NCBI GenBank assembly: GCA_033439255.1 | Contig: CM065881.1 | Location: forward strand, 1,240,001-1,304,000 | Source: Hericium rajendrae | Lineage: Eukaryota; Basidiomycota; Agaricomycetes; Russulales; Hericiaceae | Direction: 5' to 3' | DNA length: 64,000 nt | In this document: one piece after another, positions 1 to 64,000 of the stretch | Layout: each line of letters starts with the position of its first letter | How positions within the stretch are numbered: the stretch's first letter is position 1 | Made by a program: the position numbers and the translations under genes | The notes under the pieces: generated by a model | Told to the model about the DNA's origin: nothing | Databases searched by the model: none | The model's input: the letters and a program-made list of their open reading frames with translations, nothing else

Positions 1-54
1 AGCGGCGGCAACCAGCAACCATGCTGGAGGTTGTTCATTGTTCTCCTTGATCTG

Positions 55-256
55 CCTTGTGTATAAAATTGCCTTCCCTCTTCCTCACGACGACCACCTT
101 CCCCTACTCTGTCAGTCGTGGCCTGTGTTCACCCTCTCCCTCCTTTTGCTGTCAATCGTTTCTTCTGGTTTCACCACGCCCTACTGAAGAGTCTATACCC
201 ACGTCGTATACAAGGACCACCCACATACCACACTACTACACCCTACGGACTCCACA
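55..256 (+). promoter_or_regulatory. Core promoter and 5' leader of the GH16 gene
   Basis: A TATA-like TATAAAA lies at 62-68, about 190 bp before the chosen ATG at 257. The leader between them is pyrimidine-rich, as is common in fungal genes. Position and orientation fit the glucanase gene that follows; no start-site data support it. Confidence 0.4.
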
Positions 257-1553
257 ATGTTCCAATTACCAGCTGTCTTGCTCGCCTCGCTCCCGTTGAC
301 TGTCCTTGCTGGCAACGCGCACTCAGGATCACTCCGACACAGGCACGAGCAGCATGCACGTGCCCTGCACTCCCGTCAGTCGAAGACGTACGCGCTCGTG
401 GACGACTACAATGGGAAAAGCTTCTTAAAGTGAGCTGTCCTTTGACGTGTCGAGTGCGCGCTCTGACATGTTCGTTAAGTGAATCCCAGTGGAATTATTT
501 CACGGACAGCGATCCCACGCACGGTTTGGTCACCTACCAGTCGAAGAACGACGCGGCGGCGGCGGATCTTGCCTATGTCCAGCCTGACAATGTTTTCATT
601 CTTGCTGTCGATAACAAGACCCAACTATCCTCGGGCCAGAATCGCAAGTCGTACGTTCCTTTGTTCTTCGACGCGTCGCGTGGCATATTAAATTGTAAGT
701 TGTTCAGGACGCGTATCAGCTCCGTGAAGACGTATGACAGCGGTCTCTTTATCGCGGATTTCTGGGCAATGCCTGCTGGTTGTTCTATTTGGCCTGCGTG
801 GTGGACCGTAGGACCTGACTGGCCTCTCAATGGCGAGATCGATATCATTGAGGGTGCGTGTCTTGTTTGTGGCAGGGCCGGTACATATTCTGATGTGCCG
901 TATTGCAGGTGTCAACAATATGGGCACCGTGCGTCGCACATTTCGTTTGATGCATCATTCCTGCTCACACTCGGGATATGCAGAATCAATACACAGGGCA
1001 TGGCAGCGCTGGTTGCACGCTTAGCGCGGACGCCATTGAGAAGCCCATCAAACTCTTCACCGGCAACCTCGTCAACACGGCATGCGAGAGCAATGCCACC
1101 AGCAACGCTGGCTGCTCCTTCACCGACACCGACAACCGCTCGTTCGGGACCAACTTCAACAACGCTGGCGGAGGTGTCTTCGCCCATCTTGTCGACCAGG
1201 ACGGCATCAAGGTGTGGCACTTCGCGCGCACAGAAATCCCGCAGGACATCGAGGATGGCCAGCCCGATCCCACAAAGTGGGGCAACCCTGTCGCCAACAT
1301 TCCCGCCTCGGGCTGCAACCCGGCGGAGCACATCAAGAAGCATGTCCTGGTCATCAACACGACGCTGTGCGGTGACTGGGCTGGCGGCTCGTTCTCGTCT
1401 ATGGGCTGCCCTGGGACGTGCTCTGATTTCGTGGCAGACCCCAAGAACTTCGATAGTATGCTGGCTTTCGTAACTTGTTTCTATTCCTGTTTGCTCAACG
1501 ATCTCGCCTTAGATGCCCGCTGGGCCGTCAGGTCCATCAAGGTCTACGCCTAG
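257..1553 (+). CDS. Secreted GH16 endo-1,3(4)-beta-glucanase (laminarinase-like)
   Basis: Predicted extracellular glycoside hydrolase family 16 enzyme that would cleave beta-1,3/1,4-glucans of fungal or plant walls. Proposed exons: 257-429, 480-650, 708-853, 909-928, 984-1455, 1513-1553, giving about 340 residues. The ATG at 257 opens a signal peptide (MFQLPAVLLASLPLTVLA), and every intron is 50-57 bp with GT-AG ends. The catalytic motif is seen as GEIDIIEG (E-x-D-x-x-E), preceded by the family stretch GLFIADFWAMPAGCSIWPAW. CGDWAGG and a final SIKVY are also typical of fungal GH16 laminarinases. Length matches the usual 310-350 residues. The 20-bp exon is small, but it is needed to keep VNN..NQYTGHG in frame. 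It is upstream of unrelated genes and no operon-like context exists. Family assignment is firm; exact substrate is inferred. Confidence 0.93.
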
Positions 1554-2955
1554 ATGCGCTAGTCCGCGGCCAGTATCGTATACCCAGACTATACATCCGG
1601 ATTGACTTATGCCATTGACTGGCTATTTAACGGGACTTCTGCTAATGAACTTGTGCGCACGGGGTGCTCATACGATGAATATATTGAATAAGAGCTATGA
1701 AGATGATGTGGACGTGTATTGCCATGAGAGTCTAGCCTGTCGCTGCGCTGGTATACCGTGAGTGCTCCCCTGTCCCTGCGGCTTTAACAGATAGCATGCG
1801 GTCAGTACTTCTTCGCGCCGCTGCGAACGTCGGACAGGATGTTCGTTCCTCCATCATGACTCGGCAGCCGCCGGCGGGCAAGTCAAGATGGCGTGCTCCT
1901 CGAGATGCGCTGCGCGACACGCTCTCATCACGCATTCCAACACGCGCGGATTTAGATGGACACTTATCCACGTCGTCGACGTGCGGCGGCGGCGGAGAAA
2001 CTTCAATTTTGGCACGGACCCTCGAACAAGCTCGGGGAATCCCAGGTCTGTACACTGTGTTATATGGGGACCATCTGGCGGCCGCCTTCTTCGATGCCCG
2101 GCATGGAAGGCGTCTTCACTGATCGAACTGCTCAGCACCCGCGTCTGTCTGGATGCCGTTCGGATGTGTCGACATTTGAAGCACGTCCACTGTGAGCATT
2201 CCTTTTTACTTATGCGTCTTGTGCGTCATGTCTGCCGACCAAGCACGCGTTGCCACCAGCATTATCAAGGCATCGCCCGGCGATTGTTGGCGAAAAAACA
2301 CCGCAGTACACCATTCGTGCTCTGACGATCACTGAGCGACGTATGCAACCCTGCACAGGCGTCGCCCTAGTTTCGCCGAGGTTTCGCGCTTTGCGATAGC
2401 GTTGCCCCATGCATCTAGGCGGCCCAGGCAGCGAAGGATGCAGTCGCCGTCTCACAACCTCATGGCGCGACCAGACTCTGCAAATGGCCCCGGTTCCGCG
2501 CAGATCCACAGCTCAAATGGCGCACCGGGATCGGGACGCTTCTTGGCGTCGACCGAGCCCGTACGAGAATGCGCTGATGCTGAGGCCCTTCGAAGCGCGG
2601 CAACGCGGCATTGGCATAGGGTTGGGTTTATAAAAAGCCTCCGGGCTTTCCTGTGGATGACATCGTTTGGGCTTGGCGTTGACTAGAACGTTTCGTCGGT
2701 CAGAGCGCGTTCGGAGCAATAGCGGACAAGAATCGAGCGGAACTGAATGTTATCACGACCACGTCGAGGGTACGAAGCTAGAGATAATCCCTCCGAGATT
2801 CGAGAGAACTGATCGCTTCATTCAAGAGAAGGGGAATCCATAAACTCATTCATTCCAGAAATGCTTCTTGGACGCGATATAAGGTCGTGCGGTGTGCGCG
2901 GCATCTCTCATCCACTCGTCGCGCTATCGTGCAGGCACTTGGTTACTCACTCGTC
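1554..2955. other. Intergenic, no supported gene
   Basis: About 1.4 kb between the glucanase stop and the zinc-cluster gene. Open frames on both strands overlap one another and show no recognisable domain or splice pattern. A TATA-like TTTATAAAAAG occurs near 2627-2637, and a second TATAA at 2878-2882 fits the next gene better. The remainder shows nothing I can assign. Confidence 0.6.
2874..2955 (+). promoter_or_regulatory. TATA box and leader of the zinc-cluster gene
   Basis: GATATAAGG at 2876-2884 lies about 75 bp before the ATG at 2956. That distance leaves a short 5' leader, usual for a fungal TATA gene. Confidence 0.4.
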
Positions 2956-4444
2956 ATGTTCCAGCAGCAGCTTTCTCGACCGCTACCGAGCGCCGCAGCG
3001 CTCCTGTGGCCCAAAAGAGCCGTGAAGGTGCGTACTCGTCGCCAGGACGCGTCTCCCAGCCGCTCATCCCTCGAAACACAGGCATGCACGAGCTGCAGGT
3101 GAGCATCACGCCGCTGCCGTTCGGAAGCTATTCTGAAGCCCATTTCGGAAGACGCGACAAGATTCGCTGCGATGATGCAAGGTCAGTCAGCCTGCCGCAT
3201 GGCCCAAATCTCCGCCATGACGCGTCCGTGCACACTGACGCCGCTCCGCACCCCAGGCCCTGCAGCGGCTGCCGCAAGAAGGGGCTCTCCGAAGCGCAGT
3301 GCATCGACGGGTGCGAACGCTGTCGCCGCGCGCGCGTGCGCTGCGAGGGCGGCAATCCCTGCGCGCGCTGCACGCACCTGCACGTCGAGTGCTTCGACGA
3401 CCAGTCGACGCTCCACCTGCCGAAGCCCGCGGGGGCCGGCAGCGCCGCGGCGGGGAAGACGGGCGAGCGCGCGAAGCTCGCGTGCAGGAGCTGCCGCCGC
3501 GATAACAAAAAGGCACGTCGTCCCCGGCCTCGCCTCGAGGCGGCCGCTGAGCTGACGTATGGGGGCAGTGCGAGGACCAACGGCCGTGCGCGCGCTGTGT
3601 GGCGCGGTCGGAAGAGTGTGTGCATGTGGGCCGGGGCCCCAAACAGGTAAAGGTGCGGTGCCAGTTCTGTCGGGAGGGGAATCGGCGGTGTGAGGATGCG
3701 CGGCCGTGCAAGTTCTGCGTCGAGCGGGGCGGCCCATGCGTCGATCCTCCGCGTAAGGGCAAGGGCCATGGAACCCGGGTGAAAGCTGTAGGTCGCCATT
3801 GACTCTTTTTAAAACGTGCTCTTATTTTTATACCGCGCGAAGGCCTGTGTGAACTGCAGGTGATGCGTTAGTCTGTTCCGAATCCCGTTTGAGGCTGATG
3901 CTTCGTCATGTGCAGGCGGGACAAGGTCAGATGTGATGGTAGCAGGTTAGAAGCACAGCTAGCAATTGAGTTGTCACGGCTCACGCCCCTGGCCCCAGAC
4001 CTTGTGCGTCATGCCACAAGAGGGGTTTCCCATGCAGCGACAGACCGTCAAAAAGCTCGTCGCCGATTGACAGTCGCTCGTCCGTGGATTACGGTGCGGG
4101 AAGCAGCTCCGTGTCGCAGAATTCCCCAGCTGCGCGTAAGCGGTCGTCCTTCCACCATATGTTCAAGGTTCCTGACTCCCAGCCTCACAGACATGGAGTC
4201 TATACCGCCGAGCCCGGGTTCGATCCTGCCCCACTCGCCACCCTCGGGATCGGGACCGCTCCCCTTCCTGAGTTTACAGTCGTATCAGCAGCCACGATAT
4301 GCGGTGGACCCGTACGCACCTCCACAGCGCCACTCGTTCCAAAAGCCGGCAACTCTGCCGAGTTCAAGCTCGCTGACGGGCATGATGGAGAGCTTCGGAA
4401 AACTCTCGGCTGCCTTAGAATATCGCGACATGCGGCCGATGTAG
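2956..4444 (+). CDS. Protein with five tandem Zn2Cys6-type cysteine clusters
   Basis: Putative DNA-binding regulator. Proposed exons: 2956-3098, 3152-3181, 3257-3512, 3569-3778, 3843-3859, 3916-3945, 3999-4135, 4191-4444 (about 358 residues). Each cluster follows C-x2-C-x6-C-x5-C-x2-C-x6(9)-C: ACTSCRRDKIRCDDARPC..., CERCRRARVRCEGGNPC..., CRSCRRDNKKCEDQRPC..., CQFCREGNRRCEDARPC... and ACVNCRRDKVRCDGSRPC.... Clusters 1 and 5 are split by introns at the same codons with an identical 30-bp middle exon, which shows duplication inside the gene. The tail is Pro/Ser-rich and ends at 4444. One intron (3513-3568) must use a GC donor. If the intron 3779-3842 is retained, translation stops at 3802 after four clusters (220 residues). 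Typical Zn2Cys6 factors have one cluster and a fungal_trans domain; neither holds here. The cysteine pattern is certain; the single-gene model and regulatory role are inferred. Confidence 0.75.
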
Positions 4445-5437
4445 CGGACTTCGTCTCGCGGACTATTTGTGATCTGGACAGGTCTCTGCGGACCATGTCT
4501 CATTGGGATTTTCATCGATGTGTCCTTAGACTTGGATATTTTGCGCTGGGGGCATCGGATTCATTGGGACAAACGGCGTGATATTGTATAGATAACTCGA
4601 GACTTCTTCCTATTTGGGTTTTAAGTAGGTGTAAATGTGCTGTAGGGATACTCACAAACATATGGACACTGTCGATGACTGTCATTGTTTCACGTTGGTG
4701 CGGCCAGCAATAAATTCGACGAAGATGAGCGAAAATGAGGAAACAGAATGGGCGGGCCGGCTGCGGGCCGGCGATAATAGGACACTGCCACAAACACGTG
4801 CATCCTCAAATCGTCTTCCTGGCGACGCGAGGCGCGACTTGCAGAGCGCGTCCTCATCGCGACCGTCTGTCGTCGGGCAACGCTTGTTTTTTCCCTAGTG
4901 CTCGTCTGGTGCGACTTGTATGATGGAAGTTCCTCCGACACCGGAAAGGTGAGTGCGACTCTGACCTTCAACGAGGGTACAGAACGATGACATGCGGGCG
5001 CCCAGAAATAAGGCTAAGATCACGTATGCTGGAAGAACCAAGGTTAGAGTAAACCGCCATTTGCGAGTCCCCAGTATTCATCTAAGTCACGAATCAGAGA
5101 AACAAGGAGTCCATGAACAAGCCAGAGTACGTGCTTCGAATATTTCTAGGCAAATATCTGTTTAAGCGCCGTTATCCAGAGAAGGGTCTCCGGAACAAGA
5201 GAGTGCTGGAGGGGACAACAAGACGCAGAGCGCGTCTATGTCGCCACCTCCGAGTCCAAATAACAAACAGGTGTGGTCATAGCTTGTATCCAAATGTTTG
5301 GCTTTTGTGACCATTGTTCTCGGGCCTCATTGTTCCTGAAAACGCTATTGTAGTCCAAACACGATATAACAGACAAGCCGAATTCGTAAGTTGCCCTTTC
5401 TCCGTTTTGAAAGACGTCCGCTTACTACAGGTTTATC
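4445..5437. other. Intergenic, no supported gene
   Basis: Nearly 1 kb separating the zinc-cluster gene from the CxxC protein gene. Short open frames here lack ATG context, splice sites and similarity to anything I recognise. The last bases before 5438 (TTACTACAG at about 5422-5430) resemble a splice acceptor, so a 5' non-coding exon of the next gene may lie here. Confidence 0.5.
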
Positions 5438-6865
5438 ATGCTCCTCGTGCATCCTCCATCCATGTCGCACCATAGCTCCCGGCCTGCGGAAAATAAACCA
5501 TCCCAGAAACCTGCCAGCCACAGTGCACGCAAGTCCCTATCGTCGCTCTCCGACCTGAAAGGAACCCCCTCCCCCATGAAGCCCCCATCTTCCATCGGAC
5601 GGCCTTCCAAACTACCCTCAACAGGCCGATTCGAAACCCCCGACGTTGACCTCGATGATACGGTATCGATATCGGGGTCGGTTACGGGTTCTTCTAGGGC
5701 CCAGCGCAGGACCGAAGACGAGCGTCGGCAGTTCTTCGAGAGTCAGCCGGAGTGTCGCGAAGTCGAGCCGCACCGCGCGTTCTGCCTGGGCTGCAACGAG
5801 TGGGTAGCGCTCAATGCGAGTAGGACGTACTCCATGCGGCCGTGGTCGCTGCATCAGAAAGATTGCAAGAAGAAGGGAGGCCAGACAAAGCCGTAGGTCT
5901 CCTTTCTTGGTACTTTCGCGTCGATTGATCGTCCTGGTTCCAGGCCAAGTGTCTCGAATGTCTCGAAATCTCCGGAGAAGGAGGACGAAGCACAGAGCGA
6001 TGAAGACGATGGAACGTCTTCTATCGCGCGATCGGTCTCAGACCTTTCTAAGCGCAAGACAGAGGTTGAGCGACAGACGATTCTCGAGACGGATCCTCGC
6101 ACAGAGGAAGTGAGGCCGTACGAGGTGCTGTGCAAGACGTGCCAGAAGTGGATCAAGCTCGGCACCAAGCAGCGGTATGCTCTTGGGAACTGGAGGGGGC
6201 ATCAGAAGAGATGCTCGGGCTCGCTGTTGGTGCCCTGCTTTCTCCCTAGTCCGATCGTTGCTCACCTTAGGATTCACAGGCCGAGCAGCCGCATTGCGAC
6301 AGCGGAGAGGAAATTGAAGCTCGTCAACGACTCGGCGGCGAAACGCTTCACTGCGAAGAGCGTGGAATGCCGTGGGTGCGGTGTCACTGTCCAACTGGAG
6401 GGCGAAGAAGACTATAACCTAATCAAATGGGAGGAGCACAAAGCATCTTGCGCAAGGTTTGTCCCGGCTTCGTCCTTCGGCTTTGTTTTCCGGCTGCTGT
6501 CTGACCAGTCGAGTTCTAGCACTGTCAATGAGCCATCTACTCACTCCCCTGCTGCAAACTCTCTCGGTTCTCCCGAAGACAGTCCGCGTCGCTCCGAGAA
6601 GACGGCGGAGCGGCCGCCACCTTCTGTTGCGTCGACAGAAGCGACTGCTGTGGCTTCTGACGCGGCAGCATCGACGCAGCTCGGCCGGAAACGGGCTCGA
6701 GAGGAAGACGAGGGGACGACGAACGACGAGGAACGCCCGCGCACTCGCCCACGCACCGATTCGTACAAGCCGGCTAAGGCCATGACATGGCTTCTGGCTC
6801 CGTTCAAGAGCTTCATTCAAGGGTTCAAAGAGGGCATGCAGTCTTCTCCATCGACTTCTGCCTGA
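5438..6865 (+). CDS. Protein with three CxxC...HxxxxC putative zinc-binding repeats
   Basis: Unknown function. Proposed exons 5438-5892, 5944-6225, 6280-6456, 6520-6865 give about 419 residues; the last two introns are multiples of three and could be retained without breaking the frame. Three repeats share C-x2-C, an aromatic or aliphatic core, W-x2-H and x4-C: FCLGCNEWVAL...WSLHQKDC, LCKTCQKWIKL...WRGHQKRC and ECRGCGVTVQL...WEEHKASC. The N-terminal 90 residues are Ser/Pro-rich and the C-terminal part is Glu/Arg-rich with RKRAREEDE, a likely nuclear localisation signal. It probably acts in the nucleus, binding nucleic acid or protein through C2HC zinc sites; that is inference. The gene at 7428 carries one copy of the same repeat, so the two are related neighbours. 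A second in-frame Met lies at 5462. Confidence 0.7.
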
Positions 6866-7324
6866 GGTGTCAGTTACGATGTTGTGGTTCTTGTTCCTGT
6901 GACTTTGGCTTTGAATCAGCCTTTCTGTCAGCGAATCACGATGCACTTCGCATCATCTATCCACTCTTTCTTGCTTGATCGGCTACATATACCATGATGT
7001 ACACTCGTTGATAACTCTCTCTGTCTCTCCATCTATACATGTCCTATCTGCCCATACTCTCCTTGAATATATCTTCTTGTTTCCAGTCCCCAGCAATGGT
7101 GCGAGGTGGAGGGCGTGAGAGCAAGGGACGGGCAGTGCCGGGCGGTTACCTCGGTGTCCTCAGCTGTGACCCTACCTCCCCCCTACCCTCTTTGCCCCTG
7201 CCATCTTCCGCCTCTAATTACCACCCATGACTACCCCCTCAACATCTCGAGCGAGGCAGCGAGCCAAATCTCGCAGGGAGTGAGTTCATCTCAGCGGGAT
7301 GTCGAGATGTACATCTTTTGCTCA

Positions 7325-7427
7325 TTTCTGCGTATTTATAGCACTGCGTCTCGCCGTCTGCGCGGCCTTCCCCCGTCGGTATGTCAAGGCAGATTAAGTG
7401 GCTGCTTCTCTCGTCTGATTGCTCTCC
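7325..7427 (+). promoter_or_regulatory. TATA box of the second CxxC...HxxxxC gene
   Basis: TATTTATA at 7333-7340 is placed 87-95 bp before the ATG at 7428. The stretch 6866-7324 between the two related genes otherwise shows nothing I can assign. Confidence 0.35.
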
Positions 7428-8526
7428 ATGCCTCAGACCCAAGTAAAGCATCGAAGGAGCTCCAGGTGCGCTAGAACGTGCGAGACATGGCCTTCGCGCA
7501 CTAACCGGGTGCCTTGCGGCTCACGCGTTTTAGTGCAGGAGGGAGCGCGACAGCGCGCTCTCCGCCCGAGGCGAGCACAAGGTGCGCATCCCCAGGCATC
7601 GCGCACGCGTCGTCCGTCGTGCTGACGCTCCCCCAGTGCTGCTGAGCCCAGGACTCGGACGGTCGCCGAGATGTCGCGGGAGAAGAAGCTGCGAGACGAT
7701 CCCCTCGCGGAGGTCGTCAGTCCCCTGTTCGTCGACTGCCGGCGCTGCCTCAGCCGCATCAAGCTGTCTCCCAAAAGCTCATTCGACCTTTTTCATTGGC
7801 AAAAACATCGCGAGCGCTGCTTGAAGCGGTCGGCCGCCGTGATCAGGGGGATGCGGCAGGACGCGGGGGAACAGGTGGGTGCATCCACGTATCGACACTT
7901 TTTACTCACTTTGACACGCGTTTTTTCAGGTCTCTTCTTCCCCTCCGTCTACGCCCTCGTCTGTCAAACAATCGCCGAAGCGGCTCATTGCCGAGTCCCT
8001 CACACCACCCCTCACACCAGACGAGGACGAGGACGAAGGGGGAGACGAAGACAAAGACGAGAACGACGCATCCTCACACATAATCAAAGAGGAATCCCCC
8101 AGCCCCGCCCCGTCGCTCGCTGTAAATGTAAACGCGAAGCAGCACCATCCCGCCGCGTTGCTCTCCTCCCTCTCCGTCTTCCACGGCCCCGACCTCATCG
8201 CATTTGAAGGCTACCTGCACCGTTCACGGCGACGGTCCTCCCGCGCGCACTCGCCGCTCCTCTCACTCACGCCCGAGAGCTGGCAAGAGTGGTCCTGGGG
8301 CCAACTCAAGGCCGCAGTCTGGGTGCTCAAAGAATACCCGTCCGAGTCCAAACGCACTGCCGAGGACGGCGGGGACGACGCCATGGACGTGGACGTCGAG
8401 ATCGATGTGAGCGCGGACAAGGACGAGGACATGGACGCAGACGCGGACCTGCGCCTCGAGTACCCTGAACTCGAGGACGCGCCGTCCCCCGCCATCAAAG
8501 TTGAAGGCCCGACAGAGGAGGTGTAG
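7428..8526 (+). CDS. Acidic protein with one CxxC...HxxxxC putative zinc-binding repeat
   Basis: Unknown function. Proposed exons 7428-7465, 7534-7581, 7637-7874, 7930-8526 (about 306 residues); the phases agree across all junctions, which supports the short first two exons. The repeat DCRRCLSRIKL...WQKHRERC matches the three repeats of the gene at 5438. The middle is strongly acidic (runs of Asp/Glu near 8015-8070) and the C-terminus is again acidic with alternating Asp residues. A motif SWQEWSWGQLK sits near 8278-8310. The mix of a small C2HC site and acidic tracts suggests a chromatin-associated or transcriptional protein, but I do not recognise the family. It ends 558 bp from the converging minus-strand gene at 9084. 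Confidence 0.65.
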
Positions 8527-9083
8527 TGCGTCTAGATCTCTTGATCTGCTGCACCTAGTCTCTGCGTATGGCCGTTGTAATCTGCTGTTGTCTGTCCGTC
8601 TGCTGTTGGCTCTGCATCTGCTGTTCCGCCCCATCTCCCCTTATCTGCTAACAGGATCCCGTACAATAGATTGCATATAATCCGGCATACACATACATCG
8701 TTACGCGCAAACGCAAATCCAAGTGTGCTCTAGTCTCATTCCAATCCACGCATCCTCGCTCTCTTACATCGCTCGCGGCATCTTGTGTACTTTACATACT
8801 CTGCAGCTCCAACGGTTGCCGACTCGACGATGGTGTACGTGTATCATACATCTTGGGCGGGTCTGTCCACTGTGCATAAAAATACTGAATTCTGTCATTC
8901 CAACATCGCGCTTTCGTAGTTTGGATCGCATCCATGGGAAAGGTATGGGATAGCACCATTAAGATTACCATAAAATCTGAAGATTAGTTGCAGGGATCTG
9001 CATCTGCATTCAAGTTTCCCGGCTAACTAGTATGCCTATGGACGTCTGAGCTATAGTCCAACCCTCCTCGTATTTGCAGGGCA
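8527..9083. other. Convergent intergenic region
   Basis: Lies between the 3' ends of a plus-strand and a minus-strand gene, so it should hold both polyadenylation regions. It is pyrimidine-rich and AT-rich in places; I see no gene. Confidence 0.5.
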
Positions 9084-10216
9084 TTATGCACGCCCCATCT
9101 GAAGCTCGTGCCATTCCCAACCCGGAGGCAGATTCATATATCGGAATCGCTCTCGTTCTTGCAGATGCCTTCCTTCCAACGCATTGGACTCATAATCGAA
9201 CTGCGGATCTGGCGAGTGACGCGGATCCGTCAGCCAGGTGCCATGCTCCGCCGCGTAGGGTGTCACAGACGTAGAAGACCCATCATCTAGATCGTCGTCT
9301 TCCTGTCCGTACTCCGACTCGCGCCCTTCAAAGGGCCTGGATAGAGTCTCATAGCGGTGCTGGGGTGAGATTGTGTGCCAGGTCTCTCGTATCTCGTGGA
9401 TGGTGTGGTGGACCTCGTGAATTGTGGTTTTATGTTCTTGGCCAGGGCATTGGACGAAAGACTGGGCCCTAAAGGGTGTAACCTGATCGTCGCGAAACCT
9501 CAAGGAATTCGGCAAAGCTTGGGCATGGCCATGATGGAAAGGCTGCATATAACGATGTAGCTTCAGTCGCTTGCCAGACGGACAGGAGAAATCAGCCGAC
9601 CGGATAGTGACCCAACTCGCGTCGGTGCATCTCTTCAACTTCCTCGCGAGCTGGGTTGATCGGAGGCTGTTCGCGATCGCGCGTCAAACGCGCCCTCATC
9701 GTCGTTCGGAGATCGCGCAGGATGTCGAGGTTCGCCAGAAAGACTTCAGAGTCGAAATCGGACGTTGTTTGGACTTCGTCATGAAGCTCCCTCATCAATT
9801 GCTCGGTGTCCAGCCTCATGCCCGGATGGCGCATTTCCCATCCTCTGCGCTGCAGGAGATCGAGCTGGATGATCTTTTGAGCTAACTTGCCAGTCGAGAG
9901 AAAGTCGAAGATCTCTTGGTCCGGTTGGTGCTACAATATGACGGGGCGAGCGAGGCGCCAATGATAAGTCAAGCGCTCTCAGCTCGGCATGAGTGAATAA
10001 CTCACTACAACAGGACGCGGTATATATGAAGGACACGGGCTCTCGTCGATTTCGGCGGGCTGCCGGTTGAGATGATACCAGGTACGAGGCATTTGGACGG
10101 ATTGCTAGGCGGGAAGAAGAATGAGTTGGGATGCCTAGGCGTCCCCAAGCTGAGAGACGATGACGGCCAAGACTCACATCGTTAGTGATGGGCATGTGGG
10201 TCCACGACTCTGGCAT
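9084..10216 (-). CDS. Stand-alone RHPG-module protein (adaptor-like, no caspase domain)
   Basis: Proposed exons on the minus strand: 10216-10178, 10104-10009, 9930-9640, 9569-9084 (about 303 residues). The first three junctions keep phase 0 as in the related gene at 13090; the 9639-9570 intron (GTTGAA donor) is the least certain. The module WEMRHPGMRLDTEQLMRELHDE is the same one that precedes the caspase fold in the genes at 34827, 41131 and 15352, including the flanking predicted helices. Here it is followed by a hydrophilic tail (IHEVHHTIHEIRETWH, then an Asp-rich stretch) and no SGHG or CHSGG motif. A TATA-like ATAAATAC lies on this strand at 10298-10291. It could be an adaptor or decoy partner of the clustered caspase-like proteins; that is inference from the shared module and location. 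Confidence 0.6.
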
Positions 10217-13089
10217 CTTTCTGAAGATGTTCAACTGCAACTTGGTTCTTGTTGGGCTCTAGTATGGAGTAAACTTCCGCACTCGAGGAAGTATTTATCG
10301 AATTCGGAAAGGTCAGGACAATGGCTAGTAAGACACAAATAAAATTGTCGCATGATCATGCAGCAACGCCGTGAACAAAAGGCTGGCGAGATTTACAAAA
10401 GTAAGCCGTATCAACAGGTCGCGATGGAAGTGGGAGACGGGTCTACTTGCATAGCCTGTCAGCGACATGATGCATACTATAGCTATTGTCTCAGCATGCC
10501 TCGATAGACGCCGTACGTGGTTCATGCTGTGTCCTTGGTTTCTGCTCAGCAATTGTCTCGAGACTGCAGACATTGTGAGGTTCAGAAGAACGACACTATA
10601 TTGCCCGTCGCCTTTTCAACGCGGTGCATCGATAATTTCCGAAGGCGACCACATGTCAGTATGGCATGTTCGGCTGAACGTTGCTACGCATGGTTGAGAG
10701 CATCGGAATTAGCAGCCTTCACTCGAAGACAATTGTAAGATCTTACCTCACTAGAACCGAAGGAACTGTCTCCTGGAACTCATTTCTCTGACATATGGAG
10801 GGAGGAAGGGCGAGAGCGGGGAGGGACGCAAGAGAGACGCTCGCATGCTCGGCCTCTGCCGAATAATTTGCTAGCCAAGTTCTGTTCTGGTCTGTTCGAA
10901 TTCTGCAGATATTGCGGCCATGTCGAACTCTGATGGCCTCTATCCTTGGCGTACACATCCACTATTAACTACAAGGCCAAATTTACAAGGCTGTGGATGG
11001 ATTTTCGTTCGAGCCCCCAATTCAAGCCACTGCCACCAGTCCATGTCATCCCTCTCAGCCGAAAGTCCGCCCTGGGAAGCCCTGGATAAGAAAACTTACA
11101 TACTGTATCGTTTTGACCATAGGTTCACTGGATGTGACCTGTGACCTAAGTTCACCGATCTGGGGGAAGTTCACAGCTAGAAGTGACCCGTGACGTTGAG
11201 TTCATGGTGACCTCGTTCACCTTAGTTCATACCTCACCGTGTCGGCAAACACCCGCTGCATGGGAGGGAGAAACCTTGACTATTTTTGCATTGTTCGTGT
11301 TACTCTCTGGAGGCCTCTGGAGGCTCTTTTACGGTGCACTGCGTACCCAAATATCACTGACACCTCACTCGGGTACCATCGCATATGCGCATAACTGCCC
11401 GAAATAAGTTTTCCTTGCAACAGCTTTCTTAACATTCAGCTGGGCAGCTGGGCACGGGAAAGATGAGCCTACATTACTGCTGACATTTTCCGAGTTTTTA
11501 GGAGCTAATTCCGCATGGTTTTATGTCAGGTTCATCGTCGTCTGTGACCCGTGAGTTCACACTGGATAGGTTCATGTTCACGGGCCCTGTGACCCGTGAC
11601 TGAACCTATGGTCGAAACGATACAGTATCACCGCGCGTTGACCCTCGATTTCCTGCCCGGTCATTGCCAGGAAATCACTAATGACAGGCCAATGACGCTT
11701 TCGGTCATTTCACAGAATATTGATAGGATACCCGCCTGTCTGTCTCTGTGCCCTGTCGATTTCAGGCGGATGTCCGTTACGAGTGTCCTAGATGCACCCG
11801 CATCCTTGCTTATATTGCTTGAATGATATCCAGTATTCATTATAAAATTCATTTATCATTCTCATCATACACACAAGACAGAAATATATATTTTTCACTA
11901 AAAGCAGACTCAGAATAAGTATATGTACAACCCCCCGGGCCAGTAAGTCATGAAGGCAAGGCTTGATGTGAAACCCCGCGTGCACACAGACAATCCGTTG
12001 CTTCTCGGTCACCTCTGCGACATTACAGCATGAGCAACGGACAACCACATACCTACAAGTCAACGTACTTGTCATGGACAAAGTGAACAGTCAGCAGTGC
12101 AGCGCCTCTGTACCATGCAGCCCGCAACTAATGATCATACAAGGACGTACCGAAGCATCATCAACTATGGCGCAGTGAACTCACCACCACCGGGGAGCGC
12201 TATAAATAAAAGTAAACTCACAGCGAACATTTGTCGGGACTCGGACGTAAAGCCCCCGCACTTATCAACCTCATCTCAGACCTCTTGCTTGCAATTCGCC
12301 CCGTGACTATGAATATATGCGCCTGTATGCGGACATCAAAGTCTGCATACAGTGGAGGCATATCTTCTGACATCCAATGCGGAGCTCTCCCAAGTATATA
12401 AGGAGCTCACCTGAGGGGCAGCAAAGAAGGTCTGAAAGAGCTCTACCGCCGAAAGTGAAGCCTGCAGTCTCATAGTCCACACATTGGCAGTCACCGCCAA
12501 GACCCAACGCAAAAAGCAACGCACTCACCGTGATTGACAAAACGAACATGACGTGCAAGGCCGGTGACGGACAATGGCGGGCTGCAGGCGATAGGCGACT
12601 GCAGGCGATGGCGCGGGTACATGGCGGTCGAGAGGAAAGCTAGGGTCAAGGGTTCCGAGCTCGAGGAGCGCGCATAACCCCAATGCCCAGCTCGACTTAG
12701 AGAAAATCTATGTGCATCAGTGTCCTGTCAGGGTATTCGCTGGTCATCGGGTGCAAGCGGACATTCGCTTGTCACTCCAGGATATCCTAATAACCTGTGA
12801 CTTTCCTGCTCCGGCATTGAGGGTCAACGCACGGTGTATTAGAAACTAGAATATAGACCGCTTGGCACGTGGGACCGAGGCATGGAGCGTCACAATTCGG
12901 AACTCCGTTTTCAGTAGAAGCAGGCGACACAAATTCAGTACTGTTATACATATTCAGATAAGCCGAGCCTAATAAAGTCTAAGATCTCCGCCCGCCTTGA
13001 ATGCATCTGTTGGGATTGACCGCTGATAAAGAAAAAACTACATAGAAAGATCGGTGACAAGATGTCTGTCCTATGAACCACCGTTCCAA
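10217..13089. other. Intergenic region with a MITE
   Basis: A 2.9-kb gene-poor stretch. About 10480-10570 resembles 14100-14190 (shared pieces such as ATTGTCT and CCTTGGTTTC versus TTGGTTTC), which suggests that the upstream regions of the genes ending at 9084 and 13090 were duplicated together. The MITE is listed separately. 11630-13089 shows only short, unsupported open frames. Confidence 0.5.
11101..11627. mobile_element. MITE with 25-bp inverted repeats and TA target duplication
   Basis: The left end CTGTATCGTTTTGACC (from 11103) is repeated in inverted form at the right end, GGTCGAAACGATACAG (to 11625); the full 25-bp arms 11103-11127 and 11601-11625 differ at one base. A TA dinucleotide flanks both sides (11101-11102 and 11626-11627). 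Subterminal motifs GTGACC and GTTCAC recur in both orientations. No transposase frame is present. Size near 525 bp and TA duplication suggest a non-autonomous Tc1/mariner-type element. Confidence 0.8.
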
Positions 13090-13857
13090 TCATTGGATAT
13101 GAGGGCTGCGTTCTCGGGGCGCGATATCGTCGTCGGACGTGCTCAAAGTTTCTGTTGTAGGATCGGTCGCTAAGTGCGCATCCTGTATGCAGGTCTGGAA
13201 TGAGCGTTCGCCAACGCTGTCATAGTTCTGCAGGCAATAATGCATATCATAAGTATCCCAAGTAATGGCAGAAGAAAAATCAACCAACCGTCGGTGAACT
13301 TTCATCAACGGAGTCGACTGGGGATGTTTCGCGAGCAAGCGCTGACTGCTCCGTTATTGTCTCTCGTAGATCGTGGGCTCTTTCAAGCAAAAGCCGAAAA
13401 ATCTGGGAATGGATGTTCGAAGTTGCGTCAACTTCATCCTCGATCTCCCTTAGTAATTGATCACTGTTCAGCTCTGTGCCCGGATGACGCATCTCCCATG
13501 CTTCTCGCTCCAAATGTTCAAGTTCTTTAAGCAGAGTAATGTCCCCAGCTAGCATTTCACCTGAGCAATGGGTGGACAGTTGGTGATCAGATGTTCGTTC
13601 CTACGACAAGATGGATAGATGTAAGCAAAGACCGGTCTCGATCTGCATGAGATGAAGATGCACCTCAACAGGTATCTGTATATATATGCGACGGGGCGTC
13701 AGACGTGTTTCGTAGGGCTGCCTGGGTGAGGGTGATCTGGTAGGCTCCACAGACGTAGATTCCTGGAAGGTAAGAATGTATTAGAGCGTCTCCATTTTCG
13801 ACATGAATATTAGTCCTGACATACCTCGAGGATGGGCATCATGCGCCTGCAAGACAT
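13090..13857 (-). CDS. Short stand-alone RHPG-module protein (adaptor-like)
   Basis: Proposed minus-strand exons 13857-13825, 13762-13664, 13600-13289, 13227-13090 (about 193 residues), all joined in phase 0 with introns of 61-63 bp. The second exon is Pro/Arg-rich; the third carries WEMRHPGTELNSDQLLREIEDE, almost identical in pattern to the module in the neighbouring gene at 9084 and in the caspase-like genes. The protein ends with a short acidic tail (TSDDDIAPRERSP) and has no caspase catalytic motif. The 5' exon is assigned from position and phase only; Met at 13842 or 13839 are alternatives. It is divergently placed from the broken caspase-like gene at 15352. A role as adaptor or decoy is inferred. 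Confidence 0.6.
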
Positions 13858-15179
13858 TGGTATCTCTGTGATCGACTGCATCTCTTGAAAATGAGACTCT
13901 CGCAGCATTAATCGGAGCATTTAAGGGGTCTGGGGGTACAAGAAGGGAACAATGTGTGGCTTTGACCATGAACGGCAGGAGCATTTACAACCCTGAAAAG
14001 TCAGCGGCGCCAAAGAAAGCGATGACAGGAATATAAGGAGTGCGTACTTGCGTCTATGTAGCCCTACATAGCCCCACCAAAGCGTAACAGGTGTGCGTTA
14101 TTGTCTTAGTATGCTGATATAAAGGCCGCACGCTTTGTCCTTAGTTGGTTGGTTTCCCTGAGTTACCTGCTTGACAATTGCGACACAATGGGAACAATAG
14201 GAATACAATAGTATATCCTAGAGACATCGATTCACTTCGTGTCTGCCTGTGAGAATCCATCATCGCCTCTCGATGCCTTGTATCCAGAATTCCCGAAGGC
14301 CAGCGACGCAAGTCGGCCATCCGTCTTGCTGATCGTCGTCGCTTCTTCGTCGTGCTGTGGCAGTACTTCTGTGTATCAGGCCAGTACTACATATGCCGCG
14401 CAGGCTGGTTCTTCTTGAATGCGACCAGGCACGATTCCTTGAAACCGATAATTTATAGAACAAAAGCAAAGCTCACAGAAGGCATGGAGACCATTCATGG
14501 CAAGAGTTACACGTACGATTCAGGACGACCATGTGCCATAACAATGGCTATACTAAACGCCGTGCTGTTGCTGTGCCGAATGCTGCCGAACTCCGCGTTT
14601 ATAGTCCCCGGGATCGCGACATTGAAGTGCCCTACTTACTAGTAGCAAGTGTCGTTTCAGTTCTTTTTGTCGACATGCATCGCCTCGAACAGAAGACGTT
14701 CTACCGCAGACGTCCCCAAGAGAACAACTTATCTATCAATTTCTTGCACGTCTAGTGGATGCCCTACCTTGAATCTTGGCATGAAATGGTAAATTTGTAC
14801 CGTCAGTTACCTTCGGTATCCAAGACAGGCAACCTTCGAGCTCTTTAGCCCTCAGGCGCAAAGAGCTGGAGATGCAATAGACTACGCCATGTTTAAACAG
14901 GTGCGCTATACACCTGTTGGACCTATGATCTGGCCCTCTTACTGTTGGCTTTGTGTTACATTATAGGGATTCAACGACGAATTAGCGGCGCGTGAGAACG
15001 GCCGATGACGTCGACGACATTGAGAATTTGGACAAACAATTGTCCTGAAGCGCACATACCTGTACGTGCTCGAACACCGGTGATACAAAATCAACCAGCG
15101 CTTGCGAATCACAGCAACTCATGTATCACAATAGCATCAATGTACGCGGCGTACTTTTTGGAAGACAGCTACGTAGACA
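13858..15179. other. Intergenic between divergent family members
   Basis: Separates the minus-strand stand-alone module gene from the plus-strand caspase-like gene. Around 14100-14190 it resembles 10480-10570. Open frames such as that near 14352-14642 have no supporting splice or domain evidence. Confidence 0.5.
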
Positions 15180-15351
15180 TCTCTCTTCATTTGCGTGTTT
15201 TCTGTTGTTGTTCATATGGATTATTGTTTTGACTGTTTGCTTCCCACTCATGCTCGACAACCGATACTTGCAAGGCGAGCTTTTCCCATCTGATGTCTCG
15301 ATTCCCATAAATACTGTGCTCGGTTCAACTTGAAAACCTCACCCCCCAACG
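15180..15351 (+). promoter_or_regulatory. Family-specific promoter with CATAAATAC box (copy 1)
   Basis: CCCATAAATACTG at 15304-15316 is placed about 46 bp before the ATG at 15352. The upstream stretch with TTCCCACTCATGCT and GGCGAGCTTTTCCCATCTG resembles regions upstream of 34420, 41131 and 57340, which all lead to a first exon of this gene family. Confidence 0.55.
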
Positions 15352-15671
15352 ATGCAGTCGAGATCAATCACCAACCTGGCTGCACCTGTTGGACAAGGGT
15401 CGTTCACCAAAGAACCTATCATGGTGCGTTCATTATCTCAGATATCCCAGCATGGCTCAAGTACTAACCCTTGATTATCCTTCTATCATATCTAGGACCA
15501 GTCTGTCACGAACCAGAGACTCGACCCTAAACTCCTGAACAATAGACTGCTTGAACAAATTGCTGATTTCGGACACATGGAGCAAGGATTATGGGAGGAA
15601 CGCCACCCAGGTACCGAATTGGACAGAGACCTGTTGAAGAAGGAGCTCGAGCACGAGGCGGACTGTACCGG
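15352..15671 (+). pseudogene. Caspase-like gene broken by three transposons, segment 1 (N-terminal module)
   Basis: Exon 1 is 15352-15423 (24 codons), intron 15424-15495, then exon 2 until the first insertion. Exon 2 holds the module WEERHPGTELDRDLLKKELEHE. The Ty3/Gypsy element starts at 15672, directly after ACCGG. Joined at the duplicated target, the reading frame continues without change at 23200. This is the 5' end of a gene whose other parts lie at 23200-23767, 26280-26816 and 29904-30459. Confidence 0.85.
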
Positions 15672-15835
15672 TGGAGTAGGGATAGAAGGGTCAGAGAGAG
15701 CGAGATAGAGGCGATTACGCCACTTCAGAGGGTGATTAGTCAGCATAGATAGATATTCGCTATCGACATGTATAGCAGACATCCTTCTACTACATCATAT
15801 ACCAAGTGAGAGTTCCTCCCTCTGGGACTACTCCA
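15672..15835 (+). repeat. 5' LTR of the Ty3/Gypsy element
   Basis: 164 bp, TGGAGTAG...CTACTCCA. Matches 23036-23199 except for one A/G difference (CGCTATCGAC here, CGCTGTCGAC in the 3' copy). The primer-binding site should start just after 15835, at TCTTGGTGATGAGAG; I could not match it to a particular tRNA. Confidence 0.95.
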
Positions 15836-15861
15836 TCTTGGTGATGAGAGTGGTTTTCGAC

Positions 15862-15965
15862 CCATCTGCGTAGCGTCTGCGTCCTGCTGCTTTTTTTCTG
15901 CGTCTGCGTTCTCCTCTGCGCCTGTGTCTGCGTCCGTGTCTGCATCAGCGTCTGCGTCCGAGTCC
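15862..15965. repeat. Degenerate TCTGCG repeat in the element leader
   Basis: Repeated GCGTCTGCGT and TGTCTGCGTC units fill about 100 bp between the 5' LTR and gag. The region is open on the minus strand but has no domain, so I treat it as untranslated leader. Confidence 0.6.
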
Positions 15966-16090
15966 CGCGTTTGGATTCAGCGCCTTTCCCCAGCGCCCAA
16001 CTCAGTGTATTGGCGCCTTGCGTGATAGGTCGGTCGCGTGGTTTGCTGCGTGTATATCGCGTGTTTTGCTGCGTGTCTGCCCGCAGGTAA

Positions 16091-18097
16091 CAGACACCAA
16101 CTTGCTCGCATCCCCAGTCAAACTCCAAACTGTATTCCCCCGAACAACGAGTCAAAACGGGTCGACGACGCCTCAAAAACGGCCAGTTCGCGCCAACCCT
16201 AGCTCCCCGTTCAGAAGCCCCGTCACCATCAGATTCCCCTGTATCGTCGGGATCCTTGCTGCTCGATATACCGACACCGTCCGAGCTTGGTTCCGCAGGC
16301 GACTCCGCCTTCGAATCTCTCAGCGCATCTGCCTTATCCGACCTTCTACGTGGCCGCCCCACGACACGCCGGCATTCAATCAACGCGAGTGACCACCCGC
16401 ACGGATACATCGACCTCGATCAGTCGTTGCGCAACTCACCCGCAACGTCTACGAGGAGTCTCGAGGATCAGGAGCCAGCCGACGAGTTCATACTGCCAAA
16501 CCCCTTCGTAATCAAACGAGAAAGCAGCGTCACCAGCAGCGTCGCCAGCAGCATCGATCTCAAACCCTTCCCCACCAAAGTCCCCAGACCTACGAGAGCT
16601 GCGTCTACGTCGCAAAAGACCATCGCCTCCACCAGTGCTTCGCTATCTCGACCGGTCAAGACTTCGCCGAGTGCCGCTTCGAGCCCAGCCATATCGACCA
16701 TCCCCCACGTACCCGCACGAGTCCTACAGCACTTTCTACACCCACACACGGTACTGCCGAAAGCTCCCGCGCCCGTTCCCATCCCTCGACCCGTGCATCA
16801 TCCAGGCATGGCAACACCGGACGACAAGGCATTCTTTCGGGGCGACGCCGATGACAAGGTCAGCCATACGAACTTCATGCACTTATTCCGCCATCGGATG
16901 TTGGACCGCGGCACGCAGAACACGGGCGCCGCGTGGATCGACGCGTTCCAGGACTACATCGATGCCGACTCCCCAGCCGAAGTGTGGTACAGCGGTCTGT
17001 TAACGCCCGAGCTTACGGACTGGACCAAGTTTCAGGCGGCCTTTCTTGCGAGATGGCAGCCGATTCAGACAGCGACGAAGTCACCGGCGGACTGGGAGCG
17101 GGAATTGTTGGAATACCAGCTGCGAGAGGAGGAGCTGTTGCTGAAGGAGAAGGACGGCAGCCGGGAGGTTTACACGCACGTGCGCTGGGCGGCGCATGTG
17201 TTAGATTTAGCAGGGAGGGCCAACATCGCGTCGAGCTCCAACCTCATTTGGCTCGTTCGCGGTAAGTTGCCCGAGTTGGTGAAGGAGTTCGTCTCGGAGA
17301 CCCACGCAAACTGGCCCGCGTTCTGCAAGGCAGTAACGGACCTCGATGTGGGAAAGATACGCGACCGCCTGGAGGCCAAGCGGGCGCATGCCGCAGAGAT
17401 CGCGGCTCTACGCTCCGAGCTAACGCAGCTGCAGGCGCAAGTGTCCAGTCGACCGACCGCGGCAAGTCTCGCTGCGCAGTTCCAGCGCATGTCATTCCAG
17501 GCAAACCCGAGCCCAGCAGCGCCTGAGATACGCCGTGCCCCAGCAACAGCACCAAACGTACCGGTGCAAGCCGCGGAGCAGAGGCAAGAGCGGGCAGCTC
17601 CCGTCCGGCCACACCCCACTACGCGACCAGTCAACGCATTCCAACCCACACGCACGCAGCTCACGCCGGAACAACGCAATACGCTCCGCGCTGCGATCAG
17701 CAGCATGCCACAACACCCGGACACAGAGGCAGGCCGCACGGCGTACTTCGCGCAGCTAACCGCATTCGAGGAGCAGCATGGCGTCAATCCGTTTATCGAC
17801 GAAACCAGACCTGTCCCCTTGCGACCAGGGACAAGTCCGGTACGCAGTGGCGAATGCTTCAGATGTGGTCTCCAGGGCCATCGGGCTGGCGAGTGTGAGC
17901 CGGAGCCAGGCCGACTATTATCGCGCAACGAAATTGTCTGGCGATCCTTCTGTGCGCGGGAGCTGGGGATAGACAATGCCGCACAAGCACGGGTTCAACT
18001 CGTCATACCGGAGACGTCTCACAACAATCGTCTTTCGTGGGACGAACAGATGGCCCAGGTGGACGACCAGGGAAACGGCATGGGGCTGCTCGCGTAG
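16091..18097 (+). CDS. gag: Ty3/Gypsy Gag with CCHC zinc knuckle
   Basis: Structural capsid/nucleocapsid protein of the retrotransposon. The frame is open from 16091 to the TAG at 18095-18097, but the first in-frame ATG is only at 16809; either translation starts at a non-ATG codon, a leader intron joins an upstream ATG, or the N-terminus is shorter than the open frame. The capsid-like part includes AWIDAFQDYIDADSPAEVW and a coiled-coil stretch near 17370-17440. The nucleocapsid motif CFRCGLQGHRAGEC (C-x2-C-x4-H-x4-C) lies near 17847-17888. It overlaps the pol frame, which is one base back, and a slippery heptamer lies in the overlap. Confidence 0.85.
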   Translation, partial: QTPTCSHPQSNSKLYSPEQRVKTGRRRLKNGQFAPTLAPRSEAPSPSDSPVSSGSLLLDIPTPSELGSAGDSAFESLSASALSDLLRGRPTTRRHSINASDHPHGYIDLDQSLRNSPATSTRSLEDQEPADEFILPNPFVIKRESSVTSSVASSIDLKPFPTKVPRPTRAASTSQKTIASTSASLSRPVKTSPSAASSPAISTIPHVPARVLQHFLHPHTVLPKAPAPVPIPRPVHHPGMATPDDKAFFRGDADDKVSHTNFMHLFRHRMLDRGTQNTGAAWIDAFQDYIDADSPAEVWYSGLLTPELTDWTKFQAAFLARWQPIQTATKSPADWERELLEYQLREEELLLKEKDGSREVYTHVRWAAHVLDLAGRANIASSSNLIWLVRGKLPELVKEFVSETHANWPAFCKAVTDLDVGKIRDRLEAKRAHAAEIAALRSELTQLQAQVSSRPTAASLAAQFQRMSFQANPSPAAPEIRRAPATAPNVPVQAAEQRQERAAPVRPHPTTRPVNAFQPTRTQLTPEQRNTLRAAISSMPQHPDTEAGRTAYFAQLTAFEEQHGVNPFIDETRPVPLRPGTSPVRSGECFRCGLQGHRAGECEPEPGRLLSRNEIVWRSFCARELGIDNAAQARVQLVIPETSHNNRLSWDEQMAQVDDQGNGMGLLA

Positions 18098-18115
18098 AAG
18101 GAGAGCAGGCAGCCC
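18070..18115 (+). promoter_or_regulatory. Programmed -1 frameshift signal between gag and pol
   Basis: The heptamer G GGA AAC at 18070-18076 is in the correct phase for gag (codons CAG GGA AAC). Six bases downstream, GGGCTGC (18083-18089) can pair with GCAGCCC (18109-18115); a second, overlapping pairing is CTGCTC (18086-18091) with GAGCAG (18103-18108). The gag stop is inside the loop at 18095-18097, and pol lies in the -1 frame. Heptamer, spacer and stem together match the classical retroviral arrangement. Confidence 0.75.
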
Positions 18116-21100
18116 ACAGAGCATCCGAATGGGGAGGTGCGGAAGTCCTTGCGGTGGGAGCGGCGCAGCGTGAGGACGGGAGGAACAGGCCCGCGAACAT
18201 GACAGCATGTACTTTAGATGCGACAGTTTCGACTGCGAATATCGACGTCATTGATCTGTATGCGGTGGACGTGGGTCCAGTGTCAGCGCGGGCGGCGGAA
18301 AGTACGCCATTCGTACACGAAGTGGTCGTTCTCGGACCCAATGGGGAAAAGGTCCGAGTGCGAGGCCTCTTCGATGACGGCGCCATGGTAGGGGCCATGT
18401 GCGTCTCCGTCTTCCGAAAGGTCCAACATCGTCTTACCAATTGGGGCCCTTCGCGACGAGTTCTACGAATGGCCAATGGTTCCCGGGTACCATCGCAGGC
18501 AACATGGCGAGGCATGGTGGAATTAGAAGGGGTTCGAGCAGAGGGTGAATTCGAGGTCTTTGATAGCGGCGGCGGCTGGTCGTTCCTATTCGGGAAACCG
18601 CTTCTGGTTGCTTTTCAGGCGCAACACGATTACACACAAGACATCGTACAGGTCTCAGGCAACAACGGCACGGCTGCGCTCCGCAACCAGCTGAAGAGCC
18701 CACAACATGCCACGTTTTCGCAGAAGACAAGTGCGAACCTCGTGCTGGATTGGAAGCAGTGGACACTGTTGGCGGGGGGAGTGAATCCCCCCTCGAGGCG
18801 AGTCTCTGAACCAACTGACGGGAGCCTGTGTCGCATCGCTAACCATTCGTTGCTCGACATGGCCCCATCCGCGAGCATGAACAACCCGACCGGAGACTCG
18901 CCTGCAGCGTCTGCAAGTCACATCGTGCAGAGTGCTTGGATCGAAGAAGTGGAGAGTCCAGAGCCGGAAATGCAGGAGCTGCCACGGGGGGATGTCGAAT
19001 CCCCCTCCAGGGGAGTCCCCACTCCTATTCCGTCGAGCGCGCATGAGTTCACTGACACCAATCACCACGGGCCAGCACACACTGAGCGACTTGATCACCG
19101 AGTGAACACGATAGTGACAGATGCCGCGCCAGCAGGAGGAGGAATTCGAGCAGTAGGGGTCGGCGAGACAGGAGCAGCGGAATGCAATAGGACAAGGACA
19201 GAGCCCGTCACGGCGGAGGGGGTCAAAGACGACGCACGGGGCATATGGCATGAGGAGGCAAAGCGCATAACAGAACGGGGGAGTAGTAGCGCACTCCCCT
19301 CGAGGGAAGTCCCACCGCATCCCAGTTCTGTTTCACAGGCATGCCTTATTGACCCCAAACCTCCATCAGACAATGCAGAACAGGATGGACACGCTAGGCA
19401 ACATCTGCGGCAGGTCCAAATGGAGGAGGTCGTGGACGAGGATCAGGACATATTGCACACAGAGGCAACGCGCACAAAAAATCGGGGGAGTAGTAGCGCA
19501 CTCCCCTCGAGGGAAGTCACACCGCACCCCAGTTCGAACGCCCCAACGTGCATTATTGACACCATACCTTTATCAGAGGACATGGAGCCGGGCATCGAGG
19601 TCTGGGCGATTGATGCAGAGAATCCGAAGCCATCCATATACACGCGCCTTACGGATCCGCACAATCCAGCGCGAGTTGAAGAAGTGCTGCGCCGCATCAC
19701 CATAGGCACGGACCTCTCCACGGAGGAACGCGAGCAGGTCGTGGCGCTGCTCACCGAGTTTGCAGATTGCTTCGCGTTGTCCGTCGGCGAAGTGAAGCCA
19801 GCAGATGGCGCAGAGCACAAGCTCAATATCCCCGAGGATGCAACATTCTCAGTCAAACCGCGCCAGCGCCCACTCACGCCGCCCCAACGTGCTTACCTCA
19901 ATACAAAAGTCGACGAAATGCTGGAGGCCGGGATCATCGAGCACGTACACCCGTCCCAAGTCAAGGCGGTATCGCCCACCACCCTGGCACAGAAAGCGCA
20001 CGAAGGCGGCGGTCTCACGCTCGATGAACTGCAGCAGCGTATCAATGCCGAATGCGTGGCTGCGGGCTTGCCATCTATGTTCGACGCCCCAGCCCCTACG
20101 CCATCTGCACCCGCACCGCCTCGTGCTGACTTGCCACAAAAATGGCGAGTATGTCAGAACTTCAACGAAGTCAACAAGGTGACCACTGTTGCAGCCATGC
20201 CCCAAGGCGATATTCGCATGAAGCAGCAAAGCTTAAGCGGTCATCGATACGTCTCGGTGTTCGACTTCGCATCCGGGTTCTATGCGCTCACCATGCATAT
20301 CGACTCACGTCCATACACCGCGTTCTATGTCGAAGGCCACGGCTACTTCTGGTATCTGCGCATGCCATTCGGCATGACCGGAGCACCTGCGTCGTTTGCG
20401 TTCGTCACCGGCATCCACATGCACGACTTGATCACGGCCCAGATAATGGAGTTATTCGTCGATGATGGTGGCGCTGCAGCCGACACGTTCAGCGAGATGA
20501 TGGGGAAGTTGCGCACGATTTTCATGCGGGTCCGCGACCGTAACTTGTCGTTATCTGCCGACAAGTCCTCCTTTTTCATGACCGAAGCGGTCTTCGCAGG
20601 AGCACGTGTTGGCCCTACTGGTGTCTTACCAGATTTGTCAAAGCTCACTGCCGTGGTAGACTGGCAACCTCCGCGCGACGCGTTAAACCTCGTTTCCTTC
20701 CTCGGGCTGACGGGTCACTTCAGGGACTTGGTGAAAGATTATGCCTACATCGAAGCTCCACTGCGTGATCTGCTCAGGCCTGTCCCACTCCCGCCGCAAT
20801 CCTCAAAAAGCACGTACCGGCGTATCATGGAAGGCTTTAAGCTCGCGGACCACTGGGGATCTGCACACACTGCTGCGTTTTTACAGCTGAAGGCCGCGCT
20901 CACAGCTGAGCCGGTTTTGCGTGGACCGCGGTGGGACGGTACGCCGTTCACTGTCACATCAGATGGATGTCAAGATGGGTTCGCGGCCGTGCTTACACAG
21001 GAATTTGAGTATCAACTTCCGAATGGCCGTCGAGTTCGCAAGAAGCACCCTATCGCCTTTGCCTCAAAACGCACATCTGCATCCGAGGAGAAGTACAAAC

Positions 21101-22908
21101 CGTTCCTGCTCGAGTTCGCCGCCCTCAAATTTGCCCTCGACAAATTCTCGGACGTTGTATGGGGCTTTCCGATCATCGTGGAGACGGACTGCCAGGCGCT
21201 GCGGGATGTGCTCCTCAGCGATGGGCTCAACGCGACTCACGCACGTTGGCGGGATGGGATCCTCGCTTACCAGATCATCAACGTACGCCATGTGCCTGGC
21301 AAACTTAACGTGGTCGCGGACGGTCTCAGCAGAAAAGGGGAGGGCATGCCAAAGAGCAACGGCGACGGCAGCGAATGGACCGTCAGCGAGGATTGGGAAG
21401 TCTCGCGCGGCCTCGTTAATGACGTTATGGCATTGTCCGTGGAGGCCGACCCCGTATCAACGGTCTTGCGTGATCGACTTAAAGCTGAGCCAGTGTTCAT
21501 GGAGGTCCTGGATGCGCTAACAGGGACTTTCAACCAGAGCACTCGGCTACGGGACAAAAAGAAGGCCAAGCACCATGCGTCGCAATACCTAATCCAAGAC
21601 GGACGCCTCTGGCGAATAACGGACGGGCGGGCAGTGCGCGGCAGACCGAAGCTGGACTGCGTCACACGGGAGGAAGCCAAGTTGCTCGCGTACGAGCAGC
21701 ACGTCACTGGCGGACACTGGGGGCGTGACAGCGTCAAGGTCGCCCTGATGGATCGCATCTGGAGCCCCGGCCTTGACAGGTCAATCATGGATGCGATACG
21801 GGAGTGCCCACAATGTAAGAACTTCGGCGCGCCGCACATACATGCTCTCCTCGAACCGATCACGCGGCGGCATGCATTCGAGCTGATCGTAGGAGACTAC
21901 TTGACGATGCCGAAGGGGAAAGGCGGGTATTACACCATCGGACTCTACCTTGATACCTTCTCCCAGCACATATGGGCCTTCAAGTTTGCATCCAGCGGCA
22001 CCGGGAAGACGACGGTTGACTCCCTGCGGCATATCTTTGCAGGCTTCATCGTACCCGAGGTGTTCATGTCTGATGGGGGTTCGCATTTCAAGTGCAAGCC
22101 CGTTCGCGAGTTCTGCGAGAGCTGGAAGGTCAAGCACCACGTCGTCGCAACCTATTCACCATGGGTTAATGGTCTCGTCGAGGGTGCTAACAAGATTTTG
22201 CTCCATGTCTTAGCGCGCCTAGCTGCACCCGGGCTTGGCGAGGATGAGTACGAGGCCATGGATGAGGCGGACATTCCAAAGCAATGGCCCGAGCACCTGG
22301 ACGAGGCCATACGTATTCTCAACAACCGCTTGCTACCGGCGTTGAAATACTCACCGAAAGAGCTCCTTTTCGGGTTGGTCTTGAACACGCCACCCTCATC
22401 ACTTGCGGAGGCCACATCCGTGCTGCGGACAGGCGACATTGACACGCAAATGGCTTACGTCGAACAACAACGCCTCGACGGGTACGCAGCCATCGTCGCT
22501 CATGCTCTACGTCGCAAGACGGCATTCGACAGCCAACTGCGCCAAAAGCACCCGGGTGAAGTTTTATTCTATCCTGGTCAACTGGTACAGATCTACCGCA
22601 GCGACTTGACTACCTCGCTCAAATCCGAGCGCAAAATCCTGCCCAAGTGGTCTGACCCCTGCCGCGTCTCGTACCAAATGCGGAACGCGTACATCCTAGA
22701 GACGACCGACGGCGCGCCGGTCACTGGCCCCATCAGCGCGAGGCGACTGCGCGCCTTCACACCGCGGGCAGGATCCTTATTGGAGGAGGCACAGCGGGTA
22801 TTCATGGAGCGGATCAGAGAGGAGGCAGAGCGGACAGCGCAGGCAGCGAGAGAGCCGGCGGAGGATGGCATGACGGAGGGTGAACAGGCAGCGGAGGTGG
22901 TATCTTGA
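18077..22908 (+). CDS. pol: Ty3/Gypsy Pol polyprotein (PR-RT-RNaseH-IN)
   Basis: Expressed by -1 frameshifting from gag; about 1,610 residues. The aspartic protease region has GLFDDGAM, with DDG in place of the usual D[TS]G. A 0.9-kb linker (about 18.8-19.6 kb) contains repeated RGSSSALPSREV units. Reverse transcriptase shows LRMPFGMTGAPASFAF and the catalytic LFVDDGG near 20452-20471. RNase H shows TSDGCQDG, an EFAAL helix and ETDCQAL. Integrase shows an HHCC finger (H...H...CPQC, near 21690-21815), then VGDYL, MSDGGSHF and NGLVEGAN, the D, D and E of the catalytic triad. The C-terminal segment with PGQLVQIYRSDL resembles the GPY/F type. No stop or frameshift is visible, so the element may still be active. 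The variant protease triad is its main oddity. Confidence 0.95.
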
Positions 22909-23023
22909 GGGGCCGTTGCAGGGTCAGTGAGGCGGACAGACGGGTTGGACAGGTCGGAGATTTAGGGTCGGATGGCTGGTTGGTTTCGGTCAGATGCAGG
23001 CGACGAGGGCGCCGCCACGTTTG

Positions 23024-23035
23024 ACGGGGGGATGA
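23024..23035 (+). promoter_or_regulatory. Polypurine tract of the Ty3/Gypsy element
   Basis: ACGGGGGGATGA directly precedes the 3' LTR, the expected place for plus-strand priming. Confidence 0.7.
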
Positions 23036-23199
23036 TGGAGTAGGGATAGAAGGGTCAGAGAGAGCGAGATAGAGGCGATTACGCCACTTCAGAGGGTGAT
23101 TAGTCAGCATAGATAGATATTCGCTGTCGACATGTATAGCAGACATCCTTCTACTACATCATATACCAAGTGAGAGTTCCTCCCTCTGGGACTACTCCA
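23036..23199 (+). repeat. 3' LTR of the Ty3/Gypsy element
   Basis: 164 bp, one mismatch to the 5' LTR. Followed by CCGG at 23200-23203, the second copy of the target sequence. Confidence 0.95.
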
Positions 23200-23767
23200 C
23201 CGGCAACTGGAGCTTGCGCATTTCCCTCATGATGATAGGGGTATTGAATGAGTATCGGAAGGAGGCGGCGGAACAGGTAGCCCGTCTTCATGACAGATTC
23301 GAAATTGATTCTCTAGTTAAGAAGGGCAGTTCGAAGGTCGGTAATTCCAACCACCTCTCGACTGTATCTCATTATTTGTCTGTTTGTAGATCTCTTGTGA
23401 TGGCTCACGTTCATGGGCCGTCATAATCGGCATCAATTCCTACGATCCAAAGAGCTCGCCAGGTCCTCTTGAAGGCCCGGTACATGATGCATCCTTGGTC
23501 CACCAGTTTTTCACGGATGACTTGAGGATACCTTACAGTCACATCACGCTCCTTACAACCGACCAAGATTGTCCACCTCATAGACAGCCCACTCGGCACA
23601 ACATTCTAAATTCCCTCTATGCTCTTTGGGACAATTCTCTGATCAAGCACAACGATGATATTGTCATCTACTTTGCTGGACACGGCACGAGATACTGCAC
23701 GCCCCGCAACTTGAGACCAGCTGGCGAGCAAGGAGGCTATATCGAAGCGCTCTGTCCCGTCGACCGC
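23200..23767 (+). pseudogene. Broken caspase-like gene, segment 2 (start of caspase fold)
   Basis: Resumes the frame after the Gypsy element (NWSLRISLMMIGVLNEYR), runs to an intron at 23337-23389, then enters the caspase fold with SRSWAVIIGINSY. The catalytic His motif IYFAGHGTRY is intact. It stops at EALCPVDR, where a second insertion starts at 23768, after (A)CCGC. Confidence 0.85.
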
Positions 23768-26279
23768 TGTCGCGCCCAAAACCCGTTTTGAGCATTGACA
23801 TGATCGATTTTAGCAAACTCAACAGCCCCAGAGATTGGCAAAGATCGAAAGACCGATCAGCAAGTACCAAGAAATTGATGAGAGCCTAGACTCAGGGCTT
23901 CGAATTGATTACCGTTAAGCGCGTAGCTAGACGCTCAAGATCTGGCAACGCTCGATCATTAGGCGAAAGCCATATTAGAGTAGCATGCAAACACGAGACT
24001 TTGTTTGCTGGCAACGATGTTCAACTGCCTCAATCCTCGCCGCACATCCTCTGACTCATACCTATTTTCCCTGGTGCTCAATCAGACCTTCGACCAGTCA
24101 CCAGCAGAAGTCCGAGTCACCCGCGAATTTACGCGCTCACCAAATCGGGGCAGCTCAGGCGATCAGCTGCCTCAGTATTTTCCACGCACGTCCATTGCTA
24201 GCAATGCATCGATCTCTGCAGTGTGTTGCAGGTCAGGCAGCGCAGCCCCTCCAGATTATGATTCCCTATACCGTCGTCTCTCAGTACGGGCACACCAATC
24301 CTCCCTCCTGCATCCATGGTTCGTCACTAAGCGCCCCACGCTCTTCATTCGTCAAGGCCAGCTTGTCGAGCTTGCGCTCGAACATGGCGAGACCACTATC
24401 ATTACTCGTGCCCGCATCGCCTCCATCCTCTACATTGGCGCAACATGGACCCACTTCTGCGCTGAGCGCGAAGATGCAGTAGGAAGTGAGGTCACCGAAC
24501 TCAAGCTGATCGTACCTCGTATATGGAGCCAACTCCCTCGCACTCTCCCCATTCGCGACTTCTTCCGCCGTCGACCTCGGGTTGACACACATGAGCCCTT
24601 CGACCCAGCCGGTGACAGGCAGGTTGCCGCTCACTCGTTCATCGTTCCCGTCCACCTGGAGGATGAGGAGGAGAGGGTGGTTGAGGCATACAAGCGGAGG
24701 ACGTGCAAAGTGGCAATTTTGACAGGACGTAGCAGGTATGTCCTGTGATCTTAGTCGTTGGATGCGGACTCTTTCATCTAGTCAAGCCCACATTCATTCA
24801 TACTCTCGTACTATGCTCTTGCTGTTTCTTTATGCTATCAATCTTTGCTATTGCTCCATGATTATCTGCCAACTATTCCATCTCATTTATCTTCGCGCGC
24901 ACTCCACCCGTCGCTTCTGCATTATTTGCCACCATTTTCCCCTGCATATCGCCGTAAACTTCATCATTGTTCACCTCATTACGGTAGATTATTGCATCTC
25001 GCGTGGCTTGTACAGCTACGAGCTTTGGGCCACTTACTACTTGGAAGGCTACAAAAGATGCGCATATATTACGATTCCCGCAGAGCTCAGGATAGACTAT
25101 TTGATGATTGGAAAAATGCACTCATTCCTGAAAAATATTCAGCCCAGCTCTGAAAGACTCCGGAAATTCAGAGAATGATCCGGAAACTTCTATCCACTTA
25201 GTAAGGCATTTGCCAAGGCATTAATAAGCCTGCAATGACTCAACACCTGCTCTCTGTCATCCCAATTACTCAGTCCAGCCAAATATAAGCGCACAGCCTC
25301 ATGGAGCTTACCAATCATTACCAATCACATGCTTGGCTTACTCAGACACCCATTACCAAGCAGAATTTGGCTTATTAAGGCAGAAAGGTAGTATTACTAA
25401 GGAAGGAAACAGATTACAGAGCATGTTCTGCCTTACGAAGCAGCTTATTAATCGTAGAAAAATGTAGTCCGGAAATTAAGTAGCTACAAATTTAGTAGTT
25501 AGTTCCCACAGTAGCATAGACCATGTACATATTTGGAATCTCTTTCCCACGGTCTCAGGGGTATATAAAGGCCCTGAAATCGACCGGAACAGGAGGCCAC
25601 ATTAACCACCCCAATCCACCCCAGTTCTCAGCTTCTATTATTTCAGTCCATTCCCTACCGTGGGAATATTTTCGCTTTCAGTCCCCTAGCGTGGGAATAT
25701 CCTTGTTTGATTACCTAAGCCAGTTCTTGGAGCAACGGCTCAGACTGCAGTAACTCAGTGTTTCATCTCACAGCCCTAATCATCCTCATCAGCCTATCTC
25801 GTTAGTCAGTAACAGGTAAAATCCCACAGGGGATAAGTTTATCTTTGTTCATCCATTGTTGCATCTAGTCTAGTCTTGCCAGACAGCTAGAAGCCTGCTA
25901 AAAAGCTTAGTCAAAATTCTTAGATCATACCAATTCTCAGTTCTAGCCAGCCTCGAGTCTCGACAACAGTTACCCAACATCCAGATCATCAAGTCAGCCA
26001 AGGTTGAAGCCACTATAGGCATTCCCCTAAAATTCGGAGTATATTTCTGTTTGTTTGTATTTGTTTGCTCAAGTCTTGCACAGCTTAGAATAAACATAAC
26101 CACCTCCTAAACTCAGTCAAACAGTCCACCGTCAGCAAGAAAAGGGTATAGTATCCTACATTTTTACCTCTCCTGAACAACTAGGTACATCCGGGAAAGT
26201 AGGAAAACCTGATCGTATCTAGGATAGTGTGTTACTGAGGTATACCAACATTACTTCGGAACCCATCATCGTCACGACA
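23768..26279. mobile_element. 2.5-kb TG...CA insertion, LTR-like, class uncertain
   Basis: Starts TGTCGCGCCC and ends CGTCACGACA, with TGTCG/CGACA inverted ends, and is flanked by CCGC (or ACCGC) on both sides: 23764-23767 and 26280-26283. Removing it and one target copy restores the caspase reading frame exactly. TG...CA ends and a 4-5 bp target copy are typical of LTR elements, and a TATA-like GGTATATAAAGGCCC lies near 25558-25572. I do not find the start sequence repeated near the right end, so it could be a very long solo LTR or a non-autonomous derivative. The sequence CGTGGGAATAT occurs twice near 25660-25710. Confidence 0.7.
24017..24748 (+). CDS. Hypothetical frame inside the 2.5-kb insertion
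   Basis: A 244-codon open frame from the ATG at 24017. It contains Arg-rich and Ser-rich stretches, then LFIRQGQLVELALEHGETT and HLEDEEERVVEAYKRRT. I do not recognise the family, and no Gag knuckle or enzyme motif is visible. It could be a captured host fragment or chance; its length in a region otherwise rich in stops is the only support. Confidence 0.3.
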   Translation: MFNCLNPRRTSSDSYLFSLVLNQTFDQSPAEVRVTREFTRSPNRGSSGDQLPQYFPRTSIASNASISAVCCRSGSAAPPDYDSLYRRLSVRAHQSSLLHPWFVTKRPTLFIRQGQLVELALEHGETTIITRARIASILYIGATWTHFCAEREDAVGSEVTELKLIVPRIWSQLPRTLPIRDFFRRRPRVDTHEPFDPAGDRQVAAHSFIVPVHLEDEEERVVEAYKRRTCKVAILTGRSRYVL

Positions 26280-26816
26280 CCGCGGCAGCAACGTCCCGGA
26301 CATCAGCGACAGAGAGCTGAACGTCATAATCCGGGAGATCAAGGAGGTGAAGGGTCCAAACATCTTCCTGATTCTTGACGCCTGCTACTCGGGTGGCATG
26401 GCTCGCGGGGACGTCACGCTAGAGACATACCGCGCAGTGCGAAGCGCTGCTCCTTTGCAATTGCCAGAGCCTCGGGTCCAACTGGAGAGAATGTTGCGCG
26501 CTGCAGATGAACACCCACGCAAGAAGTCGGCGACACTTGTGTTTTCTTCGAGCTACAAGCTGGATCCGTCTGCATGCATCGTCATGGCGGCCTGCAGAAG
26601 TGACGAGCAGGCATGCGAGCAAGTCATGGGCCCTGCAGACGAGGTTTACGGCGTCTTTACCTACTTACTCGTTGGCTCGCTGAAGTCGTGTTACAAGGGA
26701 AGCCGGACCACTACGCTGACATCGAGGAGCAGGTCGCAGCTTTGCTCCGCTATCCTTTGGGGCCGGGAATTCGCCAGCACCCACACTTCTTGGGAGAGAG
26801 GAAGGGCCTCAGGCTC
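26280..26816 (+). pseudogene. Broken caspase-like gene, segment 3 (catalytic Cys region)
   Basis: Continues the fold with NVPDISDRELNVIIREI and the nucleophile motif FLILDACYSGGMARG (Tyr instead of the usual His after the Cys). One base is missing near 26711-26712: SRTTT breaks the frame, and the family sequence resumes in another frame as YADIEEQVAALL. It ends at AGG CTC, where a third element begins at 26817. Confidence 0.85.
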
Positions 26817-27657
26817 ATCAGGAAAAACCGCAAATCCATCAAACACGCTTACCGATCATCAGAAGTTTGATGGGTGCTACTGATGTCAGATTAGCGCTAC
26901 TGATCTAGACTTAGTGATGTAATAGAAGAATCATGACCACTGTAATTTAGCCGTAGCTTCTGTAGCACGTAATTATGCAAGGCACATTTTGATCAAGGAA
27001 TCTGTAGACATCATCTACCTGCTGTAGCTATGATGCGCCTGCTGTAGCTGCGGTAGACAACGTATTAACATGCATTATATCATTGACTTTAACTATTCTA
27101 TGATTCTTATGTACATATACCATTAGTTAGCAACATAAATATGATATATATGATCAACTCTTATAAGTTTACTTAAGACTGTATAGAGTTGAGTGTTGCC
27201 GCATTGTGTGAGCAGCAGGACAAAGAATGTTGCCCAAATATGGGCATGATTTGTCGTCTCAAGTGTGGCTGTACTGGAGCGCTGCGACTCAACAAGTTGA
27301 AACATTGAAGTCCTGTCTCAAGGTAAGTTCACAGTATGTATTGATACTAATGCATATGGAATTATAGGTTCTACTATTGCCCTTGCCTCTGGGCTTTGTA
27401 TCTGGGCCTTGGCTCCAAAAAAAAGGTTCTAATAGGTACGTCAAATAATCTTCTGAATCATAGCACAAATGTGTCTCTCCAGACCTCAAACCTTTGTCGA
27501 TTTGCATGATCTTGGCGTCGTTCGAATCGTGCTGATCGTAGCTTTCGAACGAGCCCACATGCGAGGCATTTGGATAAGTATTAGGTGAGTTACCTGCCTT
27601 ATTCTGATAGGTACTTACTGATAGCAGGATCTTGGCATAGCGCAACGAGCAGGGCAT

Positions 27658-27732
27658 GGATCGGCTCGTATATAGGCTTGTTCGAACGCTATGATTCATA
27701 GCTTTCGAACAAGCCTACATACGAGTCGATCC
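27658..27732. repeat. 75-bp near-perfect hairpin
   Basis: Arms of 37 bp (27658-27694 and 27696-27732) around a single central base, with three mismatched positions of which one is a possible G-T pair. The arm contains GGCTTGTTCGAA, and the other strand TTTCGAACAAGCC, a motif seen again nearby and in the 48-51 kb element. Confidence 0.85.
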
Positions 27733-28315
27733 AACCAGCCGTTGCTCCGCAGCAAGACATTCTCTCCTTCTGGTAAGGCAAAATTCACCTTTTAGCGAAT
27801 TTGTCATATCTCAATCAATACAGTACGTATCAACGACGTTTTAACAGTTTTGGAGAGCGCTGATTTATACCTTTCCAATAAGCCTACATACACATCGATA
27901 GGACCAGGTAGCGCCACGAAACAGCAAGATCTCCTGGATGATGTGGCAAATCGTGTTTTTGCCATATCTTGGGATGTATTGTACATATCACAGCTCTCTT
28001 AGGCTCGGCGGAAAGTTCTAATTTGTAGCTTTCAGATAAGCCCTCATGCGTCCATATTGGTGGACATTTCATTGCGCAAGGGACAAACTTGTCCCATCAT
28101 CCCCCCTCCTAGGCGAGTTTTTTTTTTCACTTTCTCAAATCTCCATCATTTTCTATGATCTTAGGCTTATTTTGCTCACACAATACAGGGCTTTCATTTT
28201 ATTATATTAATCAGGTAAGTACTGGATGTGTGGTACTGCAATATTGATACCTATGATTTCTTAGGTGTCACCTTGGAGGTTCCCACGCCCTCGGCAGAGC
28301 GGCACAGAGCAGGAC

Positions 28316-28349
28316 GAAGAATCTTGCCCAAATTTGGGCAAGATTCTTC
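28316..28349. repeat. Perfect 34-bp palindrome
   Basis: GAAGAATCTTGCCCAAA at 28316-28332 is followed at once by its exact reverse complement. A diverged version (AAAGAATGTTGCCCAAAT) lies near 27213-27245, so the sequence around it is repeated within the same element. Confidence 0.9.
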
Positions 28350-28479
28350 ATCACGCGGAGAGGGCACACGGTGCAGTGCAGTGCATGGGTGAGGCGTGAC
28401 GTGGCATGATGCGGGAGAGGCAGGGGGTGAGCATGGTGTGGCATGCAAGCACAGGATGGGCGTGGGGTGGTAGGTGACA

Positions 28480-28590
28480 TGACACATTGGTGGGTGGCGA
28501 GGGGCATGCGGTAGGCAGTGCGACACATTGGTGGGTGGTACGACACATCAATGGGTGGTGCGATGCATCGGTGGGTGGCACGACACACAC
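28480..28590. repeat. Degenerate minisatellite, about 20-bp unit
   Basis: Units like CGACACATTGGTGGGTGGTA recur four to five times with substitutions. Surrounding sequence (28370-28620) is GTGG/CATG-rich. No coding sense is apparent. Confidence 0.7.
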
Positions 28591-29903
28591 GATAAGTGGG
28601 AGAGGCATGTGGTGGTGATGTCGAGGGGGGGCCAAAGCAGGAGGGAGCAGCGACGGGAAGTGACTCGAAGGGACAGGGAAAGAAATTGAGAGTATCACTC
28701 GAATAAGCGATACTCTCAGTGTTAGCACAAATAAACAAAGAGATTTTTTTTTTTACTTACCTGCCAGGCCCTCATCATCCTATAACTGTCCACCGGTGTT
28801 TGATTCCACACAAAAGGGGGAGAAAGGAAGAAGGAGAGGAGAGATGGGAGGGGAGTTGATGGTAGCAGCTGCGAGAAACTTCAATGTGTGTCAAGTCATT
28901 TAACCAATGAATATGTGCGAGTTTGAAAGTTTGTAATGTAGTAAATCAAATAAAATCAGGATAAATCTGAAAAAACAACAGTAGCTATATTTCATTAGTT
29001 TAATTCATTTGAATGATGAAACTATCTAGCTATTATACTATAAGCTATTGGAAAGCGACATGAACTTAGTGAAGTCTGCCGTCTTGGTCTCTGATGCAGC
29101 ACCCGGCAGTACCCGAGCCGGGTTGCAACAGCTGCATTTCGGGCTCCGCTCGTGATGTCTATATAAGGCATGCATGACGCGCAACCTCTCTTTCTTTCCA
29201 ACCCCCATCATCTCTTCTGTCATTGACTCAAGCTTTTGCATGGTGAGTCTTCCTTTTCTTATGTCTAGTAATCTTTGTGCTTATGTCTTACCCTTACTAT
29301 GGGTGTATACATTTTCGCTTTTTTTAAAATTTTGGTAAGTCGCTTTTAGTCTTCGATGCTTCACTCACTAGCTTTTACTACTTGTTAGATATTGCTTTTT
29401 TTTGTGATGTACGTAAGTGTTCATTTGAACCTTTTGTGATGACCTTTATTAATGTTTGTTTGTCTTACAGTCTCTATACTTTTGAATCCTCTCATAGTAT
29501 AGCCTCTTATAGTACCATGTATTTGCTAGTCAATAAATTTTGATTGTTGTTTGATTAAATCCTTATGAACTGCATAAATTTTTTTATTGACTTGGATGTT
29601 ATATTGAGTGGTCAAGACCTGCAAATATAACAGACTGTATATGTGCAATAAATCTATTGTAGCATGTATGGACTACTGTAGTTGTGGTAGCACATTATAG
29701 CATTTGTAGAAGATTGCACATTTTGAGAACTTGACTTGTCTACAATAGCAAACCTGTACTACAGTGAACTACAGTAGACAATATCTGTCTACTGTAGGTA
29801 CAAAAAATAAGAAGAGTCCTACAGACACTATGTCAACTACTCTGGCTACTGTAGCTACTGTAGCCAACGGTAGTTCACGATAGTACATACGGTTTTTCCA
29901 GAT

Positions 29904-30459
29904 GCTCTGGTACCTCATTGACAAGTGGTCGCCGGAGCAGCATTCCATGGCGTCTGTATGGGGATTAGTCATGGGCTTGAGAAGTAGCTTGTGTCGCGTG
30001 CACCAGCCGCATGTCCAGCCGCATCCCCTGCCACGCCTCCCGCCGCACCTCCCGCCGCCCGTCTGCAGCTTCTGCCAAGCGGCACGCAAGGCCTTCGACG
30101 CACTTGAGGCAGAGGTCGACTTCTCCGTGGCATTGCATCCTGAGCTCCGGCCTATCCAGGCGGAGCTGCACCAGGTGCGGGCGGCGCGGTCCGTGTCGAC
30201 GACTCGAACGGTGACGATGGATTCGCATGTGGCAGGCCGCCAGCCCGCTGATAGGAACCTGCACAAGCCGTCCAGTCTGCAGAGTCTCAAGGCTGATGCG
30301 TTGGGCTGGGTCCTCGTCGAGTCAGATCTTTGCCACTTGGAGCAAGCGTTTCGGCCGGTTCATACGAAGCACTTGCATGCGCAGGTGCAGCATCTCGTAC
30401 GAGCTGCTCTGAGGTGGGTTCACAAGTGCCGGAGCAGCGAGACTCTAGAGACGGCGTAG
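29904..30459 (+). pseudogene. Broken caspase-like gene, segment 4 (C-terminal module)
   Basis: Restores LWYLIDKW at the junction and runs to a TAG ending at 30459. It carries a version of the family C-terminal module: SLCRVHQPH, a Pro/His-rich spacer and VCSFCQAARKAFDAL. The end converges on the minus-strand caspase-like gene whose stop is at 30858. Confidence 0.8.
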
Positions 30460-30857
30460 ACAACTTGCGTGCTAGTATTTTCTCGATGTTCGTAGACGCG
30501 TGATTGGAGAATATGATGTATGCGGTATGTTTCAAGTCGTGTGCTTGTTGAGCGACAGGCAAGTCCAAACGACCAGACTGCAGTAAGCAATAGTCTAGGA
30601 CAGCACGTCCAATCTGTCCACTGTAGCCTTCGCCGATGACCAACGATCTAGTACTTCAAACAGCGATCCGATGTCAGTTCACATCTGTGTATGCGTAAAT
30701 CTTAACAACTCGCCATATTTACAGGGTATTACAAGAAGATCAGACAAATATCTACAACTCGTTCCTACACCACCAACATAAATATCCAACGGAATAAACA
30801 AAAATGTCAGCAGCAGGATCGCTCGCCATCCACAGGGTATCCCACAAGCGCACCCAC

Positions 30858-32303
30858 TTAAAACCACACCCGACACCCCCGCCGGTCACCCACAACCACC
30901 GGATGCTGCGCCCCGCCCGCCCGCGCAACCTCCGCGCCCACCGCCCGCCCCAGCGCCGCATACGTCGTGCTCCCACCGCCGCCACGGCGAAGCGCGCCGA
31001 GCAGTGCACGCGTGAACACACCCCCTGCCGGCCGCTCGTACGCCTGCTCGTAGTCTTGGCACGCCGCAAGTAGGACGCACGCGGCCGTGTCCCACGCCCA
31101 TGCCTCATCCGCCACGCGCCTGCTTGCAGGCCAGCGGCGCAAGTCCGCATCCACCGCGCGCAACATGCCCGCGAGCGGCAGCGGGTCCACGAAGCGCACG
31201 GTCGCGCGGGGTGCGGGCGCGCCGCGTGCCATGCCGCCCGAGTGGCAGCAGCCGAGAATAAATGTCGTGCGTGGGCCCTTCGCGGCACGGAGCTCACTGA
31301 GGAATACATTGATCTCGCGGTCGCTGATGTCGCAGACGATGTCCCCGGGGTCAAGGCCGAATGCCATCCCGCGATCGGAGGGACAGAGCGCCTCGATCGA
31401 GCCGACACGCGCGGCGGGGCTGCTGAACGCATCGGAGGCATAATATGCTGAGCCATGCCCAGAGAAATAGATGAGCATGTGGTCGCCCGTGCGGATGCGG
31501 GGGTTGTCGTGGAGGTGGGTGTAGAGTGCAGCCAGGATGTTCTGGCGCGTGGGCCAGGCCCAGACAGGTGGATAGTTGCCTTCGCTCTGCGTGAGGAAGC
31601 AGATGTGGTCTGGCGGTACGCGTAGGTCATGTGTTAGGTAAGTGTGCATCGCGAGTGCGTCGGGGACACAGCCTCGGAGGCGCGGGATTGACAGATCGTC
31701 GTAGATGTTGATGCCAATGATAACGGCCCAGAATCGTGAGCCATGGGTAGGATGTTCGAGTGAGGACTGGTTTTTTGGCCCATGTAAAGATGGATCATCG
31801 AGCAGGGTGGACGTGGAACGAAGCTCACCTGGGAACCACTCGGGAAGACTGAAGGAAGCTGCAGGAAGGGATGCAGATTCGCTGCAAGACAGCCGAGGCG
31901 CATGGTCCTCTCCCTTTGCAGATGATGCAATGCGTCGAGCTTCTGCAAGGTATCCCAGTCGGCGGGAGCACCCCCACCAGGACCCTGCACCGTCTGCTGA
32001 ACTTCCTTGAGTAGCAGGTCGCAATCAAGCTCGAGACCAAGGTGACGCTCAGCCCATGATAGCTGCTCGAAGTCTTCTAGTGCCTGGATCTGTGCGTCGG
32101 TGGCAGTGAGTACTGCTGCGATGAGCTGCCGCTCTTCGGGCTGATCACTCTAGAGACAGAAAAGACTTTATCAGTGATCGTTGTATTGAGTGGGCCCAAG
32201 GACCGAAGTGGTAGAAAGGCCAAAAAAAATGAAAGTTCCTCACCGCGGCAATATAGGCATAGCCCCCGAATGGGCGCGACACTGCATCCTGTTTAGTGGT
32301 CAT
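30858..32303 (-). CDS. Caspase-like protein (peptidase C14 type), duplicate B
   Basis: Predicted cysteine protease of the caspase/metacaspase clan. Minus-strand exons 32303-32244, 32149-31829, 31766-30858 (about 429 residues), all phase 0. The N-terminal module reads WAERHLGLELDCDLLLKEVQ. The fold starts at SRFWAVIIGINIYDD; the catalytic His lies in YFSGHGSAYY (about residue 231) and the Cys in FILGCCHSGGMA (about 301). The Asp normally just before the nucleophile motif (D-x-C-H-S-G) is Gly here, unlike every sibling. It ends at RRGCRVWF and lacks the C-terminal CxxH...CxxC module of the plus-strand members. About 85-90% similar by eye to the gene at 34827, a direct duplicate. Whether it is an active protease is open. 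Confidence 0.85.
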
Positions 32304-34254
32304 CTTCAAAAAAGCAACACTTATATGAAGCAATAAAAGTGGGAAGTGGAACAAACGGCGGGGCGGACCTCAGGTGGGAAAAAGCACACCGAAAGCAGCA
32401 AGTGTGTCGAGCGCCGGCGGTGACAAGGGCAATCCATGCAGTCACTCGCTGTGCGCATGTATCAAAATGCACGGATGCAGAAAGCAGCAAGGTAATTCAG
32501 CTGATATGATGTTCCAGGTTGCGTTTGCTGTTTCTGGCTCTGCATTCAAGCCGGGCGAGCAGCACCCTGTGCATGCTGGAAGAGCACAGATTCGAGAGGT
32601 GAGTTATGATCAGTTTACACACCTGAAGTGGACATTGACTGAGCCTGGTTTTGAAGCGACTTTCATTGAAGGCGGAAGACGGAGTTTGTATTTGGACGAT
32701 GACAAGACAACAAGCAGAAGTCGAGCACCACTCACGATTGGAATCCAGGTAGCGTCTAGGACCTCAACGAACTTTGTGGAGAAGGTGAAGCTCGCAATCT
32801 AGATAGCAAAAAGAAACGCACCAAGCTTCTGTTGATGTGAGTGCCTCTATTGCTCGAGACTGAATGTATGCTAAACACTGTTGAGAACGAATGCACAAGG
32901 ATGGCTGCCTAAGCAAGCCGCATGACAGAGAGCAGCAGAACACGTTTAATGCCCCGACTAATGCAGGTAAGCAGGACACGGAGACGAAGATAAGCAGTTC
33001 GAACCACTCATCGAAATTTACTGCAGGACCAGCGATTCTAGCTGATTTGTCAGTTTCTAAACGCCATCGCATTGTCGTTGTACGCTGCTGCCTCATGCTA
33101 CAGGCGAGCTGAAGCAGCGACGCAGGCAGATGGAGAGATCATATTCGCATCTGACGAGGGTGCAGTGGACTCCGATAGTGCGCAGAGCCTGAGAAAATCA
33201 GGTCAGTATATTGAGATCAGCGCATGTATAGACTAACGGCAATGCAAAGCAAATTATTCGTCCTTGCTGGCCTGCTCCACGCCTTTCATTTCATCCGATG
33301 GCAGATTCCCGTTGATCACGACGGCATTTGTGGTCCGAGTCAGAGTTTCTACACCTCCATGGTAAAGAGAAGCTCCGCAATTTATATGGAGAGGAGATTT
33401 ATAGTGTTGCCAGAATGAAGTGTACGTCAGGAAAGCCAATGTCGTCAGCAAGGATTCACAGTGGTTTAGAACTGGCCTGGGAATATTGAAGAATCGAGTG
33501 CTAAGCGGAAATCCTCTGACATATTGTCTTCCGGGATTCAATGAACTTTTTAAACACAAGAAAGTAGACACAGAAGGATAACAGTAGTGGCAGGGTAGCG
33601 CAGCGGCGACGGTCTTAGTGAAAGGAAGGAAGCAATCACTCATTGGCCGGAGCCTGAGCTCACTGACTCTGATTGGCCAACCGACTACCGAGCCCTGATT
33701 CTCGGTTCTGATTGGCTGCCGGCCAGCTCAGAACGAACACATGACTGACCACGGCTTCTCAACCAATCAGATTATGGAAAATCCTTAGGGTTTCTGCGTC
33801 GATACCTATGGATCGATAGACTCTAATAGCACGGCCCTCTGGGCACCACCTGGTCCCGTACTATCAGGAAAATCTGAGGTGCACTACGTTTGCAAGAATA
33901 TATGGCAAGAAGCAATATAGTGTAGATGAACAGCACAAACACCCACCAGTGACGCACAACCAAGACGACAACCAGCGCCACAAATTGCCTGTTATGGGTT
34001 CAAGATGAAAGATTTCCCAATAAGGAAAAAAGTTGAGAGGGAAGACCTGCTCCCTGTCGGGACCAGGAATAGTTCAACGTTTGCAAGGTCCAACAGGTTC
34101 TCGACAATCGTACAAACAACCTCGCATCCGCCATGATTTACATTAAGTTGCGTTGAACGTGTACAATTGCAATCTCGTTTGTCAATGGAGGCGCATATGA
34201 TGTGCAATGTCCGAGTACTTACGCTGCGTCAGCACGTCCGTTCTGTGCGATATC
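32304..34254. other. Intergenic, no firm gene
   Basis: The first 200 bp resemble 36260-36450, the upstream region of the duplicate gene. A cluster of ATTGG/CCAAT boxes lies at 33640-33780. A 142-codon frame at 32374-32802 has no recognisable domain and I do not support it as a gene. Confidence 0.5.
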
Positions 34255-34512
34255 GTTCTTGCTCGTGGTGATATCTACTGGTCAAGCTGATCTTGTTCAT
34301 ACATAATTTACAATATCACACTCACGATTGGTCGTCTGAAAACGAACCTTTTCTGGTCTACGTCGGAGTCCATAAGTACCCTGCTTTGATACGTCAGTTT
34401 CTCACCCAAGCGTTCAATGTCAGTCGAACGCAGACGTCGACACAAAGTCAGCGCGCGCGGTTCACGTGTTATGTCAGCGGGGATAGCACAAGAGTCAAGA
34501 AAAGAACCCTCC
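34255..34512 (+). pseudogene. Orphan promoter and first exon of a lost caspase-like gene
   Basis: AACGAACCTTTTCTGGTCTACGTCGG and CATAAGTAC (34371-34379) match the promoter type upstream of 57340 and 41131. It leads to an ATG at about 34420 and a reading ending SRKEPSIM before a GT, which resembles the first exon of the gene at 15352 (ending FTKEPIM). The rest of the gene is absent; the 3' end of duplicate C follows at 34827. Confidence 0.5.
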
Positions 34513-34826
34513 ATCATGGGTTTGAGGTAGAGTATGTCCAAGACCTGCAGTCACCGGATGCAAAAAGCTAGGTAAGTCAGTCCACAAGCGTTCAGTATCT
34601 GACATCCTACCGCCGATAACTCAGGATGTCTACGCCTGTTCATAGTCCCGGCACGCCCCGAATATGTACCCAACATGCATCTCAACAATAACTGTACTCG
34701 CAATATGTACGGGGTATTACAGGAAAATCAAACAACTATCTACAACTCGGTTCTCCACCACTACCGTACATATCCAGCGAGAAACAGAAACTCAGCTATT
34801 GAATCAGGTCACTTAAAGGCACCCAC

Positions 34827-36258
34827 CTACCACCACACCCGACACCACCTCCGATCACCCACGACCACCGGATGCTGCGCCCCGCCCGCCCGCGCAACCT
34901 CCGCGCCCACCGCCCGCCCCAGCGCCGCATACGTCGCGCTCCCGCCGCCGGCACGCCGCAGCGCGCCGAGCAGTGCGCGCGTGAACACACCCCCCGCGGG
35001 CCGCTCGTACGCCTGCTCGTAGTCTCGGCACGCCGCAAGTAGGACGCACGCAGCCGTGTCCCATGCCCACGTCTCATCCGCCGCGCGCCTGCTGGCGGGC
35101 CAGCGGCGCAAGTCCGCGTCCGCTGCGCGCAGCATGCCCGCGAGGGGTAGCGGGTCTGCGAAGCGCGCGGTCGGGCGGGGCACGGGCGCGCTCCGCGCCA
35201 TGCCGCCCGAGTGGCAGCAGTCCAGGACAAGCGTTGTGCGCGGGCCCTTCGCGGCGTGGAGCTCGCTTAGGAATACATTCATCTCGCGGTCGCTGATGTC
35301 GCAGACGATGTCCCCCGGGTCAAGGCCGAACGCCGTCCCGCGATCGGAGGGGCATAGCGCCTCGATCGAGCCGACACGCGCGGCGGGGCTGCTGAACGCG
35401 TCGGAGGCGTAATATGCTGAGCCGTGCCCCGAGAAGTATATAAGCATGTGGTCGCCCGTGCGGATGCGGGGGTTGTCGCGGAGATGGGTGTAGAGAGCGG
35501 ACAGGATGTTCTGGCACGTGGGCCAGGCCCAGACGGGTGGATGGTCGCCTTCGCTCTGCGTGAGCACGCAGATGTGGTCTGGCGGTACATGTAGGTCGTG
35601 CGTGAGGTATGTGTACATCGCAAGTGCGTCGGGGACACAGCCTCGGAGGCGCGGGATTGACGGATCGTCATAAACGTTGATGCCAATGATAACGGCCCAG
35701 AATTGCGAGCCACGGATAGAATGCTCGAGTGAAGACTGGTTGTTTGTTATATGTAACCCTGGATCCGCCAGAAGGGCAGACGCATCCTGAGAAACACTTG
35801 GGAAGACCACGGGGGGCCGTGGGCAGGGGCGCAGACTGGCTGCAAGACAGCCGAGATGCATCGTCCTTTCTCTTCGCAGATGGTGCAACACATCGAGCTT
35901 CTGCAAAATATACCAGTCGGCAAGAGTAACCCCATCGGATCTCTGCACCGTCTGCTGAACCTCCTTGAGTAGGAGATCGCAATCAAGCTCAACGCCAGGG
36001 TGACGCTCAGCCCATAATGACCGCTCGAAATCCTCCAGTAACCGAATCCGCGCATCAGTGACGGTGAGCACCGCTGCGATTAGCTGCCGCTCTTTGGGCT
36101 GATCACTCTAGAACGGGATGGATTTTATCAGCGATCGTCATGCTAAGTTGGCCTGAGGACCGAGTAAACAGAACGGCCAAAAAAAGAAAGCTACTCACCT
36201 CAGCAATATAGGAATGGCCCCCGAATGGGCGCGGCACGCCGTGCTGCTCAGATGGCAT
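34827..36258 (-). CDS. Caspase-like protein (peptidase C14 type), duplicate C
   Basis: Minus-strand exons 36258-36199 and 36107-34827, about 446 residues. Module WAERHPGVELDCDLLLKEVQ near residues 52-71; caspase fold from about 155 (FWAVIIGINVYDD), catalytic His in YFSGHGSAYY (about 248) and Cys in LVLDCCHSGGMARS (about 318), both motifs intact. It ends at RRWCRVWW without the C-terminal module. Residues about 128-144 correspond in position to the second intron of duplicate B: here the donor GT reads GA and the 51-bp stretch is open and in frame, so an intron appears to have become coding sequence. This is the best candidate for an active enzyme of the B/C type. Confidence 0.88.
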
Positions 36259-39189
36259 CTAGGGCAGAGCGAGATGGATACGAAACAATAAAAGTGTGGA
36301 GTGGACACAAAAACCTGAGGCCGACAGAGGTGGGAAAACGCACCGCGTACGGCAGGACATGAAGCGCCAGAATCGGTAAGCGCACTAGTCCTTGGACCCG
36401 CTCACTCACTATGTGCACATCACTATGAAGCAACAGACAACAGAAAGGTATGTCAGTTGGCATGGAGGTACTTGCATTTGGCGTCATCGGCGTCAAAGGG
36501 TACGAGCAGCACCTAGAAGTAACGGCAACGAAGCCATAATCTGCAGCCTGCCAGAAGGGCAAAGAAGCGGTAGGTGAGTTTGAACGAGTTGCAAACTCGG
36601 AGGTCGACGCTGATCTAGTCCTCGATATCTTGCATAAGACATGCCGATCGACAGCATCCGGGAACGCATGCCTTTAAGCAGGAGTGAAGGGTGGAACGCG
36701 GACGCAATGTTACGATCAAGACGCTGCATGGCGAGACGCACCAATATGACTGCAACCCCAGAGGTCCACGAACATCGAACATCCTTCGCGGGAAAGGCGA
36801 TACCCGTATGATTGAACAGCAACAAACACATACCTCACTTCACTTCTATTGACGTGAGTATTCTTGGCCGTTTGGAACACCGTCTTTGAGACTGAATGTC
36901 AGCCAGATCTCGAAGATGTCTCGAGGGATCCGTCGCACGAATCCAGGCGAGACATGATGTCAGATATCAGAACTTGGAATCTAAAAAAATCAAACGGAGT
37001 GAGCATGAAGCGGAACCGGATATAAGTCACGCAGGTTACTTACCGAAATATACTGCAGCTCCAGATGATACCACCCACCTATGAAAGAACTGTCATAAGC
37101 CTGACTCAGTTCGCATCATAATCCCAGTCTAACCGACATACAAGTGATGGAACCTACATCGTCGAAAGGCATCGGTTGACAAAACATCACCAGAGCTCCA
37201 GGCGTGGGTGCTTGTACAATTGCACCAATTCATCCTTGCAAGGATTGCCTGTTGCCTTCATTTCAAAGTCGGTTCCTCGTCTGGCATGATAAAATCTGAC
37301 ATCTACGGGTCAGACCTCCTACGCCACGATGGCAAGGGCATGCTCTGTAGTACATCTGAAGAGAACAATGGAGATGATATGAAAATGGGAAACAGGCAGT
37401 CATCTAGAGCAGGGTCATCAGTACGGGGGCTCACAATGAGATCGTGGTTCCACGCAGATATGAACATACCCGTGTAATGTAGTAGTTCTCACATTGTCCG
37501 CCAGCTGTAGATCGAGGACAATCCTAGGTGCAAGATGAGACGTCGTACGATTGAGCATCGATGTCGGTGTCGCACGGTCACAAAGACAGACGACGAGCAG
37601 AGGGAAAGACAGATGACAACGACGGCAACAGCAAATGGTGGGGTAAAGAGATGAAGACGAGGGGAGGATTGGTCGAGGACACCCGTCTCCCCACCGACTG
37701 ACGCGCTGTCCCGTTTTGGACAGAACTGCCGGTTCACCGAGCATTGCTTCCAAGAAGTCACTCCCTATTGGGACAGAATCCCCGATTCTCCGAGCACATC
37801 TTCGTAACGTTGATCCACAGATGCAGTGATGCATCGAGGTCGATGCATCAGCATCAAGGTTGATGCTCACAGCCGATTGGCCAGCCTATTTCCGGTCGTC
37901 CGAGGCGAAGCAAGTTGTGATTTGCTAGGATAGCCAACGACGGGCGAGGATGAAAAGCCTCCAACTCGCGTCGATAATTTCGAGGTCAGAACGGGATTGG
38001 TCCGGTGCGAGTCGACCTCGAGGGTCCTCGACCAGTCCTCGACCTTGCGCCGGCACTATTTTGATTTCCGGTGTAACTTCCTTCGGTTTACTGACATGTG
38101 AGCGCTTGAGCGCTTGTGCCTGACTCGATGGCGAACATCGGCTTTCTTTGCATTGTACAAATATGCGTCCAACAACGGTTGTATCTGTACTTGCTGATGC
38201 TATCTACTCGACGCGCAAAACTACAAGGAGGTCTACTACTAAGTATAACAGAAAGCGGAACCATCGGGAGATTCCTAGACTATCTAGCTTTTGGCAATGC
38301 TCACAACGTGACTTGCAGACAATCCTAATCTGCCAGATGTCAGAGATCTGGAGCAGCTCGTCCGTTTTATTATAGCAATCATCTTGATATCGTAGATAGC
38401 AGCGACGATGTACTTTCAACCGCTTTCCTGGCAATGCGATGCGTGACAACTGTTGGATTCGAAGGCCACATCTGCTGCCCGGGCCTAAATGTCGCATGGC
38501 TGAGCATTCTAAACGCAGTACGACAATCTGATCATTTATCATCTTTACAGGGCATTAGATCCAGCGTACTTCAGACGATATCCACAGCTCGCCTTCGGTT
38601 GCAAACAACCGACCCTGGGTGGATCCAGTGCGTTTTCACCAGCAAAGGAAGAAATATTTTGTGCGCAGGCGCCAATTGCTCAGTTGTCGTCTCGCGAAGA
38701 TCGTGCACTGACGAGCAACAAACGAAAGACTCGAGAATCCATGTTCGAACAACCCAATCTAGATGGGACAGAAAGGGCGTAAAGATGCTTTGACCGCGAA
38801 CGAAACGTCGGGAACACTAATTTGAGCCAACAGCATCAGTAATAATAATAAAAACAATATGAGTATGAGGGAGTCTACATGTCATTAAATAGCCCCACAG
38901 AACCGTGATAGATAGGATTGATCGCAGTATAATTCTGTAGTTGACGCTGTATGGTTATAGTTTGTGAGCTACTGTTCTTCAACGCTCTATGTTCACGACT
39001 TCTGCCAAGAGGATATGTCAGTCGAGTTTCAACAGTCATTTATCGCAAACACTCCTTCGATTCTTTCGATATGGGTCAAAATTCGCACCTACAAAACAAG
39101 ACGCGAATCAGAAGGACCAACACAACCTATCCGACCCCAAACGAAAGCCGCACACAATCCGAATACAAGGCTCTGCCGCTGCAGGAAAG
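36259..39189. other. Intergenic, no supported gene
   Basis: About 2.9 kb. The first 190 bp are duplicated from 32310-32500. Open frames such as 37418-37870 (-) and 38434-38793 (+) show no domain, no consistent introns and no similarity to neighbours. 37980-38060 is rich in TCGA/CCTCGA motifs. Confidence 0.5.
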
Positions 39190-39860
39190 TTAGCCGCGCA
39201 TCAAAACCACACCTGACATCCCCGCCGATCGCTCAGGACCACAGAATGCTGCACCCCGCCCAACCGCGCCACGAAGAAGCCCGCTACCCACGCCGGATCT
39301 GCATATGCGTCGCGTCGCGTCACGCCCAAACCGCCGCAGCACCTCCAGCAGCACAAGCGTGAACACACAGTGCACGTCTAGGGCGACTCCACGTCTCATA
39401 GGCCTGCTCGTACTCCCAGCACGCCGCGAGCGGGACACACGCGGCCATGTCCCACGCCCACGCCTCGTGGAAGACATGCCTGCTCATAGGCCAGAAACGT
39501 AGATCCGCATCCGCTGCGCGCAGCATGCCCGCGAACGACAGTGGGTCCACGAACCGCGCGGTCGCGTGGGCACCCCGCGCCCTGAGTGGCAACAGTCGAG
39601 AACAAGTGCCGTACGCGGGCCTCTCGTGTTGCGGAGCCCGTCATCGACGTCTGCGGGGCCAGGACCAAATATCGTTCCGCGAACGGCGGAGCGTATCGCC
39701 TCGATGGCGACGATGCGCGCGGCCGGGCTGTTGAACGTGTCGGAGGCGCAGTACGCCGAGCTGCTCCAAGAAGTAGATCAGCGTGTGGTCGCTCGAGCGG
39801 ATGCGGTATCGTTCAGGGAGCATAGAGGAATATCGACACAAAATGCAAGATCTGACGCGA
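39190..39860 (-). pseudogene. Decayed caspase-like copy D
   Basis: Minus-strand remnant in at least three frames. Recognisable pieces are DHTLIYFLEQLG (where siblings have DHMLIYFSGHG, so the catalytic His is lost), SPAAR, TALVLDCCHSG-like sequence broken by a deletion, then GMLRAADADLRFWP and AACVPLAACWEYEQAYE. Order and wording match duplicates B and C. Frameshifts and small deletions mean no full protein can be made. Confidence 0.8.
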
Positions 39861-40929
39861 GCGACTCGTAGACCAGAAAAGCGGTCTAGTTGATGCAAGC
39901 GCTCCATAGGATTCAAGCGCTCCACCCATTTGTGAACGGTCGATTGTTTTTTCGACGCCTGATTCCGTGGTACATCTGCAGAAAGGCTAGCCCATTGCCA
40001 GCATGGTAGATACGCATGTATGTCTATTGGAGATAGTGTCGTGAGCTCAAGCACTCACGACGAGTGGAACTTACCCTCGCCAGCTAGGATTGGATACGGC
40101 GGCGTGGGCCAGGATTCCTTCTGGATAGTAAGACTACTAAGAGGTTCGGTGAGGCTGTACTTCGTATGGCCATGTAAGACATCGATCATGCAATAGAGAA
40201 ACGACAAGGAGCCGAGACGGTAAGTGCGTATCTTGAAGACAAGACTTGAGGATAAGGCAAATCAATTAAGGAGGAAACGGAGACGACGCTGCTTGCAGCC
40301 GCAGGACATCGACAGCCATCGCGAGCGCCTGTGGGATGCTCGGATCTGATTGGCCAGTCGAGTGTTAAGGCGCCCGTTTCTGCCACTTCCGCCACTGCGC
40401 TCACTCCGAGTCTCAGCACTCAGAACGCCGTGTATCTCCTTCATCCGTGCCATGACATTGACAGGATTTTTTCACCTGAATTCTCGTTTCCTGATGTGTT
40501 TGTATTCTTCTATGAAGCTGCATGCGGCTAGTGCTCGATAAGACAAGGACCTGCTCGTTCGAATGCTCTAAGTATGCTATGGTCAGATACTCTCGTCCTG
40601 CCAGATTTGCGTCGATTTCTGCCACTGATTCAACGCTGGTCTAGGAAAACGGACATTCAGTCGACTATATCAGTAGCAGCAAGATAGGCTGATCGCTGAT
40701 CCAAAGAGCATGTTGAGCGACCTAATGCAGCAGTTCTAAACCTGCTTTGTTCTTCTATAGGTGCGCTATGTAGATGTGTCCGACAGGACCAGCCGATCGA
40801 AATGGATGAGAATGGATGATGATCGTCTAATCTTGTCCACCCAATCGTCCTGCACAACAATATACACCTGTCCATACTCGAAAACAAGGGACACAGCATC
40901 AAACACACGCTCGGAGCTTTTATAGTATG
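39861..40929. other. Intergenic, no supported gene
   Basis: Between the relic and the promoter of the next caspase-like gene. Only short frames without support. Confidence 0.5.
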
Positions 40930-41130
40930 CAGACGTCATGATATGCAATGTCTTCCTAAACTGGATCCATTTGATCTGATTTCTGTTGTTGTTCTTGGTG
41001 ATACTGCAGGTCAGACTCTTGTTCCCACTTTGCTTCATCGTGTTCGCAATCGATGCGGTGAAGATTTTTTGGTCTACCTCGGAGCCCATAAATACTTCCC
41101 TGCAATGCGACATTTCTACTCACCCAAGCA
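40930..41130 (+). promoter_or_regulatory. Family-specific promoter with CATAAATAC box (copy 3)
   Basis: CCCATAAATACTTCC at 41086-41100 lies about 44 bp before the ATG at 41131. TCTTGTTCCCACTTTGCTTC and GGTCTACCTCGGAG upstream match the region before 57340 nearly word for word; similarity extends back to about 40860 (ACAAGGGACACAGCATCA). Confidence 0.65.
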
Positions 41131-43175
41131 ATGCAGAAGAATACAGATGCAGAAGAACAAAGTTTCCATAATGCGCCTGCCACCCCGGTAAGACTCAGAT
41201 CTTCTCAAATGTTGGTCTCTGATTACCCTGATCTCGTGTCTGCGCTAGCTCTCGGACCCTCCGGGTCACGCAAGATTGCTCTCTCTCGAGCCCTCGAATC
41301 AAATCAATGCTGGTCCGCATCTCTCCACTGTGAATCTGAGGTCCGCCCCGGTACGTTTCAATTTCTTCTGCTCAAGGGACATTGACTAACCTCAGGCATT
41401 GGTCGCTGTTGTCGACTGCATTGGCGTCCTTGTCGCAGAACCAGTCGGGCATTCTCCTCAGTGTCAACGCTGTACTACTAAGTAGAATTGCCAGTCTTGA
41501 ACTCGAGGAACGCAAACAATGGACGAAGCGACATCAAGGCACCCCGCTCGATAGAGACCAATTGTTACGGGAAGTCAATCTTGAGGCGGAACAATCGGGA
41601 GATAGCATTCTGCTGCAGATGCTCGAAACGTTGCGCGTACTTCGAGAACATGTAACGGAAGGACTAGCACCTTATCAAGAACGGTTTCAAATCCCTTCTC
41701 TGGCCCAGCAGTCAGAACCGGTTGGTCCAAAGGTCGGTCATGTTTCTTCGGCTGTCCACCAAACGTGCCTCATCGTCTGAATTCATACAGACCCTCTGCG
41801 ACGCCTCACGATCCTGGGCAGTCATCATTGGTATCGACGCCTACGAGCGCCTCGATCGTCTCAAAGGCTGCGTGAATGACGCCATTTTGGTGCATGAATT
41901 CCTCACGGATTCCTTAAAGATCCCGGGTGATCGTATCACCACCCTCACAACTGATCAGGACCGAAGTCCGGACTCTCAGTGGCCGACTCGCGACAATATC
42001 ATTCACGCCCTCTACAATCTCCGCGACAACAGCGACATCAAGTACAATGACGACATCATCATCTACTTCAGTGGACACGGCACAAGATACCAGACCTCTG
42101 CCTTAAGTGAGCTTGGCCAACAGGTCGACCCCATTGATGCGCTCTGCCCCGTCGACCATGGCCCTGTCCCAGGGATCAGCGACAGAGAGCTGAGCCGCTT
42201 AATCCAGGAGATAAGCTCGGCGAAGGGGCGCAACATCGTCGTGATCCTGGATGCCTGCCACTCAGGCGGCATGGCTCGTGGCAGCGACACACCGAACACG
42301 TATCTCGCAGCCCGAAGCGTCGACTACCCATGGGAGGGCCGGGATCTGGAGCGCATGCTCCGCGCCGCCGACCAACACCCGCGCCGAAAATCCACAACGA
42401 ACGTGTTTTCTCCCATTTGGACATCGGATTCGCCGCCGTGCATTTTCATGGCGGCATGTAGGAGCGGCGAGCGCGCCTGGGAGCGGAGACTGGAACCCCA
42501 CAACAGGATCCACGGCGTCTTCACTCACACTCTGGTGAAGGCGCTGAAGATGAGTGTCAGAGCCGGGCGCACGACCTATGCGCACCTCAAGGCCAACTTC
42601 GCAGTCCTGCTCAGCCACCCGCAGGCGCCGACCGGCCTGCAGCATGCCTATTTCGCGGGCGACCAGAGCCGCAGGCTCTGGTATCAGGTCTACGGATGGG
42701 TCCAGGGCAGCGTGACTATGGCGCTTGTGAATCTGCTGCTCACGGTGCTCGGAGACAGCTTGTGCCGCACGCATCAGCCTTATCCCAACGTAGGCTACTG
42801 CAACGACTGCATGGGGACACATCGAGCCTTCAAGGCGCTCTATGCCCAAGTGAAGTTCTCCATAGGCACCCATCCGGAGCTGGGCGCCCTTCGGGAAGAG
42901 CTAGACGCCTTGCGGCAGGCGGCTAAGATGGATAACCCTGTCATGGAGCAGTCGAGCATGCCGGATCTGAATCCTCCCAGCGGCAACGTACTGCGTGGGT
43001 TCCTGAGTCTTCCGGCCTATGTGACTTCAGTCCCAAAGTTGAAATTCCCCCAGTCCCAGTTCCACGAGTTGAGAAAGGTAAGTGTTGCAGCTCATTTATC
43101 CGGGACTTGTATTCATCCGTACTATAGATGATGGATGTCGCAGAGCTACAAGCTCAAAACAATGGAACGCAGTGA
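41131..43175 (+). CDS. Caspase-like protein with N-terminal RHPG module and C-terminal CxxH...CxxC module
   Basis: The most complete member. Exons 41131-41187, 41249-41350, 41439-41732, 41791-43077, 43128-43175, all phase 0, about 595 residues. Order: short variable N-terminus; Pro/Ser exon; module WTKRHQGTPLDRDQLLREV; caspase fold from SRSWAVIIGIDAY; catalytic His in IIYFSGHGTRY (about 247); nucleophile in VVILDACHSGGMARG (about 307); then a C-terminal module with SLCRTHQPY, YCNDCMGTHRAFKAL. The last small exon adds MMDVAELQ. The Asp-rich S1-like features of caspases versus Arg/Lys preference of metacaspases cannot be judged by eye, so substrate specificity is unknown. Promoter position and first-exon length match the siblings, which supports this start. 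Intact in all motifs. Confidence 0.88.
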
Positions 43176-43500
43176 AGCAGGTGTAAAGTTGTACTGACGA
43201 GGATGCTTATAGTCTTGTGAATCAGCACTGCGATGTGTGCGGCATGATTTTCGTTGCGACGCTTGTAATTGGGCCGCGGGCGATACACGTACCCAATACC
43301 GATATAACCCTGTCTATATTAACGAGACGATTCAGTTTACCATAGTCAGACCTGTGCGGAAAGGCCAGATGTACGTGAATCTTGCATTGTTGGTACAGAA
43401 CTGAACAGCAAGCCGGGGAGCCGAAGTCTGCAGCGCAGGCGATATATAGGTCCGATGCTTAGTAATAACTCAGGGAGGGCCGTCTGCGCGGCAAAGCCCG
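43176..43500. other. Intergenic edge between caspase-like gene and mobile-element nest
   Basis: Short stretch with no gene. The border of the Helitron nest is somewhere near 43450-43500 but its terminal signature is not clear. Confidence 0.4.
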
Positions 43501-43949
43501 CTACCGGGTGTCACGGTTTGCTTTTAATGGGCGTGCGCGTTGACGACTTAGATATGGGTCCGAGAGGGCAGCGTGCTGAGCGCGAGTGAACGCGTACATC
43601 GCCTCGTAGGACATGCAGAGAGAGGAGCAGATGGGCAGACGGATGGACATCGGGCGAATAACGCGATTTTCATTGATGACCACAGTATTATACATTAGGC
43701 GGAAGCTGGTAACACAAACGACGGCGACGGAAACAACGGTCAACTTAAGTAGTAATACAACTCGCCGGCATGAGACAATGTGAAGAGATACCGACGAGGG
43801 AGTGAACACAAGCGTACGGACGGCCCGTTTCTGAGAAGATGACACATTGCACAAAATTAGTGGAGACGCTTCTTTTTGCCTTTGGCGGCCTTGTGCATTT
43901 GCTCCTAAACCTCGCAGTGCATGCCGGTCGCGGCGGCGACTCGCGCGTT
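43501..43949 (-). other. Fragment related to the unknown gene of the nested segment
   Basis: Minus-strand sequence ending GCCAAAGGCAAAAAGAAG (43866-43893 region) followed by CGTCTCCACTAA repeats the 3' end of the gene at 46266-53001 (AAKGKKK, then Leu-His). Here a stop codon follows at once, which probably shows the original end of that protein. It replaces the helicase half of the Helitron gene. Confidence 0.45.
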
Positions 43950-46265
43950 GAGTGAAGTGATCATCGCGTGAGTCACGGGATTCGTGAAGTAGCTGCATAT
44001 TGTCCATGAAGCATTTCAGCCGGTCGCTACAGGTGAGCTGAAACTGCTCGAAAGCAGTTACCCAGGACTGACCAGGTTCTCGAAGATCAAGAGCCATCTT
44101 CCATGGCTTGAACAAAAGCAACATCAGACGGCAGTACCGTGCATGCATCTCATGGCGATCTCGACGCGGCAGTGCAGGCCCGATGGGAACGGGAACACGT
44201 CGTTGTTGCGGCGACAAAATGCGTAGCACATGTGAGCTACAGTTTGCATGACGAGGATCCATTGTGAAATAAGGACGCTTGCGTGAACGATCGTCAAAGA
44301 AACTGTCAATGTTGACCGCCACATGCGCGGACATGTCATTGATCTGTATGTCATTCTGCTCGTCATTCTCATTATCTTCGTCGATAACGGACATGTCAGA
44401 CTCGTCTTGTTCAGGTGCCTGCTGGTGCGAATTCACGACCTCATCGTGCTCGTCATTATATTCGGGTAATGCCTGACTCTCACGCGTGGTTCGACGACGG
44501 TATGTTTTCTGCACTTGCGCCACAAAGTCCCATAAACAAACGTCTGTCAGTGCTTCCCCACGGAGCTGATAGTCAGCAACCTGAGAAGTCTGTGCAATCA
44601 GATTACCGGCATGATCTGAGCTTACAGTGATTTCCGTTTCAGACTGTCCATCGAAGTTGGTACTTGTGCCGTCTGTGTCGGCTTGCGCTGTGTCATGCAT
44701 ACCGCCATCATCGTCCTGATCATCGTTGCTTGATTTTTGAGCATGATCTATCGCAGAATATGTTCTGCACTCAGGACTGCTGTCAACAGAGTCAAGCCAG
44801 GCTTCGAAAGACGTCCAATACAAGCTCTGGAACATGTCGCTTGTGAAGTGATCTTCATACTGCATGACGTACGATGCGACTTGCTGCGCTGAAAGCTCTT
44901 GGTGCGAGATCATCGCATATGCACATCGCTGTAGCAGGCGCTTCGCTCGATGGGTGCAGTCGTTTGCATTGGGATCAGGCTGTGCCAAAGATGTCACAGC
45001 ACCATCAAGAGCTGCGTAGGCAACGTGCGCTTTCAGCTGAGACTTCGTGATGTAGTCCGTAATGTAGTATATGATTGCCTTTGCCGACGCACCACTGCCG
45101 ATGAATTTGATATCCATATTGCATCGCATCGCATGCAAGATTGTTTCGTTGAAATTATTGACCAGACCATCCAGACAACGTAGACAAATTTCGCCGGTGT
45201 CTTCACTCACGTATGATGTTTCCTGGTAGTTGTCTTCATCTAAGTCGAAACAGCAAACCTTTGGATCAGAGCCACCTTTCCAGTACTTGTAGCATGTTTT
45301 CGTATGCTCATGTCGCTGCGATTGCTTCGCGAGATTATGAATGTCACGCTGCTGTGTCCTCTGAAGATCTGCAGCTGACATTGACAGTGGAACGCCACGT
45401 ACAGAACACGGATGATGTATATCAGAAGGAACCGTCAGGTCAGGATCATCAACATTAGCGGGGATAGCATTGGAAATAGAGTCGTCAAGGAACGCAAGTA
45501 ACCGTTCGCGAAAATCAGAGTCAGCTTTTGCCTTTTCGCACAATTCGTCAGGATTGAGACCACCCTCTACCCATACTAGCATATGACAATGCAAGGACCC
45601 ACGACCCTGCGCTTCAACGCATCCATAATATCCTCGAACAATACCCAGAACTCCGCCGTCTGCATCACGCTGCTGCGGATCGTAAGCAAGTAGTGTGGAG
45701 ATGAACGCTTTCATGTATATATTGAAAAACTTAGCAGCGATGGCAGGATTTCGAGCAACCAACAGGCTCTGCTCCCAGTAGTTCGGAACTTCTTCTGGCA
45801 GCAAGCAATCAACGTCGATGTCAGCACCGGAAAGGAACTTTACAATTGGATTGTACGTATCGGCTGGGTTGATGGTGATGTAAAATTGCGGTTGACCTTT
45901 TTCAATCATCATCGCACGGATCTCATTGCGCATTTTCAGTCTGGACGAAGATGAACCCGGAACATGGGAATTAACAACTTTCACTTCCTTCATGAGTCTG
46001 AGTACAATGCGCTCTTCCGCGTTGTCTGCTCTGGCATAGTCACCCCTTGCAACTCTCTCTGTCACACGATGAACATCAACCAGAGATACACGTGCAAAAT
46101 CTGCAGCGACACGAGCGAAACTGGTGCGCTTTACTTTGAGGCTAGAATGTAACAGAAAGGCATGTCGTTGGATTACGTTGAACGCAGTGAAGAGGAACGA
46201 GTAATGTTCCTGAAAGCGGCAATCAGCAAGCTGGAAAAAATGCTTCACTTGCCGCTGAAAAGACA
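43950..46265 (-). pseudogene. Helitron Rep part (HUH nuclease), truncated before the helicase
   Basis: Helitron replication initiator piece. Reads SFQRQVKHFFQLADCRFQEHYSF, then NSHVPGSSSSRLKMRNEIR, FYITINPADTYNPIVKF, the HUH motif GRGSLHCHMLVWVEG (His-Cys-His near 45582-45590) and the tyrosine motif YYITDYITKSQ (near 45050-45085), all hallmarks of Helitron RepHel proteins. It ends after LFKPWKMALDL and RDDHFTQR, where related proteins continue to a SF1B helicase; that part is missing. The N-terminal half of the same protein lies at 53906-55685, separated by an insertion. It cannot work as is. Confidence 0.88.
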
Positions 46266-47198
46266 TGGAGACACTTCTTTTTGCCTTTGGCAGCGGCGGA
46301 TCGGAATTGTGTGGCGACGTCAGTCTTGTCGTCCTTGGCGTCCACTGCAACCTCAGCCATATTGATGTCACCGGTGTGTGTAGGCACGGTGTTGGCATCG
46401 GGAAGCGAGAACGACACGAGCTCATCGGCGACGTCGGTGGGGATGGCTGCAGGTGCACGTGTCCCGCGGCGAGCACGCACACCAGGAGGCTCAGCAGGCG
46501 TCTCCTCCATCGCGCTGTCAGATTCGCGTACGATCTTCAAGCTTTTCAATGTTGTCTGGAAGGTCTGTATACTATGTCAGTGTCTTGGATGATGATACAG
46601 ACGGGCTAGAAGCATATGAGTGAAGTTCTGTTCATGTTGCCACTGGGTGGCATCTCCCAGAGCCGGAAAGCGACGGCGGCAACGACAAGGGTGTCGGGAT
46701 GAAGCTGGGCAGGATATTGCCAGGGAGGGATGAGCTCGTTATGGCCATCGCGGATGTTGAACTGCAAGGCACGTGCGAGGACGTGCTGGAAACGAGGGCC
46801 GTTGTGGTCCGGCAGGAGGTTCGGGTCATATTGGGCGTCGAGGTGGATGTCGACATCTGCAATGGAATAAGTTGAACGGCAGGATGCAGGTCTGAAGATA
46901 CGAAGGAAGACGTACTATTAGCATTCCCGGCATTGTTGCCATTTTGCATTGCTGCGCCGATGGACGGAGTACTGTCGGCACCCGCAGATGTTGTTGTCGA
47001 AGACGATGTAGGCGGGCCAGAAGCATCGGGCTCGGAGGCATCCGCCTTCCGCTTGCGGTTGGTGCGGACTGGCGCCGCGCAGGGTACCTTAGATGCGGCG
47101 TTCTTAGAGACGACCTGCGTGAATATTGGGCGATGTATCAGTGGTATGTCAGCAAGAGAAGCACGCCGGAGACGTACTGTGTACAAATCGTCCGTGAC
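46266..47198 (-). pseudogene. Unknown gene carried in the nest, 3' part
   Basis: Minus strand. Continues from the LTR insertion with TDDLYTVRLRRASLADIPLI, a Ser/Thr/Pro-rich region with RKRKADASEPDASGPP (likely nuclear signal), then after introns RVRARRGTRAP-like sequence, and ends near SAAAKGKKK. It joins the 5' part at 52333-53001 across the LTR element. I do not recognise the family. Confidence 0.55.
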
Positions 47199-47685
47199 TG
47201 TAACGGATGGTTTATCAGTTACTACTATAGTCTTCTACTTTCTTACTCTTTTCTACCTGGCTTACTTTTCGAGTTTTGCAGAGTTTCCTTATTAGGATAG
47301 CTGAGTTTGAATCATGTACTTAGAGCGGATTTCCTTATTGGGAATAAGCATCTATCTTGCCAACTCACCACCATCTGTCTGCTTTTGTCTCAGTCTCTGC
47401 TTGTTCTCCTCATATCTGAAAGGTTCTCTTGGGATCCAACCCTCAAAGGAAGGTGTGTGGCCCCCAAAACCCTCATCAGGAGGTCTATATCTGCTGCTGG
47501 CCCTCAGAGGAGGTGCCAGCTCATCACTCATCTGCTTGGCTGCAGGACTGAGGCATCCTCGGTTCTGTTAGCTCTAGCTCGTGGACTCTCTCTAGGAGGT
47601 CTACGACACCTTTATACCCTCCTCACTCGCTCGCCTACCTTGGACTTCCTGGGCAGTAGCGGCTCGACCTCTATCGTCCGTTACA
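47199..47685 (+). repeat. Left LTR of the 5.1-kb element
   Basis: 487 bp with 8-bp inverted ends TGTAACGG/CCGTTACA. No difference from 51846-52332 noticed on reading. Confidence 0.93.
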
Positions 47686-50600
47686 AAGGTGGATACATCC
47701 GGAAGTCCACTTGTCTCTGGCTGGCTGGTGAGGACTTCACATGTCTCATTCAGTTCCCCTCTCCCTGGACGTGGCATCCATGTCCAGGTTCCTTATCTCA
47801 AGTGACGATGTCAAGTCGTCTTATCGCCATTCGCTGGAGAGCCGTGTTCTCGCTCTCCGGTCTCATTCCTTTGTCGACAGTGATCTTGTCGACAATGGGC
47901 TTGGTATCCAAGCCCATCGATTTCAGATCAGGGAGCCCTTGCTCCATTTTGCCTTAGAGGTCACCGAGCAACTTCAATCGTCGCTCGATCAAGTCTGGTT
48001 TTGCCTGCCATACCCCCCAAGGTCTGTCTTCATGGTCGACAGGGATCTCGTTCTCCGTTCCTGTCTCCATGGGTCACCATCTCCCTGGGACGTTCGCTGG
48101 GCCTGGCGCACATTACAGGCACGAGTCGCCGAAGGTGTCGATATCCTATTCCGGTATGCAGGTGCTCTTCCTCCTGCCATCAAGACTCCTCCTCCTCCTC
48201 GAGTTGAGAACCTCAGGGACGTGGAATCCATGTCCCTGGCAGTCCCAGGAGCTCCCTACCTTCGCATAGAACATGTCCCATGTGTTCTCCAGCCGCTGTC
48301 TGTCGACGCAAGACTCGCTCGGCCATTCCAGGCCTCCTCCTCCTCTGGGCAGCTCCCTGCCTCTGGCTCCTCCTTCGGCCCAATTCTGGCTGCTTGGAGG
48401 GCCCTATATGCATCTCTAGTCCTCATAGAGATGCTTTGCTTTGTTGCCCTATCAACAGGGCCTCGCCTCAAGGAGTCCCATGCCGAGGAGAGGGTCAGGG
48501 AGCCTGGTAGTTCACCCCCTCTCTAACTCTCTCATTTCTGGATGGATTCCCTCGGTTTCTTTTGTATCCTATTCGCTTTTCAAACGCTTTCCACCTCGCT
48601 TCAAGTCCAGGAGGCTGGGGGGGCTGTAGATCGCTGAGATCAGGCTCTGCCAGGCGATGTAGGGAGGTTTTGGACGCAAATCGTGCTTTGTACGTTGCCC
48701 CTGCTCCTTGAATCGCTCCATAGTCCTCTTCTCCTTCTCAAACGCTTTCGAACGAGCCCAAGAACGTCTCAAGCGCTCCAGCGGTTGTCAAGATATCTTC
48801 ATGCTCTCCTCATCCTCCCTCTGAAGCGAAATTTCACTGTATTTCCTCCAAATTTTCTTCTATTCCTTCGAAACTTGCTCCGTGGAATCCATGGAGCATT
48901 CGTTACACCTTCGCATAACCGCTTTTACCCTGGGAGAAGACCCAGCTCATCAAATCTTCGCCATAGCTTATCTCCTATGGCCAGACTATATTGGGGCTCA
49001 TGAAGTCAGTTCTTCGCCGATCCTTATACGGACAGGACGCCTCGATTCGGACCATCCACATGAATCCAACGAGCCCTTGCACGAGCTGATTGGAGCCCTA
49101 CTTCCCATTTCATCGGCGATCCTGCTCTGCCTGGAGGAGAGATCATATTGCACTGCTGTATCTCTCCTTTCCCTCTATCGATTTGGAACCGGGTTTTTGC
49201 ATGTCAATGTGTGCCTTTAGGACCGTTCCGCTCGCCAGGACACTTCTCAGAGTGTCCAGCCATCCCCTTGGAATCCGAGGGTATCAAGGACGCTTCCTGG
49301 TGCGCTAAGATGGCCATAGCGTGGCGCCTATGCTAGCTATGACCAAACGGACTTTTGGCCCGAGTTCGCGTTGCAAATACGCTTCGAACAAGCCCTCATA
49401 CGTCCAGATCCGACCACCGGTTCTCATTATGCTCGAGGGGCTACTCACCCTGCTGCCCCTCCTGAGTGCCAGCTGGTATCTCCCTTAATACTGGACCGAT
49501 TTCGAAGCGGTCTTTTGCACTCGACTCGCATTATTGACCCGGTACCAGAGCACCAAAACGATTTGAGGGACGTCCAGCCGTTCCTCCGGAATTGTGTCCA
49601 TAGTCCAGGGGATTCCCCAGGCAGCCCCAGCTCCATATCTCCGTGACCAGGGGTGCTATCAACAAGCGGTTTCTTGTCATCTATTCCTTTATTTCACCAT
49701 ATCCATTCGTCTTAGGACCAGGAGGCTGGGGGGGCTGCCAATGGCCGGACTTGGGCGACCCTGGGCGATGTAGTGGCACTTGGATGAAGCTCTGTGGTAT
49801 CCACTGGAGCTTCATTCCTCCTGTTCTTCCTACATTCAGCCTACCCTTTGCAAACGCTTTTCAACAAGCCCAAGATTGGGCTGATTGGTCCAGCCGTTCT
49901 CAAGATCGAATCATCTCCTCTTCCTCCTCCCTCTGGGGCGAATTTTCCTTGTATCTTCTTCAATTCTCCTCCAATTCTTTCGAAACCTCTCTCGGTGGAA
50001 TCCACTGAGAATTTGATTTCGTATTCCTGCATTTGTTCTGCCCTGAGAGGCCCCTTTCTTCGCCATCTCTCTGGCCCTGCCTGCTCTTCAGGCCAGACTT
50101 ATCTCTACACCCAAGGCCGAATATCCAGCGGATTGTCAAACGGTTTGGACGCCCACATTTGCGTTTCTAATGCGATTCCAACAAGCCCTCATACGACCTG
50201 ATACGACCAGCCATTCCCATTCCACCTATGGGGCCACAGCCTCTGGGAAGGGCCCAGACTGCATATCCATATCTCTGCTGTCCGTGGACCAATTCCTAAG
50301 CAAATTTTTGCATCTGGACCGCAATAATCGTCGTATTCTGGGACACCCAAAACATCTCCAGGAGCACCATCACATTCCGTTGGATTCCAATGGAACAGGT
50401 GGCGCTCTTGGGTGCCTTAGAAGGCTTGTAGCGCTCGATCCACATGCGCTATCACCGCAAACTCTTCTGTCCCTTAGCATGTTCATAAAAGGAATTCGAA
50501 CAAGCCCCCAATCGTGGTTATCCGCCCAGCCGTTCCCATTCGACCTTCGCCTGGCTTTTGCAGCTAGCCATCCTCCCTATCCTGCCACATCTCCTTCGTT

Positions 50601-51845
50601 TCTGGACCGATTTGGATGCAGATTTTTGCGCTCTGCTCGCATACTCGAACGCTTTTGAATCCCTATACAAGCTCTGGGGTATTCTATGGCTTGGGTAGTC
50701 ATCCAGCAAGTCACTTGGCGATTTAGGCCTCTTTTGGCTCGGCCATATCTCGGCATCCAGACCACTAATCAACAAGCGGATTTTTGCATCTCCTCCGCAT
50801 TGTTCACACCTCCAAAACGCGCCCTCACACGTCCTAATCCGACATGACCTTGCTCCGCAAATCCCTTCTCTCCATCCTCATCTCCTTCAACATCCTAGGG
50901 ATGGCATCCATCCCTTTCTGCTTATCTGCAACCCTCGCTGCTCTTACGCTCTGTGATCCTTATTCAATCCTGTCTACTCTCAACTCAAATCTCCTGCACC
51001 AGTCTGGGGGGGCTCGCACGCCTCACTCATTGTCCATCCTCGACCCCACCATCCACCCATATTTTGGACTTCCATCTAGTTTCTGATGCGGAGTCTGGGG
51101 GGGCTTGTGTGACTAGGGCCTGTGGCACAGTTTTCAGGATTTTGAGACCTTAGAGGTATGGAGGTTTCGCTCCCCCTGTCCATCTACTGGGAGTACCTGC
51201 ACAGAGCTAGCGATGGGGGGCTATAGGGATGTATAGGAGGGAGGCTGGAGCCTTGCAGAGCACTGGATCCAGCATTCCTTTGGAGTCAGATCCTTAGGGC
51301 TGAGAGCAGCTGGGAGCTGCATAGGAGCTTGTGAGATCCTGCCTTCTTGCTGTGAGCAGACTGGAGGAGTGGCTGGATGCCTCAGGCCTCAGCCATTCTG
51401 AGACCAGCTTGGAGACCTAGGAGCTGAAGAGATCCTGTCTCTTTGCTGAGAGCAGTCTGAAGTCTGGGTGGCTGAGATAGCCTGTGGCCTTGGCTTAGCA
51501 TCTTTCATCCTTTCCTTTTGGATGTGAAGTGCTGCAGCTGGAGGACTTGTAGCTTGGCTAGGGTTGGAGGCTGCTCTGTTAAGAGAGCTTGGTGCAGTTG
51601 AGTCTGGAGCTGCAGAGCTTCACATGCAGATTTTCTCTTCAATTTTCTTCTCCAAATTTTCACTCTAATTTTTCACTTTTATCTTGTTTTCACTTTCTTC
51701 TCTAGATTTTTCTCTGATTTTCTACTTTAATCCTTTTTCTTCTTTTCTAATTTTGTCTTGTTCCCTTTCTGCTTTGTTCATTCTCAGCTTTGCACTACTC
51801 ACTTTGTGTTCAGGAGTCTCAAAGACCAAGAAAGTGGGGGGGCTC
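47686..51845 (+). other. Interior of the 5.1-kb LTR element
   Basis: Pyrimidine-rich, pol-free sequence. A 261-codon frame at 47741-48526 is open but has no known domain. TTCGAACAAGCC-type motifs recur at about 48742, 49378, 49855, 50173 and 50494, each followed by a partly conserved tail, and GGGGGGGCT occurs five times (48617, 49728, 51006, 51097, 51836). The layout looks like diverged internal duplications. Confidence 0.6.
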
Positions 51846-52332
51846 TGTAACGGATGGTTTATCAGTTACTACTATAGTCTTCTACTTTCTTACTCTTTTC
51901 TACCTGGCTTACTTTTCGAGTTTTGCAGAGTTTCCTTATTAGGATAGCTGAGTTTGAATCATGTACTTAGAGCGGATTTCCTTATTGGGAATAAGCATCT
52001 ATCTTGCCAACTCACCACCATCTGTCTGCTTTTGTCTCAGTCTCTGCTTGTTCTCCTCATATCTGAAAGGTTCTCTTGGGATCCAACCCTCAAAGGAAGG
52101 TGTGTGGCCCCCAAAACCCTCATCAGGAGGTCTATATCTGCTGCTGGCCCTCAGAGGAGGTGCCAGCTCATCACTCATCTGCTTGGCTGCAGGACTGAGG
52201 CATCCTCGGTTCTGTTAGCTCTAGCTCGTGGACTCTCTCTAGGAGGTCTACGACACCTTTATACCCTCCTCACTCGCTCGCCTACCTTGGACTTCCTGGG
52301 CAGTAGCGGCTCGACCTCTATCGTCCGTTACA
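51846..52332 (+). repeat. Right LTR of the 5.1-kb element
   Basis: 487 bp, same as the left LTR; followed by GTGAC. Confidence 0.93.
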
Positions 52333-53001
52333 GTGACCACTTTGATGGTGCCAAGGTTCAGGCCGTCATGAATGTAGGACCCAGCGGTCTCATTGATGAA
52401 GGGTCGGATGAGCTACGGATGTACAAAGTGAGGTCAGGCACGGAAAATACGGCTGAAACGGATGTGGATGGAAAGCTCACCACATTGGCATCGGCACGAA
52501 GCTCATCGAAACGGCGTTGGCCGCCGGCAAGGATAACCATGAGCTCATGGAGTCCGACAGCCTGGTTGTGTGCTATGTCGTCGAGCTCGAGATGACCAGG
52601 AGAGACTGGCTGAAGGGCGATGTGCTGCTTGACGTGGGTGCGGTCATCGATCTGTACGATAATAGAACGTCAGTGGGGAAATAATAAGGATGACAGACGG
52701 CAAGACGGAGACGTACAACGGCGTCAGGCAAGCAGGCACCTGCAGCTCCAACACGTGTGCCGTCGGCATGCGAGGCGACATTGCCGACCAGGAAGGCGAC
52801 GAACTCGCGTTCGACGGGGCGGTCGCCGGGACGTTCTCCAGGAACGATCTCGTAGAGGAGGCGATGGTTCGAATACGAGTTCATGGCGCGCGGCACAAGA
52901 GAACGGCCAGCGACGGAATCTTCATGCACGAGGAAGCGCGGAGAGCTGTCGACCTGCTGGACGAGGGCGACATAGGCATCAGAAATGGCATCCGTAGACA
53001 T
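52333..53001 (-). pseudogene. Unknown gene carried in the nest, 5' part
   Basis: Starts at the minus-strand ATG at 53001 (MSTDAISDAYVALVQQVDSS), continues NSYSNHRLLYEIVPGERPGD and VAFLVGNVASHADGTRVGAA, and after an intron IDDRTHVKQHIALQPVSPGH, then GLHELMVILAGGQRRFDELR. After another intron it reads NLGTIKVVT, where the LTR element is inserted. Joined with 46266-47198 it would be an intron-containing protein of several hundred residues. The even, well-kept codons suggest a once-functional gene. No catalytic motif is recognised. Confidence 0.6.
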
Positions 53002-53128
53002 GATGGGGAATGAAAGGCGATGATCGTTCAGGGGGTCTTGCAGACATACCTTTATACCGTTGAGTTCGCTTAGTGAGAAGACATGCTGGGCGTGCACAGC
53101 GGTCGGCTAGGAGTGGTCGCGTGTCCGT

Positions 53129-53241
53129 GTCGGGGCGGGACGTCAGGGTCGGGGCGGGACGTCAGGGTCGGGGCGGGACGTCAGGGTCGGGGCGGGACGT
53201 CAGGGTCGGGGCGGGACGTCAGGGTCGGGGCGGGACATCAG
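53129..53241. repeat. 18-bp tandem repeat, about six copies
   Basis: GGTCGGGGCGGGACGTCA is repeated head to tail about six times with only one visible change (GACATCA in the last unit). It lies upstream of the unknown gene. Confidence 0.95.
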
Positions 53242-53905
53242 GGTTGCATTGTATGTAGTTAGGGACGGTGACGTGTGCCGTGTAGATGAGCTGTATTGTG
53301 AGGCCGAAGGTCGGGAGAGCATCATGCAATTGTTATGACAAAATCTGCATTGTCGTATGTCAGTGCTCGTCATGATGAGGAACTCCAAGCATACCAAATG
53401 CAAGGGCTTGTGCTGGACACAATTTCTTGTGATTGTAGAAGAGACGAGCAGCTGATCGGTATAGCCAATACCGACGAGTCTTGTCCCTCTGTTGACCGAA
53501 TAGGAGGCTGAGCGAGGGACGGAGGTGACATGAGGCAGGAGGGCTGCCGCAGATAAGGACTGGGGAGTGTCTTTGGTCGCGCATGTGTTTTTTCTCCTCA
53601 TTTCTTCATACGCACGACACCACACCCGATGCTATGGAAGTGTCAGCGAGGACGTGCATTCCCTTCGAGCCGCTCTTGGAACATCTGGATGACGAAATTC
53701 GTGGTGAGCAGAGGAACTGTGATAGGTTGACATGGCACGGTGTGGGAGGCGCAGTCAACGCCGAACTTCGGCAGGGAGAGCATGCCCGTTTCGAAGGCTT
53801 TCCCGGAAAGCGGGAGATCTTCTGTTGCCTCGGTGACGTCGACTTCGACGACTTCCGGTACTTCGCGGATGGCGGATGGACTGCGGGCGACGGGCACGCG
53901 TTTGC

Positions 53906-55685
53906 TGATGCTCGTAGGGCGTAAATGATCTTGGAAGCCACCAACACCATGAGGAAAGAGAGTTGGATATATTTTAGGAAAAAGTTCTGGGTCAATAAAC
54001 TCATTAGCAGGACGAGCATCATGCGGAATTTGCAAATAGCCACGTTGATCCTCTTTTACATGTCTCAAAGCGGCGGCGCGAAGTTCATTCGCAGGTGCAT
54101 GAGCGTCAACGTCTGCAATGACAATGTTGTCAAATGGCACTTGATCACGGCAAGCGTTCGTGTCTTCATCAATATGGCTGAGCTCATTTGAAAGTGACGG
54201 CTGCATGGGATCATATCCAGAGGTAAGCGTGTCCGTCGAAAGCGAGGAATTAACATACTCAATATGCACGGGAAGAGGTCCATCCTCAGGGAATTCACGA
54301 AGGCGGTCTTCTGACATGGAGATGTCACGGTACAATGGATTGTTCGCCTTTAACCATAGCAAAGCACTCCGCACTTTATCGCGCCGAACAGCGAGCGGAT
54401 GTGCATGCTTCAGCAGCCAATCACGATCAGGAGGCTTGGAACCGACGAAAAGAATGCAAATAGGATGAAGTACGTCTTCCATAGACGGAGGCAGGATGTC
54501 GGCAATCACGTCAGGTCGCTGTGGGTAAATGACGATGTGGCCACGCATGCCACGCTGTGCATTAGGACTGCTCACCAATCTATTCTCTTCATTCATCTGA
54601 ACGATGGAGCACTTCGCTCGACACAATGCAATCATACTTTCTTCGACGACAGTCAATTCTCGCAGAACATCTGGAACAGGGCCTAATGCAAGATGATTTG
54701 CCATCGATAGCGCAGGCACCTTTCCTCGACTCAACGCGGATGTACAGAGCATGCAGAGCATGAAAGTGAGATCACCGCAATCGTCGACATAAACACCCGA
54801 AGGTGAAACAAGTACGTCTTTCAAAGGGCCGTCAGTATACGCCCGACTAGTATGCGGTGCACCGGGCCAGCGGAGTAGAGACAAGTCGATATCCTTGACC
54901 TTGACATCTCGTCGGTCAGAACAAAGCGTCGATTCACTACAGGCCGCACAGGTAAAGGACGCGAGACTATGTTTGGAAGTGCGCTCACGAAAGAGCTGAA
55001 CAAGCTTTTGTTTTAATTCGGGGCGTGCTTGCTGCGGCCAATGCTCACGGATAGCTGTACGGCGACTGCGAAGCAACGTATGCTCTTCATCGCGCCTCAG
55101 CCGACGGTAGTTAGCTTGACGTTTAGTATTAGCAGTGCGGACACGGGCAGGAGTAAGCTTACCCTTATCAAGTAAACGGAGGTGATTCTTTACTATCCGC
55201 CTAAGGCGACTCAAAGATGTCCCAGGTTCGTATGTAATACCATACATATCCATGAGTCTTTGCAGAGGGAGTCTATTGATACGAGGCAGCCACTGACGAA
55301 GCAAAGCGAGTTGTGCAGCAGTGAAGTCAGAGTTTGAATTGACATCGCACATTGGGCTGTTGCCATCCGCATCAGCAAGAGCCTGAAGATCAGAATCAGT
55401 AATGATGTCATCGTGGCCAGAAAGACATCTGCAACATCCACTGCTAAGATGGCGCAACAATCCTTCACGGATGTCAGTGATTGTTAAGTTATGATGCAAA
55501 CCATGCTGCCGTGCTAGCTCACGCAGACGAGGAAGGCGAAGCCCGTCGAGTGAGTTTATGACGTCGAGGAGCGGAAAGGATGAGGTAGAGGCAATGCCGT
55601 TACCGAGAGCTATGCATGAATGATAACAGCACATGACAGCGCAGCATGGACAACAATAGTTGGCAATAAATAAATATTCCCGCAT
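53906..55685 (-). pseudogene. Helitron protein, N-terminal part with DUF6570-like region
   Basis: Minus strand, open from 55685. Cysteine-rich start, helical stretch (LPRLRELARQHGL), then CAACSESTLCS, LLRWPGAP, LTFMLCMLCTSALSRGKVPALSMANHL, VPDVLRELTVVEESMIALCR and MRGHIVIYPQ, the order found in DUF6570 regions of Helitron proteins. It ends in LFPKIYPTLFPHGVGGFQDH, which in related proteins leads straight to the F-x-R-x-V segment found at about 46265. After that, unrelated sequence follows down to 53643. It is the first half of the gene whose second half is 43950-46265. Confidence 0.82.
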
Positions 55686-57129
55686 GGGACAGCAACGAAA
55701 GATGCAACAAGGTACGGGGCGACAGTAAGTGAATATCAGCTATGGCTATAACGAACGGCAGGAAGGAAAGACGCACCAGAGGACGAGGAACCAACGTCGT
55801 CGGGAGCGCAATCTGTCTGCATGCCGATAGATAGATGAAAGGTAAGTATGGAAGAGGGCGAAAAGGACAATAGTCAGTGGCGGTTGGTCAAGTGGAAAGA
55901 CACAAGTAACGTTTAGGAGAAACGGACAGCGGAACGTCATCAAAGACGGAAACCTAACCTTTGGCGTGTACGGCGGGCCGGTGGAAGCTGAGCATGTGGC
56001 TCCGTCGCTGCGGCAGACCGCACTAATAACGTCTGAAAATCGGACACTGCGGAAGTTTTGTAACACAAACAAATGACGCATTCGAGTACAGGATGATATA
56101 ATGGGTCTCTACGTAAAAAATCTAACGCTGCGCAGGCGATTTGGCGTCAGTGCAGCAACATATTGAAGGGGTGGTCAAATAGGCGGAATGGAGCGACGAC
56201 AGTGACGGGCGTTTGCCGAGAGGGGAGCACAGCCACTGAACGTTAATTTTGAAAGAGCAACGGAGTGACACATTCGACATCTAAGACCCACTACCCAGGG
56301 GGTAGCGGGAATCACACTCGGCGACCAATTCTCTTTCCAAAGTCGTTCCTGACTCAGACAGACGATCCTGAGGTACGAAGTGTTGAGTCTCGTCTACTCT
56401 GCCTCTGGGAGACTATTCCTGACTACGATTCGGTATACAACATCGACAAGTTGCATTTCAGCGCCCGTGCGCGACGATGACACCAGTTCGATGCGCTAGA
56501 TAGCGGCTGAAGAGGTCGTGGAACCAGATGAACCGCACTCATAGTATGTACCCATTGCCCACTAATAGCTGTTGCCGACACCGACAAACTTACGACGATT
56601 ACTTATGCCCACTTTATCTCCTGACCATGCCGAACGGGTCCTTGCCCTGAACAAGTAGTTCCTTTGGATGAAGTTCAGCGAAGCGAGGACCGTAGCAAGA
56701 TCTCGAAGTCAAAGTCTCTGCCCAAAGCTCTACTTGCGTGGCAGATCTAACCCTTGCTTTCGAATTCTGACGGGGCACCCTGTGCGCGTGACGGATTGTC
56801 CAATGTGAGTACAGTGGGTGCGCATCTGGCGAGATCGACAGTAACATAATTGCGCTTCCGTCGCTCGTTGTTCTCCGCATACAGTGATTTGTTTGACGTT
56901 ATTAACCTCGGCAGCAAGTATGCATTGTCGGTACTTTGAATCTCTAACACAGTCTTCGCAACAAACCTTCTTTGTACCTCTTCAGGTGCGCAGGTTCCTA
57001 CCGATCTGCCAAAACGGACAATGGTATGTAGTCCAATTTTGGTCACATAACTGTCCTACACGGTACATATCTGTCCACATCCGAAAACAAGGGACACAGC
57101 ATCAGGCGGCACTCGGAAGTTGTAGCGGC
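55686..57129. other. Intergenic, 5' flank of the Helitron relic and upstream of the next gene
   Basis: No supported gene. Short frames lack domains. The Helitron 5' terminus should be here but I could not fix it. Confidence 0.45.
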
Positions 57130-57339
57130 ATGCAGACGTCACGGCATGTTATATCTGCATACAGTGGATCCCGTCTGATTTCTGTTGGTGTTCGTGTGAT
57201 GGTAATACTGGACAGGCTCTTGTTCCCACTTTGCTTCGTTATGCTTGGGATCGATTTTTTGAAGGCGAACCTTTTCTGGGCTACCTCGATCTCATAAATG
57301 CTTTGTCTGCTTCGGTAGGACAGCTTGTGTCCGCAAGCA
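57130..57339 (+). promoter_or_regulatory. Family-specific promoter with CATAAATGC box (copy 4)
   Basis: CTCATAAATGCTTTG near 57291-57305 lies about 45 bp before the ATG at 57340. It shares TCTTGTTCCCACTTTGCTTC, CGAACCTTTTCTGG and ACAAGGGACACAGCATCA with the other copies. Confidence 0.6.
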
Positions 57340-59435
57340 ATGCACTCGAGCGTAGCCAGAAAGCTGGCAGCGCGCTCGCGTGCTATGCCTGACTCCGAGG
57401 TATGGATTGATTTGGATCATTGTCAGCCATGGAATCTAACCTTTTTATTTTGCATTAGCCATCAAGCCCTCAAGCGGGTCACAAGAACGCGACGCCCTTA
57501 CCGGGGTCACCGATTCAAGCAAAGCTTGAATTGCGTCATCGCGCCATTAATAGGTCTGTCGCGGTGAGTATCAATTTCTCACTCCGGAAGCCATGTATTT
57601 ATTCAGGTGCTGGGCGGTGGTTGCTTTCCATTCTGCGTTATAGGTCCAATCTTCTGAAGACCACCGGAGGTTTGCGGTTATCAAGAAGAATGGACTAACT
57701 GAACATATGCCGGAAATCCCGGAGACGCGCACGTTGGAGATCCCGTATCCAGACGATGGATCGAGTAGAGAGCTCTCTTTGAGAGAGGTCCAGCATGAAG
57801 GACAGCCTGTCGGAGAATCCTTTTTTCAGAAGTTTTGGCTGCATTTGTTTGCGATTCTCTGGATGAACATACTCAAGCTATCAGTCTCTTTTGTGAAATG
57901 GATGTGGACGGGAGAGAAACAAGGGTGGTGGGAAGAGGAGCCGGGCGCGGCGCAGGTCAGGTTTTTTCTCCGATTGGTCGCCGAACCTGCCTCATCACAC
58001 ATATTTTCACAGCTCCTTTGCAATAGCGCAAGATCATGGGCCGTAATTATCGGCATTAATGACTACCCAGAGGGGTGGGTCACCCTTGAGGGCTCCGTGA
58101 ATGATGCGCATCTAGTGCAGGAATTTCTTGTTGATGATTTGGGGATCCCGGACAGCCATATCGTCCTGCTCACAACTGAGCCACAGCATCAACTTCCGAC
58201 TCGCGACAACATTCTGAAAGCCCTTTACGATCTTCGCGACAATCGTCGTATCAAGTATGACGACGACATCATCATCTACTTCTCAGGGCATGGTTCGCGA
58301 TACAATGCATCTATCTCAGATGACAGGCCCTACTGGGTTGAAACCCTGTGTCCCTGCGACGTCAGCTCTAAAACCCCGCAGATCAGTGTCAGGGAGCTGA
58401 ATCTCATTGTCGAGCAGATAATGGCAACCAAGGGTCACAACGTTGTCGTTATTCTAGATTCCTGCCACTCCGGCGGCCTGGCCAGCAACAGCTCTGACGC
58501 TCCAAACACGTACCTCACAGAGCGAGCCATCACAACCGAGGACACTGCAGATATGAACCCCATGCTCCGCGCCGCCGATCAGCACCCGCGCAAAAAAATC
58601 TGACGCTTCCATATTCACCAAGTTACGGGAGCCGAAGCCGTTTCCATGCGTCTTCATGATGGCATGCAAAGACAGGGAAGTGGCCTTGGAGACCGAGTTC
58701 GATCTGGGAGACTGCAAGCGCAGATACGGTGTGTTCACCTATCTGCTCGTGGAGACGCTCCGGGAGATGGGCGTCGCGGACAGCAGAACGACCTGCGCGG
58801 ACGTCGAGAGGCAGCTCGCGGTTTCGCTCGAGCATCCCATAGAGTCGATCGAGGACGCGCAGAAGGCATCGGCGGATGTACAGCCCGGACCACAGCATGC
58901 CCATATGGCAGGCGACAAGCGGAAACGCAGGCTTTGGTTCCACTTCGACAAATGGCTTGCAACGCATGTTTATATGTCGGTGGCGAAGCAGCTGCTCGAG
59001 CGGCTGGTAAAGACGCTGTGCAGGACGCACGAGTACATTCTCATACCGGACGGCTGTCACGACTGCTTGGCAACGCGCTGCGCCTTCGAGACGCTCGAGG
59101 CGTACCTCGACTTCGCCTTAAACACTGCTAAGCATCAGGAGCTCGAGCCTATTCAGACGAGGCTGCGCAAGATGCGGAATAAATCGGGGCTGGACAGAGC
59201 GCGCAAGCACGAGCTGCAGTCGATGCCGGTCGTGCTGGATCGCTTAGTCGAACAAGGCGGCAAGGACCGCGGAACGCCAAGTCGTCCGTTGCACTTGCCT
59301 TCGGTGACAATGATAATCGATGGCTCTGATGTCCTTGCCTTGGACGATGCGTTCCGGCCGCTGTATTCGAGACATACACTCGACGGCGTCACGCGGCCAG
59401 GTCGAAACGCTCGGAGTCGGCAGCGGAACGTCTAG
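57340..59435 (+). CDS. Caspase-like protein with predicted membrane segment; one frameshift
   Basis: Exons 57340-57399, 57459-57563, 57644-57955, 58013-59435, all phase 0, about 632 residues if one base is discounted. No RHPG module is present; instead a hydrophobic, Trp-rich segment lies at about residues 118-142 (FWLHLFAILWMNILKLSVSF), a likely transmembrane helix. The fold starts at SARSWAVIIGINDY; His in IIYFSGHGSRY (about 252), Cys in VVILDSCHSGGLAS (about 310), both intact. A run of seven A (58592-58598) shifts the frame to a stop just after the catalytic half; with six A the family sequence continues through FPCVFMMACKDREVALE to the C-terminal module TLCRTHEY...GCHDCLATRCAFETL and a long tail. 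Either a recent pseudogene, a slippage site or a sequence error. Confidence 0.75.
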
Positions 59436-59897
59436 CTATATAGAAGGGTTTGCGCTGTGGATGTAGCAAGATGGATGTAGGATTCGGCGCTCAGGCAAGT
59501 GAATTTGCGCATATCCTCTAACAATGTGTTGAGATGTACGGGTTATACAGGATCAGTATTCTCCTCATCATGTTATAATTGATAGAAATAGAGTGCTTTT
59601 CACTTTGGTAGCTGACGCGCGGATAGCCCATATGCTCAACATGTCCATGTAACGAGCCTGAGGTCTATTACCGGCGGTCGGTTGTCGGCACGAGCAGCAT
59701 GAGCGGCGCGTTGCCGTCTCCGAGCCTCGATCAAAGTTTGTCTTGGAGAGTTCTGTAAACCCTCATTCATTTTACCAGATTCGTCGTCTGGAGTCCCCTA
59801 GCCCTTGGATATGAGAAGGATAGAGCTACGTTTCCAAGTTGCCAGCAGGGTCATGTGTTTTGTTCCGAAAGTCCACCTTCTCAGTGTTCAATTCTAT
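59436..59897. other. Convergent intergenic region
   Basis: Between the 3' end of the last caspase-like gene and the 3' end of PEX7. No gene seen. Confidence 0.6.
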
Positions 59898-61180
59898 TCA
59901 TACACGAAATACATTGACTCTACAGTCCCAGCTACATGTTGCCAACACGCCTTCCTCGTACAGTGACCATGCGCAACCCACTACAAACTCCGTATGGAGG
60001 TCATGTATACGAACCAGATGGGTCCGCCCAGGCGGAGGATTCGTCGTCCATCTATCCACAAATATTAGCACGGGCACCCATTTTGACAGTAGTTCCGGCA
60101 CTTACATCCGACATGTCATATCATACGACGCGCTCGCCAGCAAATCAGGCCGGTGCGGACTCCACTGCACCTTGCGCACCGCATACTCGTGGCCCATAAG
60201 GTGCGTCTCGCACGCGCCCCCGACGGCCGCGCTGCCCTCGGGTCCAGGGGCGCCGGGCGCGTCTGCGAGCTTCACCATCCGGCAGTCCCATACCCTGATC
60301 GTCTTGTCGACGCCGGCGCTCGCGAGCGTGAGCGGACGGTACTTGTTCCAGTCTAGCGCGAGCACTTCGCCGCCGGATGCGGGGACGGTAAGTGCGGCGG
60401 CGGCGAGCGGGGCTGTGAAACTGTTGCTCTGTGGTGCGAATGCTGGCGCACGCAGGTCGAAGAGTTTGACCGTGCCGTCGGTCGAGCAGGTCGCGATGAG
60501 GTCGGGGTGGTGAGGCGAGAAGAGGGCTTGATACGCGCAGGAGTGATGGGCCTGCAATGTCATCAGGGAGCGCGGATGTTCTGGTGTCCACTGTAATACA
60601 TGTTCAGATGTGATCATGACGACCCTCGGAATAGATGACTTACAAGCTTCACGGACCCGTCCCATGAGCACGAAACGAACTGGTCTTTCCTCAAATTCGA
60701 CCAGTCGACGCAGAATACCTCTCGCGTATGCTCCTGCCACGCGCGTATGGGAAGATCCTAAAGCGCCTTGCCAAACTTACTCTGACCGATTCTGGGAGGG
60801 ATTATGCACGAGACCAGCTTACATTCAGCATGACATCCCATAGCCTGATCGACCCGTCCCCGGAGGCGGTCACCAGCTGATTCTCGTGGATCTCCGACCA
60901 CGCGAGGTCGTATAATCCGTCCTGTGTCTCATAGCTACGCAAGGTCAGCCGGCGATGCAATGTAAGATGATATTTGTGTTACGCACAACTTGTCCAGGTT
61001 GAGGCCTGCGATCCCGCTGGGTCCTGCAAGAGACGCGAGGTGCAGACGACCATTCCCTACCAATCCGTAGTTTGCCGACGAGGCGATGGCGAGGCGTTGC
61101 GTGTGGAAAGGTGACCACGCGAGGTTATAATGCGCGAAGCCGGGTGTATGCAGCACCGCCGGTGGGGGTGGGCCGCTCAT
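59898..61180 (-). CDS. PEX7: Peroxisomal targeting signal 2 receptor (Pex7), WD40 protein
   Basis: Cytosolic and peroxisomal receptor that binds PTS2-bearing enzymes and delivers them to the peroxisomal import machinery. Minus-strand exons 61180-60987, 60934-60823, 60757-60644, 60590-60106, 60051-59898, giving 352 residues, close to the usual length. The N-terminus [20 protein letters not shown] and [10 protein letters not shown] are Pex7 signatures, followed by [57 protein letters not shown] and [11 protein letters not shown], then [15 protein letters not shown] at the end, together about six WD repeats. It is divergent from the sirtuin gene, with 207 bp between the two starts. No defect is visible. 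Confidence 0.96.
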
Positions 61181-61387
61181 CGTTTCCTGCTAGGAGCCAG
61201 ATCCTGTCACAAACAAATATTCAGAAACGAATGCTGCATCGCGCGTCAGCTACGACGAACGTACTCGATATGAGAAGGTTACAAGGTATAAGTACAGGAG
61301 CTGACTAGACTGGCCGGTTCGACGCCGGCGTCGGAGTCGGGGACAGGGTACAAGAAGGCGCGAACGTCGCCGGCGCGTCTTTGTCAC
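61181..61387. promoter_or_regulatory. Shared divergent promoter of PEX7 and the sirtuin gene
   Basis: Only 207 bp separate the two start codons, so both core promoters must lie here or overlap the leaders. No TATA box is evident. GC-rich GACGCCGGCGTCGG at about 61321-61334 is partly palindromic. Confidence 0.5.
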
Positions 61388-63070
61388 ATGCGAGTCTCAG
61401 TTCCCACCATCCCCCAGGTCAACTCCTTGGCCGCCCTCCTCCCCCGCATATCCCATGCGGAGGCTGTCGACCGCATCGCGACGTTTGTCGCGCCGGGAAA
61501 TGTCGCGTTGTTGACGGGTGCGGGCGTCAGCGTCGATTCAGGCGTGAAGGCGTACAGAGGGAAGGATGGGCGGTACATGAATCCGAATTATAAGTGCGCT
61601 TACGATTCTAGCAATTGCATCTGTTCTGCAGTTGACTAGAGATTTGCGTTTCCTGCAGGCCGATATTTGTACGTGCGAAATAAATTATACGAGCGCGAAC
61701 TCATGGTCGTATCATGAAAGTACCACGAACTCGTGGACGAGAGCCCGCGAGGCCATGCCTTCAGGTCGGTACCTTTCGTAGAGTGCATTATGACCCAGTT
61801 CTCATATTTGACACAGACAGAGATACTGGTAGGCCCATCTCACTTTTCCATGAGATTTCGGGCCATTTTACCCTCATCAGGCTCCGTTCTTACATCGGAT
61901 ACCCACCTGTCCGAAATACCAAGCCCAATACGACACACTTTGCCATCGCTGCGCTGCAGCATACCTCCTTTGTCACGAATCTCATCACGCAGAACGTCGA
62001 TGGGCTGCATCACAAGGCAATTCGGCATGTTTGGGATGAAGGGCTCATGCGCGAGCGGATTTTAGAACTCCATGGCACGCTTTTCGTACGCTCTTTTCTG
62101 CATGCGAATAATTTCCGGAAAGAGTGACCTCTTGATCATGTGTAGCAAGTACATTGCAAGCATAGACATTCGTTTGACCGCGATACGTTCCAGGAATGGC
62201 TCTCACAGGCCAATCCGGAATGGAAAGCATATATGGACGACCTTGAGAGAAGCGGACAGAAGCCAAAGACAAATCCAGATGGTGATGTGCGTCGTTCGCT
62301 ATCTTATTTGTACCTCATCAAGCTATCGCTCTAATCTCACTATTGTGCAGGTCGCTTTGGAAGGGGTCTCGTATGACGACTATGTTGTCCCAGACTGCCC
62401 GCGATGTTTGGAGGAAGGTGTCCGAAACAATACGGTACGTCCTTGTATCAACTATTCTTCAATTGCAATCGGTAGAATGTCATCTACGGATTAGATAAAG
62501 CCAGACGTGGTATTCTTCGGCGAGTCCATCGGTGCAAAAGTCAAAGACCGCAGGTGACCATCTTTCTATCTCAATGTAACCATTCCCTCGCTCATCGACG
62601 ATCTTCGTCAGCTTTGAAATCATCGAACAGAGCGATCGTCTCTTCCTCATGGGCACCACGCTCGCGACATACTCTGCCTTTCGGTACGCAATCGCCGAGT
62701 CTCCTCAGACGCGCTTCCCGGCTTAGTACTCCATTTGCCCAGATTGTTGAAGCATGCGCTCGAGCTGAAGAAGCCCGTCCTGTACCTGAACGTCGGCCCG
62801 ACACGCGCGGACGGCATTCCCGGTGTCGAGAAAATTGAGATCCCGAGCGGGCAGGTCATGCGCGACGTCGTCAAAGCCGTAGCGTGCGTTACCGTTTCTT
62901 TCTATGGGCGATGGATGGTCTTGTTTATGGCTTTATTTTGCAGTGGTACGAGGGCGACATATGACCCGGTGTTGCGAGATATGCTCTTGAGCGGGGTTGT
63001 TGATCCGCCGACGGATGAAGGCTATGGAGATGATGTCATTGAAGAGGCAGCGACAGACCGCTCTGCCTGA
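61388..63070 (+). CDS. SIR2-family NAD-dependent protein deacylase (class II / SIRT4-like)
   Basis: Sirtuin that removes acyl groups from lysine using NAD. Starts at ATG 61388 and runs through about nine exons with phase-consistent introns to a stop at 63070. Motifs in order: TGAGVSVDSGVKAYRG (NAD-binding GAGxSxxSG), KPIFYHELVDESPRGHAFRQ, RNTKPNTTHFAIA, LITQNVDGLHH and ILELHG, where the His is the catalytic base, then DCPRC (zinc pair), KPDVVFFGE and LNVGPTRADG. RQRYWLRSYIGYP is typical of the class II (SIRT4-like) group, which is often mitochondrial. The first zinc pair, normally CxxC, reads VHCKHRHSF in the splice form I infer, so one ligand may be His or the exon edge near 62100-62150 may differ. 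Confidence 0.92.
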
Positions 63071-64000
63071 GCCATGGGTACTCGTTCTGATTTATGGTTC
63101 CTTTGGGAACGCATTTCAGTGTCTAGACTAATGCATAACAATCGAATACTCCCGCCTCTCCTCATTCACCACATCTTCTGTCCTCGATCACGACCAAGTT
63201 TAATTGAGTTTGTCGAACTGGCACATAGGTTTCCTGGAGGGGCAGAAGCAGGGAACTCGGAAAGATACCGTGCAATTTGCGCGCTGAGATAGGCGCGTGC
63301 ATAAGGTTTGCCTCCAGATAGAGGTACGTATCTGACCGACGTCAGGAAACAGTAGGCCATGCGTTGACAGCCCCACTTGCGACGCCGTGCCCGCATCTAG
63401 CGACAAAATACTTCAAAACCGACTGCATCAAGTATGCATCGTCCCTCTACGCTTGATAGCACAGATCTCGAGAAGACCATTCGTCTACAAAGCCCTTCAT
63501 TGATCAATAACAATCAGCTGAGGGTGTGGGATCGCCAGATGGAGAGTCCTGCATTGCAGCCAAGCGCCTTTGGTCCTAAGGGGGATGGGCGCGCCTGCAA
63601 GACGTCCATGATAAGGCAAGACTATGGCTTGCGGGATGAATGGAGCCTGCGTCAGCAGTCGAGGACATCATACGGCATGACATGGGATCCAAGCACCGAA
63701 TGTCTATCACCTTAGTTTCGAGTCTTCATTTGATTCAGATGGACGACGATGCTCTGTCTTTTCGGACTCGCATGGTCTGTATCCATGATGTCAAGATAAA
63801 ATTCGGCATACTTAGGGTGGACATGGTGGAATAATGAAGACAGATACATTGCCCAGAATGACTAAAATTATAATCAGTTTGACCGGTTAGTATGAAGCTC
63901 GACCCTCACCTACATATAACCTGCTTTCCGATCGGCCAGGATTTTAGTAACTGCGAGACGCATTCTGTTGAATACTGCGCGTGAACCGGGGAGCAGAATA
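63071..64000. other. Downstream intergenic region
   Basis: No supported gene. A frame at 63434-63715 has no domain or splice evidence. Confidence 0.5.

Follow-up and report, generated by a model that had tools for sequence, protein, structure and literature searches.

The 64,000-nucleotide stretch of Hericium rajendrae DNA analysed here (C4:1240001-1304000, hereafter the window), part of a 46.8-Mb genome in 19 contigs, carries a cluster of metacaspase-like genes with a small N-terminal module, which by sequence comparison serves as the prodomain in a family of metacaspases that extends over at least eight genera of Agaricomycetes. The explanation that we prefer, to which we give not quite an even chance, is that of a cluster of Agaricomycete prodomain metacaspases whose module-only and catalytically dead relatives act as trans-regulators. 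For mushroom-forming fungi, the cluster offers a concrete candidate case in which metacaspases may be regulated in trans.

A single family of caspase-like ORFs was detected across the window by six-frame self-comparison. The preliminary description of this DNA counted at least six caspase-like copies, and six were located, here named A, B, C, D, E and F; splice models were drawn by eye and then checked for an open frame. In the Pfam searches, Peptidase_C14 was above cut-off on A, C, D and F and on the Hericium alpestre proteins P0001 and P0002, and weak Peptidase_C13 rows were found besides Peptidase_C14 in the cluster proteins. The caspase fold assumed at first is borne out by Peptidase_C14 and can be specified further: for gene C, the copy compared, the solved structures that matched best are metacaspases, with Metacaspase-1 4f6o in sequence (E 2.6e-7) and 9n3f, Arabidopsis metacaspase 9, in fold (E 2.6e-13), and judged from the sequence and modelled fold of C, the catalytic domain is metacaspase-like. 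The catalytic His (SGHG) and Cys (DxCxSG) sites are present in A, C and F; D has GCCHSG, its complete Cys site being GCCHSGG instead of DxCHSGG, and both sites were found in the pieces of B.

The one intact copy with all parts is gene A (41131-43197, + strand), which encodes the module, the metacaspase domain and a C-terminal extension in about 608 aa. Its five exons are located at 41131-41187, 41249-41340, 41396-41732 (module), 41791-43077 and 43144-43197, the last being set by eye against P0001 where the script model chose a different one. The claimed duplicate pair corresponds to the tandem genes C (34827-36258, - strand; exons 36199-36258 and 34827-36107; 446 aa) and D (30858-32303, - strand; exons 32244-32303, 31829-32149 and 30858-31766, with one additional intron required; 429 aa), both of which are module-metacaspase fusions with open frames. 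Exon 2 is absent from C and D, and so is the C-terminal extension with its LCRxH...CxxC motif, which is found in A (~42757-42812), F (~59015-59068) and B (~29988-30076) and is possibly metal-binding. Copy E, a caspase fragment at ~39200-39850 (- strand) in which the module was not detected, is the copy described as decayed. Gene F (57340-59435, + strand; exons 57340-57399, 57459-57563 and 57644 onward) comprises a hydrophobic N-terminal segment, the metacaspase domain and the C-terminal extension. The hydrophobic stretch, recognized by eye, lies where other copies carry the module, and the ORFs of F gave no match to the module profile at E <= 10. F had been called a membrane-type copy with a frameshift; the hydrophobic segment and a frame change near 58600 were both found, but the frame change could be a sequence error, because it sits in a run of A and the full-length relative of F in H. 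alpestre, P0002, stays open across this point.

Gene B (15352-30459, + strand) is caspase-like and lies in four pieces, split by three repeat insertions, and it was rightly recognized as a copy broken by transposons, namely by an LTR element and two further repeats. The 5' part (15352-15671, +) contains exon 1, assigned by eye, and the first half of the module exon. It is followed by an LTR retroelement within the module exon (15672-23199, +) with RT, RNase H and integrase domains; CCGG flanks the element on both sides, and its LTRs (15672-15835 and 23036-23199) are identical at 163/164 bases, so that the insertion is young. The remainder of the module exon, the intron and the first half of the caspase domain with the site AGHG follow at 23200-23790 (+). 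Within the second insertion (23791-26280, +), the segment 24900-26250 has eight further full-length copies in the genome (96-99%), six of which form three pairs about 13.8-14 kb apart; because of this pairing, the second insertion looks like a solo LTR. The second half of the caspase domain with the site DACYSGG (26281-26830, +) is separated by the third insertion (26831-29897, +), a multicopy repeat queried with 27000-29800, from a C-terminal extension at 29898-30459 (+), a homologue of the extensions in A and F that shares 36% identity with A over 94 aa. Its strand and order make the 3' end of B the simplest assignment. Since the LTR element, flanked on both sides by CCGG, cuts the module exon of B, a separate orphan exon is ruled out, and the segment 15352-15671, which had been taken for an orphan first exon, belongs to B as its 5' end.

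Several further features lie between A and F. ORFs with Helitron_like_N and DUF6570 were found at 43501-46536 (-) and 53643-55739 (-), and are perhaps Helitron pieces within the cluster. Two segments, 47301-47954 and 51948-52592, are duplicates of each other (in translation, 97% along 132 aa for one frame and 100% for others), and a 19-bp tandem repeat (6.1 copies, 98%) lies at 53129-53244. About 35 kb to the right of the window, the NACHT domain nearest to it was detected at C4:1338953-1339414; its nearness may be chance, because NACHT has 21 matches genome-wide. A link to NLRs through this site was discarded, the module profile being not significant there (E 1.4, L024).

The module is a predicted three-helix prodomain of about 75 aa, for which no Pfam family was found. 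In the AlphaFold model of the module exon of gene H, a module-only gene discussed below, helices span residues 3-34, 42-56 and 59-87 (mean pLDDT 82.8, pTM 0.59), with a fourth helix of low confidence at 93-106, and three similar helices (4-35, 43-55 and 62-92) were predicted for C (mean pLDDT 83.7 for the whole model). In blocks of ten residues, pLDDT across the module core is 90-97 in the module exon of H and 85-97 in C. Foldseek comparison of the module with the PDB gave no match at E <= 0.001, and therefore no known recruitment fold was recognized for it, a result that does not by itself exclude a family. A profile built from the modules detected six module ORFs in the window with E values of 6e-21 to 2e-32, these ORFs being the profile's own seeds; the same six places were recovered when the results of queries with single modules or with C were pooled. 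In A, B, C and D, the module lies shortly ahead of the protease domain.

The census of the module was based on 161 proteins pooled from protein searches. With a seed profile of 12 module sequences, eight from this genome and four from outside, the module was found in 33/161 (i-E < 1e-3), and in 69/161 after two rounds of iteration. A GHG site stands behind the module in 67 of these 69 carriers, the exceptions being P0018 and the 95-aa fragment P0046, and the median distance from module to protease start is 32 residues in the 48 proteins whose start motif was found. Counts of catalytic sites by regular expression were left aside, since the patterns proved too strict for Mycena- and Candolleomyces-like proteins. 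Carriers with names include proteins of Hericium alpestre, Armillaria, Desarmillaria, Guyanagaster, Mycena, Gymnopilus, Candolleomyces and Amylostereum. In P0051 the module-protease unit occurs twice within one protein, and in Armillaria and Candolleomyces, too, copies may lie in tandem, as is suggested by the consecutive locus tags ARMOST_12264/12265 and H1R20_g12691/g12692. The 69 carriers and the at least eight genera rule out the module as a locus-specific novelty. The earlier idea that it is private to an undescribed system is accordingly abandoned in favour of a prodomain shared by a metacaspase family; what stands is the pairing of a small helical module with a protease that follows it, as seen in A, C and D, and the occurrence of the module by itself, as in the gene models G and H. 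Among the best candidates from single-sequence searches of the genome, the module was not found in any other kind of protein. The prodomain is not described in the available portions of PMC10197012, PMC4986451, PMC13304501 and PMC12881547, and no description was found in the literature searched, which covered few papers behind a subscription and no bioRxiv preprints. A protein of a different make was observed in Phlebia brevispora: P0052 (977 aa) contains two caspase units, the first with YAGYG for the catalytic His site, and no module match at E < 0.01.

A and F have their nearest relatives in Hericium alpestre, which rules out the polypore affinity suggested at first. Counterparts in H. alpestre exist for A and F (full-length) and for C and D (ending before the Cys site as annotated). 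Between A and P0001, identity is 17/19 in exon 1, 23/30 in exon 2, 62/94 in the module exon (66%, plus 19 gap positions), 289/298 in the caspase part (97%) and 129/131 in the extension. For F and P0002 it is 46/54 in exons 1-2, 94/103 at the start of exon 3 and 192/197 in the caspase part as far as the frame change. The corresponding values are 68/74 (module) and 107/115 (caspase start) for C against P0124, and 59/74 and 105/115 for D against P0122. Relative to the protease part, the module of A appears from these comparisons to have changed much faster, the module of D and the N-terminus of F mildly faster, and the module of C not faster.

Comparison of C with D gave dN 0.143, dS 0.752 and omega 0.19 for the module, and dN 0.050, dS 0.298 and omega 0.17 for the caspase part, which indicates purifying selection on both the module and the protease; as omega is about 0.2 in both parts, both duplicates look functional. 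Positive selection on the modules was not seen in this pair. The module differences between C and D avoid the hydrophobic core columns (1/15 against 16/42, Fisher p 0.025). At synonymous sites, C and D differ more strongly in the N-terminal part (42 of ~98 sites) than in the caspase part (56 of ~226 sites; Fisher p 0.0015), and this lower divergence of the protease half suggests gene conversion between the two genes. In the distance tree, C groups more closely with D than with the proteins of H. alpestre, although by a 17-residue linker indel C goes with P0124, and D with P0122. The support of the tree for conversion is weak, because P0122 and P0124 (282 aa each) have unrelated-looking tails before the Cys site, which inflate the distances; P0125, a third H. 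alpestre protein of this kind, likewise has an odd tail.

The cluster had been introduced as fast-evolving, a term that fits the module of A, markedly so, but not the cluster as a whole, since four of the copies (A, C, D and F) have a counterpart in H. alpestre and C and D are under purifying selection. Orthologs under purifying selection, which the preliminary description regarded as speaking against an immunity or self/non-self system, were found in part, namely as these counterparts and in the low omega of C and D. A self/non-self locus of the allorecognition or heterokaryon-incompatibility kind, in which the module gives specificity and a mismatch leads to death, would agree with a tandem cluster with losses, with the contrast between module exon and caspase part in A and between module and caspase start in D, and with the traces of gene conversion in the pair C and D. 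However, the module of C is conserved like its protease part, the module differences of A show no surface bias (3/11 in core and 9/28 in other columns), faulty annotation may account for the gap in P0001, and none of the 20 window ORFs scanned contains an NLR or HET domain. We regard such a locus as distinctly unlikely; an allorecognition role for the cluster is possible, and the data do not require one.

The two proteins said to hold the N-terminal module alone were recovered as the gene models G and H, based on splice models and the module profile. Gene H (9084-10216, - strand), of about 308 aa, has exons at 10178-10216, 10006-10104, 9601-9930 (module) and 9084-9542 (tail), and gene G (13090-13881, - strand), of about 201 aa, has exons at 13825-13881, 13664-13762, 13289-13600 (module) and 13090-13227. 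The plan shared by A, G and H consists of a short exon 1, a short exon 2, the module exon and an intron, followed by the protease in A or by an unrelated tail in G and H. The region between 1 and 15 kb of the window gave module matches only and no caspase match in BLASTP with gene A, for which the threshold was E <= 1e-3; likewise, when C was searched against the genome (E <= 1), no caspase turned up there among the best candidates scored. No Pfam family was matched in G or H.

G and H might be chance open frames around relic module exons, which we consider hardly probable and which is a special case overlapping the by-product explanation given below. It is favoured by the protein search, in which no caspase-free relative of G and H was found except the 95-aa metagenome fragment P0046 and no named module-only protein was found outside the locus. 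It is also favoured by codon usage, in itself a weak test, in which the C-terminal piece of B was read in a shifted frame: the module exon of G has no coding signal (-0.09), so that G could be a relic. The module exon of A has no coding signal in this test either (-0.297). On the other hand, both models consist of four exons, their introns have GT/AG borders and their modules are open, and they share with A the exon order and the intron at the module end. In the same test, the module exon of H scores best of the six frames in its own frame (0.197 bits per codon), and the tail of H is also best of six (0.051), a weak support.

Outside the window, the module was detected at C3:213.4 kb and C10:509.7 kb by single-protein searches and about 50 kb to the left of the window by the profile (L015); all three sites precede a caspase match on the same strand. 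Module-metacaspase copies at C3:212.3-213.6 kb and C10:509.5-510.9 kb are disrupted. The copy to the left of the window (C4:1188.8-1190.0 kb; L006, L015) is a pseudoprotease candidate, with a module ORF in front of an open 356-aa caspase frame that contains SGRG for SGHG and DCSFAH, with Ser at the catalytic Cys position. P0127 of Pleurotus ostreatoroseus has the same replacement of His by Arg, yet its Cys is kept and the tree support is 0.80; therefore, neither common ancestry with the C4:1188.8 kb copy nor a recurrent lineage of dead copies is claimed. As the genome searches score only the best candidates, copy counts are lower bounds: the genome has at least nine copies, and five of the nine found (B, E, F and those on C3 and C10) are broken, in line with the local duplication and decay proposed at first. 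At least three longer caspase genes of another type are located on C2 (two) and at C10:425 kb.

These counts bear on another explanation, which we hold to be quite possible, if less than even: ordinary stress or proteostasis metacaspases in tandem, with the module as a cis-acting prodomain, and with G, H and the dead copy as truncated or decaying by-products that have no role in trans. The five broken copies agree with it, as do the multicopy state of the module-metacaspase family in several other mushrooms, the purifying selection on C and D, and the silent codon usage of the G and A module exons. Against it speaks that G and H retain their four exons, GT/AG introns and open modules, and that the dead copy retains a long open frame despite the loss of both catalytic residues.

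The products of the module-bearing genes are built of a variable short N-terminus, the predicted three-helix prodomain, a linker and the metacaspase domain. In the trans-regulation explanation that we prefer, the prodomain would control the timing of protease activity by assembling, either among its own copies or with some partner. This assembly may be scaffolded by G, H and the dead copy at C4:1188.8 kb, or they may compete for it, in the way of CARD-only proteins and c-FLIP, a likeness by analogy for which no homology is claimed. The output would most likely be a stress or cell-death response. The exon plan that G and H share with A, the wide co-occurrence of module and protease and the open frame of the dead copy speak for this explanation; against it speak the five broken copies, the lack of caspase-free relatives of G and H other than P0046 in the protein search, the codon usage of the G and A module exons, the failure to recognize a recruitment fold, and the missing module of F. 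A bolder version, which we consider unlikely, is that caspase activation in mushrooms runs through a separate system, in which a three-helix prodomain unrelated to the death folds assembles metacaspases, module-only and dead relatives tune the output in trans, and the module of A diversifies as a recognition surface. To our knowledge, no apoptosome-like activation platform has been described for fungal metacaspases.

Fungal and plant metacaspases, for example yeast Mca1/Yca1 and Arabidopsis MC4 and MC9, belong to clan CD, family C14B, are calcium-dependent and are specific for Arg/Lys, and type I metacaspases have proline-rich or zinc-finger prodomains. The cluster resembles them in the protease sequence and fold of C and in the His and Cys sites of A, B, C, D and F, and differs from them in its tandem arrangement, its module-only relatives and a helical prodomain in place of those of type I. 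In fungal CHAT protease/gasdermin and NLR pairs, as far as the available portions of the sources describe them, caspase-related proteases act in cell death and are often clustered (PMC10197012, PMC12881547), and clustered caspase-related proteases are also present here; in the cluster proteins scanned with Pfam, no row was obtained for CHAT, NACHT, NB-ARC or HET. In Armillaria, Mycena, Candolleomyces, Gymnopilus and Hericium alpestre, the 'Caspase domain-containing protein' family (PF00656) has the same module followed by the same protease domain. The present cluster is distinguished from it by the C-terminal extension of A, F and B and by module-only genes, of which the protein search gave none from these genera. 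Animal initiator caspases are accompanied by CARD-only and DED-only decoys and by c-FLIP as a dead relative. The cluster is like them in a functional sense only, with a prodomain protease, prodomain-only genes and a catalytically dead relative, and unlike them in its metacaspase-like protease and, by prediction, in its module, for which three helices are modelled where a death fold has six.
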